A stretch of 64,000 nucleotides of DNA from Arctopsyche grandis. Lineage: Eukaryota > Arthropoda > Insecta > Trichoptera > Hydropsychidae. The notes below the pieces were generated by a model. That model did no database searches and was not told where the DNA came from. It saw only the letters and a program-made list of their open reading frames with translations. The stretch covers positions 30,929,205 through 30,993,204 of the forward strand of contig NC_135361.1 of the NCBI RefSeq assembly GCF_051622035.1. The letters run 5' to 3'. Numbering within the stretch: position 1 is the first letter of the stretch; every line of letters starts with the position of its first letter. Positions 1 to 64,000 of the stretch are shown here, in pieces. A program made the translations under genes and the position numbers.

Positions 1-224
1 TCTTTCCGGTAGATTGTTTACAAAATACAAAAACCCCCACGTCTTCGGATATTCGTTCTGCTCAATCTTTCTTTCAGTGACACTAATGTTGTATCTAAGA
101 GAGGATTAAAAAACTCAGTCTCTAACTGTCTCTTGGGACAAATGATTATTACAAAAAAAAAATGATTATTAATTGTTTAAATACCGGCTCCATTTGTAAT
201 TACGCTGCTAAATCTTTAGCTGTG

Positions 225-480
225 ATTATAGTTTTTTTTTAAAACAGTTTTTCTATAATCACTCAAAAAAATAAACAACATTTTTTCCATCAGCTTCAGA
301 TAGAACGTTTATTTTGAAAAGAACATCGTACCAAACAACTAATAAAACAAGAAATCTGAAATCTTTTAATTGTTCCGCTAATGTGGTTGCTTCATGAGCT
401 ACACCTAAATCCATTCTTTAAGTTTCAGATAAAGTAATAAAAGTATCGTGAACGTCAGCAATTTGATAACGAACTGCTTT
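225..480 (-). pseudogene. hAT (ZMYM1-like) transposase fragment
   Basis: Read on the minus strand, this AT-rich stretch gives a short peptide with the pattern VWYDVLFKINVLSEADGK, which resembles the region of ZMYM1-type hAT transposases that reads roughly 'WYDVLFxINxxSK'. The upstream part of the same frame contains at least one stop. No terminal repeats or target duplication were found, so it is an isolated decayed scrap. The remainder of bases 1-530 shows only AT-rich sequence and a short direct duplication of a poly-A/ATGATTATT block near 140-170. Confidence 0.4.
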
Positions 481-640
481 GACGCTATTTTCGCTTGTCA
501 GATAATTATTTTAAGGAATATAATTGCACGTGATCAGTTAGAATCTTCCAGCGATATATTGAAGCTGAAAATAGTGTAAACAATCTTTGGAGAATATAGG
601 AAGAGCTTTGCGATGTTACAGAAGGGTGACCGGAAAGGTG

Positions 641-710
641 GCCTAAGCGAGGTTCGCACCCTCGATAAGTCGCCTATTGTGAACGCACCGTAGAAAAACT
701 CGCCTAAGCG
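641..710. repeat. Short duplicated GC-rich motif upstream of the STAND gene
   Basis: The block GCCTAAGCGAGGT occurs twice, near 641-653 and 696-709, in an otherwise AT-rich setting. Its core CCTAAGCGAGG is partly palindromic. Its role is unknown; it could be a relic of a mobile element or a regulatory repeat of the gene that follows. Confidence 0.35.
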
Positions 711-730
711 AGGTACACTGAGAGGGGGTA

Positions 731-760
731 ACACTAACGGAAAATATTGAATCAATTTAG
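731..760 (+). promoter_or_regulatory. Putative branch point and 3' splice site of the STAND gene
   Basis: CACTAAC (732-738) matches a branch-point consensus, and an AG follows about 25 nt later in AATTTAG ending at 760. The open frame downstream has no ATG near its 5' end (its nominal first codon is TTG at 747). An upstream exon carrying the true start, spliced to 761, is therefore the simplest reading. This is inferred from motif and frame only. Confidence 0.4.
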
Positions 761-1487
761 CAAAAAGGTTACTGACATAAACGAGCTTGCGGAAACTATA
801 GGAATAGGTGTAAACTATTTCTCCCTTGTTGGTGGAGTAGTGAAACTATTGAAGGATCCTCTGAGTATTCCGTTTGAAAAATACAATAAGGGCAATAGCT
901 ATTCGTATGCTGATCTTGCTTATAGTTTTCAAGAATTCAAACAGGACGGCAGGGCTTTGTTCGTGAAGATTGGTATCGAGGTGTTCAAAAGTTTCGAACA
1001 CCAATTCATGGGTGTCACCACAAAACATGGACATCGTACAGCTATGATGAGACTCGGAAAGGATGCAGCTCAGAGATTTCTAAATTTTATGAAAAAAAAC
1101 GAAGAGAAAATTAAAAAAAATGAACCAGAAGAAAGAAATCAAATGGATGGAAAAGAAGGAAATTCGTCTGAAGAATTGCCGAAAATGATTTTGATAGCAC
1201 TCAATGTTATTAATGGTAAATCCAAATTATTAATGAAATCTCATTACGAATTTTCCAAGAAAACGAACAACATTACATCTAGTGCTGTTGCAATAATTGG
1301 CATGGAAACAAATTTCGACATAAATTTTAAAAGCGATACGTCCAAAGCCCAATCATGGAAAACATACGAATTGTATGAGAAAGCTGGAATAATTAAGATA
1401 GAAAATGGCAACGAATTCAAATTTTACTATCGAAATTCGGTGGATTGCACAAAATATTTCTATCGCCAACTTTTGGTGAAATTTTAG
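761..1487 (+). CDS. N-terminal block of NB-ARC/ankyrin STAND gene (unknown domain)
   Basis: An open frame of roughly 240 codons starts after a plausible 3' splice site at 760 and ends with TAG at 1485-1487. The protein is hydrophilic, with a lysine/glutamate-rich stretch around residues 110-140 (counted from 747) flanked by two more ordinary globular-looking parts. I do not recognise the domain. It overlaps the large NB-ARC frame by 43 nt in the -1 frame, so the two are probably one gene interrupted by a single-base change, a sequencing error, an unrecognised intron, or less likely programmed frameshifting. The overlap has no good X-XXY-YYZ slippery heptamer: the last codons before the stop are GTG AAA TTT. 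Alternatively this is a separate short gene, but the missing ATG on both frames and the tight overlap argue for one unit. STAND proteins commonly carry a variable effector domain in this position (family knowledge). Confidence 0.5.
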
Positions 1488-4400
1488 GAAAGGAGTATTT
1501 GGAAACTCTTGATCCACCTGAATCTCCATTCAAATATACTGAAGACAAAATATATGAAGAACACGAAGTATTAATACTTCGTAAAATTAATGATAATGAT
1601 GAAGGTTTTTTTCGAAAAGCATCGTTAGAAATACTCGAAGAATTGAAGAGAGATATTCAAAGCAATACTGATATCTTAAATAGTGAAGACAAAAAACAGA
1701 TAATAGAAGATATAAGCAATCATATCGTATCGATTCAAAGCGAGTTGAAAGAATATATAAGTGAAGATGGCGATAAAACGAGAAATTTTCTTGGGGAAGA
1801 TTTAAAAAAAATTGACGGAAAGTTAGATGCCTTGGGATCGAATATTAACGTTGATTTAATACAAATTTCATATAAATATTCTATGATAATAGAAGATACC
1901 GCATCGATTAAAAGCAAATTAATAAAAATAGACGAAAAATTAGATGCCTCGAAATCGGATTATAGCGTTGATAAAGACCCAATGTCATTTGGGGTATTCG
2001 CTCCTGTCAAATCGTTCACTGGAAGAACAGAAGAACTTGAAAAATTACACACAGCTTTAACAAAAAATCAAAAGACAACAATAATTTCTCAATCAGCTGC
2101 TATAACAGGACTCGGTGGTATTGGGAAGACCGAACTGGCAATGAAATATGCAGAGGCTCAACCTGAGTTTTATTTTAATATTATTATGATTAAATCTGAA
2201 AAAAAAGAAAATATCATTAAAACTTTCAAATTCTTAGCTAAGGAGTTGCAAATTCCTACAGAAATAAAGGTAAACAAAAAACAATCCGACAAATCAATAA
2301 ATAAAACTGATGTAAATGAAACTGAAATACGAGATCGAGATATTAAAGAAATTGTTGAGGAGATCTACAGATATTTTAATGGCATTAAAGGAAAATCATT
2401 AGTTATATTGGATAATGTTGAAGATTATAAAGATGTGAAAGATTTCATCTATAAAGGAGGCCCAAGGAATAGAAATATTTATACATTGATAACTTCCAGA
2501 AGCAGAGAATGGGATATGGGAGATAACGGGAACTTTCAAGTAATTTCATTGAAGGTGTTTTCTGTAGAAGATGCTTTTGAATACGTCAGTAAATATTTAA
2601 ATCAAGAAAATGAAGAAGATATAAAGAAATTAATTCAGGAATTGGGTAGACTTCCGCTAGCCCTCAAACAAAGTGTTGGTTACATAACACAGGGAAATAA
2701 AGGAAAATTGACAAAAACGAAAAAAATCACTATCGCAGATTATTTAATTTTATTTAAAGTAAAACAAGAATCAATACTAAAACTGGGCCATAGTGAAAAG
2801 GATGATGTTTATGGTAAAACATTAATGACAGCGTGGCAGATATCTTTGGATAGAATAAAAGCGGATCCTGATTTAGGCCATCTTGCTCTGAAAATCTTTT
2901 ATATAATTGCCTACCTCTCACCAGATGATATTCAAATTGACGAGTTGTTTTCCAGAATGGAAGAAGATATTGATGACGTAAAAGAAGCTATAGAATTGGT
3001 GGAAGAATATTCAATGATTGATTTGATTAAAGACAGAATTAATGTGCATCGTCTCGTTCAAAAAGTGACCAGAGTAAATTTAAAGACGAATAATGAAGAA
3101 GAAACGGTATTGAGAATGGCTTTAGATTTGTTAAATAATACGCAATTTGAGGAACATGCAGCTTATGTATGGGAGTACTCGTGTGATCATCCTCAAATAC
3201 TTAAAGACTATTATTCAAAATCGAAATATGGTAAGAACAAAAACAGCCCATTGCATTTATTGGTGGCGTATCGCAATGATTCTACAACAATAGAAACCAT
3301 TGCGAAAATATTGAAAGATATCGATTTAAATTCCGAAAACCTCATCGGCGATACACTTCTTAATAGAGCAGCTCAATATGGCAACGAAAATGTGGTGAAG
3401 TTTCTTTTTGAGAAAACAGCCCATTATTATCATAAAGTAAAATCATTTCGTATTGCAGTAGAAAACGGTCACGATGAAGTAGTTAAATATTTGCACGATA
3501 AAGACAAAACACTTGCAAATCAAAAAAACTGGAAACATGAAAAACCATTAGATGTCGCCATTTTAAAGGGGCATCCTAAAATTGTCAGCATATTAAAGTC
3601 AAATGATAATGATGAATTCCTATTTCAAGCTAATCTAAGAGAAGCTATTATTCAGAAAAACCTAAAAATGTGTGAAATTCTAATAAAAAACGCGACAGAA
3701 AACAATCCTCAGTATTTAGGATTACAATTTGGTTTTGATAATGAAACAATTTTTCACTTCGTTATTAAAAGGGTCGAAGTTGAGGTGTTGGAAATTCTGA
3801 TAAACTCCAACATTCATATGGATTGCGAAGATACCAAGTCGCATCCGATTCAATATGCTTTAGAAAAAGGAAACTTAAATATCATTAAGTGTTTTTTGAA
3901 AAATGGTACATATGACAGAATTGCCAAATGTTATAGAATAATTGTACTTCATTATGTTAATAAAGGAAATTCTCTGACTATAATGAATGAAATATTAGAG
4001 ACAAAGAGTACAAACTTTGCCGACAACGAAGGTAAAACTGCACTTCATTATGCAGTGATCAATAAAAATGAGGATTTGTGTAAAATGATTTTGGCAAAGG
4101 GAGCAAATATAGATATTATCGATAAACAAGGAAGAACTCCCCTTCATTGTGCAATGATGTATAGAAATTATAAAGCGTGTGAATTTATTTTGATGAGAGA
4201 GCCAAATATTGACATTGCTGATAACGAAGGAAAAACTCCGCTACATTATGCAATGATCAATAAAAATGAAATGATTTTTAAAAATGTCCAAAATATTGAT
4301 TTTCTCGATCACAATAATAAAACTATTCTACACCATGCAGTTATAAATGAGAATGAAAGTTTGTGTTGTATGGTTTTGATGAAGGAGCCAAATATTGACA

Positions 4401-6046
4401 TTGCTGATAACGAAGGAAAAACTCCGCTACATTATGCAGCACAGTGTCGAAATAAGAATTTGTGTGAAATGGTTTTGGAAAAGAGCCCAAATATTGACAT
4501 TATCGATAAACAAGGAAGAACTCCCCTTCATTGTGCAGTGATATATGAATATATGAAAATGTGTGAATTGATTTTGATGAGAGAGCCAAATATTGACATT
4601 GCTGATAACGAAGGAAAAACTGCGCTACATTATGCAGCACAGTGTGGAAATGAGAATTTGTGTAAAATGATTTTGAAAAAGAGCCCAAATATTGACATTA
4701 TCGATAAACAAGGAAGAACTCCCCTTCATTGTGCAGTGATAAATGAATATATGAAAATGTGTGAATTGATTTTGATGAGAGAGCCAAATATTGACATTGC
4801 TGATAACGAAGGAAAAACTCCGCTACATTATGCAGCACAGTGTCGAAATGAGAATTTGTGTGAAATGGTTTTGGAAAAGAGCCCAAATATTGACATTATC
4901 GATAAACAAGGAAAAACTCCCCTTCATTGTGCAGTGATATATGAATATGAGAAATCGTGTGAATTTATTTTGATGAGAGAGCCAAATATTGACATTGCTG
5001 ATAACGAAGGAAAAACTCCGCTACATTATGCAACGATGTGTGAAAATGAGAATTTGTGTAAAATGATTTTGGAAAAAGATCCAAATATCGATATCATTAA
5101 TAAAAAAGGAAGAATTCTACTTCATTATGCAGGATTAAATATAAATCAGAAAGTTTTTCAATTAATCTTCAATATGTTCCCAAGTGATCGAAAAACCCCA
5201 ATTTTTCTCGCAGCTTATTATGGCAAATCTCATTATATTAATGATTTATTAAAACATGAAGTTATAAATTTATTTGACTTTTCTGGAAAAACACTGCTTC
5301 ATTACGCGGCTTATGGATGTAAAGACGATTCTCTAAAAATTCTGATTCAGAAAGGACTAAACATCGATGCAAACGATAAGCTTGGAAGATCTCCTTTGCA
5401 TTATGCTGCGGAAGGCCGAAATGAAAGTGCCATACAATTTCTCATTCAAGAGGGAATCGACGTGAACTTGACCGATAATGAAGGATGTACACCACTTCTT
5501 TTAATCATGAAGAAATATGAACAGATGATACAAGTGATAATTAAAATTACAACCAGTTTCAACGACCTTGACACATTTCAAAAAGATTTTATAAGTAAGA
5601 ACAAAGTGATTGCTAAAACATATTTTTTGAAATTTTTCGAGGAAAAAGGGGCAGATTTTACTTTATTTCAATTTAATAAATATAAAAGTTATAAAGAAAC
5701 TGTAGAATCCTTACTGGAGAAAGGGGCTAATCCCAATTTGTCGAACAAATATGGTGAAACCCCACTACACTTGGCAGTTCAATATGCTTCAAGTTATTTT
5801 GTAAAGTTGCTTATCTCCAATGGAAGTGATACTAGCGCCAAAAATAACCGTGGAAAATCTCCTCTTGATCTTGCCAATATTCGTCAAAATGCAAAAATCA
5901 TTCGATGCTTAACAGAAGGCATTAGTGATTACGAGTTTTTGGATAATGATAATTTATATGAGTCTTATCCACATTCATTGTGGTTTCTTTTCAGTAAGAT
6001 TCATTGCTTAGTGATAAAGTATTTAAACTATGATATATTAACTTGA
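1445..6046 (+). CDS. STAND-type NTPase: NB-ARC domain plus long ankyrin array
   Basis: This is a 1533-codon uninterrupted frame. Residues 1-170 are charged and probably coiled-coil. An NB-ARC module follows: P-loop GLGGIGKTE at about 222-230, Walker B LVILDNVED near 319-327, a TLITSRSR sensor-like strand, a GRLPLA motif near 401, and a winged-helix region ending in VHRLVQ near 534. About 25 ankyrin repeats fill residues 600-1490, many reading as GKTPLHYA. The architecture is that of a signal-sensing ATP switch, in which ligand binding by the repeats drives NTP-dependent oligomerisation; such proteins often act in immunity or cell death (family knowledge; the role here is inference). The frame's nominal first codon is TTG, and the first ATG at 1883 is residue 147, so the real start must lie upstream, most likely in the overlapping frame ending at 1487. 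The intronless 4.6-kb frame is unusual beside the intron-containing genes to the right, so a retrogene or transferred gene is possible but not shown. Confidence 0.8.
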   Translation: MHKIFLSPTFGEILGKEYLETLDPPESPFKYTEDKIYEEHEVLILRKINDNDEGFFRKASLEILEELKRDIQSNTDILNSEDKKQIIEDISNHIVSIQSELKEYISEDGDKTRNFLGEDLKKIDGKLDALGSNINVDLIQISYKYSMIIEDTASIKSKLIKIDEKLDASKSDYSVDKDPMSFGVFAPVKSFTGRTEELEKLHTALTKNQKTTIISQSAAITGLGGIGKTELAMKYAEAQPEFYFNIIMIKSEKKENIIKTFKFLAKELQIPTEIKVNKKQSDKSINKTDVNETEIRDRDIKEIVEEIYRYFNGIKGKSLVILDNVEDYKDVKDFIYKGGPRNRNIYTLITSRSREWDMGDNGNFQVISLKVFSVEDAFEYVSKYLNQENEEDIKKLIQELGRLPLALKQSVGYITQGNKGKLTKTKKITIADYLILFKVKQESILKLGHSEKDDVYGKTLMTAWQISLDRIKADPDLGHLALKIFYIIAYLSPDDIQIDELFSRMEEDIDDVKEAIELVEEYSMIDLIKDRINVHRLVQKVTRVNLKTNNEEETVLRMALDLLNNTQFEEHAAYVWEYSCDHPQILKDYYSKSKYGKNKNSPLHLLVAYRNDSTTIETIAKILKDIDLNSENLIGDTLLNRAAQYGNENVVKFLFEKTAHYYHKVKSFRIAVENGHDEVVKYLHDKDKTLANQKNWKHEKPLDVAILKGHPKIVSILKSNDNDEFLFQANLREAIIQKNLKMCEILIKNATENNPQYLGLQFGFDNETIFHFVIKRVEVEVLEILINSNIHMDCEDTKSHPIQYALEKGNLNIIKCFLKNGTYDRIAKCYRIIVLHYVNKGNSLTIMNEILETKSTNFADNEGKTALHYAVINKNEDLCKMILAKGANIDIIDKQGRTPLHCAMMYRNYKACEFILMREPNIDIADNEGKTPLHYAMINKNEMIFKNVQNIDFLDHNNKTILHHAVINENESLCCMVLMKEPNIDIADNEGKTPLHYAAQCRNKNLCEMVLEKSPNIDIIDKQGRTPLHCAVIYEYMKMCELILMREPNIDIADNEGKTALHYAAQCGNENLCKMILKKSPNIDIIDKQGRTPLHCAVINEYMKMCELILMREPNIDIADNEGKTPLHYAAQCRNENLCEMVLEKSPNIDIIDKQGKTPLHCAVIYEYEKSCEFILMREPNIDIADNEGKTPLHYATMCENENLCKMILEKDPNIDIINKKGRILLHYAGLNINQKVFQLIFNMFPSDRKTPIFLAAYYGKSHYINDLLKHEVINLFDFSGKTLLHYAAYGCKDDSLKILIQKGLNIDANDKLGRSPLHYAAEGRNESAIQFLIQEGIDVNLTDNEGCTPLLLIMKKYEQMIQVIIKITTSFNDLDTFQKDFISKNKVIAKTYFLKFFEEKGADFTLFQFNKYKSYKETVESLLEKGANPNLSNKYGETPLHLAVQYASSYFVKLLISNGSDTSAKNNRGKSPLDLANIRQNAKIIRCLTEGISDYEFLDNDNLYESYPHSLWFLFSKIHCLVIKYLNYDILT
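4201..5040 (+). repeat. Intragenic 198-bp tandem repeats encoding paired ankyrin repeats
   Basis: Three near-identical 198-bp units begin at 4387, 4585 and 4783. They are preceded by a diverged 186-bp unit at 4201 and followed by a partial unit at 4981. Each full unit encodes 66 residues, i.e. two 33-residue ankyrin repeats: one of the 'NIDIADNEGKTPLHYA' type and one of the 'NIDIIDKQGRTPLHCA' type. Nucleotide identity between units is far above that of neighbouring ankyrin repeats, indicating recent unequal exchange or gene conversion inside the gene. Confidence 0.85.
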
Positions 6047-6149
6047 ATACATAGTCATTAATCATTTATTTTTATTAAGATTCATTGAATTTTGTAATTC
6101 ATTTACATATTTAAGCAATTTATATATTTATACATTTTATTTGTTTGTA
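6047..6149 (+). other. 3' flank of the STAND gene
   Basis: This AT-rich sequence after the TGA at 6044-6046 presumably holds the 3' UTR. No strong AATAAA signal is visible in the first 100 bases. A GC-richer repeat starts near 6150. Confidence 0.3.
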
Positions 6150-6505
6150 TTTGGATGTATTCGAGGGGCAACCTGGGGGGGTGTTGGGGTCGAGCCTCGC
6201 ATTTATTTTAAATATTAATTTTATATACATACAGGGATGTTTTGTATTTGTAGTTGTTTCTTACATATTTATTGAAACTGGCTGTAGGTGCAAGGCATTC
6301 CTTATGCTATATTTTATTTGATATTTTTACTTTATCTGTTATTATTAAATGCTATTTTTTATGTTTATGTATGGATGTATTTATGTTTATGTTTAATTGT
6401 TATTTTGTTTTTTTTCTTTTTTGTGTTATATTTTTTGACCATTGTGGCGCTTTAGGAATTCCTGTTATGCCACAATGGTCTGTTTAAAATAAATAAATAA
6501 ATAAT
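6150..6505 (+). mobile_element. LINE 3'-end fragment with terminal stem-loop and (AAAT)n tail
   Basis: Near the end is a perfect 12-bp stem, GACCATTGTGGC pairing with GCCACAATGGTC (about 6438-6481), followed directly by TGTTTAAAATAAATAAATAAATAA. A terminal hairpin plus a short A/T repeat tail is typical of 3' ends of CR1-like and related non-LTR retrotransposons. No reverse transcriptase coding sequence precedes it, so this is a strongly 5'-truncated copy. Family assignment is inferred from the tail only. Bases 6506-6777 show nothing recognisable. Confidence 0.5.
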
Positions 6506-6777
6506 TTACATGTTTTTACTCAAAACAAATTATGTACATGCTTTACAGGGGAGCAAAAAACGCTACCCAACTTCTTAAGCACACTTATTGTTTATATAAA
6601 TATTATACTAGTTTTGGATTTACCCGGCTTCGCTCGGTATTTGTAATATAAACCGCCTAAACATGGCTAATCTAATAGTAAACATTGTATTAAATTTATT
6701 TGACTAGTTTTATTTTATTAATTTTATTTGAATATTCATTTGTTTTTTTATTACCACCTAAACCTTACATATTATAC

Positions 6778-7074
6778 TGTAGCGTTGCATAGGGAGACGC
6801 CCCGTGGACCGGTGACGTCATGGTGACGCCGACCAATGGTGGAGTCGGGCGTTGTGGCCAATGGCTACACCCGACTCCTTGACCAATGACTGTACTTGTT
6901 GACGTGTCATAAACGTGTATGCGCTGAGCGCTCTATGATATAAGAACGGTACGCTCTCGATCGGTGGCATTCGGATCCTGACCTCCACCGGACGAGCAGC
7001 AATAAAGAACTGGAACCTGCCTGCGTGTTTTCTTGTACCTCGACCTGACTCCACTTACCTTTGAATACTCTTCA
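6778..7074 (+). mobile_element. Solo LTR, Gypsy-like (fossil)
   Basis: The element begins TGTAGCG, ends CTCTTCA and is 297 bp long. It is flanked by the 4-bp target duplication ATAC (6774-6777 and 7075-7078). Inside are CCAAT boxes, a TATAAG box near 6940, and AATAAA near 7003, i.e. the expected U3-R-U5 signals in plus orientation. No internal coding region is attached, so it is a solo LTR left by recombination. The Gypsy label rests on the TGTA(A/G)CG start and 4-bp duplication. Confidence 0.7.
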
Positions 7075-8034
7075 ATACATTAAACCTTATGAAGTATTTT
7101 TCGAAATTATATGAATATTCCCAACATTGTTGGAAAATGGGCCGATTTGGAATTTTGAAATGTATAGAGGGCCATATAAAAAAAGTATTGGAATCATTTG
7201 CATATGTATATTTAGTAATTTCGCATATGAAATTCATACCTAATGTGAATGTATGTGTTGTAAATATATACAAATTCGAAAATAAACATTATTCAATAAA
7301 ACCTCAAAAATAACTAAAAATATTACATTAACATGAGTTTGGGATTATAAAAATTGAAATATTTGAACTTTTGAAAAACTTCTAGGACATAACGTAAATC
7401 CTTAATAAGAAATTGTACAAAATTGTTTTATATAATAAATATGTTTATGTGTATTTTTGTATAATAAATTGTTTAAAACGAGTGAATTTGTTTAATTTTT
7501 CGAAGCTTTGGATTGATTTTTGTACATTATAAACTAAAATTATCTACAAATGATAATAATGCTGTAATTAAGAAAATATGTGATTAAATTTTTTTGAATT
7601 TTGATTTTTTTCATTTAAAATGTTGAAAATGTTTTTTTTTTCAATGTCAATCACATTCATATTTTAAATAAAACTTTTAACAGCAGAAAGTGTATCATTT
7701 TGCCATATTTACAGGACTGTGGAGTCGTTTCAATATTTACCTACTCCGACTCTGACTTTACCTTATGCTTCGACTCCGACTCCAACTCCATCACCGACTT
7801 AAACGAAAAAAGTAAGATCGACTTTTCTTGCCTAACCTAACCTAACTTGAAATTGATACAATAATGAAATTGGAATTTTTTTCGTGAAGAGCATACACAT
7901 AAAATGGGTAAACTACTAAAAACACGAGTAAACTACCACTTTCGGTTGATTGAACTTCACTAAATTTTACATGTCACTTGGTATTAATAGAAATAAATTG
8001 ACGTTAAAATATCCATTAGCAGAAGATTACTAAC
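7075..8034. other. Gene-free AT-rich stretch
   Basis: No convincing coding region was found. It includes a fragment beginning CAGGACTGTGGAGTCG at about 7711 with degenerate GACTCC repeats to about 7800. This start matches the right end of the element at 55555-56123, so it is probably one end of a related hAT-like non-autonomous element whose other end was not found. A CCTAACCTAACCTAA run near 7833 matches the insect telomeric unit TTAGG read as its complement, but it is only about three units and is interstitial. Confidence 0.45.
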
Positions 8035-8120
8035 TGAATGGGTGCCATAGAGGAGAACAGCATCCGTTAAAATTCCAATAATCTCTGTACTGAGAAGTAA
8101 GCTGAATTCTGGTGAGACAA
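8035..8120 (-). pseudogene. Orphan exon of the PPxY tetraspan family
   Basis: This 86-nt block aligns along its length with exon 2b of the fifth membrane gene (63264-63349), keeps the same splice sites (TTTTCAG acceptor, GTTAGT donor) and is open in the same phase, giving a hydrophobic stretch ending DAVLLYGTHS. Similarity to that locus extends through flanking intron from about 7990 to 8165. No other exons of this copy are present in order around it, so it is an orphan remnant of a further family member; a hAT-like element lies 57 bp to its right. Confidence 0.65.
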
Positions 8121-8176
8121 CTGAAAAGGTATGAAGGTTTGTAATGTTTGGTCATGAAGTGGTGTCAATCTACATA

Positions 8177-9699
8177 TAGGGACGAATCCAGTAATCTTTC
8201 ATGGAGGGGATGGTAATCAAAAAAAAAAATACAACCATAGAATAATATGTTTTTTGGTAGGAAACTTATTTCCATTTTAAAGAAACGAGACTCTTACACA
8301 AATTGCACATATAAATAAAGGAGGTAAGTAAAAAGAACACATTTATAATATTTATATGTATATATTATAAATAACAATAAAAAATAAAATTAATTTACTT
8401 TATTATGGAAGCTTACTTCCTATTTCCATTATTTACAAACGAATTTATAACATCATCAATATTTACATCGAAATCCCTATAAATATTTAAAAACAATAAA
8501 CCTAACAATCTATCTTGGCCTATTATATTTCTATCGTATTATATGTAAGTCTTCAATCTCTTTAAACACGAGAAACTTCTTGTGTGAATGAACTGTTTCA
8601 ATATCATAATTTCCCCATTCAATCGATAAATTAAATTTACTTTATCTACATATATAATACATATATCAAAAACATTGGAGAAATGATTGCATATATCATT
8701 GATTTTTAATTTTTAATATTTTTTACTAACCTCTTATACAGTTCACATGGTTTTCCTGTAAGTGGTAATTTTTTATATCTCTTATCCGATCGTTTTCATA
8801 CTTTGCCATATTGCTCATTTTTTTATCTATAGCTTGATAAGTTACTTGGTATTAAAACGTTTAAATATATTATATTAATTAATTTATTTGAGAACCGGTG
8901 AACTAAATCCAAAATAACGTAATCTAAAATATGTAGGAATACATATATAGTCTTTTTATAAAAGTCTTTTGGGCCTGAATTCACAATATTGTAACCATTT
9001 AATTGATAGAACTTGAATATCTACAATATGTATTAGCTATAGGTTGAAACATTTTTTTAAATTGTAGAAAACTCATTATCACAATTTTTTTTTATCTGTT
9101 TTAACATTTCAATTATTGATTAAATTTCGAGCGTATAATACATTTATGGATTTTTTTGAAAAATTTTGTTCAAATGGTAAAAATAAATGAAGAATGGAGA
9201 CTTCATTTCAAAAAAGTTTTTTTTTTTTAATTAATTTCCCCGCTCACTTTTGGTTCCTACCCATTTTCCCGATTTATAAATATTGACTTATGAACAGACT
9301 TCGGCGGCCAAGATGCCGTCTTAAAATAAAATTAGTCCTCTCCATTGTAAGAGAGCAAAAAAAATGGTTGAGAATAGTAATTGAGAATAGGAAACCATTT
9401 TTTTAGTCGTCTAGTATCGTCGCTGCCGATGTCAGCTCATGAACATCAACAAATTCTAAAATATCCTAATATCGCTTCTTATTATAAACATAAATCAACA
9501 CTTTCCTAGCTAAATACAGTCAGTGTACCTGTTTGTTTTTTTTTTTTTGTACACTGATAGCTTTCCCTAACTTCTATTCATGTTGCCGTTCCAGATGGTC
9601 ATTTGGTTAGATAAAAGAGAAGTGCGAATTCAAAAATTCTGCTATGGGGGGGTAATTACCCCCTTTACCCATCCCCCACCCCCCAGGGATCCGTCCTTG
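8177..9699. mobile_element. hAT-like non-autonomous DNA transposon, 1.5 kb
   Basis: The left end TAGGGACGAATCC and right end GGATCCGTCCTTG form an imperfect terminal inverted repeat. They are flanked by TCTACATA (8169-8176) and TCTATATA (9700-9707), an 8-bp target duplication with one mismatch, as hAT elements make. The interior is AT-rich and holds no transposase frame, with a G/C-rich patch of CCCC runs just inside the right end. It is inserted in an intron-derived remnant of the tetraspan family. Confidence 0.55.
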
Positions 9700-9886
9700 T
9701 CTATATATGTAAAGTGACACTTCTTTTTGTAAGTATCGTTCTTCAAACAACCTCTGTCAAAATTTCTATAAGATGCAAGATGCATCCACTAGTCGTTTGA
9801 CAGATATTTGTACTGATTGCTTCAATTTCAGATTTTTAGCAATTTTTCATTTCGCTACCACTAGCATATATGTATGTACGTATGTA

Positions 9887-10049
9887 CTGATTAGTGCTTC
9901 CAATCCCGGAAGGTTTCTTCAGCACCGGGATTGCGGTGCTGGGAATTTCCGATCCCGGGATCCCGGTGCTAGCACCGGGATTTCAAATGTATAACAAAAA
10001 AAAGTTCAATTGCATGTTTTCATATTTCAAAAACGTTCAATTGCATTTT
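9887..10049 (+). mobile_element. One end of the GCTTCCAATCCCGG-terminal DNA element
   Basis: The block starting TAGTGCTTCCAATCCCGG near 9892 repeats the left terminus of the element at 60302-61921 and follows it for about 150 bp, including the GGGATCCCGGTGCTAGCACC palindromic part and the AT-rich sequence after it. The right terminus is absent, so this is a truncated copy running into a fold-back repeat. Confidence 0.5.
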
Positions 10050-10740
10050 GCAAATTTTTACAGTTTTTTGGCTTTTGCGGTCTTTAACTCAAAATTTAGG
10101 ATTGTTACGCTCTAAGTGAGTATTGGAATCAATAGTCAGATATTTTTCCTATTAATTGTTATATTTCATTGCTTTAGTCCGATCGCTGTACTCTGTGAGG
10201 TGGATTACATGCCATCTCGCTTGCACCCAAATATTACGCGTTACAACCATATACACAACGAAAGCATTTAAATTGCAATTACCGCTTGAGTTAGTACGTT
10301 TAGATAAAAAAAAAATATAGAGATAGAAAACCAATCCTTATAAACGTGGTGAAATAAGAAATTTGCCAAATAAATGAAAAATAGCACGGAAAAAAAATCC
10401 GTAAAAAAAAATATATTTTTGACTTTTAAAATTCGCTAGACAATAATTTAGGAGTATTTTAAAACAATGAAATATAACAATTAATAGGAAAAATATTGAT
10501 CTATTGATCTGACTATTGATTCCAATACCCACTTTGAGCGTAACAATCCTAAATTTTGAGTTAAAACCCGCAAAAGCCAAAAAACTGTAAAAATTGCGGA
10601 TTTTTTTAAACGCTCATATCTCGTAAACGATCACCCACCAACAAAAATCAATATCATATTCGAATTCAGTGAGTCAAACTTAGTAAAGATTGGCTAGTCT
10701 CCGCTCTGGTATTTTTTTTTGTTGCTCAGTGTTATCATTT
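10050..10740. repeat. Fold-back interspersed repeat
   Basis: Arms at about 10050-10171 and 10465-10597 are inverted copies of each other (the ends contain GCAAAAGCCAAAAAACTG and its complement), separated by about 290 bp. The sequence from about 10600 to 10740, with the motif CCAGAGCGGAGAC, recurs in inverted orientation at 62060-62200, and the spacer matches 62630-62770. This marks an interspersed family with fold-back structure. No coding potential is evident. Confidence 0.55.
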
Positions 10741-10766
10741 GTCGATAGAATTAAAAACACATGAAA

Positions 10767-11099
10767 CTATTTTAATTGTATTTTAATTGTAATTGTAGCG
10801 AATCGATTCAAGAGCTGTTCAGGATCTAGGTCCATTTCCCAATGAATGTGTAACAAAGCCAGATTCAATAATCTTCCTTCACTCAATCGATTTATTAACC
10901 AGGTTTTTAAGCGTTGTAACGCAGAAAAACTTTTTTCTGCGGAAGCGACGCTGATTGGCAACCTTAATAAAATTCGTAATAAAGATTTACAATTACATGT
11001 CTCATAAATATCCATTAATCTATTTGAATTCACATCTATACTATCATTTTGATTCAGAATTTTCGTAAAAAAAATAATAATAAAAAAATCAATCGCCAC
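10767..11099 (-). pseudogene. hAT transposase C-terminal dimerisation domain, truncated
   Basis: A 110-residue minus-strand frame carries the hAT dimerisation signature: AEKSFSALQRLKTWL followed by RLSEGRLLNLALLHIH, matching the C-terminal domain (PF05699-type) of hAT transposases. Everything N-terminal is missing, and the frame's 5' end runs into unrelated AT-rich sequence. No flanking terminal repeat that clearly belongs to it was found, so it is a dead fragment. Confidence 0.75.
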
Positions 11100-11805
11100 T
11101 AACGTATGTATAAATCGAAAAACTGGAAGAAAAAATAAATAAAATCCAATCTATCGACTAATAGGAAAACTAACACGAAGACGAAGCAGTCTACTGTTTC
11201 ACCATTGAAATAGTGCTAAAATATTTCCATAGATTTACAAATTCATATATCTCGTTACCAGGGACCCGAACCGTTACATATTTTGTTCCAGTTCGGTAAA
11301 AAAATAAATATCAGTTCAGTTTTCGGTTTTAGTTTTTCGGTTCTCTTTATTAAATATTAGCTAATGTAAATACACCCACACCATCTATACCTCTCTTTAT
11401 ACGGTTTTTCGCTATAACTTATAGTGACATACATATTTTTAATATACATACAGACATTCCTGTGTGTTTGTCCATTAATTCCAGGGACCACCAACCAAAC
11501 CGGAACCGAACTGAAAACCGAAAACCGGAATAACCGTTATTTTTGCCGGAACGAAAACCGAAACCGAACCGATATTTTTTTGTGGTTCGGTAAAATTAAT
11601 ATACATACACCCAGTGGCGGATTATGCACCTCGGAGTCCACAGACGCAATGTAATTTAGAGACCCTCCCCCCCACTAATTATGAAGTGACTATGTTAATT
11701 AGTTATTTTTTTGAATTGTGAATTATGGGTGCTTTATAAAAAGTGTGTGTTTTTTATATTTACAATTCTTTATTAAATAATAAAAATATATTTACAAACT
11801 TATTA
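11100..11805. repeat. Gene-free stretch with GGTTCGG-type repeats and a hAT-like end
   Basis: Two blocks rich in CCGAACCG / AAAACCGAAAACCGG (about 11260-11345 and 11480-11595) are partly inverted relative to each other, and each follows a CAGGGACC motif. They look like a decayed non-autonomous DNA element. At 11612 a separate hAT-type terminus, CAGTGGCGGATTATG, points rightward; its partner end was not found. No gene is supported. Confidence 0.4.
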
Positions 11806-11857
11806 GACGCACGGACATCTCAGCGCACGACAACTCAGCGCACGACAATTCAGCGCA
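11806..11857. repeat. 15-bp tandem repeat
   Basis: About 3.5 copies of a 15-bp unit of the form CAGCGCACGACAACT are arranged head to tail. It is G/C-rich inside AT-rich sequence. Its origin is unknown; it could be an end of a non-autonomous element. Confidence 0.6.
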
Positions 11858-12344
11858 AAATCAATTCTCTTAAAAAGTTTTAAATGGGTTTTCAAAAATA
11901 ATTACTCTATTGAAATTTTCGACCATATCTAAGATATCAGCCACAAAACCATTTCTTCGCGATTATTTAATATTCTGTTCAAATCTCAAATATTCATTAT
12001 TTAAAAAAAATATTTTTGGATATATAATTTGAAAGAGTTTGATAGATTTTAAAATTTAAAAATGAAAAAAACTTACCTCAAATTCTTCAAATTAAGATTT
12101 GAGAAACAGAATTATCTAAACCCACCGAAATTGACTTCTCCAATGAACATGAGATGCTGAAATAACGGTTTTTTACGTAAATACGCATTTTCATACATAC
12201 GAGTACAATACTAATTAATAAGTACATGTCAACCGTAGATGTCACTATTAATTGTATATATTTGATTGTACATATGTAGGTGTCGCTATATTAAAAATGG
12301 TGCGGGTTGTATCTAAAGTGGTCCAATTATTTTTTATCACACTC

Positions 12345-12930
12345 TTTATACTTCTCACACAATTTTAACTTCTAGGAATTGAGTTTTATTAAATCCCTAC
12401 AAACAAACATTAAAGTGTCACATTGGCTTTCACTGATATCGCATTTTTTTTAAATGAAACTAATAAAAACCTTGTAAAAACCCTACAAATAAACATTAAG
12501 GTATCACTTTAAACGCTGAATGTAAAAATACTAGTATGGAAACCACCTGTGTGTAATAATAAATGATTCATTAAGAGTTCATTGTATACATTAATTTAAC
12601 AAATTAACTATTCGATAGGTTGTTTACCAAACCCAGCCAACCAATGATTACGCTTCCAGTTTGCAGTCCAAAACATCCACAGAATTTATTGAAAAGAGCC
12701 ATCTTCAACTTTCTGAAATCAATTAAACAAAATCATTAGTAAACAAACATCCACTTTCCAATATGTTTGGCATAAGTCATCATTAAAAAACATTAATATT
12801 TTAAAGAAAATTATTGTTTGATTATATTTTATAGCTGCCAACTATGATAAAAGCTTATTTATTATGTAAATCAACACTAATGGCGTATATTTTCATTTTT
12901 CGTTTTACGTTTTCATTTTTGTATTAACTT
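12345..12930 (-). pseudogene. Remnant array unit with tetraspan exon 1 only
   Basis: At 12628-12702 lies a 75-nt exon 1 identical in plan to the other copies (25 residues starting MALFNKFCGCFG, donor GTAAAC intact). Its intron 1 is cut at about 12515, where it joins PLD 3'-flank sequence. The sequence beyond exon 1 is cut at about 12930, where it joins a second copy of the same PLD 3' flank. Exons 2-4 and the PLD gene are gone. The two direct copies of the 3' flank (12365-12515 and 12931-13075) bracket the remnant, which suggests a deletion or gene-conversion scar at the array edge. Confidence 0.7.
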
Positions 12931-13162
12931 CTAGGAATTGAGTTTTATTAAATCCCTACAAACAAACATTAAAGTGTCACATTGGCTTTCACTGATATCG
13001 CATTTTTTTTAAATGTAACTAATAAAAACCTTCTAAAAACCCTACAAAAAAACATTAAGGTATCACTTTAAATTTCACTGATATCGTTGCATATTAAAAT
13101 TAAGTAGTATAGTAATAGCAACGAGATTTAGAAGCATTTACAAAAATTTCAAGACAAACTTG
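12931..13162 (-). other. 3' UTR and polyadenylation region of PLD copy 1
   Basis: On the minus strand, AATAAAA lies about 210 nt after the PLD stop (plus-strand TTTTATT near 12947). The region contains two tandem, diverged copies of a roughly 100-bp stretch with the motifs CCTACAAACAAACATTAA and TTCACTGATATCG. The same arrangement follows every PLD copy in the array. Confidence 0.5.
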
Positions 13163-13858
13163 CTAATAGGGCTGAAATTCCTTGAAAGTCTTCCATAGCT
13201 CATTGAACTCGGACTGAATCAGTTCAACGATGGGCAAATGGGACGTTATCAACACATCTTCCCAATTTCCACAGGTGGCCTGATTAGTCCAATTCAACGA
13301 TCCAGTCACTAATACTCCTCTGCGTTGTAGATTAATTTTATATAAAAAATATTTCACGAATGTCACGTGTGGATTGTTACTATATATTTCTCCAATTCGT
13401 GACGGACTATCGATAATGCAAAATTTGTGATGCATAAGATTTTTGGAGTTTTTGCTTTTAATTTTGATCCCCTGCTCGTAGAAGCGGCAAATGTGGGAGC
13501 TGGTGTAGAAGGCCATGTCGAAGTCGGAGATGATCCTGACGACCACCCCTCGGTCGTGGGCTTTCTTGACGGCCCGAGCCAGAAGATCGGACGTGAAGAT
13601 GTAGACGCAGATGTCGATGCAGATGCGGGCCTCGTCCAGGAAGTCGACGATCCGCTGCAGGTTGTGGACGCAGCAGTACTTGTTGTAGCACTCATCCCTG
13701 ACTATACCCTTCATCTCGCACCGGAAGCCCGAGTCGTTGAAGGCCACCAGCACGTTGACGGGGGCTCGCCGCGCCCCCATCTCAGCCCACTTCCACCACA
13801 CCCCTACCCCGGCCAGCAGGGCTGCGCCCACCACCCCTCCGCCCCACTTGACCCACAT
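13163..13858 (-). CDS. Zucchini/MitoPLD-like phospholipase D nuclease, copy 1 (motif intact)
   Basis: The protein has 231 residues in one exon. In order: an N-terminal hydrophobic helix (about 4-22) that would anchor it to the outer mitochondrial membrane; a Cys/His cluster CYNKYCCVH (57-65) like the zinc-binding insertion of Zucchini; then one PLD half-site with H143-x-K145 and D150, G186-S187-L-N-W and N198-W-E-D. Single-HKD proteins of this type work as homodimers; in the family they act as cardiolipin hydrolase or as the single-strand endonuclease that makes primary piRNAs at the mitochondrial surface (family knowledge). HKD sites normally read HxKx4Dx6G, but here 35 residues separate D150 from G186, an extra 29 residues present in every copy. 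It could be a real insertion or an in-frame intron of 84-90 nt without strong splice sites. GC content is high in the 5' half, unlike its surroundings. The ATG was chosen because the hydrophobic anchor follows directly. Confidence 0.88.
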   Translation of the reverse strand: MWVKWGGGVVGAALLAGVGVWWKWAEMGARRAPVNVLVAFNDSGFRCEMKGIVRDECYNKYCCVHNLQRIVDFLDEARICIDICVYIFTSDLLARAVKKAHDRGVVVRIISDFDMAFYTSSHICRFYEQGIKIKSKNSKNLMHHKFCIIDSPSRIGEIYSNNPHVTFVKYFLYKINLQRRGVLVTGSLNWTNQATCGNWEDVLITSHLPIVELIQSEFNELWKTFKEFQPY

Positions 13859-13994
13859 TCCACGGCACTGTCACCGCACCAGGACTGCCACAGCTTGCTT
13901 CCACTCGCGACGGCCCAAAGGGTGAGGCTGGGGGGCGAGGAGTGGGCGTGTATGTCTGATAAAATCGATAAAGCTTCGTAGGCGGGGTAGGAAG
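13859..13994 (-). promoter_or_regulatory. Proximal upstream region of PLD copy 1 with DRE-like site
   Basis: 136 bp separate the PLD start codon from the end of an LTR. On the minus strand, TATCGATT (13963-13970) differs by one base from the insect DRE/DREF site TATCGATA typical of housekeeping promoters. The same site is present upstream of all four PLD copies, suggesting that the native proximal promoter was retained when the LTR arrived. Confidence 0.4.
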
Positions 13995-14771
13995 TGTTGA
14001 CCGTATCCCAGCCTAACGAAACACTGTTGTGCTTGTTTTAAGTTGTTTTATTGTTTGCCTAAATATTGTACAAGTGTATTAGAATATTTGAGGAAGCTTT
14101 CTCGAAGCGGCTATTGGCTGTTGACTTGGTGTCGTGATGGCCGCTGGATCTGCAATGTGTCGTTGCTCTGGATCCGGCTATGTTCAGATGTCTCTGGATA
14201 TGGCAGTGTGTTGCTGGCTCGGCATTCGGCTATGTTCAGCAGGTCTCTGGATGTCGACTGGTCCGCTGCTGTGTGTCGACTCTTGTTGCTGTGGGTCGAC
14301 TGAAGTTGTTTGGGGTGGACCTCCTTTTATATTGTTTTTGGGGATCCACGTGACTCGTCGCAGGTGGTGTTTATGTGTGCGAGGAATGTGGTTTGTCGAT
14401 TAGGGTGAACGTTTCTCGAATGTTTGGCGTCGTTCCACTCGATTTAGTTTAATGGATGCAGGTGTTCTTCGACTTGAGATGACGTCATTGAGCGTGAGAA
14501 ATGTATTCTCCGTCGCAATAGATTTCGATAGTTTCGATTTGCGGTGACGAGATTCCTACAGCTTTGTCTAGTATACCCTTTAAAATTCAAGTACAAATAC
14601 GTTCCCTTACGGGGTATGGAGCGTAAGGGAATGAAACGACGGGGTGTTGTACACACGATTGTTTATTATGACGGATGAGAAAGAAATCGATCAGTGGCGA
14701 GCAATATGGTGGAGTTGATCCCAGCTCGCAGGCCGATGACCGAAACTCGACCATGTCGTAGAGCCGCTACA
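13995..14771 (-). mobile_element. LTR upstream of PLD copy 1 (fossil, 3' LTR with PPT)
   Basis: Read on the minus strand, a 777-bp LTR starts TGTAGCGGCTC and ends GATACGGTCAACA. It is preceded by a purine-rich tract AGAGGGGAGTAA at its 5' side, as expected for the polypurine tract before a 3' LTR, so a little internal sequence is attached at higher coordinates. A TATA box and initiator lie inside. It is oriented toward the PLD gene, ending 136 bp before its ATG. The superfamily is unresolved, possibly Gypsy from the TGTAGCG start. The insertion predates the array, since all units carry it. Confidence 0.6.
14298..14331 (-). promoter_or_regulatory. LTR core promoter: TATA box and initiator, empty jockey site
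   Basis: On the minus strand TATAAAAGG (14331-14323) is followed by TTCAGTC with its A at 14301, exactly 30 nt from the first T of the TATA box. That is the canonical TATA/Inr geometry of insect promoters. The 13-bp block 14298-14310 is the pre-insertion site of the jockey element seen in units 2 and 3. Transcripts starting here would run toward PLD copy 1. Confidence 0.55.
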
Positions 14772-15181
14772 TTACTCCCCTCTAGGGTTGCCAACTTTTT
14801 TTGTGACGATTCCTGGACAAATAGCTCAAAATTGAACATCATCATCATCATTATCGGTCAGCCATTACCTTGTTTTCAGAGGAAACTTTTTATGTACGAT
14901 AAAATTTTAATTTTAATTTTGTTGGGCCGCCTTTATATCATTACATACGTACTTACGCGGCGCAAGCCTCTAAGTAATATATTTAATTACATTAGTTTAA
15001 GCCGGGGTCATAATTTTGATTGAAATCCTAATCGTGAAATCCCACACATTTTATATATTTATAGATTGTATTGTCGTACATTTGTTATTGAAATATTGTT
15101 TAAATTGCCTTTTTATTTTATTTTATAATTATTTTTTATATATTGTCTTATTTATAATTATTTTTATATTTTTCTTAATAT

Positions 15182-15507
15182 TGTTGCGTAGGAGTGGGTG
15201 GAGGATCCAAGTAAAAGGCCAAAGTCGTTTCACAGCATTTATTAATGATTAAGGAGATACACGCACTGGCAGTGCTCAGTCCAGAATGACCTGATAACAA
15301 CTAAGTACCGCCTTATAAGGGGTAGATCTCTCAGGACTTCTAATCTGTTTACCTATTGTATAGTCACGTATTCGGATATGTATTCCCACGACATTTGGTC
15401 CCACGGTATGGGTCGATTCTGAGAACTGCACGGGAATGTTACCGCTGCTAAGTGCATACGGGGGAGATAATCCTCGAACGGTCACACAGTCTCTGGGATT
15501 CGTAACA
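15182..15507 (-). mobile_element. Solo LTR, unit 1 (fossil)
   Basis: This is a 326-bp LTR with plus-strand ends TGTTGCG and CGTAACA and a 4-bp target duplication ATAT (15178-15181, 15508-15511). On the minus strand it has TATAAGG (near 15320) and AATAAA (near 15240) in the order expected of U3-R-U5. The same LTR in the same position occurs at 28762-29087 and 45355-45680, so it inserted before the units duplicated. It is Gypsy-like by duplication length. Confidence 0.75.
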
Positions 15508-15540
15508 ATATTATTTACCAAACATAGAAGAGGCTAGTTT

Positions 15541-15860
15541 TTAAAAAACTTTTTTTTTACTAGGTTTTTTCTAAAATAAAATTACGCAATCTCTTTTCTG
15601 TAGCATTTGTCCCATGAATATTTATTGGCAAATGATTTGAAACAACTCTAATAATAATGGATATTTGTTTTAGGTGATTCATATCGGTCGTTCAATCAAA
15701 TGCAATTGAAAGATATTTGGAAGCTTTAAATGTCAGGAACTCTTCAGGATCATAACTGATTCAGGATTCACAGATTCACAACACGAAAGCAAAAAAGCGT
15801 CACGAGTCTTCAACAGATCAAAGAAGACCAGTCTGAGAAAATGTTTTAGTCCGGACACTT
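15541..15860 (-). pseudogene. hAT transposase relic, unit 1
   Basis: The minus-strand translation contains TTDMNHLKQISIIIRVV, close to the 'DETTDISxxEQLSIxxRYV' strand around the first catalytic Asp of ZMYM1-type hAT transposases. It is interrupted by stops. In units 2 and 3 the relic extends about 315 bp further; unit 1 lacks that part, with CTTCT microhomology at the junction near 16055. Confidence 0.45.
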
Positions 15861-16410
15861 CACTGGTTTGTTTGATATAAATTATAATTACGATGTTTCA
15901 TTGCATTAATCTTAGGCTACTCGAGTTCACTTATTTATTTTTGCATACACGATATTGACCGAGCAATTATTTTATAAATTTGATCTGATGTTTTGATCTA
16001 TCTTTTAATTTCAGGAATAGGAAAACAAACAACTGTTGGGTTCTTTCGGCCCTTCTCCACCAAGGTCAAATTGAGTATTTTTACATAAAATAAGTTAAAT
16101 CTAAATCTTTGTACAGATACAATATTTGAAAACACTATACACACAAATATTTACATATTCATACAATATCTTGTAAGTTTAGATGTCCAATATATGCGCA
16201 TATGTATGTATATACAATATTGGGCACTATAATTTTGAAGATTTTTTCTTTTATTTAAATTAATTAAGAAGTCGACTTTCCAGCATCCATCCCAGTAAAT
16301 CAAAAATATTCATAACGGACATTGCATATTTAAATATCACTATATTAAGTGATACATATTAAATTCTTATAGTGTTATTGCTATTGTCATGTCGGCATTG
16401 GTATTCATGG

Positions 16411-17305
16411 TTATTCAAAATAAATTTTATTTTCGTATTCACTGTAATCCGGTGGTGGTTTTTCATCTGAAATAGGTGCCGAAGAAATTTCTTGGAGTTC
16501 AGCTCCTTTATTTTGACATTCTAACTTTGACACCTCATTTCTTTGATCTTTTGATAGAAACTAACCACACACAGCCAGAAATACAAGAAAAGTCCTGAAA
16601 TCACAATTTGATAAATAGCTTGAAAACTATTTATACATTATTCTACGATATTTTACACATACCGTCAATCACCATTAAAATGCTTTCAATCACATCTGGG
16701 TAACGAAATGATGAAATAGCTTTTTCCGCCAAATATGCTGCAAATAATAAAATTCCCAAACCAACCGTTAGCAGCCATGGAACCAACATTCGCTTCGTAT
16801 TCTGAAATAAAAAAGAACACAAATTTGAAAAATAGAAAAGAATATCTTAAAATATTACAATAACAATATTTTGTAAAATTGTAATGATAAATTTAATACA
16901 AAACTAAATCAAACCTTGAGAGCTGCATATATGAGTGCTCCCTGTGATAAAAGAGTGAGAATGACAAAGGACAGTTCCCAACTTATTACTAGAATAAATT
17001 GATAATAATCATTAGTTGAATTTACACAATCCAATTGCTTATTTTGATTAACGTATAAAAATAGAAAAAGACAAACCATAGATGTTAACATTAGAATAAA
17101 AATACGAAAACGTAAACGCTGAATGTAAAAATACTAGTATGGAAACCACCTGTGTGTAATAATAAATGATTCATTAAGAGTTCATTGTATACATTAATTT
17201 AAGAAATTAACTATTCGATAGGTTGTTTAACAAACCCAGCCAACCAATGATTACGCTTCCAGTTTGCAGTCCAAAACATCCACAGAATTTATTGAAAAGA
17301 GCCAT
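16411..17305 (-). pseudogene. PPxY tetraspan membrane protein, copy 1 (broken)
   Basis: Exons are at 17231-17305, 16915-17118, 16663-16801 and 16411-16594, matching copy 3 exon for exon. There are two lesions. The exon 1 donor, GTAAAC in the other copies, reads TTAAAC here. Exon 4 is 184 nt instead of 185, with one T missing in the run near 16538, which shifts the frame and brings a stop soon after QKIKE, removing the PPxY tail. Exons 2 and 3 are open. It is a recently inactivated host gene copy. Confidence 0.8.
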
Positions 17306-20174
17306 CTTCTACTTTCTGAAATCAATTAAACAAAATCATTAGTAAACAAACATCCACTTTCCAATATGTTTGGCATAAGTCATCATTAAAAAACATTAAT
17401 ATTTTAAAGAATATTATTGTTTGATTATATTTTATAGCTGCCAACTATGATAAAAGCTTATTTATTATGTAAATCAACACTAATGGCGTATATTTTCATT
17501 TTTCATTTTTGTAAAAATCTGTTATTGGACTCGGATGTTACATATATTATTTATTTACTATTTGTTTTTTTATACAAATCTATGTACATCCTGTCTGTTG
17601 ATTTTTCAATTAATAAAATAAAAAAAAATAAAAATAAAATAAAGCCTTTCATTTTGTATTCCATAGTAGATAATAATTCATTAAAGGGATAAAACATTTA
17701 AATTTTTTAATGTCAAATATTGTCAACGATTTACTAAATACTTTGAAAATTTTGCTCAACAGTGTTTCTTTTTTTATTAATCACTATTTTATATGGTTAT
17801 TGTGTTTTAATAGACAGTGATTAATTTCTGCATAACAGTGATAAGCACTTCCGAAGAGTCGATTTTCATTATATTGACTTCTATGACAGTAAAATGGGCA
17901 CTTTAAATATAGAAATATATATATGTATAATCTGTAGACTCACCACATATGTACATATGTACTTTTATTGAAATACACTAACATAAAAGTTTTTTTTATT
18001 TATTTCTGAGCATAATAAATTAAGTTTATTTCCTATCAACATTGTTAAACAATAAGGTTTATAAACCCAACACAATAATTATAACAACAGTTATCTATTG
18101 TGATCTTGGAATACACTGGAACAGCAATACATACTTTGTTAAAGATATTTTGGCACTGTTAAGTATAAATAATTTTTTTTTCTTATTTTCCACTTTTCAC
18201 ATATATATTTTTCATATTTTTCACAATGATGTTGAATATATATGTATACATGTTTGTTCTGAATCTGATGTAGTATACATGTTTATTTGCCTTGTTAGTC
18301 ATATCCAATGAAGTAACACACTCAATACACTTGTTTACAGAGAAGTGCGCATTCATGAGAAAGGAAAGCGACAAAAATAAATGGAGTATGAATTATTTAT
18401 ATGACTTATTAAAAATAGACCATCCCACAATTACCTTAGCACTAAAATTCTGTGCTAAATATTCAACCAGTATTGTACATTACTGCTTCAATCAAATTCC
18501 ACTCATGCATACCTGAAATTATCTGGCAATTCAGTGAAACTACACCAAATAAACAATAACAGAACAATGTAAACAATGACGAGAAATTGTCGCACTCAAT
18601 ATAATACGCAACTGTACGTATGTTCCGCAACAAGATGACTGATAATATCTAGTGTGTTTCGCTATACCTATAAATACATCTATCGTTTGTCAGAGATTGT
18701 CAAACACGTTTAATTTTGCAGTCCAATTCAGATAAAAAAAGGTTTAGGTATTTGTTTAACACTATGAAAATCCTGTTAAATACACTTATATAATAAATTT
18801 GAATCTCAATACAATTTGATATTGCATTAAAAACGTCTTCATATCAATATATTATATGAAGACACATGAAATTTGTCACTTACTTATTGTTAATTGTTGC
18901 CAAACTGCAAAATTCATAAATAACTCTCTATTTGATATCTTTATGTATTATTTAAAATAATTGAGTAGATTGAAAATCATTCATCAGCTATTGTTTGAGA
19001 ACGAAAAGATTGCCAAATTGAGTTTGATACAATGGTGATTAATACCGAGAAGTTGAGATTGAATTATTGGTTTATTATTGAAATAAATATTGTGTGGTGG
19101 ATTTGAAACTTGTATAAAATGTCGATCAACATTTTCTACAGGGTCATCGTTTGTGCTGTTTATGACATATGCAATCTGTCCATATGATAGCCGATGGTAA
19201 GCTTGCAATTTTCAAAACAAAAACAAGTTGTTCTATGAAAAATTTTCATTTGTATAAATATATAAATTTATCTTATCATTTCAACAGTAAATAAATAGTT
19301 TCCATGGAGATGTTTTCATTTCTTTTCATGAAATTTTCATATATGAGTTCTAATACATAAGTTGAGGCAATTAAAATTGATTATAATAAATACTTAAAAA
19401 GACGCGATTAGTTTTTAAAAATATTTATTATATGTACATTCATATCAACAAAATTCCTTCTACAGCTGTAACATCTGGGACCAGATTTCTGACCCATTAA
19501 ATACAACAAGTGTAATAATACATCCACATGTAACCTCGAAATCTTACAAAATTAATACATAGATTTTTAATGTACAAACGGAATATGTATAACTGATAAA
19601 AAACAATAATGCCAGTTGTATTCATAATCACAGACCTATTGATCTCTAGAATGAATTAATTTCTTAATAAATATATAATCAATGGTTCATTTGATTTGTG
19701 ATTGTATAAACATTTAAAATATTTAATCTCCAATACTAGCATAATAATAATATCAATGAATTATTTTCTATTACTAAGCGAATACTATTGTACATATTAT
19801 TATAATTTTAACGAAATTACTTTTACTACTTTCATGGATGCAAAAGCAATTAAAATTGCGATTTATTTTGGAAAAACACATTTATGAGATTGAGTTACAA
19901 AATTCACCCTAATATGAATCTATCGCCATTATTGAGTAGACCAAACATTCACATATATAGGTTAAAAAAGCAGATACTTATTTGGCCTGCTATTATAGAT
20001 GAAATTTTGAGGTTAAAGATACATTTAAAAATATAAACTTTGTTAGCTCTTGACCAACTTTACTGAGCGACTTGGTCTGGATATATTATAAAATAGGTTT
20101 CATTCAAAATTGCTTACATTCTAAAATAAGAAATATTGAAGCATCACTTATTTTACACCTAAATGCAATATGTA
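17306..20174. other. Unit 1 spacer, gene-free
   Basis: This AT-rich sequence is shared with units 2 and 3. An acceptor-like TTGATTTCAG sits 10 nt before the exon 1 ATG on the minus strand, so a non-coding first exon and promoter of the tetraspan gene may lie somewhere here; I cannot place them. TATAAATA near 18670 is on the plus strand and has no obvious target gene. Short open frames (e.g. 18292-18516) are judged non-coding. Confidence 0.4.
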
Positions 20175-20343
20175 TGTGGTGGAGAATCCCGACAGATGAC
20201 GCTGTTCAGCACCACGATTGGGATGTGGCGGTTTAGGTGAAGACCAAACACGTTTTCAGTCATGTTGTTTATTAAGATGATACGTACGGAGGCTTAGCAA
20301 CCAACCGCGCGGAGCACAGGTCCAACTGCGACTAACCATTACA
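20175..20343 (-). mobile_element. LTR-like end, unit 1 (fossil)
   Basis: This 169-bp block starts TGTAATGG on the minus strand (TGTAACGG in units 2 and 3), contains AATAAA near 20270 and ends CACCACA. In unit 3 it is directly preceded by a purine tract AAAAGGGGTAGAGA, as a 3' LTR would be. Equivalent blocks lie at 37494-37662 and 50937-51105. The family is unresolved. Confidence 0.45.
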
Positions 20344-20770
20344 TCTCTATAACATATTTAATTACATTAGTTTAAGCCGGGATCATAATTTTGATTGAAA
20401 CCCCAATCTTTGAAATCTTTTTGATTGAAACCCCAATCATTGAAATCATTTTGATTGAAATTTTAATCCCACACATTTGTACATTTGTTGTTGAAATATT
20501 GTTTAAATTGCCTTTTTATATTAATAAATTAATTGTATTTAATTTATTATATATTTATTATATTTTAGTACATTATTTGTTTATATACATTTATTTTACT
20601 TGTTTACTTTTTTTTTGTATAGTTTTTTTACTAAAGTTTTTTATATACATTTATTTTTTATATTTTAGTTTATTTTTTTTTTATATACATTTATTTTGTT
20701 ACATGAGTTTTTTTACTAAAGTTTTTTATACATTTACATTTATTATCACACACTTTACACTTCTCACACA
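20344..20770. repeat. Unit-end AT-rich repeat
   Basis: It contains tandem TTTTGATTGAAACCCCAATC-type units (about 20390-20470) and a T-rich stretch with repeated TTATATACATTTATTTT. The first part resembles 14960-15115 of the same unit, so each unit carries this sequence twice. No gene is seen. Confidence 0.5.
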
Positions 20771-21012
20771 ATTTTAACTTCTAGGAATTGAGTTTTATTA
20801 AATCCCTACAAACAAACATGAAAGTTTCACATTGGTTTTCACTGATATCGCATTTTTTTTAAATGTAACTAATAAAAACCTTGTAAAAACCCTACAAACA
20901 AACATTAAGGTATCACTTTAAATTTCACTGATATCGTTGCATATTAAAATTAAGTAGTATAGTAATAGCAACGAGATTTAGAAGCATTTACAAAAATTTC
21001 AAGACAAACTTG

Positions 21013-21708
21013 CTAATAGGGCTGATATTCCTTGAAAGTCTTCCATAGCTCATTGAACTCGGACTGAAACAGTTCAACGATGGGCAAATGGGACGTTATC
21101 AACACATCTTCCCAATTTCCACTGGTGGCCTGATTAGTCCAATTCAACAATCCAGTCACTAATACTCCTCTGCGTTGTAGATTAATTTTATATAAAAAAT
21201 ATTTCACGAATGTCACGTGTGAATTGTTACTATATATTTCTCCAATTCGTGACGGACTATCGATAATGCAAAATGTGTGATGCATAAGATTGTTGGATTT
21301 TTTGCTTTTAATTTTGATCCCCTGCTCGTAGAAGCGGCATATGTGGGAGCTGGTGTAGTAGGCCATGTCGAAGTCGGAGATGATCCTGACGACCACCCCT
21401 CGATCGTGGGCTTTCTTGACGGCCCGAGCCAGAAGATCGGACGTGAAGATGTAGACGCAGATGTCGATGCAGGTGCGGGCCTCGTCCAGGAAGTCGACGA
21501 TCCGCTGCAGGTTGTGGACGCAGCAGTACTTGTTGTAGCACTCATCCCTGACTTTACCCTCCAGCTCGCACTGGAAGCCCGAGTTGTTGAAGGGCACCAG
21601 CACGTTGACGGGGGCTCGCCGCGCCCACATCTCAGCCCACTTCCACCCCACCCCTACCCCGGCCAGCAGGGCTGCGCCCATCACCCCTCCGCCCCACTTG
21701 ACCCACAT
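21013..21708 (-). CDS. Zucchini/MitoPLD-like copy 2, catalytic Lys and motif Ser lost
   Basis: The frame is full-length at 231 residues, with the same anchor helix, Cys/His cluster and 29-residue extra segment as copy 1. The HKD motif reads H-H-T: the codon at 21274-21276 is ACA (Thr145) where copies 1 and 4 have AAA (Lys). The downstream G-S-L-N-W reads G-L-L-N-W (TTG at 21148-21150). The lysine contacts the phosphate in the PLD mechanism (family knowledge), so activity is unlikely. The frame is otherwise open, which fits either very recent loss or a retained non-catalytic role, for example as partner in a mixed dimer (inference). Confidence 0.85.
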   Translation of the reverse strand: MWVKWGGGVMGAALLAGVGVGWKWAEMWARRAPVNVLVPFNNSGFQCELEGKVRDECYNKYCCVHNLQRIVDFLDEARTCIDICVYIFTSDLLARAVKKAHDRGVVVRIISDFDMAYYTSSHICRFYEQGIKIKSKKSNNLMHHTFCIIDSPSRIGEIYSNNSHVTFVKYFLYKINLQRRGVLVTGLLNWTNQATSGNWEDVLITSHLPIVELFQSEFNELWKTFKEYQPY

Positions 21709-22429
21709 TCCACGGCACTGTCACCGCACCAGGACTGCCACAGGTTGCTTCCACTCGCGACGGCCCAAAAGGTGAGGCTGGGGGGCGAGGAGTGGGCGTG
21801 TATGTCTGAGAAAATCGATAAAGCTTTGTAGGCGGGGTAGGAAGTGTTGACCGTATCCCAGCCTAACGAAACACTGTTGTGCTTGTTTTAAGTTGTTATA
21901 TTGTTTGCCTAAATATTGTACAAGTGTATTAGAATATTTGAGGAAGTTTTCTCGAAGCGGCTATTGGTTGTTGACTTGGTGTCGTGATGGCCGCTGGATC
22001 TGCAATGTGTCGTTGCTCTGGATCCGGCTATGTTCAGATGTCTCTGGATATGGCAGTGTGTTGCTGGCTCGGCATTCGGCTATGTTCAGAAGGTCTCTGG
22101 ATGTCGACTGGTCCGCTGCTGTGTGTCGACTCTTGTAGTTGTGGGTCGACTGAAGTTGTTCTTTGTGGCTGCGTTTTAAAGATAATTTATAGGGTAGTGC
22201 CACTCCCTTAACCTATCGTTCGAACGTGTTGTATGGGATCGGACTCTCGGTGATGTTTGTGGTGCGGGCTGGCGGCTGCTCGCTTGTGGGGTGTTTGTCG
22301 ATCTGGAACACTTAGCAAAATTAGTGCATCATCTGTGGGATACTGTCGGGGTTAGTGTGTTAGTGGGTGGTTAACGGGTATGGACCGTTTGGAGGTGGTT
22401 GAGTCTGGTTAATTAAATTGGGTGCTATT

Positions 22430-23148
22430 TTAGCCTATACCTATCTTCAGAATGTCGATGGGTCTTTGATTGGACGTGAGTTTGGTCACACTGAGGGAAT
22501 TGATCAGGGGATTGTCTATTTTGCCGAGAGACTTGAAGTAGTTCACGGCAAGTTTGTGTACGTGTTTGTCGAGGTAGTCAATGCTTAGGTCATTGTGAAT
22601 TATAGTGTTTCTTGTGTACCAGTCGTAGTTGCCCGTGGCACGCAAGAATTTGTTTTGAATTGTCTGTAGTCTGAGTATGGATCTGTTGGAGATGGTAGTG
22701 TGAGCCCACACGGGGCTCGCGTACGTGATTTGTGGGCGGATGATGGATTTATACAGCAAGCACTTGTTTTTAAGCGAGAGCTTGCTGTTTGGTTTGCATA
22801 GTGGGTAAAGCTTTGACGCAACTGCCCTAGCTTTACGCACCGCGTTAGTGATGTGGGGTCTCCAGGCTAATTTGCGGTCGATTATTACCCCCAGGTAGCG
22901 GGTAGACGTGGTCCAGTTGACTGGTTTGTCGTTTATAATGACTGGCTTGGCTGGTTTGCACCGTTTTTTACGCCTGGAGAAGAATATTGCCTGACTTTTA
23001 TCCGGGTTGATTTTCATCAGCCATTTATCGTACCACGCTACCAGTTGGTCCGAGTACTTCTGGAGGGCGAGCGAGACTTCCTTGGGGCCGACGGAGCTCG
23101 CTAAGATGGCCGTGTCGTCGGCATACTGTGCGATGTTTGTGTACCTAT
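22430..23148 (-). pseudogene. Jockey ORF2 C-terminal part, unit 2
   Basis: It encodes the RT palm end and thumb, with IAQYADDTAILASS (the YADD catalytic motif) and the downstream RSILRLQTIQNKFLRATG region typical of jockey-clade C-termini. The 5' side is cut by the hAT terminus at 23149. The unit 3 copy has the same segment at 39803-40485. Confidence 0.8.
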
Positions 23149-24210
23149 CAGTGGCGTAACGTGAATTCCAGGCGCCCCCCCGCAAAATATTTTACGGCGC
23201 CCCCCCCCCCCCCCCCCATATACACATATTATTTTCTTTTCGGCAAAATAATTTTTCAAAATACATACCTTTTTACGTAGAAAAATCTGTTCTTCTGGAC
23301 TTCGCATTGGCAAACACTTCGATTATTTCGTTAAAATTCATTTTATTTGTTCTCTCATGTTCAATACTAATCAGCGCTAATCCTTTGAGTCGATGTTGTG
23401 ACATAGTTGACCTTAAGTAATTTTTAATAAGTTTCAACTTAGAGAACGAGCGCTCAGCAGTGACTACAGTTACCGGAAGCGTGAGGAACAAGATGATTGC
23501 GGTGGCGATATCAGGAAATGACGAATTTATAGTGTAAAAATCACAAATGAAGAGCTTCGCCAAATTATGAACACTGTCGATCTTCTCTATTTTTTCTCTC
23601 AAGCATGAACGAAAATCAAGCACCTGGTTAGGTAGTGACTTGTCAAAGTCATTGACATATTGGTCGGCTAAAGATTTGGCTTCACGATATAAGTCGTCAT
23701 CTGATAATTGAATGAGATTTTTACTTTGTAGGAAGACGAACTTTGAAATAATATCGTTAAAAGATGTAAAACGAACCTTCAATTGCATCAAGGCATCGTC
23801 TAGTGCCGCATTAAAAATTGTTATTTCAAACTTTTTCAATGAATCTTGGAATTGTGTATCATTACTAAGTTAATCGAAGTGCTTTTTGACAAAAGATTGA
23901 CGATTCGATGTAATATATGTTTTAAAATGTCTTACAGAAATAATTTTAAAAAGTAAAAGAAAGGATGAACAATCAGAAGCAAAGGGACTAAAAAAGAAAA
24001 TGGAAAGTTTCGAATTTACATATTCTCCTACTCGTGCTTTTTGATAACATTCTTCAGCCTCTCAACTTTGTATCAAAGCTCCTACAATCAAAAAACGTCG
24101 ATGTTATCAGTGCTCAGTCGATGATCAAAAATGCATACGACAATCTCAATCGTTTTAGGAATACATTTGAAGAATTTGTAACGATTGCAACAAAATGGGG
24201 TTTGGAGCCA
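23149..24210 (-). mobile_element. hAT fragment with internal inversion, inside the jockey element
   Basis: It starts at a hAT terminus CAGTGGCGTAACG (23149) with a long G/C homopolymer next to it (about 23195-23218). On the minus strand, 23273-23839 encodes the C-terminal dimerisation part, including AERSFSKLKLIKNYL. The segment that should precede it in the protein (SKLLQSKNVDVISAQSMIKN and following, to KWGLEPK) lies on the opposite strand at about 24034-24210. The fragment has therefore undergone an internal inversion. No second terminus or 8-bp duplication was found, and jockey sequence resumes at about 24211. Confidence 0.7.
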
Positions 24211-25841
24211 AAATTGTGTTTTGGGAAAAGGTCAATTTTTGCGATTTCGCTGTTGATATTTGAGATTAAGATCCGTTCCAAGATCTTACTCAGTGAGGAT
24301 AGCAAGCTGATGGGTCGGTAACTTGTTGCGAGGGAGGGGTTCGAGTAGGGTTTTCTGATGAGAATGACATTGGCGAGTTTCCATTGACTCGGAAAATAGC
24401 AGATTCTGTTGGTGGCATTTAGTATTGCTGTGAGTGCATCGATGGCTTTTTGAGGGAGTTCTTTTAGAGCTTTGTTGGAAATTCCGTCAGGGCCAGGGGC
24501 CTTTTTGGCGGCGATAGTTTTGATGATGTTTAGTACTTCAAGCGGCGAAGTGGCGACAATGGGTACTGGGGCTGGGTTTTCGAGGTAGCTGATGACGGAG
24601 CTTTCAACCATTTGGCAAAAGTCACTTTGCAGGTTAAAGTTTGAGAGAGAGAATTGGTCCTGGAGACTGTCGGCTACGGCTTCCGCTTTATCGGCGATGG
24701 AGTAGACGAACTTATCTCCAACTTTGATCCTGTCGATCCTGTTGCCGTTGCTTCTGAAGATTTTTGACAGTTTCCAGAAACCGTTATGTCCGTCTTCTAA
24801 CGCTCTGAGTTTGGTATCCCAGTTGTCGTTTCGTAGTTGCCACAAGGCGTTTTTAACGTCTTGTTGAAGTCTGTACATTCGCTGTTTGAGGATTGGGTCC
24901 TTGTTCCTTTGGAATGCCTTCCTAGCTCTATTCTTAAGGCGAATAAGATCGCGAATGTCGGGGGGTAAAGCTTGCGGGTGCAGAGGAGAGTGGGGTGTGG
25001 TGGTGGTGCTGGCGTCTAGGGCTGACTGTATTTCATCCGTGAGTATGTTAATAGCGGAGTCTATTTCTTGGGTGGTCTGAATTGAGTGGGGGTAAGTGAC
25101 GGTGTGATGAAGGAGCGTTGAGAATTTCTCCCAAGATATGGTACTTCGGAGGATGGGGTTTATAGTTACGAGGGTGTTGGTGAGTTCTAGTATGACCAGG
25201 TGATGGTCGGAAGAAAGATCATTTATTACAGTCAAGGACTGCGCGCCCGGAAAATTTTGAGTTAGAACGATGTCTACGATATCGGGTCTGCCTTTGAAGT
25301 TAATGGGGATTCTTGTGGGTCCGTCTGGGGCCGTGACGGAAACTTTTGGGTTTGAAAGTTGGGAATAACTTAAGAGAATTTTCCCATTATTGTTAGTGGC
25401 TTGACTGTTCCATCTGGAATGTTTGGCGTTAAGGTCGCCTGCGGCAATGGTGGCTTTGTTAGTGTTGAATATTTTGTCCATGTCTGTGGTGAGTAAGTGT
25501 TGTTTTGGTGGGTTTTAAGCTGCGTGGAGGATGAGTGGGGTGCCAGTGTTAGTCCAAACTTCTACCGACGTCAGTTCTATCCCTGTGGTGATCGGCCGCG
25601 GGGCCATGTTGTGTTGAATTATGTGTTTGATGAATATGGCAGTGCCGCCGGCGGCTTTGCCTATTCGGTCGTTTCTGTATGTGGTGTAGTTTGGGAAGTG
25701 TAGTCGATTGCCAGGTTTGAGCCAAGTTTCGTTTACTAGTGCGATATCAATGGAGTGTTGGAGCAAGAATTGCTCGAATTCGACACGCTTGCTGAGTATG
25801 CTGAAAGCGTTCCAGTAAACGATCTTGAGGTAGCAAGTCAT
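24205..25841 (-). pseudogene. Jockey ORF2 endonuclease and RT fingers, unit 2
   Basis: From ATG 25841 it encodes an apurinic-like endonuclease (NACSILSKR-type start, NETW, AGDLNAKH, SSDHHLVI) and the start of the RT (KKAPGPDGISNKAL, SYRPISLLSSLSKILE). A stop at about 25515, where copy 3 has VYNPP, interrupts the endonuclease, and the RT ends at the hAT junction near 24210. ORF2 starts inside the ORF1 stop as ATGA, the usual jockey reinitiation overlap. Confidence 0.85.
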
Positions 25842-27538
25842 TTTTTATGTTGGTGGTTGAGCATGAGCAGGATGGCATTTATCGAGTCAATGGACTGTTC
25901 GATTTTGCTCATCCGATTTGAAAGGTCTTGGTTTGGGTTCCAGCTAGTGTTGATGTTGGGTTGTTGGGTGGGAGGGGTTAGGGGAGGGAAATTTGAGTTT
26001 TCGTGTCTATATTGCGGTACGTTGGTCTTCGTTGGTTGGGGGTGGGAGGGGTTGGGGTTTCGGGGTTGACGGGAGTTCTTCCTGCTTTTGTTGTTGGGAT
26101 TTGAAGGGCAGCCTCTGTAGCTGGAAACGTGAGGGCCTCTGCAGCTGGTGCAAGTTGGAGTGGAGGTTGTTGACACACAGTCAGTGGTCAAATGAGGTCC
26201 TGCACATTTGATGCACAGGGGGGCGACATGGCAGTTGTAAGAGCCGTGACCAAAGCCTTGGCAGCGGTGGCACTGCGGTACAGTGTCACCACGGCGAAGT
26301 GATTCGATGCGAACCAGTTGGCCTAAGATGCTGGAGAGGTTGAACAACTTCTTCCCCTCTTCGTCGCGTGTGGTCTCGACAGTGAACATGGGCATGTCGC
26401 GCTTGTCACGTCGTGATTTCATGACGGTGGCTTTATTGGCTTTGTAGCCAAGACTGGCCAACTCGGCGAGGACTTCTGACTCGGAATAGTTGGGGCTAAT
26501 GCCTCTAATGACTAGTTTGAGCGGTTTGTCTTCCGTTAGAGGGTGGGCATAGAATTAAAAATTTTCATCTTGGAGCACTTTGGTAATTTGGCGGTAATCA
26601 TCGATGGTGCAAGGTGTGATTTTTACTCTGTTTTCAGAGTAGACGGCTGTGAATTTGTGGTTACGTCGGTCGAGTTTCCTTTGAACTACCTTGTAGTCCG
26701 ATGGCAACCTTAGAAAGATTGGAGCAACTTTAGGTTTGGGAAGCACATCCGAAACGGTGTTTCTGGATGGGTGAGCGGGGCTTGTGGTCTGGGGGGGTGT
26801 ACGAATTTGAGCTGTGAGAGGGGTTTGGGGCGTGTTTGCCGACGGTGTGCTGAGGGCCGCTTGTTGGGTGGGTGTGTTGTGAATTGGACGCTTCTGGATA
26901 TGTTTCCGATTTCGGATGATGCCAACAGGGAAGGAGTAGTCCTCCGGTTGTGGTGCAGGTGTTTGTGTAGGTGCAGGTGTTTGGGTAGGTGTGGGTGATT
27001 GTGTAGGTGTGGGTGGTTGTGTGGGTTCAGGTGCGGCTGCTAATGCGGGTGGGGAAGTAACCTCCATTTTGTTAGACTGCACGGAGTCGGAATCGGAGTC
27101 GAAGTCGGATTCCGCGAGTGCCGCGTATCTGTTGCTGATGGGTGGGGGCGACTGTAATTGTGTGTGTGTGGTGTTGGGTGGGCTCGTCATTCTACGCTTA
27201 CCGTTTTTGCGGGGTGACGTCTGGGGGGATGTAGCCATGTCCTTTGTCTTTGTGGTCGTTGTCATCGTCGACTGGGCCTGCGACATGTTTGACGCGAGGT
27301 TTCCCAGTTGGGCGGGGTGGGCTGCTTGGTCAGCTGCTCGTTGGGCTGCGTGAGTCGCGATTAACTTTTTGAGGGAAACGTTTTCTTCCCTCATTTCTTG
27401 GTTCGCCTTCACGAGTTTTTTAATATCGTGTTCCGTGAATTTATGCGTTTTAGCGCTAGTGTTACTGCCACCACGGCCATCACGCCGCACACTGGCCATC
27501 TTGTGGGTGGGTTTGTTTGTTTGTTGTGTCACTGTCAC
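25838..27538 (-). pseudogene. Jockey ORF1 (Gag-like, PRE_C2HC and zinc knuckles), unit 2
   Basis: About 566 codons with one internal nonsense codon (TAA near 26555, CAA in unit 3). The N-terminal half is Gln/Pro/Thr-rich and low complexity. The C-terminal half has a PRE_C2HC-type domain followed by three CCHC knuckles (CHRCQGFGHGSYNC, CIKCAGPHLTTDC, CTSCRGPH...C). In jockey-clade elements this protein binds RNA and helps nuclear targeting (family knowledge). Confidence 0.85.
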
Positions 27539-28761
27539 TTGTCACTGTCAATATCACTGTTTTGTTTATTTGGCTGTTGCTAGGACAGCTTCTCATTCCC
27601 AGAGGGACGCGTTCGGAGAGTCGAGCGGTAGTTACATCGCGGTTTCGGCGACGCAGCTGTTAACGGCACAGCTGTTTGTAGCGCGGGTAACGACAACGAC
27701 AGCGCGGCGGGACACGTCCGAGCACTGCGGGCGCTGGGCGCGGTCCTCTGACTGGCTCGACTCACTCACTCCGAGTGACTGAAGTTGTTTGGGGTGGACC
27801 TTCTTTTATATTGTTTTTGGGGATCCACGTGACTCGTCGCAGGTGGTGTTTATGTGTGCGAGGAATGTGGTTTGTCGATTAGGGTGGACGTTTCTCGAAT
27901 ATTTGGCGTCGTTCCACTCGATTTAGTTTAATGGATGCAGGTGTTCTTCGACTTCGTGTCGTTCTCCTTGGTTTGTTGGGGTGGAATATGCTCGAATATT
28001 TGGCGTCGTTCCACTCGATTTAGTTTAATGGATGCAGGTGTTCTTCGACTTGAGATGACGTCAATGGTTGAGCGTGAGAAATGTATTCTCCGTCGCAATA
28101 GATTTCGATAGTTTCGATTTGCGGTGACGAGATTCCTACAGCTTTGTCTAGTATACCCTTTAAAATTCAAGTACAAATACGTTCCCTTACGGGGTATGGA
28201 AATGGAATGGAATGAAACGACGGGGTGTTGTACACACGACTGTTTATTATGGCGGATGAAAAATAAATCGATCAGTGGCGAGCAATATGGTCGAGTTGAT
28301 CCCAGCTCGCAGGCCGATGACCGAAACTCGACCATGTCGTAGAGCCGCTACATTACTCCCCTCTAGAGTTGCCAACTTTTTTTGTGACGATTCCGGGACA
28401 AATAGCTCAAAATTGAACATCATCATCATCATTATCGGTCAGCCATTACCTAGTTTTCAGAGGAAACTTTTTATGTACGATAAAATTAAAATTTTAATTT
28501 TGTTGGGCCGCCTTTATATCATTACATACGTACTCACGCGGCCCAAGCCTCTAAGTAATATATTTAATTACATTAGTTTAAGCCGGGGTCATAATTTTGA
28601 TTTAAATCCTAATCGTGAAATCCCACACATTTTATATATTTATAGATTAAATTGTCGTACATTTGTTATTGAAATATTGTTTAAATTGCCTTTTTATTTT
28701 ATTTTATAATTATTTTTTATATATTGTCTTATTTATAATTATTTTTTATATTTCATAATAT

Positions 28762-29087
28762 TGTTGCGTAGGAGTGGGTGGAGGATCCAAGTAAAAGGCC
28801 AAAGTCGTTTCATAGCATTTATTAATGATTAAGGAGATACACGCACTGGCAGTGCTCAGTCCAGAATGACCTGATATCACCTAAGTACCGCCTTATAAGG
28901 GGTAGATCTCTCAGGACTTCTAATCTGTTTACCTATTGTATAGTCACGTATTCGGATATGTATTCCCACGACATTTGGTCCCACGGTATGGGTCAGTTCT
29001 GAGAATTGCACGGGAATGTTACCGCTGCTAAGTGCATACGGGGGAGATAATCCTCGAACGGTCACACAGTATCTGGGATTCGTAACA
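28762..29087 (-). mobile_element. Solo LTR, unit 2 (fossil)
   Basis: Same 326-bp LTR, ends and ATAT target duplication as at 15182-15507, and at the same place in the unit. It is therefore a duplicated copy of one insertion, not a new one. Confidence 0.75.
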
Positions 29088-29109
29088 ATATTATTTACAA
29101 AACATAGAA

Positions 29110-29950
29110 GAGGCTAGTTTTTAAAAAACTTTTTTTTTACTAGGTTTTTTCTAAAATAAAATTACGCAATCTCTTTTCTGTAGCATTTGTCCCATGAATA
29201 TTTGTTGGCAAATGATTTGAAACAACTTAAATAATAATGGATATTTGTTTTAGGTGATTCATATCGGTCGTACAATCAAATGCAATTGAAAGATATTTGG
29301 AAGCTTTAAATGTCAGGAACTCTTCAGGATCATAACTGATTCAGGATTCACAGATTCACAACACGAAAGCAAAAAAGCGTCACGAGTCTTCAACAGATCA
29401 AAGAAGACAAGTCTGAGAAAATGTTTTAGTCCGGACACTACACTGGTTTGTTTGATATAAATTATAATTACGATATTTCATTGCATTAATCATAGGCTAC
29501 TCGAGTTCACTTATTTATTTTTGCATACACGATATTGACCGAGCAATTATTTTATAAATTTGATCTGATGTTTTGATCTCTCTTTTAATTTCAGGAATAG
29601 GAAAACAAACAGCTGTTGGGTTCTTTCGGCCCTTCTGTGTCTCGCGCCTTTGAAAATTGGGATCTCTCCAGAAACATTTGTGTGCATTCTTCAGGGAACC
29701 ATGTTTACCTGCCATAGTTGCTGTTTAACTTATTAGATTAGTAAAATCTTTTATTCTTCATGAACCATAAAAATCTCTAGTATCATTTTTTTATTGTGTA
29801 GTGCTTAAAACTTTTTTCGATGAATATTTTAATAAACATTAAATAATGTGTTAATTTTAATTAATTTTGGGTACATATTCAATATTTGTAAATATTATAC
29901 ATAAAAATAAATAAATAAATTATCACAAAATTTTATGAAATCACTTAGAT
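29110..29950 (-). pseudogene. hAT relic, unit 2 (longer form)
   Basis: It contains the same transposase relic as unit 1 plus about 315 bp absent there. The extra part includes a short minus-strand frame (29515-29715, starting MAGKHGSLKNAHKCFW). That frame is open here but of uncertain identity; it may be the N-terminal part of the same transposase or unrelated. The arrangement recurs in unit 3 (about 45700-46560). Confidence 0.4.
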
Positions 29951-30310
29951 ATTTCTCCACCAAGGTCAAATTGAGTATTTTTACATAAAATAAGTTAAAT
30001 CTAAATCTTTGTACAGATACAATATTTGAAAACACTATACACACAAATATTTACATATTCATACAATATCTTGTAAGTTTAGATGTCCAATATATGTGCA
30101 CATGTATGTATATACAATATTGGGCACTATAATTTTGAAGATTTTTTCTTTTATTTAAATTAATTAAGAAGTCGACTTTCCAGCATCCATCCCAGCAAAA
30201 TCAAAAATATTCATAACGTACATTACATATTTAAATATCACTATATTAAGTGATACATATTAAATTCTTATAGTATTATTGCTATTGTCATGTCGGATTG
30301 GTATTCATGG

Positions 30311-31206
30311 TTATTCAAAATAAATTTTATTTTCGTATTCACTGTAATCCGGTGGTGGTTTTTCATCTGAAATAGGTGCCGAAGAAATTTCTTGGAGTTC
30401 AGCTCCTTCATTTTGACATTCTAACTTCGACACCTCATTTTCTTTGATCTTTTGATAGAAACTAAACACACACAGCCAGAAATACAAGAAAAGTCCTGAA
30501 ATCAAAATTTGATAAATAGCTTGAAAACTTTTTATACATTATTCTACGATATTTTACACATACCGTCAATCACCATTAAAGTGGTTTCAATCACATCTGG
30601 GTAACGAGATGATGAAATAGCTTTTTCTGCCAAATATGCTGCAAATAATAAAATTCCCAAACCAACCGTTAGCAGTCAAGGAACCAACATTAGCTTCGCA
30701 TTCTGAAATATAAAAGAACGCGAATTTGAAAAATAGAAAAGAATATCTTAAAATATTACAATAACAATATTTAGTAAAATTGTAATGATAAATTTAATAC
30801 AAAATTAAATCAAACCTTGAGAGCTGCATATATGAGTGCTCCCTGTGATAAAAGAGTGAGAATGACAAAGGACAGTTCCCAACTTATTACTAGAATAAAT
30901 TGATAGTAATCATTAGTTGAATTAACACAATCCAATTGCTTATTTTGAGTAATGTATAAAAATAGAAAAAGACAAACCATAGATGTAACCATTAGAATAA
31001 AAATACGAAAACGTAAACGCTGAATGTAAAAATACTAGTATGGAAACCACCTGTGTGTAATAATAAATGATTCATTAAGAGTTCATTGTATACATTAATT
31101 TAAGAAATTAACTATTCGATAGGATGTTTACCAAACCCAGCCAACCAATGATTACGTTTCCAGTTTGCAGTCCAAAACATCCACAGAATTTATTGAAAAG
31201 AGCCAT
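30311..31206 (-). pseudogene. PPxY tetraspan membrane protein, copy 2 (nonsense codon in exon 3)
   Basis: Exons are at 31132-31206, 30816-31019, 30564-30702 and 30311-30495, with all splice sites intact and all lengths as in copy 3. In exon 3 the codon at 30676-30678 is TGA where copies 1 and 3 have TGG (Trp of the conserved VPWLL motif). This truncates the protein after helix 2 and removes two membrane segments and the PPDY tail. Exon 4 stays open with DEKPPPDYSEYENK. It was inactivated recently. Confidence 0.8.
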
Positions 31207-31966
31207 CTTCAACTTTCTGAAATCAATTAAACAAAATCATTAGTAAACAAACATCCACTTTCCAATATGTTCGGCATAAGTCATCATTAAAAAACATTAA
31301 TATTTTAAAGAAAATTATTGTTTGATTATATTTTGTAGCTGCCAACTATGATAAAAGCTTATTTATTATATAAATCAACACTATATATAGGCGTATAAAG
31401 CCTTTCATTTTGTATTCAATAGTAGATAATAATTCATTAAAGGGATAAAACATTTAAATGTTTTATTTTTAATGTCAAATATTGTCAACGATTTACTAAA
31501 TACATATGATTTGAAAATTTTTCTGAACAGTGTTTCTTTTTTTATTAATCACTATTTTATATGGTTATTGTGTTTTAATAGACAGTGATGAATTTCTGCA
31601 TAAGAGTGATAAGCACTTCCGAAGAGTCGATTTTCATTTTATTGACTTCTATGTCAGTAAAATGAGCACTTTAAATATAGAAATATATATGTATAATCTG
31701 TAGACTCACCACATATGTATGTACTTTTATTGAAATATACTAACATAAAAGATTTTTTTTTTTTATTTCTGAGCATAATAAATTAAGTTTATTTCCTATC
31801 AACATTGTTAAACATTAAGGTTTATAAACCCAACACAATAATTATTACAACAGTTATCTATTGTGATCTTGGAATACACTGGAACAGCAATACATACTTT
31901 TTTAAAGATATTTTGGCACTGTTAAGTATAAATAATTTTTTTTTCTTATTTTCCACTTTTCACATA
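31207..31966. other. Unit 2 spacer before the LINE
   Basis: This AT-rich spacer is homologous to unit 1 from 17306, with a short internal deletion near 31385 relative to units 1 and 3. No gene is supported. Confidence 0.4.
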
Positions 31967-32253
31967 CATTTTTTTTTATTTATTTTTTTTATTTATTCAT
32001 ATACATATATTTACAGGATATAATGTTTATTTCAAAGTTGGACATGTATTCCTTATCAGATAAGAGTAGCTCTTGTGCCTGATAAGGGAGCTACGATTCT
32101 ATTATAAATTCTTAAAATCTACTATAATATTTTTTATATAAAAATTACATTAAAATTTTTCAGTGCAAGTTTTTTTTGAAAAAGTGTAACAATACAGCGC
32201 AATTCAGAAGGGAGATTATTATAGTTATTTATGGCTTGGAAAATATAATGGTT

Positions 32254-32607
32254 TTACATTTGTGTTGTTTTAAAATTTGGTGTGATAAATTGGTTTCCAT
32301 TTCTCATTAGTTTATAAAATTCTTGATATTCTTTGTTATTTTTTTCTTTACACATTTTTATAATGGAAGCTTGCTTAAATATGTCATCGATATTTGGTAC
32401 TGGAAATAGTTTAAAAAGCGATTTTGTCGAGAAAGTAGAGTTTTTTTTAAGTATTACTTTTATAATAATTTTTTGCGAAACTTTTACTGAATTTAGATTG
32501 CTTTTGTAGGATCCTCCCCAACCTAAATTTCCATAGATAAGCAGAGAGTGGACAAGGGCATAATACACATTTTTTATTATTTTCACATTTAAAATATTTC
32601 TCAACCT

Positions 32608-32672
<65 letters not shown>

Positions 32673-35155
32673 TTCCTTATTCTCTTTACTAGCTCTGTAA
32701 TATGGCTTGTCCATTTCATGTTTTGATCAATGATAACACCGAGATATTTAATTTCAGAAGAAGAGTTGATTACAGTACAAACAGGATCATGTAGTTTACA
32801 GTTTACATAGTCACATTTTTCATCATGGATTATAATATTAACTTTTTCTATAGGTATTTTTTGTAATGAGAATAATATATATGTTGTTTTTTTTGCATTA
32901 AGTGTGAGTAGGTTATTATCAAACCATGATTTTAAAGTATTAATATATTCATTTGCAAGTTTGTTAACTATTTCCCAAGTTTGGCCTTTTACTAATAATA
33001 CAGTATCATCTGCATAAGAGATTAAATCACCCTTTATTTTCTGTTGGAAAATGTCATTTACATATATTAGAAAAAGTAATCGTCCGAGGACCGCGCCTTG
33101 AGGAATGCCAAATATACTTGTAAGTGGTGTACTATATGTTTGATTTAATTTTACAATTTGAGGTCTGTCTGTTAAATAGCTTTCTATCCATTTAAGTTTT
33201 ATGAGGTCAATGCCATTTTCTTTTAATTTTAATACAAGTTTTTTATGGGAAATGCTGTCAAATGCTTTTTTTAAGTCAATGAAAAGTCCTATACATATAT
33301 TTGATTTGTCTAAGGTACTCTGGATAATACGTGAAATTTTTGCAATGGCATCTTGGGTACTTTTTCCCTCTGTGAATCCGAATTGATTTTCATTTATGAT
33401 CGAGTTATTTTTTATAAACAGAGTTAGTCTTTTTTTAGCAATTTTTTCAAAAATTTTCGATATATTTGATAAGAGTGAAATAGGTCTATAATTAGAAATA
33501 TCCTCTGGGTTACCAGATTTAAATATTGGAATAATTATGGTTTTTTTATATGTATTCGGGAAAATTCCCGTTTTAAAGCTATTGTTTATAATATGAGAGA
33601 TTGGTGTAGAAACGTAATTTTTAATTATTTTTAGTGTTTTTACGGAGAGACCATCAAAACCCGAAGCAGAGCCACCTCGCATATTTGATATAATTTGTAC
33701 TATTTCAGACGGATTGGTTGGTTCGAAGAGATCTAGTTTAGTTTCTATGTTCGCAGTTTTTTCAATATAATTTTTTTTTTTTACAGTTATTTTATCAGCT
33801 AGATTCTTTCCAACATTTGCAAAGAAATCGTTAAAAGCGTTTGCTCCTTTTTTGGGTTCCTCAGTACAGTTTATTATATTTTTGTTTTGTATTATATTTT
33901 TTATGGTATTACTTTTAGTTTTCTGTTTATTTTCCAGAATTTCATTGATTATTATCCAAACTTTCTTACTGTCGTTTTCAGAATCATCAAGTTTGTTTTT
34001 ATAATATTTTTCTTTGGTATTTTTTATGAGAGAAACTAATTTATTTTTGTATTTTCTAAAATGATTAATTAATTCTATATCTAGTGGTTTTTTTTTTGTT
34101 TCTTTGTAAAGCTTTTCTTTATGTCTTATAGATACCACTAGTCCATGTGTTATCCACGGTTTGATTTTACGAAATTTTGCTGAGTTTCTTATTTGAATAT
34201 GTTTTTTCGAGTCATTAATATACTTTGTTAATCTATTTTCAAATATTTCACAGCACTCGTTAACGTTATCATTTTGGAGAATATCTAACCAAAGTTCAGA
34301 TGACAATTTATTTATCAAAGATACATTATTAATAACAGATATTTCATTATTAGTATTAGCAGTTTGTTTGTAATGTTGATTTATCGTCTGAGGTGTCATT
34401 GAAATATAATGTAGCATAATCATGTAATGGTCGGTAATTGAAGTTTTTATAATTCCCGAGTTTATATTATTTATATCTTTTATATTTGTGAAAATATGAT
34501 CGATGCACGATGGACGTTGCCCATTTATGTTTCTAGTGTAAGAGTAAATAAACGGTACAAAATTTAATTCCGCCATCATGTTTAGGTAGTTATCTTTGTT
34601 CTTCGATGTGTAATCGTGTGATATATTGAAATTTATGTCACCTAAAATGATTGCATTTGCGTTTTTAAATTTTAATAATATTTGTCTTAGTTCTTCTATA
34701 AACAAACAGACAGTAGATGATTGCGTTCTATATATAGGGATAATATCATTTTTTTTGTTATAATACTTAATTTGAACATGTAGGCAGTTTGTTCCATTTA
34801 TATGAATTTCTTCCTCGCATAATATGTCACAATTATTTAATATGAACATAGCAATCCCACTGTTTTTATTTATACGGTTAGTAGTTGATACATAAGTATA
34901 TCCCGGTATATAGTACGTCACTTCACTATTCGAATGAGTTTCTGTTAACACTATGCATGCCGGCTTCTTGAGATCATTATTAATTGTTGTTAAAAATTCA
35001 TCTATGTTCCGTTCTATGCTTCTTATGTTCATATGAAGAATTAATGGACTGCAGTTGATGTCGTTTTGTTGGATACAGTATTCTTTGTAGCTGTTATATA
35101 TTTTTTCTTCAATAATATTTTTTTTATCTAGTTCATTATATATGAAATCCGTCAT
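32254..35155 (-). pseudogene. LINE ORF2: endonuclease and reverse transcriptase
   Basis: From ATG 35155: an endonuclease with LHMNIRSI, VLTETHSN, ILGDINFN and SITDHYMI, then an RT with NYRPISLLSNISKIFEK, FIDLKKAFDSISH, GIPQGAVLG and ISYADDTVLL. A (TA)n microsatellite of about 57 nt (32613-32669) sits inside the coding region after VKRIRKC. It breaks the frame; the C-terminal part continues from about 32604 in RNILNVKIIKNVYYALVHS. The usual P after GxxLG is R here (VLGRLLF). Confidence 0.85.
32613..32669. repeat. (TA)n microsatellite within the RT gene
   Basis: This is an uninterrupted AT dinucleotide run of about 28 units located in the 3' third of the LINE ORF2. It is most likely a post-insertion slippage expansion of a short ATATAT in the coding sequence. 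Confidence 0.9.
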
Positions 35156-35329
35156 TTTTATTCGCAGTCAATTCTGACTCTTGATAGTATACCCGCTCAC
35201 ATCGACCAAAACCAACCATCGTCATAACCTTCAGAATGGCAACAATACTACAATAACTAATTGATTTGCAAATGGTTTTCAGCCTTTGAAAAATTGATTT
35301 GACTAAATGTAAAATTTTAGATGATTGTT

Positions 35330-36276
35330 TCACTGGATATTTATTAGATCTCGTTCCGAGTATATAGCTGTGATCGGTGAGGTGTTGTTCTTCCGTACTA
35401 AGATCTTCGAGTGTTTCACCCAAACATATAAAAAATGTTTTTCCTTAGCCAGGGCCTTCACCTTTGTCAGCAGCATTTTGTTCGAAACGGTCAGGTGGTC
35501 ATTTACAAAAATCCTTTTGTCATCGGAATAACCGAGATCCTTAGATGAAAGTGACTTTAAACGCCGTGCTGCTAGCATAAATTCTTCTTTAAGATGATAG
35601 TTATGAAAAGAGGCGACAATCGGTTTAGAATTATTATTAATACGGGAAGGAACCCGCGCAACAAAGTTAATTTGATTAGGGGTTATGGGATAATTAATTT
35701 TCTTGCTCAGATTAACAATGGTGTCAATCAGATTTTCACTTTTAAAGAGTGGCACCCCTTTGATTTCAATATTATTTCTTCTTGACCATTGTTCCTTCTC
35801 ATTTAATTTCTGTTCAAGGTGATCAATCTTGTTATGGATAGTTGCTGTCTCAAGGTTTGTCTTTTCTAGAGTATCTAACCTAGACTCTAGTTTATGTATC
35901 TTCTGTGTAAAATCATTTATTAAGGAATGGGCCATCTCCAAAGAGTTCTTCAAATCAGAAACATCAGATTTCAGGGATTTGATGTCATCCGACATTGATC
36001 TGAGAGGGGCAAGTCCATCTTGATGCCTTGTATTTCAGCAAACAGAAGATCCATCGATACTGGGGTTGGGGAGCTCGACGCTGGGACGCTTCCAGGAGGG
36101 GTTGGAATAAGGCCCATCTTGCATGAAGCACACTTCCACTGGAGCTGACGATCCTCTCCGAGTCTATTATAGCCCGCTTTGGTAATACCAGAACAAGGGA
36201 AATCAAATTTCAATTTACAGCCACCACATAGAACACCGTCTAAGCCTTCAGAATTACAACGCGCACACTTAAACAT
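35330..36276 (-). pseudogene. LINE ORF1: PHD-like zinc finger, coiled coil, FP-type domain
   Basis: It starts at ATG 36276 with MFKCARCNSEG and CGGCKLKFDFPC and a later CASC, a Cys-rich finger of PHD type. A Pro/Ser-rich linker, a long coiled coil (SDDIKSLKSDVSDLKNSLE and onward) and a C-terminal part like the baculovirus FP-protein domain found in many insect LINE ORF1s follow. The finger and the coiled coil lie in different frames meeting near 35990, consistent with one lost base. The two parts belong together because the linker peptide reads across in register. Confidence 0.75.
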
Positions 36277-36336
36277 TGTGATATTGTGATAAAGCCAATA
36301 TTCGATAAATAAAATAGAATTTGTAATTGCCAAATT

Positions 36337-37493
36337 GAGTCTTGATACAATGGTGATTAATACCGAGAAGTTGAGATTGAATTATTGGTTTATTATTGAA
36401 ATAAATATTGTGTGGTGGATTTGAAACTTGTATAAAATATCAATCAACATTTTCTACAGGGTCATCGTTTGTGCTGTTTATGACATATGCAATCTGTCCA
36501 TATGATAGCCGATGGTAAGCTTGCAATTTTCAAAACAAAAACAAGTTGTTCTATGAAAAATGTTCATTTGTATAAATATATAAATTTATCTTATCATTTC
36601 AACAGTAAATAAATAGTTTCCATGGAGATGTTTTCATTTATTTTCATGAAATTTTCATATATGAGTTCTAATACATAAGTTGACGCAATCAAAATTGATT
36701 ATAATAAATACTTAAAAAGATGCGATTAGTTTTTGAAAATATTTATTATATGTACATTCATATCAACAAAATTCCTTCTACAGCTGTTACACCTGGGACC
36801 AGATTGCTGACCCATTAAATACCATAAGTGTAATAATACATCCACATGTAACCTCGAAATCTTAGAAAATTAATACATAGATTTTTAATGTAAAAACGGC
36901 ACATGTATAACTGATAAAAAACAATAATGCCAGTTGTATTCATAATCACAGACCTATTGATCTCTAGAATGAATTAATTTCTTAATAAATATATAATCAA
37001 TGGTTCATTTGATTTGTGATTGTATAAACATTTAAAATATTTAATCTCCAATACTAGCATAATAATAATATCAATGAATTATTTTCTATTACTAAGTGAA
37101 TACTATTGTACATATAATTTTAATTTTAACGAAATTACTCTTACTACTTTCATGGATGCAAAAACAATTAAAATTGCGATTTATTTTGGAAAAACACATT
37201 TATGAGATTGAGTTACAAAATTCATCCTAATATGAATCTATCGCCATTATTGAGTCGACCTAAAATTCACATATATAGGTAAACAAAGCAGATACTTATT
37301 TGACCTGCTATCCATAGATGAAATTTTGAGGTTAAAGATAAATATAAAAATATAAACTTTGTTAGCTCTTGACCAACTTTACTGAGCGACTTGGTCTGGA
37401 TATATTATAAAATAGGTTTCATTCAAAATTGCTTATATTCTAAAATAAGAAATATTGAAGCATCACTTATTTTACACCTAAATGCAATATGTA
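36337..37493. other. Unit 2 spacer after the LINE
   Basis: Homologous to 19009-20174 of unit 1. It is AT-rich with no supported gene. The junction to the LINE is at TTGCCAAATTGAG. Confidence 0.4.
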
Positions 37494-37662
37494 TGTGGTG
37501 GAGAATCCCGACTGATGACGCTGTTCAGCACCACGATTGGGACGTGGCGGTTTAGGTGAAGACCAAACACGTTTTCAGCCATGTTGTTTATTAAGATGAT
37601 ACGTACGGAGGCTTAGCAACCAACCGCGCGGAGCACAGGTCCAACTGCGACTAACCGTTACA
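37494..37662 (-). mobile_element. LTR-like end, unit 2 (fossil)
   Basis: Counterpart of 20175-20343; it starts TGTAACGG on the minus strand and is preceded there by a purine-rich tract containing AAAAGGGG. Confidence 0.45.
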
Positions 37663-38385
37663 TCTGTACCCCTTTTAGATCATCACATACATACCAAGGC
37701 GGCCCATGCCTCTTAGTAATATATTTAATTACATTAGTTTAAGCCGGGATCATAATTTTGATTGAAACCCCAATCTTTGAAATCTTTTTGATTGAAACCC
37801 CAATCATTGAAATCATTTTGATTGAAATTTTAATCCCACACATTTGTACATTTGTTGTTGAAATATTGTTTAAATTGCCTTTTATATTAATAAATTAATT
37901 GTATTTAATTTATTATATATTTATTTAATTATTTATTATATTTTAGTACATTATTTGTTTATATACATTTATTTTACTTGTTTACTTTTTTTTGTATAGT
38001 TTTTTTACTAAAGTTTTTTATATACATTTATTTTTTATATTTTAGTACATTATTTTTTATATACATTTATTTTGTTACATGAGTTTTTTTACTAAAGTTT
38101 TTTATACATATACATTTATTATCACACACTTTACACTTCTCACACAATTTTAACTTCTAGGAATTGAGTTTTATTAAATCCCTACAAACAAACATGAAAG
38201 TTTCACATTGGTTTTCACTGATATCGCATTTTTTTTAAATGTAACTAATAAAAACCTTGTAAAAACCCTACAAACATCATTAAGGTATCACTAAATTTCA
38301 CTGATATCGTTGCATATTAAAATTAAGTAGTATAGTAATAGCAACGAGATTTAGAAGCATTTACAAAAATTTCAAGACAAACTTG

Positions 38386-39081
38386 CTAATAGGGCTGAAA
38401 TTCCTTGAAAGTCTTCCATAGCTCATTGAACTCGGACTGAAACAGTTCAACGATGGGCAAATGGGACGTTATCAACACATCTTCCCAATTTCCACTGGTG
38501 GCCTGATTAGTCCAATTCAACGATCCAGTCACTAATACTCCTCTGCGTTGTAGATTAATTTTATATAAAAAATATTTCACGAATGTCACGTGTGAATTGT
38601 TACTATATATTTCTCCAATTCGTGACGGACTATCGATAATGCAAAATGTGTGATGCATAAGATTGTTGGATTTTTTGCTTTTAATTTTGATCCCCTGCTC
38701 GTAGAAGCGGCATATGTGGGAGCTGGTGTAGTAGGCCATGTCGAAGTCGGAGATGATCCTGACGACCACCCCTCGATCGTGGGCTTTCTTGACGGCCCGA
38801 GCCAGAAGATCGGACGTGAAGATGTAGACGCAGATGTCGATGCAGGTGCGGGCCTCGTCCAGGAAGTCGACGATCCGCTGCAGGTTGTGGACGCAGCAGT
38901 ACTTGTTGTAGCACTCATCCCTGACTTTACCCTCCAGCTCGCACTGGAAGCCCGAGTTGTTGAAGGGCACCAGCACGTTGACGGGGGCTCGCCGCGCCCA
39001 CATCTCAGCCCACTTCCACCCCACCCCTACCCCGGCCAGCAGGGCTGCGCCCATCACCCCTCCGCCCCACTTGACCCACAT
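38386..39081 (-). CDS. Zucchini/MitoPLD-like copy 3, catalytic Lys lost
   Basis: 231 residues. It differs from copy 2 at only two residues (it keeps GSLNW and ends KEFQPY) and shares with it Thr145 in place of the catalytic Lys (ACA at 38647-38649). The anchor helix, Cys/His cluster, Asp150 and NWED are retained. The shared substitution and the shared jockey insertion show that copies 2 and 3 arose by duplication of one already altered gene. The frame is intact, so expression as a non-catalytic protein is possible. Confidence 0.87.
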   Translation of the reverse strand: MWVKWGGGVMGAALLAGVGVGWKWAEMWARRAPVNVLVPFNNSGFQCELEGKVRDECYNKYCCVHNLQRIVDFLDEARTCIDICVYIFTSDLLARAVKKAHDRGVVVRIISDFDMAYYTSSHICRFYEQGIKIKSKKSNNLMHHTFCIIDSPSRIGEIYSNNSHVTFVKYFLYKINLQRRGVLVTGSLNWTNQATSGNWEDVLITSHLPIVELFQSEFNELWKTFKEFQPY

Positions 39082-39802
39082 TCCACGGCACTGTCACCGC
39101 ACCAGGACTGCCACAGGTTGCTTCCACTCGCGACGGCCCAAAAGGTGAGGCTGGGGGGCGAGGAGTGGGCGTGTATGTCTGAGAAAATCGATAAAGCTTT
39201 GTAGGCGGGGTAGGAAGTGTTGACCGTATCCCAGCCTAACGAAACACTGTTGTGCTTGTTTTAAGTTGTTATATTGTTTGCCTAAATATTGTACAAGTGT
39301 ATTAGAATATTTGAGGAAGTTTTCTCGAAGCGGCTATTGGTTGTTGACTTGGTGTCGTGATGGCCGCTGGATCTGCAATGTGTCGTTGCTCTGGATCCGG
39401 CTATGTTCAGATGTCTCTGGATATGGCAGTGTGTTGCTGGCTCGGCATTCGGCTATGTTCAGAAGGTCTCTGGATGTCGACTGGTCCGCTGCTGTGTGTC
39501 AACTCTTGTAGTTGTGGGTCGACTGAAGTTGTTCTTTGTGGCTGCGTTTTAAAGATAATTTATAGGGTAGTGCCACTCCCTTAACCTATCGTTCGAACGT
39601 GTTGTATGGGATCGGACTCTCGGTGATGTTTGTGGTGCGGGCTGGCGGCTGCTCGCTTGTGGGGTGTTTGTCGATCTGGAACACTTAGCAAAATTAGTGC
39701 ATCATCTGTAGGATACTGTCGGGGTTAGTGTGTTAGTGGGTGGTTAACGGGTATGGACCGTTTGGAGGTGGTTGAGTCTGGTTAATTAAATTGGGTGCTA
39801 TT

Positions 39803-42429
39803 TTAGCCTATACCTATCTTCAGAATGTCGATGGGTCTTTGATTGGACGTGAGTTTGGTCACACTGAGGGAATTGATCAGGGGATTGTCTATTTTGCCGA
39901 GAGACTTGAAGTAGTTCACGGCAAGTTTGTGTACGTGTTTGTCGAGGTAGTCAATGCTTAGGTCATTGTGAATTATAGTGTTTCTTGTGTACCAGTCGTA
40001 GTTGCCCGTGGCACGCAAGAATTTGTTTTGAATTGTCTGTAGTCTGAGTATGGATCTGTTGGAGATGGTAGTGTGAGCCCACACGGGGCTCGCGTACGTG
40101 ATTTGTGGGCGGATAATGGATTTATACAGCAAGCACTTGTTTTTAAGCGAGAGCTTGCTGTTTGGTTTGCATAGTGGGTAAAGCTTTGACGCAACTGCCC
40201 TAGCTTTACGCACCGCGTTAGTGATGTGGGGTCTCCAGGTTAATTTGCGGTCGATTATTACCCCCAGGTAGCGGGTAGACGTGGTCCAGTTGACTGGTTT
40301 GTCGTTTATAATGACTGGCTTGGCTGGTTTGCACCGTTTTTTTTTTCGTTCACCGATTTTCATCAGCCATTTATCGTACCACGCTACCAGTTGGTCCGAG
40401 TACTTCTGGAGGGCGAGCGAGACTCCCTTGGGGCCGACGGAGCTCGCTAAGATGGCCATGTCGTCGGCATACTGTGCGATGTTTGTGTACCTATGTGTAG
40501 GAGTGGGTATGTCGTGTGTGTAAAGGTTGAATAGCGTGGGGCCGAGGATGGAGCCTTGGGGTACCCCAGCGGAGATGCCTCACTGAGTTGATATGCGGTC
40601 CTTGAGTTTGACCTGAAATCTCCTTTCTCTTAGGAAGGATGCGATATAACGTATTGAGTGGGGGGTGATGTTGGCGGCAATCATTTTGTAAAGGAGGCCA
40701 GAGTGCCAGACTTTATCGAAGGCTTTGGAAATGTCTAGGAAGATTGCTCCAGTAGACATGTTGTGGTCGAAGCCGTCTATAACGGTTTCAACAACTCTGT
40801 GAATCTGGTGAACGGCAGAATGTTGGGGTCTGAAGCCAAATTGAGATTTGAGATTAAGATCCGTTCCAGGATCTTACTCAGTGAGGATAGCAAGCTGATG
40901 GGTCGGTAACTTGTTGCGAGGGAGGGGTTCGAGTAGGGTTTTCTGATGAGAATGACATTGGCGAGTTTCCATTGACTCGGAAAATAGCAGATTCTGTTGG
41001 TGGCATTTAGTATTGCTGTGAGTGCAGCGATGGCTTTTTGAGGGAGTTCTTTTAGAGCTTTGTTGGAAATTCCGTCAGGGCCAGGGGCCTTTTTGGCGGC
41101 GATAGTTTTGATGATGTTTAGTACTTCAAGCGGCGAAGTGGCGACAATGGGTACTGGGGCTGGGTTTTCGAGGTAGCTGATGACGGAGATTTCAACCATT
41201 TGGCAAAAGTCACTTTGCAGGTTAAAGTTTGAGAGAGAGAATTGGTCCTGGAGACTGTCGGCTAGGGCTTCCGCTTTATCGGCGGTGGAGTAGACGAACT
41301 TATCTCCAACTTTGATCCTGTCGATCCTGTTGCCGTTGCTTCTGAAGATTTTTGACAGTTTCCAGAAACCGTTATGTCCGTCTTCTAACGCTCTGAGTTT
41401 GGTATCCCAGTTGTCGTTTCGTAGTTGCCACAAGGCGTTTTTAACGTCTTGTTGAAGTCTGTACATTCGCTGTTTGAGGATTGGGTCCTTGTTCCTTTGG
41501 AATGCCTTCCTAGCTCTATTCTTAAGGCGAATAAGATCGCGAATGTCGGGGGGTAAAGCTTGCGGGTGCAGAGGAGAGTGGGGTGTGGTGGTGGTGCTGG
41601 CGTCTAGGGCTGACTGTATTTCATCCGTGAGTATGTTAATAGCGGAGTCTATTTCTTGGGTGGTCTGAATTGAGTGGGGGTAAGTGACGGTGTGATGAAG
41701 GAGCGTTGAGAATTTCTCCCAAGATATGGTACTTCGGAGGATGGGGTTTATAGTTACGAGGGTGTTGGTGAGTTCTAGTATGACCAGGTGATGGTCGGAA
41801 GAAAGATCATTTATTACAGTCAAGGACTGCGCGCCCGGAAAATTTTGAGTTAGAACGATGTCTACGATATCGGGTCTGCCTTTGAAGTTAATGGGGATTC
41901 TTGTGGGTTCGTCTGGGGCCGTGACGGAAACTTTTGGGTTTGAAAGTTGGGAATAACTTAAGAGAATTTTCCCATTATTGTTAGTGGCTTGACTGTTCCA
42001 TCTGGAATGTTTGGCGTTAAGGTCGCCTGCGGCAATGGTGGCTTTGTTAGTGTTGAATATTTTGTCCAAGTCTGTGGTGAGTAAGTGTTGTTTTGGTGGG
42101 TTGTAAACTGCGTGGAGGATGAGTGGGGTGCCAGTGTTAGTCCAAACTTCTACCGACGTCAGTTCTATCCCTGTGGTGATCGGCCGCGGGGCCATGTTGT
42201 GTTGAATTGTGTGTTTGATGAATATGGCAGTGCCGCCGGCGGCTTTGCCTATTCTGTCGTTTCTGTATGTAGTGTAGTTTGGGAAGTGTAGTCGATTGCC
42301 AGGTTTGAGCCAAGTTTCGTTTACTAGTGCGATATCAATGGAGTGTTGGAGCAAGAATTGCTCGAATCTGACACGCTTGCTGAGTATGCTGCAAGCGTTC
42401 CAGTAAACGATCTTGAGGTAGCAAGTCAT
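39803..42429 (-). pseudogene. Jockey ORF2 (endonuclease and reverse transcriptase), unit 3
   Basis: ATG 42429 overlaps the ORF1 stop as ATGA. The endonuclease (LVNETWLKPGN, AGDLNAKHSRWN, SSDHHLVILE) and RT fingers are open to about 40860. There a deletion of roughly 45 bp, visible against unit 2, shifts the frame. The palm with QYADDMAILASS and the C-terminus continue to 39803. A second small deletion near 40340 removes about 13 residues after WLMKI relative to unit 2. It is not functional. Confidence 0.85.
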
Positions 42430-44138
42430 TTTTTATATTGGTGGGTGAGCATGAGCAGGATGGCATTTATCGAGTCAATGGACTGTTCGATTTTGCTCAT
42501 CCGATTTGAAAGGTCTTGGTTTGGGTTCCAGCTAGTGTTGATGTTGGGTTGTTGGGTGGGAGGGGTTAGAGGAGGGAAATTTGAGTTTTCGTGTCTATAT
42601 TGCGGTACGTTGGTCTTCGTTGGTTGGGGGTGGGAGGGGTTGGGGTTTCGGGGTTGACGGGAGTTCTTCCTGCTTTTGTTGTTGGGATTTGAAGGGCAGC
42701 CTCTGTAGCTGGAAACGTGAGGGCCTCTGCAGCTGGTGCAAGTTGGAGTGGAGGTTGTTGACACACAGTCAGTGGTCAAATGGGGTCCTGCACATTTGAT
42801 GCACAGGGGGGCGACATGGCAGTTGTAGGAGCCGTGACCAAAGCCTTGGCAGCGGTGGCACTGCGGTACAGTGTCACTACGGCGAAGTGATTCGATGCGA
42901 ACCAGTTGGCCGAAGATGCTGGAGAGGTTGAACAACTTCTTCCCCTCTTCGTCGCGTGTGGTCTCGACAGTGAACATGGGCATATCGCGCTTGCCACGTC
43001 GTGATTTCATGACGGTGGCTTTACTGGCTTTGTAGCCAAGACTGGCCAACTCGGCGAGGACTTCTGACTCGGAATAGTTGGGGCTAATGACTCTAATGAC
43101 TAGTTTGAGCGGTTTGTCTTCCGTTAGAGGGTGGGCATAGAATTGAAATTTTTCATCTTGGAGCACTTTGGTGATTTGGCGGTAATCATCGATGGTGCAA
43201 GGTGAGATTTTTACTCTGTTTTCAGAGTAGACGGCTGTGAATTTGTGGTTACGTCAGTCGAGTTTCCTTTGAACTACCTTGTAGTCCGATGGCAACCTTA
43301 GAAAGATTGGAGCAACTTTAGGTTTGGGAAGCACATCCGAAACGGTGTTTCTGGATGGGTGAGCGGGGCTTGTGGTCTGGGGGGGTGTACGAATTTGAGC
43401 TGTGAGAGGGGTTTGGGGCGTGTTTGCCGACGGTGTGCTGAGGGCCGCTTGTTGGGTGGGTGTGTTGTGAATTGGACGCTTCTGGATATGTTTCCGATTT
43501 CGGATGATGCCAACAGGGAAGGAGTAGTCCTCCGGTTGTGGTGCAGGTGTTTGTGTAGGTGCAGGTGTTTGGGTAGGTGTGGGTGATTGTGTAGGTGTGG
43601 GTGGTTGTGTGGGTTCAGGTGCGGCTGCTGATGCGGGTGGGGACTTGGCAGCGGAAGTAACCTCCATTTTGTTAGACTGCACGGAGTCGGAATCGGAGTC
43701 GAAGTCGGATTCCGCGAGTGCCGCGTATCTGTTGCTGATGGGTGGGGGCGACTGTAATTGTGTGTGTGTGGTGTTGAGTGGGCTCGTCATTCTACGCTTA
43801 CCGTTTTTGCGGGGTGACGTCTGGGGGGATGTATCCATGTCCTTTGTCTTTGTGGTCGTTGTCGTCGTCGACTGGGCCTGCGACATGTTTGACGCGAGGT
43901 TTCCCAGTTGGGCGGAGTGGGCTGCTTGGTCAGCTGCTCGTTGGGCTGCGTGAGTCGCGATTAACTTTTTGAGGGAAACGTTTTCTTCCCTCATTTCTTG
44001 GTTCGCCTTCACGAGTTTTTTTATATCGTGTTCCGTGAATTTATGCGTTTTAGCGCTAATGTCACTGCCACCACGGCCATCACGCCGCACACTGGCCATC
44101 TTGTGGGTGGGTTTGTTTGTTTGTTGTGTCACTGTCAC
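42426..44138 (-). pseudogene. Jockey ORF1, unit 3
   Basis: Same domain plan as in unit 2: Pro/Thr/Gln-rich N-terminus, PRE_C2HC-type domain, three CCHC knuckles. It carries a nonsense codon near 43254 (TGA where unit 2 has CGA), at a different site from the unit 2 lesion. The two copies therefore decayed independently after duplication. It also has four extra residues (AAKS) near the middle. Confidence 0.85.
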
Positions 44139-45354
44139 TTGTCACTTGTCACTGTCACTATCACTGTTTTGTTTATTTGGCTGTTGCTAGGACAGCTTCT
44201 CATTCCCAGAGGGACGCGTTCGGAGAGTCGAGCGGTAGTTACATCGCGGTTTCGGCGACGCAGCTGCTAACGGCACAGCTGTTTGTAGCGCGGGTAACGA
44301 CAACGACAGCGCGGCGGGACACGTCCGAGCACTGCGGGCGCTGGGCGCGGTCCTCTGACTGACTCGACTCACTCACTCCGAGTGACTGAAGTTGTTTGGG
44401 GTGGACCTCCTTTTATATTGTTTTTGGGGATCCACGTGACTCGTCGCAGGTGGTGTTTATGTGTGCGAGGAATGTGGTTTGTCGATTAGGGTGGACGTTT
44501 CTCGAATGTTTGGCGTCGTTCCACTCGATTTAGTTTAATGGATGCAGGTGTTCTTCGACTTCGTGTCGTTCTGCTTGGTTTGTTGGGGTGGAATATGCTC
44601 GAATGTTTGGCGTCGTTCCATTCGATTTAGTTTAATGGATGCAGGTGTTCTTCGACTTGAGATGACGTCAATGGTTGAGCGTGAGAAATGTATTCTCCGT
44701 CGCAATAGATTACGATAGTTTCGATTTGCGGTGACGAGATTCCTACAGCTTTGTCTAGTATACCCTTTAAAATTCAAGTACAAATACGTTCCCTTACGGG
44801 GTATGGAGCGTAATGGAATGAAACGACGGGGTGTTGTACACACGACTGTTTATTATGGCGGATGAAAAATAAATCGATCAGTGGCGAGCAATATGGTCGA
44901 GTTGATCCCAGCTCGCAGGCCGATGACCGAAACTCGACCATGTCGTAGAGCGGCTACATTACTCCCCTCTAGAGTTGCCAACTTATTTTGTGATGATTCC
45001 GGGACAAATAGCTCAAAATTGAACATCATCATCATCATTATCGGTCAGCCATTACTTAGTTTTCAGAGGAAACTTTTTATGTACGATAAAATTAAAATTT
45101 TAATTTTGTTGGGCCGCCTTTATATCATTACATACGTACTTACGCGGCCCAAGCCTCTAAGTAATATATTTAATTACATTAGTTTAAGCCGGGGTCATAA
45201 TTAATCGTGAAATCCCACACATTTTATATATTTATAGATTGTATTGTCGTACATTTTTTATTGAAATATTGTTTAAATTGCCTTTTTATTTTATTTTATA
45301 ATTATTTTTTATATATTGTCTTATTTATAATTATTTTTATATTTTTCTTAATAT

Positions 45355-45680
45355 TGTTGCGTAGGAGTGGGTGGAGGATCCAAGTAAAAGGCCAAAGTCG
45401 TTTCACAGCATTTATTAATGATTAAGGAGATACACGCACTGGCAGTGCTCAGTCCAGAATGACCTGATAACAACTAAGTACCGCCTTATAAGGGGTAGAT
45501 CTCTCAGGACGTCTAATCTGTTTACCTATTGTATAGTCATGTATTCGGATATGTATTCCCACGACATTTGGTCCCACGGTATGGGTCAGTTCTGAAAACT
45601 GCACGGGAATGTTATCGCCGCTAGGTGCATACGGGGGAGATAATCCTCGAACGGTCACACAGTCTCTGGGATTCGTAACA
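45355..45680 (-). mobile_element. Solo LTR, unit 3 (fossil)
   Basis: Third copy of the 326-bp LTR, with the same ends and position as in units 1 and 2. Confidence 0.75.
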
Positions 45681-46907
45681 ATATTATATACAAAACATAG
45701 AAAAGGCTAGTTTTTAAAAAACTTTTTTTTTACTAGGTTTTTTCTAAAATAAAATTACGCAATCTCTTTTGTGTAGCATTTGTCCCATGAATATTTATTG
45801 GCAAATGATTTGAAACAACTCTAATAATAATGGATATTTGTTTTAAGTGATTCATATCGGTCGTACAATCAAATGCAATTGAAAGATATTTGGAAGCTTT
45901 AAATGTCAGGAACTCTTCAGGATCATAACTGATTCAGGATTCACAGATTCACAACACAACACAACGCAAAAAAGCTTCACGAGTCTTCAACAGATCAAAG
46001 AAGACAAGTCTGAGAAAATGTTTTAGTCCGGACACTACACTGGTTTGATTGATATAAATTATAATTACGATGTTTCATTGCATTAATCATAGGCTACTCG
46101 AGTTCACTTATTTATTTTTGCATACACGATATTGACCGAGCAATCATTTTATAAATTTGATCTGATGTTTTGATCTCTCTTTTAATTTCAGGAATAGGAA
46201 AACAAACAGCTGTTGGGTTCTTTCGGCCCTTCTGTGTCTCGCGCCTTTGAAAATTGGGATCTCTCCAGAAACATTTGTGTGCATTCTTCAGGGAACCATG
46301 TTAACCTGCCATAGTTGCTGTTTAACTTATTAGATTAGTAAAATCTTTTATTCTTCATGAACCATAAAAATCTCTAGTATCATTTTTTTATTGTGTAGTG
46401 CTTAAAACTTTTTTCGATGAATATTTTAATAAACATTAAATAATGTGTTTATTTTAATTAATTTTGAGTACATATTCAATATTTATAAATATTATACATA
46501 AAAATAAATAAATAAATTATCACAAAATTTTATGAAATCATATAGATATTTCTCCACCAAGGTCAAATTGAGTATTTTTACATAAAATAAGTTAAATCTA
46601 AATCTTTGTACAGATACAATATTTGAAAACACTATACACACAAATATTTACATATTCATACAATATCTTGTAAGTTTAGATGTCCAATATATGCGCATAT
46701 GTATGTATATACAATATTGGGCACTATAATTTTGAAGATTTTTTCTTTTATTTAAATTAATTAAGAAGTCGACTTTCCAGCATCCATCCCAGTAAATCAA
46801 AAATATTCATAACGTACATTGCATATTTAAATATCACTATATTAAGTGATACATATTAAATTCTTATAGTATTATTGCTATTGTCATGTCGGCATTGGTA
46901 TTCATGG

Positions 46908-47803
46908 TTATTCAAAATAAATTTTATTTTCGTATTCACTGTAATCCGGTGGTGGTTTTTCATCTGAAATAGGTGCCGAAGAAATTTCTTGGAGTTCAGC
47001 TCCTTCATTTTGACATTCTAACTTCGACACCTCATTTTCTTTGATCTTTTGATAGAAACTAAACACACACAGCCAGAAATACAAGAAAAGTCCTGAAATC
47101 ACAATTTGATAAATAGCTTGAAAACTTTTTATACATTATTTTACTATATTTTACACATACCGTCAATCACCATTAAAATGCTTTCAATCACATCTGGGTA
47201 ACGAAATGATGAAATAGCTTTTTCTGCCAAATATGCTGCAAATAATAAAATTCCCAAACCAACCGTTAGCAGCCATGGAACCAACATTAACTTCGTATTC
47301 TGAAATAAAAAAGAACGCGAATTTGAAAAATAGAAAAGAATATCTTAAAATATTACAATAACAATATTTTGTAAAATTGTAATGATAAATTTAATACAAA
47401 ATTAAATCAAACCTTGAGAGCTGCATATATGAGTGCTCCCTGTGATAAAAGAGTGAGAATGACAAAGGACAGTTCCCAACTTATTACTAGAATAAATTGA
47501 TAATAATCATTAGTTGAATTTACACAATCCAATTGCTTATTTTGAGTAATGTATAAAAATAGAAAAAGACAAACCATAGATGTAACCATTAGAATAAAAA
47601 TACGAAAACGTAAACGCTGAATGTAAAAATACTAGTATGGAAACCACCTGTGTGTAATAATAAATGATTCATTAAGAGTTCATTGTATACATTAATTTAA
47701 GAAATTAACTATTCGATACGTTGTTTACCAAACCCAGCCAACCAATGATTACGCTTCCAGTTTGCAGTCCAAAACATCCACAGAATTTATTGAAAAGAGC
47801 CAT
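46908..47803 (-). CDS. PPxY tetraspan membrane protein, copy 3 (intact)
   Basis: Four exons, 47729-47803, 47413-47616, 47161-47299 and 46908-47092, join in phases 0, 0 and 1 with GT-AG sites (donors GTAAAC, GTTTGA, GTATGT) to give 200 residues. The start is MALFNKFCGCFGLQTGSVII: a Cys-rich N-terminus and helix 1. Exon 2 holds the second part of helix 1, an extracellular loop with NST glycosylation potential and helix 2; exon 3 holds VPWLLTVGLGILLF helix 3; exon 4 starts with helix 4 (LFLYFWLCVFSFYQ). A 45-residue tail follows with DEKPPPDYSEY, a PPxY motif that binds WW domains such as those of Nedd4-type ubiquitin ligases (family knowledge). The plan resembles the insect DUF4728/pasiflora-like tetraspan group (inference). 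An acceptor-like TTGATTTCAG 10 nt before the ATG implies a non-coding first exon upstream. Confidence 0.88.
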
Positions 47804-48205
47804 CTTCAACTTTCTGAAATCAATTAAACAAAATCACTAGTAAACAAACATCCACTTTCCAATATGTTTGGCATAAGTCATCATTAAAAAACATTAATAT
47901 TTTAAAGAAAATTATTGTTTGATTATATTTTATAATTGCCAACTATGATAAAAGCTTATTTATTATGTAAATCAACACTAATGGCGTATATTTTCATTTT
48001 TCGTTTTACGTTTTCATTTTTGTAAAAATCTGTTATTGGACTCGGATGTTACATATATTATTTATTTACTATTTGTTTTTTTATACATATCTATGTACAT
48101 CCTGTCTGTTGATTTTTCAATTAATAAAATAAAAAAAAAATAAAATAAAATAAAGCCTTTCATTTTGTATTCAATAGTAGATAATAATTTATTAAAGGGA
48201 TAAAA

Positions 48206-48402
48206 TGATTGTAAATGTTTTCCTATTATGCTTTAGATTAACATTAGAATAATATAATACTGTGATTACTAACCAAATTAAATTAAAATTAAAATTGGGA
48301 AATTAGAAAATGATCAGTAGATCAGTAGCTATTAAAATAGATATAAGATGTATTGTGAACATAATTTCGTAATAATAAAAAGCATTTAAAAATCAAAATC
48401 AA
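48206..48402 (+). mobile_element. Retroposed insertion specific to unit 3
   Basis: 197 bp absent from units 1 and 2, flanked by the perfect 15-bp duplication ATTAAAGGGATAAAA (48191-48205 and 48403-48417). The right end is A-rich, with AATAAAAAG shortly before it. This is the signature of LINE-mediated retroposition of a short RNA or a 5'-truncated element. The source is not recognised. Confidence 0.75.
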
Positions 48403-48417
48403 ATTAAAGGGATAAAA

Positions 48418-50936
48418 CATTTAAATTTTTTAATGTCAAATATTGTCAACGATTTACTAAATACATATGATTTGAAAATTTTGCTGAACAGTGTTTCTTT
48501 TCTTATTAATCACTATTTTATATGGTTATTGTGTTTTAATAGACAGTGATTAATTTCTGCATAAGAGTGATAAGCACTTCCGAAGAGTCGATTTTCATTA
48601 TATTGACTTCTATGACAGTAAAATGGGCACTTTAAATATAGAAATATATATGTATAATCTGTAGACTCACTTCATATGTATGTACTTTTATTAGATATTA
48701 TTTTATACACTAACATAAAGGCTTTTTTATTTTTATTTCTGAGCATAATAAATTAAGTTTATTTCCTATCAACATTGTTAAACAATAGCTTTATAAACCC
48801 AACACAATAATTATAACAACAGTTATCTATTGTGATCTTGGAATACACTGGAACAGCAATACATACTTTGTTAAAGATATTTTGGCACTGTTAAGTATAA
48901 ATAATTTTTCTTATTTTCCACTTTTCACATACATATTTTTCATATTTTTTACAATGATGTTGAATATATATGTATACATGTTTGTTCTGAATCTGATGTA
49001 GTATACATGTTTATTTGCCTTGTTAGTCATATCCGTTGAAGTAACACACTCAATACACTTGTTTACAGAGAAGTGCGCATTCATGAGAAAGGAAAGCGAC
49101 AAAAATAAATGGAGTATAAATTATTTATATGACTTATTAAAAATAAACCATCCCACAATTACCTTAGCACTAAAATTCTGTGCTAAATATTCAACCAGTA
49201 TTGTACATCACTGCTTCAATCAAATTCCACTCATGCATACCTGATATTATCTGGCAATTCAGTGAAACTACACCAAATAAACAATAACAGAACAATGTAA
49301 ACAATGACGAGGACTTGTCGCACTCAATATAATACGCAACTGTACGTATGTTCCGCAACAAGACGACTGATAATATCTAATGTGTTTCGCTATACCTATA
49401 AATACATCTATCGTTTGTCAGAGATCGTCAAACTCGTTTAATTTTGCAGTCCAATTCAGATAAAAAAAAGGTTTAGGTATTTGTTTAACACTATGAAAAT
49501 CCTGTTAAATACACTTATATAATAAATTTGAATCTCAATACAATCTGATATTGCATTAAAAACGTCTTCATATCAATATATTATATGAAGACACATGAAA
49601 TTTGTCACTTACTTATTGTTAATTGTTGCCAAACTGCAAAATTCATAAATAACTCTCTATTTGATATGTTTCTGAATTATTTAAAATAATTGAGTAGATT
49701 GAAAATCATTGATCAGCTATAGTTTGAGAACGAAAAGATTGCCAAATTGAGTCTTGATACAATGGTGATTAATACCGAGAAGTTGAGATTGAATTACTGG
49801 TTTATTATTGAAATAAATATTGTGTGGTGGATTTGAAACATGTATAAAATATCGATCAACATTTTCTACAGGGTCATCGTTTGTGCTGTTTATGACATAT
49901 GCAATCTGTCCATATGATAGCCGATGGTAAGCTTACAATTTTCAAAACAAAAACAAGTTGTTCTATGAAAAATGTTCATTTGTATAAATATATAAATTTA
50001 TCTTATCATTTCAACAGTAAATAAATAGTTTCCATGGAGATGTTTTCATTTATTTTCATGAAATTTTCATATATGAGTTCTAATACATAAGTTGACGCAA
50101 TCAAAATTGATTATAATAAATACTTAAAAAGACGCGATTTGTTTTTAAAAATATTTATTATATGTACATTCATATCAACAAAATTCCTTCTACAGCTGTT
50201 ACACCTGGGACCAGATTGCTGACCCATTAAATACCACAAGTGTAATAATACATCCACATGTAACCTCGAAATCTTAGAAAATGAAAACACTGTATAAATC
50301 TTAGAAAATGAATACATAGATTTTTAATGTACAAACGGCATATGTATAACTGATAAAAAACAATAATGCCAGTTGTATTCATAATCACAGACCTATTGAT
50401 CTCTAGAATTAATTAATTTCTTAATAAATATATAATCAATGGTTCATTTGATTTGTGATTGTATAAACATTTAAAATATTTAATCTCCAATACTAGCATA
50501 ATAATAATATCAATGAATTATTTTCTATTACTAAGCGAATACTATTGTACATATAATTATAATTTTAACGAAATTACTCTTACTACTTTCATGGATGCAA
50601 AAGCAATTAAAATTGCGATTTATTTTGGAAAAACACATTTATGAGATTGAGTTACAAAATTCATCCTAATATGAATCTATCGCCATTATTGAGTCGACCA
50701 AACATTCACATATATATGTAGGTTAACAAAGCAGATACTTATTTGACCTGCTATCTATAGATGAAATTTTGAGGTTAAAGATAAATTAAAAAATATAAAC
50801 TTTGTTAGCTCTTGACCAACTTTACTGAGCGACTTGGTCTGGATATATTATAAAATAGGTTTCATTCAAAATTGCTTACATTCTAAAATAAGAAATATTG
50901 AAGCATCACTTATTTTACACCTAAATGCAATATGTA
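48418..50936. other. Unit 3 spacer
   Basis: Homologous to 17690-20174 of unit 1, with the part lost from unit 2 still present (about 48925-49740). A short local duplication (ATAAATCTTAGAAAATGAA) occurs near 50275-50310. No supported gene. Confidence 0.4.
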
Positions 50937-51105
50937 TGTGGTAGAGAATCCCGACAGATGACGCTGTTCAGCACCACTATTGGGATGTGGCGGTTTAGGT
51001 GAAGGCCAAACACGTTTTCAGTCATGTTGTTTATTAAGATGATACGTACGGAGGCTTAGCAACCAACCGCGCGGAGCACAGGTCCAACTGCGACTAACCG
51101 TTACA
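50937..51105 (-). mobile_element. LTR-like end, unit 3 (fossil)
   Basis: Counterpart of 20175-20343, with the clearest purine tract, AAAAGGGGTAGAGA, directly before TGTAACGG on the minus strand. Confidence 0.5.
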
Positions 51106-51829
51106 TCTCTACCCCTTTTAGATCATCACATATATACCAAGGCGGCCCATACCTCTTAGCAATATATTTAATTACATTAGTTTAAGCCGGGATCATAATT
51201 TTGATTGAAATCCCAATCTTTGAAATCTTTTTGATTGAAACCCCAATCATTGAAATCATTTTGATTGAAATTTTAATCCCACACATTTGTACATTTGTTG
51301 TTGAAATATTGTTTAAATTGCCTTTTTATATTAATAAATTAATTGTATTTAATTTATTATATATTTATTTAATTATTTATTATATTTTAGTACATTATTT
51401 GTTTATATACATTTATTTTACTTGTTTACTTTTTTTTATATAGTTTTTTTACTAAAGTTTTTTATATACATTTATTTTTTATATTTTAGTACATTATTTT
51501 TTATATACATTTATTTTGTTACATGAGTTTTTTTACTGAAGTTTTTTATACATATACATTTATTATCACTCACATTACACTTCTCACACAATTTTAACTT
51601 CTAGGAATTGAGTTTTATTAAATCCCTACAAACAAACATTAAAGTGTCACATTGGCTTTCACTGATATCGCATTTTTTTTAAATGTAACTAATAAAAACC
51701 TTGTAAAAACCCTACAAACATCATTAAGGTATCACTAAATTTCACTGATATCGTTGCATATTAAAATTAAGTAGTATAGTAATAGCAACGAGATTTAGAA
51801 GCATTTACAAAAATTTCAAGACAAACTTG

Positions 51830-52525
51830 CTAATAGGGCTGAAATTCCTTGAAAGTCTTCCATAGCTCATTGAACTCGGACTGAAACAGTTCAACGATGG
51901 GCAAATGGGACGTTATCAACACATGTTCCCAATTTCCACTGGTGGCCTGATTAGTCCAATTCAACGATCCAGTCATTAATACTCCTCTGTGTTGTAGATT
52001 AGTTTTATATAAAAAATATTTCACGAATGTCACGTGTGAATTGTTACTATTTATTTCTCCAATTCGTGAAGGACTATCGATAATGCAAAATTTGTGATGC
52101 ATAAGATTGTTGGATTTTTTGCTTTTAACTTTGATCCCCTGTTTGTAGAAGTAGGATATGCGGGAGCCGTTGTTGAAGGCCATGTCGAAGTCGGAGATGA
52201 TCCTGACGACCACCCCTCGGTCGTGGGCTCTCTTGACGGCCCGAGCCAGAAGTTCGGACGTAAAGATGTAGACGCAGATGTCGATGCAGGTGCGGGCCTC
52301 GTCCAGGAAGTCGACGATCCGCTGCAGGTTGTGGACGCAGCAGTACTTGTTGTAGCACTCATCCCTGACTATACCCTTCAGCTCGCACCGGAAGCGCGAG
52401 TCGTTGAAGGCCACCAGCACGTTGACGGGGGCTCGCCGCGCCCCCATCTCAGCCCACTTCCACCACACCCCTACCCCGGCCAGCAGGGCTGCGCCCACCA
52501 CCCCTCCGCCCCACATGACCCACAT
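51830..52525 (-). CDS. Zucchini/MitoPLD-like copy 4 (HKD intact, diverged)
   Basis: 231 residues in one exon. It keeps HHK (AAA at 52091-52093), Asp150 and GSLNW, so catalysis is plausible. Differences include NGSRISYFYKQGIKVKSK before the motif, where copies 1-3 have TSSHICRFYEQG, and NWEH instead of NWED after it. It has the same 29-residue extra segment as the others. It lies at the right end of the array, without the tetraspan gene of its own unit. Upstream, about 45 bp (52560-52605) not found in the other copies separate it from the DRE-like site. Confidence 0.87.
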   Translation of the reverse strand: MWVMWGGGVVGAALLAGVGVWWKWAEMGARRAPVNVLVAFNDSRFRCELKGIVRDECYNKYCCVHNLQRIVDFLDEARTCIDICVYIFTSELLARAVKRAHDRGVVVRIISDFDMAFNNGSRISYFYKQGIKVKSKKSNNLMHHKFCIIDSPSRIGEINSNNSHVTFVKYFLYKTNLQHRGVLMTGSLNWTNQATSGNWEHVLITSHLPIVELFQSEFNELWKTFKEFQPY

Positions 52526-52693
52526 TCCACGGCACTGTCAACGCACCAGGACTGCCACAGGCATGACTCGCAATTGCGCTCTTTGTCCTGCCTGTCCGCT
52601 TCCGGGGTTGCTTCCACTCGCGACGGCTCAAAGGGTGAGGCTGGGGGGCGAGGGGGTGGGCGTGTATGTCTGATAAAATCGATAAAGCTTTGT

Positions 52694-52896
52694 CTAGTAT
52701 ACTTTTTAAAATTCAAGTCCAAATACGTTCCCTTACGGGGTATGGAGCGTAAGGGAATGAAACGACGGGGTGTTGTACACACGAAAGTTTATTATGACAG
52801 CTGAAAAAGAAATCGATCAGTGGCGAGCAATATGGTCGAGTTGATCCCAGCTCGCAGGCCGATGACCGAAACTCGACCATGTCGTAGAGCCGCTAC
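52694..52896 (-). mobile_element. LTR remnant upstream of PLD copy 4 (fossil)
   Basis: Only the 5' part of the LTR (TGTAGCGG start on the minus strand, purine tract beside it) remains. The rest, including the TATA/initiator region, is missing; the junction near 52686 shows the 8-bp microhomology AGCTTTGT. PLD copy 4 therefore lacks the LTR promoter present in unit 1. Confidence 0.6.
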
Positions 52897-53275
52897 ATTA
52901 CTCCCCTCTAGGGTTGCCAACTTTTTTTGTGACGATTCCGGGACAAATAGCTCAAAATTGAACATCATCATCATCATTATCGGTCAGCCATTACCTAGTT
53001 TTTAGAGGAAACTTTTTATGTGTGATAAAATTGAGGGCCGAGATATAAAGGGCCGCCTTTATATCATTACATACGTACTTACGCGGCCCAAGCCTCTAAG
53101 TAATATATTTAATTACATTAGATTAAGCCGAGGTCATAATTTTGATTGAAATCCAAATCATTGAAATCACTGAAATCCAAATCATTGAAATCCCACACAT
53201 TTTATATATTTATAGATTATGTATATTGTCGTACATTTGTTATTGAAATATTGTTTAAATTGCCTTTTTATTTTA

Positions 53276-54057
53276 AATTAATCTGCATAATTTTTCTTCC
53301 AACATAATAAAATATTAGAACCAAAAATAGCACCGACAAATATTACAACATGTCTTGTTCACATTTATCTATTTGTTTTATGTAGAGAAATATATTGATC
53401 ACAAATTGCACGTTCTAAATAATCTGAACAGTATATTTTTAGGTTGGTTCTTTGGAAAGCATTTGTAAGCATCTACCGATATAAAAATAGACTGTTCAAA
53501 TTATTCAGAATGTATAATTTATGACCAATATATTTTTGTACATAAAACAAATTCATACGAGACGTAATGCTATTTTCACAATCTACATATATTTGTATAA
53601 TATATAAATATGTATGTATCTTCTAAAGATAATATTTATACACACTGATATACCAAAACGCTCTAAAGATATGAATGCACTATTTTGCCAGTTGCAAAAT
53701 AATGAACGGCATATATCCACAGAATAGCTTTCAAATTAGTAGTTGTGGTTTAAAAAAAACACCATTTTTAAAACCTTTATTTTTATATGTACATATATTT
53801 TACATTATTTGACATTTATAATATAAAAAAAACATCTGACATTTGCTTTTATATAACTTTCATTGTTTTTAAACCTGTATGTATGGTGTGCAATAATGAC
53901 ACTTGCGTGGGATTCCATAAATTCAATTTTGAATTTGTACACATACTATTAATTTTCTAAAAAAGTTGTTTAATTACATATATTACAAACTCTCAGAACT
54001 CATAAATATTCATTCTGACATAATAACTTTTATAATTAATCAAATATATGAAGATTT
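53276..54057. other. Gene-free AT-rich stretch right of the array
   Basis: Array homology stops near 53275. Only AT-rich sequence with TATGTA-type repeats is seen. Confidence 0.4.
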
Positions 54058-54953
54058 TTATAATTCATCTTCATCATTATATTTAGGCGGTGATATGAAA
54101 TTGTCAGGTACACATGAAAGACGTTTTTCAGGCTTTGAGCGCTTTTCGTTTTTAATTTTTTGGTAAAGGCTTAGTACACAAAGCCAACAATACAAATTTA
54201 CTCCTGAAACGTAAACGAATGACATTAATTTTGAACAGTTCCAATATATTAGTTAAAACTAAAAAATATCAATAATTATATAATATAAATATGTACCAGC
54301 AATTGACAATCCGAATAGTATAATTAATCCACCATATTCTATCATTTTATCTGTATAAAGTAATTTAATTCCTAAATACAGAGCAACTGCAACAGTCAAT
54401 AAAATAAACAACCCGACTATTAGTAGCCACGGAATCAACAATGACTTCACCGACTGAAATAAAATAGTAATAATATTTAGATAATTGTTTGTGTCATGCA
54501 AACTTTTGAAGTTTGCAAAATGAATGAATCATATATTAAGAGTATGAAACAGGTGTTGTATTAAACCTTGTATGTTCCGTAGATGAGTGCTAAATTTATA
54601 AGAATGGCCACAATGGAAACGAATATCAATGAACCCATATGTATCGCTAATTCTAAAAGAAAACATACATTAATAGTTCACATTAACATTCATACTAAGA
54701 AAGTGTGGATGATTACCTCTATTGGGAACTTTTGAGTCGCTTTGATGTGACATATAGAAAAAAAAGCTAATTGAAAATATGTATTGTATAATTGCACACA
54801 CCTGCAGAAAATTTGTTACATGAAATTAAGTCAATTAAATGGTTCAATATAAATATATGTATACAAAAGGAATATTACCAGATCTAACCAACCGATGAAT
54901 AAAATACCAGCACGTAGTTCAAAGCAGTGACAACATTTCATTAGTAGAGTCAT
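54058..54953 (-). CDS. PPxY tetraspan membrane protein, copy 4 (diverged, intact)
   Basis: Five exons, 54879-54953, 54717-54801, 54567-54652, 54297-54453 and 54058-54203, encode 182 residues with consistent phases (0, 1, 0, 1) and GT-AG sites. Exon 1 gives MTLLMKCCHCFELRAGILFI, the same 25-residue length as the array copies. The region that is one exon in copies 1-3 is split in two here. Helices: about 15-40, LIFVSIVAILINLALIYG, IPWLLIVGLFILLTVAVAL, and YGGLIILFGLSIAG into VNLYCWLCVLSLYQ. The tail ends SPPKYNDEDEL, again PPxY. It probably represents the older family member from which the array genes diverged. Its function is presumed to match the other copies. Confidence 0.85.
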
Positions 54954-55554
54954 TTTCTATAAATTGTTTTATTTATTTATTTGATTACTGAAAAACAACC
55001 TGTAGACGAGAAATTGTTAATTTTTATCATCAATATATGTCATGCAAATGTGTTCAATGAATTGAAATTTCTTTTGAATACATATGCATGTCTATAGTGA
55101 ATATTAACATTATACTAAAAATATTAGAACTCAAAATCAAAACGTCACATGCTATAAATAATCGAATAATAGAAACTTATAAACACAACTGTCGATGCGC
55201 GCTGCCAAATAATGACTACCGTTTTTTAGTGGAGACGCCAGATTTTTAGGGTATTTGATTTACCAATAGAGGGACAGTAAACAGTTTTTTTTATATTAAG
55301 TTCGAACGTGATAAAAGAAGAGATGAAACAGTACTTAAAGGATGATTTGAAGAAGCATAAAATTAAGAAAAATGAGAAACTGGGGTTAAGAAATTACATA
55401 CTATGTATTCTTAGACCTATAATAAGTTGTAGAAACAAAGATAAAAGAGGAAGATAATCGAAACACAACAACTGCTTGAATTATTTATAAATCTATGACG
55501 GTTTCAAAATTTTAGCAGCATGAAATAAATTTAGTTGCAAAAATACCTTATTTC
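54954..55554. other. Gene-free AT-rich stretch
   Basis: Nothing recognisable. It presumably contains the upstream region of the gene at 54058-54953; a TTTATAG acceptor sits directly before its ATG, implying an upstream non-coding exon. Confidence 0.35.
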
Positions 55555-56123
55555 CAGGATTCCAGAGCCGGAGTATTTCAAGCAGAGTCTCAGTTGTAAA
55601 AAGTCAACCAACTCCTTCTCCGTTTTATTAATTCTTTAATTAATAGTATTACAGTATGGGTCAACTAGAGTCTAATTTTATTGAAGTAAATCCAACAATA
55701 AATTTAAATTTAATAATTTCTTTACAAAAATAATGATTTAAAATTACATTATTAATAAAATCGTTAAATTGCAGGTATTTTGATGTTTTGTGGTCAAAAC
55801 CGATTGTTTCCACTGTCTCTTTTATATACTTTTATACTCATACTTTTTTATTCTAATTTTTCGCATTGATTTGTTTGAGTATGAATTTCATATACACACA
55901 ATATTAATGTACTTACTTTTTTATTTATACCTATTTCATAACTAAAAATTCGATAAATTGGGTTTTATGTCTATTTTTAATTATTTTTAGATTTCCTTTA
56001 TTTTTTTTTGTATTCTACTATTCACAATTTTACACGTTGGCAAGAAAAGTCAATCCTATTAAAATCATTCAAGTTGGAGTCGGAGTCGGAATCGGTAAAT
56101 TTTGATCCGACTCCACAGTCCTG
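55555..56123. mobile_element. hAT-like non-autonomous element with GACTCC-rich end
   Basis: The right end CGACTCCACAGTCCTG and left end CAGGATTCCAGAGCCGG are imperfect inverted repeats. The flanks CTTATTTC and CTTATTAT share 6 of 8 positions, compatible with an aged hAT duplication. The interior is AT-rich without coding sequence. A related end occurs at 7711. Confidence 0.45.
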
Positions 56124-56403
56124 CTTATTATTCTACAATACAATTCAAAATGTTTTGTAATTCATATTTCAATAACTTTAATTCCTTTTAATTTTAAACA
56201 AAGCATTATTATTTACTCCCCCGGATATACATAGTTGACGAGCAGACACCCTACAGACAAAACTGTCTTCAATAAATCTGCTAGGGAATTGAAAACCATG
56301 ATATCGTTCTCCAAAAATGAAACCTTTCGATAGCACTTAGAATCATTATCGGCTTCCAAAACTGAGGACTTCTCATTATGGTGTACGGCAGGGAAGGTAC
56401 ATA

Positions 56404-56947
56404 TGTTGACCGTATCCCGGCCTATCGAAACACATGTTGTGTAGTTTGTAAGAGGATCGTTTATGTTTGTTCAATTGTTACAATGGTTATTGTATGTACG
56501 AAGAGGTTGAGCTGCGGAGAAGTGATCTGGTTGAACTCCAGAGGTTCACTCTGATGTTGGGAGCTGGTGCGTCGCTTTATATACATTCTGGCTTGAAGCG
56601 TGCCGTGTGCAGATGCTTTGTCTTCGTTTCCAGGACACGTGTTGACCTGTTTTCGAGGCACGTGTCTTCGGTACACGTGTGGTTTATAACTATGGGGTCA
56701 GCGCCAAGACGTCGTTCGTTTGAGAATGGGGTCGTGTGCCACGCGTAAACGACTTTTCAGGACATGTGTCGCGGTTGCCTGATGACATCACTGTTGGGTT
56801 TCGTTCGTTTTACGATCGAGCGATGAAATTTTTCTTCTGGAATGGTTGAAGGGGACGTTGACCTTGAGCTATGCATGTTTGTACAGGATCGATGATGAGA
56901 TCACTGGTTTTGATTCGTAATAGCACAAGTCGTCCTAGATACCTACA
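56404..56947 (-). mobile_element. LTR related to the PLD-upstream LTR (fossil)
   Basis: A 544-bp LTR, minus strand, starting TGTAGGTATC and ending GGGATACGGTCAACA. The 3' terminus is shared with the LTR at 13995-14771. It has TATATAAAG (near 56580) and an initiator-like ATCAGAG about 31 nt downstream, i.e. the same promoter layout. No clear target duplication. Confidence 0.55.
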
Positions 56948-57370
56948 ATGGAAAGCCACAACGTTCTTCAAGAGACCTCAACAACACGAGCCACCTATAA
57001 AACATTTTTGATGACAGCAAAAAAGCTGAAATATTTGCAGAATTTCTTGTAAATGCATTTTAACTTCATGCATCCATAGACGATACTATCAAACAGGTGA
57101 TAGCTGAAATGCTCAACAGAGATTTCTAGATGTGTCTTCCAATAAAGCCAATAGTTCTAAGCGAAATAAAAATGAAAATAAAACAAACAAAAATAAGACA
57201 ACTGGGGGGAGGGGGGGGGGTGTTTTTCACAGGGGTGTGCTCATGTATAATGCCCTCCGTGAATGCATCAGGTTTGCTAAGACCATGGATGCATTTTTCG
57301 AGGTGCGAAGAGACACCTCTGTGAGGGACAGTACATATAAGGTAATTATAAATTTTAGAGTTAAATAATT
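56948..57370 (+). pseudogene. LINE coding scraps
   Basis: At about 57005-57130, the plus strand reads IFDDSKKAEIFAEFLVNAF, like the linker between endonuclease and RT in jockey-type ORF2s. At about 57225-57350 it reads GVLMYNALRECIRFAKTMDAF, like the 'YNSLP..IR.....FK' C-terminal end of LINE ORF2s. Both are short and interrupted; the middle is missing. Confidence 0.35.
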
Positions 57371-57439
57371 AAGATGTATTTTTAATTAGCTTCATAGCTA
57401 AGATAATATATAAATAAGTAAAAAAAATAGAGGTATAAT

Positions 57440-57657
57440 CAGTGCCGGTTTTAGGGGGGGGGGCTGGGTCGAGCGGCACCCGAGGGCGCCAAATAAGTTA
57501 GGGCGCCACTCGATGCGTCAAAGACGCTTTACAATTTAAAATTAGAGCGCCAAAATTCATACAAAATTTTAGATTAGAGCGCTCAAGGCGAAATTTTTTT
57601 CTAAGGGTGTTTAGAAAAAATTGCCCCAGGGCGCCATTGGGTGTAAGGCCGGCACTG
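57440..57657. mobile_element. hAT MITE, 218 bp, with perfect target duplication
   Basis: Ends CAGTGCCGG and CCGGCACTG are perfect inverted repeats. They are flanked by GGTATAAT on both sides (57432-57439 and 57658-57665), a perfect 8-bp duplication. The interior is rich in GGGCGCC/GCGCC motifs. The perfect duplication suggests a fairly recent insertion. Confidence 0.85.
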
Positions 57658-58350
57658 GGTATAATATAAGTGTACAAATAATACTATTTCATAAGGATAA
57701 TATAAAAGTTGAGTAATAATGTAAAGTAGCTTTTACTTTCTTTATATAAAAGTTAAATAATTAATATCTCATTTAGACTATTCACTATACAAGGTAATAT
57801 TTCAATGTACTATAAATATGTAATAATTTGTAATATTATAAAATAATTTGTAATATTACAATGGCAACCGTATTGAAACCAAATATTCACTACAATAAAG
57901 ACAAAATTGAAATATTATTACCCCGAAAATGATGATCCACGTAAAAGTAACCTCCGGAGTAAAAATATCTATTGATGGAATTCGCAATGAAGACATTTAA
58001 TGAAGATTAAATCTGACAGGCATCAATAAAAAAACCTGAATTATCTTCTGATGTCACTCCGATGTACAAACACAGAATACAATTGTTTCAATTTTGAATA
58101 TCAAACTCAGTTATATATGTAGAGCTATTAAATGGTCAGTTGTGTTTTCGATTTTTTAACCGTGTCAATTATGGACAGGAATAATAGAAGATTAAAAACT
58201 AATACACAAAATAATAATTGGGAGCAAGCTCCCACACTATATATGTATATCACGTATTAGATCGGATCAAGTCTCGATTATGATGTGGAATGACATCTGC
58301 AAGGGAAATGGGACGCTCTTTTATTCCATCTAATTGGGTATGGGAGTAGG
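57658..58350. other. Gene-free stretch
   Basis: AT-rich sequence with duplicated ATTTGTAATATTA segments near 57830-57860. No coding region is supported. Confidence 0.35.
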
Positions 58351-59936
58351 CAGTGGCGGACTGGGACTGAAATCAGTGCATGCCAGGAGTCAAAGGGGGC
58401 CCCCACCCAGGGTTAAAAAAATTTGTTCCCCCCCCCCCCATATAACAAAATTTTCTTCTTTCCATCACGCTAAAAATCAAGGGCAAAAAATAAATAAAAT
58501 TTTCAAAAATGGGAATAAACAAATTTAGGTACAAGAAAAATGGCAAAAGCAAAATAGATCCATAAATTACATTGTATATTTCGTTTTAATCCTTGTCATA
58601 TAATGCATCATAAAATAATGTGGCATAAAAGCGGCTTTTATTTTCGGTAGAAAACAATCAGGGACGTCATTTCAGCTTTTTCTTGGGGGGGCAGGCAAAT
58701 ATTGGTCAAATTGAATTTTTTTTCAAAAAATCTTTTTTATATCGGAATAAAAATGGAAAATATAAAATATGAAAAAATTAAGCTTATTTCTGAAAAAATA
58801 ATTATAAAAAAATATTATGTAAAAAGCCAAAAAAGCGCCGCAGGCGAAAATTTTTTTCCAAAAATCTTCACATGGTTAACAAAAATCGACCATCAAAATG
58901 TATCACTATATCAAAAAATATACGAACATTCGGAAAAATAAACGATACACATCTGTTTTTGAGACAAAATAAAGTAAAGGGGACCTTTCTAACGATTCGC
59001 TCCATGGGATGAACAATTTCTAAGAATGTTACTAATGGCATACCACTTAAAAACCAAAATATACTTGCTTCAAAATAATAAAATCTTTTTTTTTCAAAGC
59101 ACATAGCAGCGATTATTTTATTAGTTACCCAAAAGTAACATATGTACATAAGAAATAAACGCAGCATTCATAGATCCATAGTATCTCATTAATCATTAAA
59201 TCCATAATATTTTCGAAATTCACACTATTCCTTAATTTAGGGGGGCGAGTGCCCCCCCCCAAATTACGTCCCTGAAAACAAAAAATGCATAATATTTTCA
59301 ATTAATGTTGATCGAAAATCAGGATTTTGGGGAGGGGGCCCCTATCCTATGTTTCTATATACATGGATTTGTCTAGATTAGGAATAGATTTAATATTCGG
59401 AAACTGTTTAAAATTGTGTATTTAAATCTTACTATATCGTCGAAGTATAATCAAATGTTATTTTGAAAGTATGTATGAAGTAAATTTAAATCGCTGGTTG
59501 ATGATGAATCGTCCTATCAAAATTGTTTTAAGCAATTCAGTTTATATTATTCAGGGAAATTTGTTTATTCCCATTTTTATTTCAGTAGGTAGTTGTTACA
59601 TAGGTATTGGTATATGCATAATATTGAGGTTGGAAATGGGCCCGGTAAAAGGGCCCACGCAAATGTTGAAACTTACATTTCGAGCCTAATAAAAAAAGTT
59701 AACCGATCCTTGGGCTGTTAAAGCAAGCATTAGTTGTTTTTGTATATCGTAAGAAATTTGTTTTGTTGAAATACCCAAACTCTAGGTCCCAAAGTGCAAT
59801 ATCCTATAAATTTTTACACACGTGAAATAGTTAAATTAAAAAGTTATTTAATTTTACTGAGGGCCCATATTTTCTAACGGATAGTGGGGCCCACATGCCA
59901 TCGGGCATGTACGCTTGTATGGCCAGTCCGCCACTG
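58351..59936. mobile_element. hAT-like DNA element, 1.6 kb, carrying a nested element
   Basis: Ends CAGTGGCGGACTGG and CCAGTCCGCCACTG form a perfect 14-bp inverted repeat. They are flanked by the perfect 8-bp duplication GGAGTAGG (58343-58350 and 59937-59944). No transposase frame is visible. A second hAT-like element is inserted inside. The element sits 14 bp beyond the stop codon of the fifth tetraspan gene, i.e. in its 3' UTR. Confidence 0.85.
58659..59274. mobile_element. Nested hAT-like non-autonomous element
   Basis: Ends CAGGGACGTCATTT and AAATTACGTCCCTG (inverted repeat with one mismatch) flank 616 bp. Target duplications are AAAACAAT (58651-58658) and AAAACAAA (59275-59282). Poly-G/poly-C stretches lie just inside both ends. 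It is younger than its host element by position. Confidence 0.7.
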
Positions 59937-59950
59937 GGAGTAGGGGTGGT

Positions 59951-62900
59951 TTACCCCACTGTTTCAGCAGCAGGGGTGTTCGCTACAGGTTTATTTTGCA
60001 ACCTACTGTAAGCAGGTGGGGTCATTTCAAATCTTTCTGATACCATGGGCTCAACTTCTCCGTCACGACGACCCGTAATCACCGAGTCTTCTTTAAGCTT
60101 TTGATAAAAACTGAACACACACAGCCAAATGTAAATGTATATTCCTAGAATTGAATAAAATAATCAACACACAAACTGTTTAAAAACTTAAATTTTAATA
60201 AAACACCACGAAATATATTATATTTCGCGTAAATATTATAATACGAAGATTATTTTTTAAGTGAGAATCGTTATTGACGCAACAACGTATGTACATATGT
60301 ACTAGTGCTTCCAATCCCGGAAGGTTACTTCAGCACCGGGATTGCGGTGCTGGGAAATCCTGGGATCCCGGTGCTAGCACCGAGATTTCAAATGTATAAG
60401 AAAAAAAAGTTCAATTGCATGTTTTCATATTTCAAAAACGTTCAATTACATTTTGCAAACTCTCCCGATGTTTCACGCAAAAAATATTCCCATATTGGCG
60501 TAATAATTTTGAGAGTTTGGCTACATTCTTTAAATTTTCGGTTCGCATCCATAAATTTCTAAGAAACATCGTTTTGATTCATTGATTCGTTTTTTTACAA
60601 ATAGTTTGTACCGTCTAGTAATTATTCATCGAAACCATCCACCTAATATAAAAAAAAACTTCAATTACATTTACTTTATGTAAAAAATTCGGATGTGACC
60701 AACCTACGACTTTATCTATGTATTTGAGGAATATAAGAAGGATAAAAAACAAAATTCGATAATCGAACATATGTATGTGTACATATGCACATACACGTTC
60801 ACACATACCGGCTATGAGCATTTTCAATACAAATTGAACACAAATGTAGGAAAACTTATACAAGACTAAAGTTCTACTTCCGGCTTACGACTTCCGACCA
60901 AAACCTTATCAACTCTATGTTAGTACAAAAAGAATACAAATATAAATTTTCAGCTAAATATGTTCAGGGCGTGGAAAGAATCGTTGTCACAACATTTTTG
61001 ACTTTTCCAAGGTGAAAAAATTCCGCTTCCAGTTTATTATATTTAGTGATTTTTTTATTTTCATCACATTGAAACATCAATTATACTTGAATTTTAACGT
61101 GAAGAGCACACATGTAAAAGGGGTCGAAAAAAATTCTGGAAGAAAAAATTGAACAACTGGTTGACGGATGCTTACCAACTTTTATACAAACTTGGTAAAA
61201 TTTCAGTTCAATAAATTAAAGGATTTCTTAGAGAAACTAAAAAACCTTGATTCTCTAAATTAAAAGTACTACTTTCGGTTTAGGAAAAAATATTGGGGTA
61301 TAATTTTAATAATTTCTATTACAAGTAAGAAATTTCAGTCCGATTTGATGAGTGGTTTGGGAGATAATTTAATTAAAAAACTTAAAAAGAAAGAGGACAA
61401 AGTATAAGAGGAGGAACCATTTCCGGTCAACTTAAAAATCTGAAAAAAAATTACGGTGTGTCGATAAAATTTTCAGTAACCAATACTAAGTTTCAGTTCG
61501 ATAGGACGAACAGTGTTCAAAATACACTGACACAAAATAAACATACAGTCACTCACTCAGAAACACAGACACACACACACACACACACATTTTTTCTAGA
61601 TCACGAATACGTGATCAGTGGTCGATTGTGAGTTCGAATCAGTCAAAATATGCTTCAAATATCATTGCGGTTGAGCACAATATCTGCGACACAATACAGG
61701 CCGTTCATACCATTTAGTGGAAACGGCAAGCCGGCGTCGAAACGGATCCCACCATTGTTCATTATATAATGTTGTTTTATGTTTTTTTCCATATTATTTT
61801 GGTAAAAATAATATTTTTAAAGATATTTCTGCCAGCACCGTAATACCGGTATTCAGACTAGCTTCAGCACCGGGATTCACGGTACCAGAAAACACCGGGA
61901 TCCCGGGATTGGAAGCCTTAGTATGTATGTACATATGTTGACGCTTTGGAATGTAACCCGGTGGGGAATGTGTCCTGATTTCTTATCAGCTAATTTCAGT
62001 TAGAGGTTTACTTTTGTACATATTGAGCTTTTTCTCGGTATTATTTCATGCAGCATGTCGATTACACTGAAAAACAAAATAAAATTACCAGAGCGGAGAC
62101 TAATAAATCCTTACTAACTTTGACTCACTAAATTTGTATATGACAATGAATTTTGTTGACTTTCTCCCATTTAAGAGATATGGGCGTTTAAAAAATTTGC
62201 AATTTTTATAGATTTTTGTCTTTAATTCAAAATATAGTACTGCTGTGCCAAAAGCGAGTATTGGAATCAATAGTCAGATAGAAAAAAATGTATTTATGGC
62301 GACTTTTTTACTACTTTGAAATATTTATAATTAATTATCTAACGAATTAAGTCAAAAATATACTTTCTTTGTATTTTTTTCCGTAATATTATTGGATAAT
62401 TTCAATCATTTTTCACTTAATCACGTGTATATGGATTGATTTTTTATATCAATATATTTTGTTTTATCGAGACGTACTAATTTGAGCGGTAAATGATTTT
62501 AAATTGAGTAAAAAAAAGTTTTTCATGCGAGGATGCAAGAGCGATATGTAGAATGGAGAGCGCATCACTTCATTTCACTCGCTCACGCTAGCTTTCAAAC
62601 GATTAGCGCTCCGTCTATAACATTTCATATTGTAATTTGAAATCATTTACCACTTGAATTAGTACGTTCAGATAAAATAAATGGAATTGAAAACCAATAC
62701 ATATAAACATGGTAATGTGAAAAATTAAGAAAATTAGCTAATAATACTACGGAAAAAATATATTTGAATTTAAAAATTAATTATACGTAAAGCAATAAAA
62801 AAATTTAATCAATGGAAAAAATCTAACTATTGTTTCGCGCGGTCGGACGTCTTACGTACAACTAAAATCTACAACCACAAATTTCGTCCACCGGGCTACT

Positions 62901-63349
62901 ATTATTCTATAGGTATAATAATGTAACTGTAAGGATTTAGAATTACAAATAATTGTCACAAAATATTCGATTCTCACAAAAATAATGACCCTCGTAATCG
63001 TAAAGAATATACGTACCACATACAAAAATACCCATAAATAAAAGACTAAACCCATAGCTTGCCATGTCTTTAATTAAGAAGCATACAATACTTCCAATCA
63101 AGATACTCAATGTAATGAAAATAATGCCAAGACCATTATTAACCAACCAAGGAAGCAACATCAGTTTTTTTTTCTGCAACAACACATTCGCATGTTATCG
63201 ATATTAATGTACATAAATTGACGTTAAAATATCCATTAAAACAAGAACGTATGTATTACTAACTGAATAGACGCCATAGAGGAGAACAGCACCCGTTATA
63301 ATGTCAATTACTTCTGTAGCGACAACTAAGCTGAATACTGGTGTGAAAG
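59951..63349 (-). CDS. PPxY tetraspan membrane protein, copy 5 (partial, runs off the window)
   Basis: Three 3' exons are visible: 63264-63349 (donor GTTAGT), 63017-63173 and 59951-60144. Their lengths and phases match copy 4 (86 nt, 157 nt, phase 1 into the last exon). They encode SLVVATEVIDIITGAVLLYG (helix 2), LLPWLVNNGLGIIFITLSIL (helix 3) and a helix 4 start IYIYIWLCVFSFYQKLKED, then a 50-residue tail with MTPPAYSRL, a PPxY motif, ending at TAA 59951-59953. Exons 1 and 2a are not found before 64000 and should lie beyond the edge. Intron 3 is 2.9 kb and filled with repeats. All visible exons are open. Confidence 0.8.
60302..61921. mobile_element. DNA element with GCTTCCAATCCCGG termini in intron 3 of copy 5
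   Basis: A perfect 14-bp inverted repeat, GCTTCCAATCCCGG (60307-60320) and its complement (61903-61916), with imperfect extension to CTAGT/CTTAG at the edges. TATGTA on both sides (60296-60301 and 61922-61927) may be the target duplication, but the region is rich in TATGTA. The ends carry palindromic CCGGGATCCCGG-type blocks. An (AC)n run lies at about 61568-61590. No transposase was recognised; the superfamily is unknown. A truncated copy lies at 9887. Confidence 0.6.
62060..62790. repeat. Second copy of the fold-back repeat family
   Basis: 62060-62200 matches 10600-10740 in reverse orientation (shared motif CCAGAGCGGAGAC), and 62630-62770 matches the spacer at 10265-10370. Lies in intron 3 of tetraspan copy 5. 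No coding content. Confidence 0.5.
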
Positions 63350-63462
63350 CTGAAAAGGTATGAAAGTTTGAAATTTTTGGTTTGAAAGCCGTGAGTGAGC
63401 TGTCGGTGAGCGAAACATCCATGAACGAGATGTGGTGTCACCATGTTTTACACATATTGTAC

Positions 63463-63658
63463 TGTAACGTGACGATTGGACGATCAATGCTCGTCGACCA
63501 ATGGGTGACCAGCACTCATCGTCCAATCAGCGAAAGAGACAATAAGCACCCACGGCGTTGAGTATAATAAGATTGGCGGATTGTTTTATTTATTTATTCT
63601 AAGCTGGCTGTCCGAAATGTGAAGAATAAACTACTACTGCTACTACTCTCCCCTTTCA
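63463..63658 (+). mobile_element. Probable solo LTR (fossil), right edge
   Basis: It starts TGTAACGTGACG, with two CCAAT boxes, TATAATAAG near 63563 and AATAAA near 63624. The layout parallels the solo LTR at 6778. The right boundary is uncertain and no target duplication could be confirmed. It lies within intron sequence upstream of exon 2b of tetraspan copy 5. Confidence 0.4.
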
Positions 63659-63719
63659 CTGGGGAATAGCGTAGTTCTATGTCAAAAAGTAAACAATACA
63701 TAAAATCTCGAAAGAGACT

Positions 63720-63860
63720 TCGTTTGTATGTATGTTTGTTTGGTTCGTAAAATCCGTGACGTTCAATTTAATAAAAAACAAATGAATATAGTGTATGTAT
63801 GTGAGTATATGTACGTATATGTAGGTGTGTATGTTTACATGTATATACATGTATGTGCAT
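63720..63860. repeat. TATG-rich simple repeat
   Basis: Degenerate GTATGTATGT and ACATGTATATACATGT runs of a kind common in insect intergenic and intronic DNA. The remainder to 64000 shows nothing further. Confidence 0.6.
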
Positions 63861-64000
63861 TATTCTTATTTTTTTCTAATTTTATTGTATTTCATTACAA
63901 TTTGTTTTTATATTTCTTTTACCTTTTTCATTTTGTAAAATGGTCAATTTTTTTACATACCTTTTTTATTCTTGACCGAATATATATGTACATATGTTTT

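Follow-up and report, generated by a model that had tools for sequence, protein, structure and literature searches.

The 64,000-nucleotide stretch of the Arctopsyche grandis genome analyzed here (NC_135361.1, positions 30,929,205 to 30,993,204, hereafter the window) contains a tandem array of four single-exon PLD genes (A, B, C and D), all on the minus strand and carried by units in one orientation. LINEs, hAT fragments and the DUF4728 family give the window a eukaryotic, insect-like character. Judged from its sequence, the locus is a local tandem segmental duplication of a single-exon Zucchini/MitoPLD-like gene together with a DUF4728 tetraspan gene. Zucchini (Zuc) is a core, conserved nuclease that cuts RNA into transposon-silencing piRNAs. 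In the explanation that we favor, and consider reasonably probable, nuclease activity persists in D and perhaps A, and B and C have lost it and are under little constraint.

Each PLD open reading frame comprises 235 codons from stop to stop (A, 13163-13870; B, 21013-21720; C, 38386-39093; D, 51830-52537; all on the minus strand) and 231 from the ATG (13163..13858, 21013..21708, 38386..39081 and 51830..52525, respectively), with the whole domain in one frame. Self-comparison delimited unit A at 12329..20349, unit B at 20345..37710, unit C at 37710..51111 and unit D at 51117..53282. Units A, B and C each hold a PLD gene and a DUF4728-like tetraspan gene situated 5' of it on the minus strand, whereas unit D lacks the tetraspan gene and consists of the PLD cassette only, flanked by direct repeats of ~225 bp (51117-51343 and 53058-53282). 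The main unit-versus-unit matches in the self-comparison were ~89-99% identical, the longest covering 7.1 kb at 97.8% (B-C), and the copies differ by ~1-7%, depending on the pair and the part compared. The PLDc_2 matches in all of the reading frames, combined with the 89-99% identity of units in the same orientation, mean that a four-unit array is not explicable by chance. Direct repeats of ~190-225 bp flank the PLD genes of B, C and D, the left repeat being 70-80% like the right one, and the PLD gene of A has the right-hand repeat and no left one; the repeats are a plausible, albeit unproven, substrate for recombination. A tRNA scan found no tRNA.

The array contains three full-length tetraspan genes, two of them with lesions, and one fragment with exon 1 at 12628-12702. 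The copy in unit A (TA, 16414..17305, minus strand) has an exon-1 splice donor changed from GT to TT and, compared with the copies in B and C (TB and TC), has lost 1 nt from the last exon; this deletion falls in an A run and could be a sequencing error. TB (30314..31206, minus strand) carries a stop in the LVPWLL exon, where the tryptophan codon has become a stop codon, and TC (46911..47803, minus strand) shows no lesion private to itself. Exon 2 of all three copies has an awkward frame, which may be an older, shared lesion. Two diverged tetraspan relatives lie to the right of the array (54073-54953, and exons at 59990-63437), indicating that the predicted tetraspan family forms a broader cluster in this region that extends beyond the array. 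The PF15860 cut-off of 26.7 bits was exceeded by four joined exon sets, consisting of two alternative TC joins, one gene at 54 kb and one at 60-63 kb (31.3, 31.5, 33.0 and 37.3 bits), and two single TA exons gave no match. The preliminary description of this stretch, which had listed four PLD copies and three to four tetraspan copies recurring in the same order and strand, is borne out for the former by the reading frames, the PLDc_2 matches and the self-comparison, and for the latter by the three full-length genes and the exon-1 fragment, with the two further relatives outside the array.

The four PLD proteins are most similar to Zuc among known structures. Pfam PLDc_2 matched one domain in each copy (E 9.5e-29 to 6.2e-24), and the best PDB match was in every case Drosophila Zuc, represented by 4gel for D (E 1.9e-35) and A (E 8e-32), and by 4gem for B (E 3.4e-32) and C (E 5.2e-33). 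For each copy, eight chains were retrieved at E <=0.001, the top four being Drosophila Zuc and the following pair MitoPLD, ahead of NucT and Nuc; no further PLD type was present among those eight chains, drawn from a structure library that may not span other PLD types. Bacterial NucT matched the four copies far more weakly than Zuc (E 3.9e-8 to 1.6e-5), and the NCBIfam NucT models scored D at 53.5 bits against a cut-off of 297. Over 162 aligned residues, C shares 61 with Drosophila Zuc, and A and B share 60 each, with D being the closest. The closest solved structures thus support a Zucchini/MitoPLD-like identity of the four predicted proteins. C47, C57, C62, C63 and H65 are identical in all four copies; C57 and C62 align with cysteines of Drosophila Zuc, C63 and H65 do not, and C47 lies outside the printed alignment. 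Zinc-finger cysteines and a histidine near the start of the domain are a feature of Zucchini/MitoPLD. Another such feature is a membrane anchor at the N-terminus; the best 19-residue hydropathy window is N-terminal in D only (1.67), and is located at residue 79 in A, B and C (1.64, 1.36 and 1.36, respectively). An AlphaFold model of D, based on a four-row alignment, had a mean pLDDT of 43.7 and was too poor for use. Pattern matching in viral and prokaryote contigs gave 11 and 61 matches, respectively, none of which was confirmed as a PLD relative. An antisense frame across each PLD gene (in C, open for 152 codons inside the CDS) was considered as a second gene and set aside, as a by-product of the GC-rich 5' half was thought more likely, even though comparison with synonymous shuffles argues against chance (P 0.01).

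The catalytic motif is defined as H-x-K-x4-D (PMC8421150). A and D carry this motif as HHKFCIID, and A also has an intact GSLNW motif. B and C instead read HHTFCIID, with the HKD lysine (Lys145) replaced by threonine (codons 21274-21276 in B and 38647-38649 in C), and B additionally has Ser187 replaced by leucine (codon 21148-21150), which turns GSLNW into GLLNW. According to a table in PMC8004604, the structure 4GEM is the K171A mutant of Drosophila Zuc, and B and C match this chain slightly better than the wild type. With the HKD lysine replaced, B and C are filed here as putative Zuc-derived paralogs rather than as Zuc nucleases. The preliminary description was right in placing the PLD genes close to Zucchini/MitoPLD, as the best solved matches are Drosophila Zuc and MitoPLD, but its picture of an amplified piRNA-biogenesis nuclease would make all four copies nucleases and does not hold for the two that lack the catalytic lysine. 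This loss in B and C is the main point that the description missed.

Conservation outside the motif separates D from the other copies. Fourteen positions at which A, B and C share one residue and D has another could be aligned to a solved relative; D agrees with Drosophila Zuc or 9lkx_K at six of these positions, A/B/C at none, and neither at eight. From these matches, the stem of A/B/C seems to have lost conserved residues, and D, in which the family residues are best kept, is probably the most functional copy. One later change in B/C, F117Y, goes in the opposite direction, toward the Drosophila residue, and counts against the favored explanation.

Insertions allow the duplications to be ordered, as had been proposed beforehand for what was called a transposon-dense region, and both statements agree with the several LINE and hAT pieces, the TSDs and the empty sites in A. 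A LINE upstream of the PLD gene occupies the same site, with the same 13-bp TSD (GACTGAAGTTGTT), in unit B (22161..27776, minus strand, endonuclease and RT pieces) and unit C (39534..44383, minus strand, endonuclease and PRE_C2HC pieces), and the site is empty in A. Similarly, a 316-bp insertion with the TSD TTCT is common to B (29637..29952) and C (46234-46549), the empty site in A being near 16053. Other insertions are private to one unit. In B, the shared LINE contains a hAT-transposase fragment (~23149-24252) that is absent at that place in C, and a second LINE (32606..36034, minus strand) lies in a segment replacing the equivalent of A 18213-19008. Unit C has an insertion of ~180 bp (48222..48402) flanked by direct copies of TTAAAGGGATAAAA, and in unit A the tetraspan exon-1 region recurs as a 414-bp copy (12510..12923, minus strand). 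A 583-bp segment upstream of the PLD gene, flanked by AGCTT, is found in A (13977..14559) and, split by the LINE, in B and C, and is absent from D; it may have been either gained in A/B/C or lost in D. In the noncoding flanks of the PLD genes, B and C differ at 12/891 sites, A differs from B at 27/906 and from C at 26/889, and D differs from A, B and C at 41/903, 46/903 and 45/889 sites, respectively. The shared and private insertions, several of them with TSDs, and the noncoding divergence all point to the same predicted order, in which D split first, then A, and finally B from C.

The copies would thus have arisen stepwise (D versus A/B/C, A versus B/C, and B versus C), with exchange between them. 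C and D differ at only 7/778 sites to the left of D position 51976, compared to 73/1210 to the right of it. Their near-identity covers the 3' part, and the best breakpoint, D 51976, falls inside the PLD gene (0 of 1000 permutations were as extreme). This breakpoint within the 3' end of the PLD gene is the observed part of the exchange scenario, and suggests that copies swapped sequence or that a duplication joined parts of different age. The mode of an exchange would probably have been unequal crossing-over or gene conversion.

By homology, D and possibly A would act as the usual homodimeric single-strand RNA endonuclease, anchored on the outer mitochondrial membrane, and make piRNA precursors. 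B and C are predicted to lack such chemistry unless partnered, since threonine takes the place of the HKD lysine at the position engineered in K171A. With open frames that show little or no amino-acid constraint, B and C are most probably inactive or decaying copies, or auxiliary ones at best. Any protein that they express would either be without effect or poison dimers, and a dominant-negative regulatory role is possible, although unproven.

The substitution pattern of the PLD frames does not point in a single direction. The changes on the tree comprise 37 nonsynonymous and 5 synonymous ones, and the 42 variable sites are distributed as 19, 15 and 8 over codon positions 1, 2 and 3, with 11 touching a CpG in at least one copy. 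When changes were simulated from the noncoding spectrum, 10.9 out of 42 were expected to be synonymous (P 0.02 for no more than 5). The GY model yielded an omega of 2.62 (lnL -1196.12 versus -1198.53 at omega 1, the latter taken with the best of nine scanned kappas; 2 delta lnL 4.8, 1 df). All four frames are open, with 0 stops observed where ~2.3 were expected from the noncoding spectrum (P of none 0.09), and the PLD CDS have 0 indels against 4.4 expected (the probability of finding none is 0.013, or 0.055 when two thirds are taken to be frame-shifting), an expectation based on a ratio of 19 indels to 183 substitutions in noncoding sequence, counted over five A-B/A-C alignments sharing copy A. 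The absence of stops and indels in all four frames hints at retained selection, and pure relaxation does not predict an omega above 1; both observations count against the favored explanation. So does the internal contrast with the neighboring genes, where lesions in two of the three tetraspan copies stand against none in the four PLD frames, which speaks against unconstrained PLD genes. On the other hand, pN in every pair except B-C (3.1-5.5%) nearly equals the noncoding divergence of those pairs (2.9-5.1%), which argues for little or no amino-acid constraint. The variable sites are also clumped, with 11 of the 42 falling within 36 nt (P 0.0015), and the synonymous deficit weakens to P = 0.046 when nine changes of codons 117-128 are left out. 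The clumping, together with the exchange between copies, weakens the claim of positive selection, as tests that assume independence are too optimistic. Strong positive selection was set aside as the main reading for this clumping and for a pN near the noncoding divergence; we take the data to reflect a weak amino-acid constraint, with a hint of frame maintenance, and positive selection is not proven.

The same data bear on a reading in which B and C are functional pseudo-enzymes that form dimers on mitochondria with the active D or A and damp or retune the cutting of piRNA precursors, the array diversifying under positive selection in an arms race with transposons. Zuc requires homodimerization, and the regulation of dimer assembly has been put forward as a key step (PMC10474768); the open frames, the shortage of synonymous changes and the high omega would be in keeping with such a role. 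Nevertheless, the pseudo-enzyme reading is considered unlikely given the clustered changes and the match between pN and noncoding divergence, and because the loss in A/B/C of family residues that D keeps resembles relaxation. The specific proposal that the K-to-T paralogs B and C are natural dead heterodimer partners that tune piRNA output, with amino acids diversifying above the neutral rate, is regarded as quite unlikely.

For most of their extent, B and C differ by only ~1-2%, which is within the heterozygosity of some insects. In principle, the assembler could have joined two haplotypes of one locus, making B and C (or a larger part of the array) a false duplication, but we find this quite unlikely, as the private insertions differ between B and C. 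Furthermore, A is ~3% from B/C and D up to ~7% in parts, with distinct insertion states, which makes at least three copies hard to explain away. It is also quite unlikely that the whole array goes back to a retrocopy of a zucchini gene that has introns and lies elsewhere, the four copies being dispensable. Such an origin would agree with the uninterrupted frame of the domain in all four copies and with the direct repeats flanking the cassette. In addition, disruption of zucchini in Bombyx is reported to give no obvious phenotype (PMC9962485), so the gene is not necessarily essential in every insect. However, neither a poly-A tract nor a retrocopy TSD was seen by eye in the flanks of copy A, and the catalytic and family residues are kept in D.

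Multiple Zuc-like genes in an insect are not new. Rhodnius prolixus has two putative Zuc orthologs (PMC6179187) and shares with A. grandis the possession of more than one Zuc-like gene, with no tandem array or catalytic loss mentioned in the available part of that text. In Aedes aegypti, the Zuc function was assigned to one PLDc_2 protein, and knocking down two further ones was without effect (PMC8421150). The earlier view of the gene as usually single-copy in insects is only roughly right, agreeing with the one functional Zuc of Aedes and less well with the pair in Rhodnius. Among the open-licence PMC matches listed, none reported tandem zucchini arrays or catalytically dead paralogs in its title or the start of its abstract, and such cases may be in print elsewhere. 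The array offers a natural series of copies in one transposon-rich locus (probably active, possibly active, dead and doubly altered), all with open frames, and would allow a test of inactive partners controlling dimer formation and piRNA output versus tolerated spare copies.

Compared to known proteins, the tetraspan neighbors resemble the DUF4728 membrane proteins (Pfam PF15860; 31.3 versus 26.7 bits for a TC exon join), which are unrelated to PLD. The bacterial Nuc and NucT belong to the same PLD nuclease family and share the HKD motif, and are matched weakly by D (E 1.2e-6 and 3.9e-8, respectively). Mouse MitoPLD/PLD6 (PDB 4GGJ and 4GGK) and 9lkx_K are the next-best solved matches of every copy, at lower scores, and the segment separating the HKD and GSxNW motifs is missing from 9lkx_K. 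Drosophila melanogaster Zuc (PDB 4GEL, 4GEN and 4H4A, and the mutant 4GEM) likewise has one PLD domain with one HKD and a GSxNW motif, and is 40% identical to D (65/162 aligned residues). Unlike the Drosophila protein, the A. grandis copies have approximately nine more residues separating the HKD motif from GSxNW and occur as four genes in tandem, and in B and C the lysine has been replaced naturally at the very site that was mutated in 4GEM.

The four tandem copies of the single-exon Zucchini/MitoPLD-like PLD gene on the minus strand (A to D) all carry a sharp step in base composition within the gene (13163-13870 in A). When the gene is divided into sixths, the three at the 5' end have a GC content of 57-72% and the three at the 3' end one of 30-45%. 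On the plus strand, an antisense open frame of at least 192 codons also covers the 5' part of each copy (13403-13981 in A, 21253-21831 in B, 38626-39204 in C and 52070-52804 in D). Inside the coding sequence of C, the antisense open stretch exceeds the length usual in synonymous shuffles (P 0.01). Upstream of PLD D, differences private to this copy are densely clustered at 53022-53049. The cluster points to sequence exchange with a further copy, unseen and more diverged, to misalignment or to a rearrangement at this site.

Units A, B and C share a solo-LTR-like block, ~97% alike, between the PLD gene and the DUF4728-like tetraspan gene (15180-15530, 28760-29110 and 45353-45702, respectively). 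Read by eye on the minus strand of the copy in A, it has the sequence TGTTACG...CGCAACA. In the second LINE of unit B, which is private to that unit, the ORF directly upstream of the RT ORF (35330-36034, minus strand) encodes a Baculo_FP_2nd domain (1.9e-18).

To the left of the array, the plus strand at 738-6046 encodes a large protein that combines ankyrin repeats and an NB-ARC domain. It has an open frame of 1549 codons (1397-6046), and a second, upstream frame of 249 codons (738-1487) overlaps this one out of register, as would result from a sequence error, a frameshift or the presence of an intron. The gene contains internal 198-bp DNA repeats, with matches of 92%. To the right, two additional, diverged DUF4728 genes lie on the minus strand, one at 54073-54953 and another that we infer at 59990-63437 from exons ~2.8 kb apart, and which may extend past the window. 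Diverged repeats are common to the left (9872-10736) and right (60287-62504) flanks of the array and are probably transposon remains. One matches at 91% across 183 bp, and another, in inverted orientation, at 73% across 476 bp.
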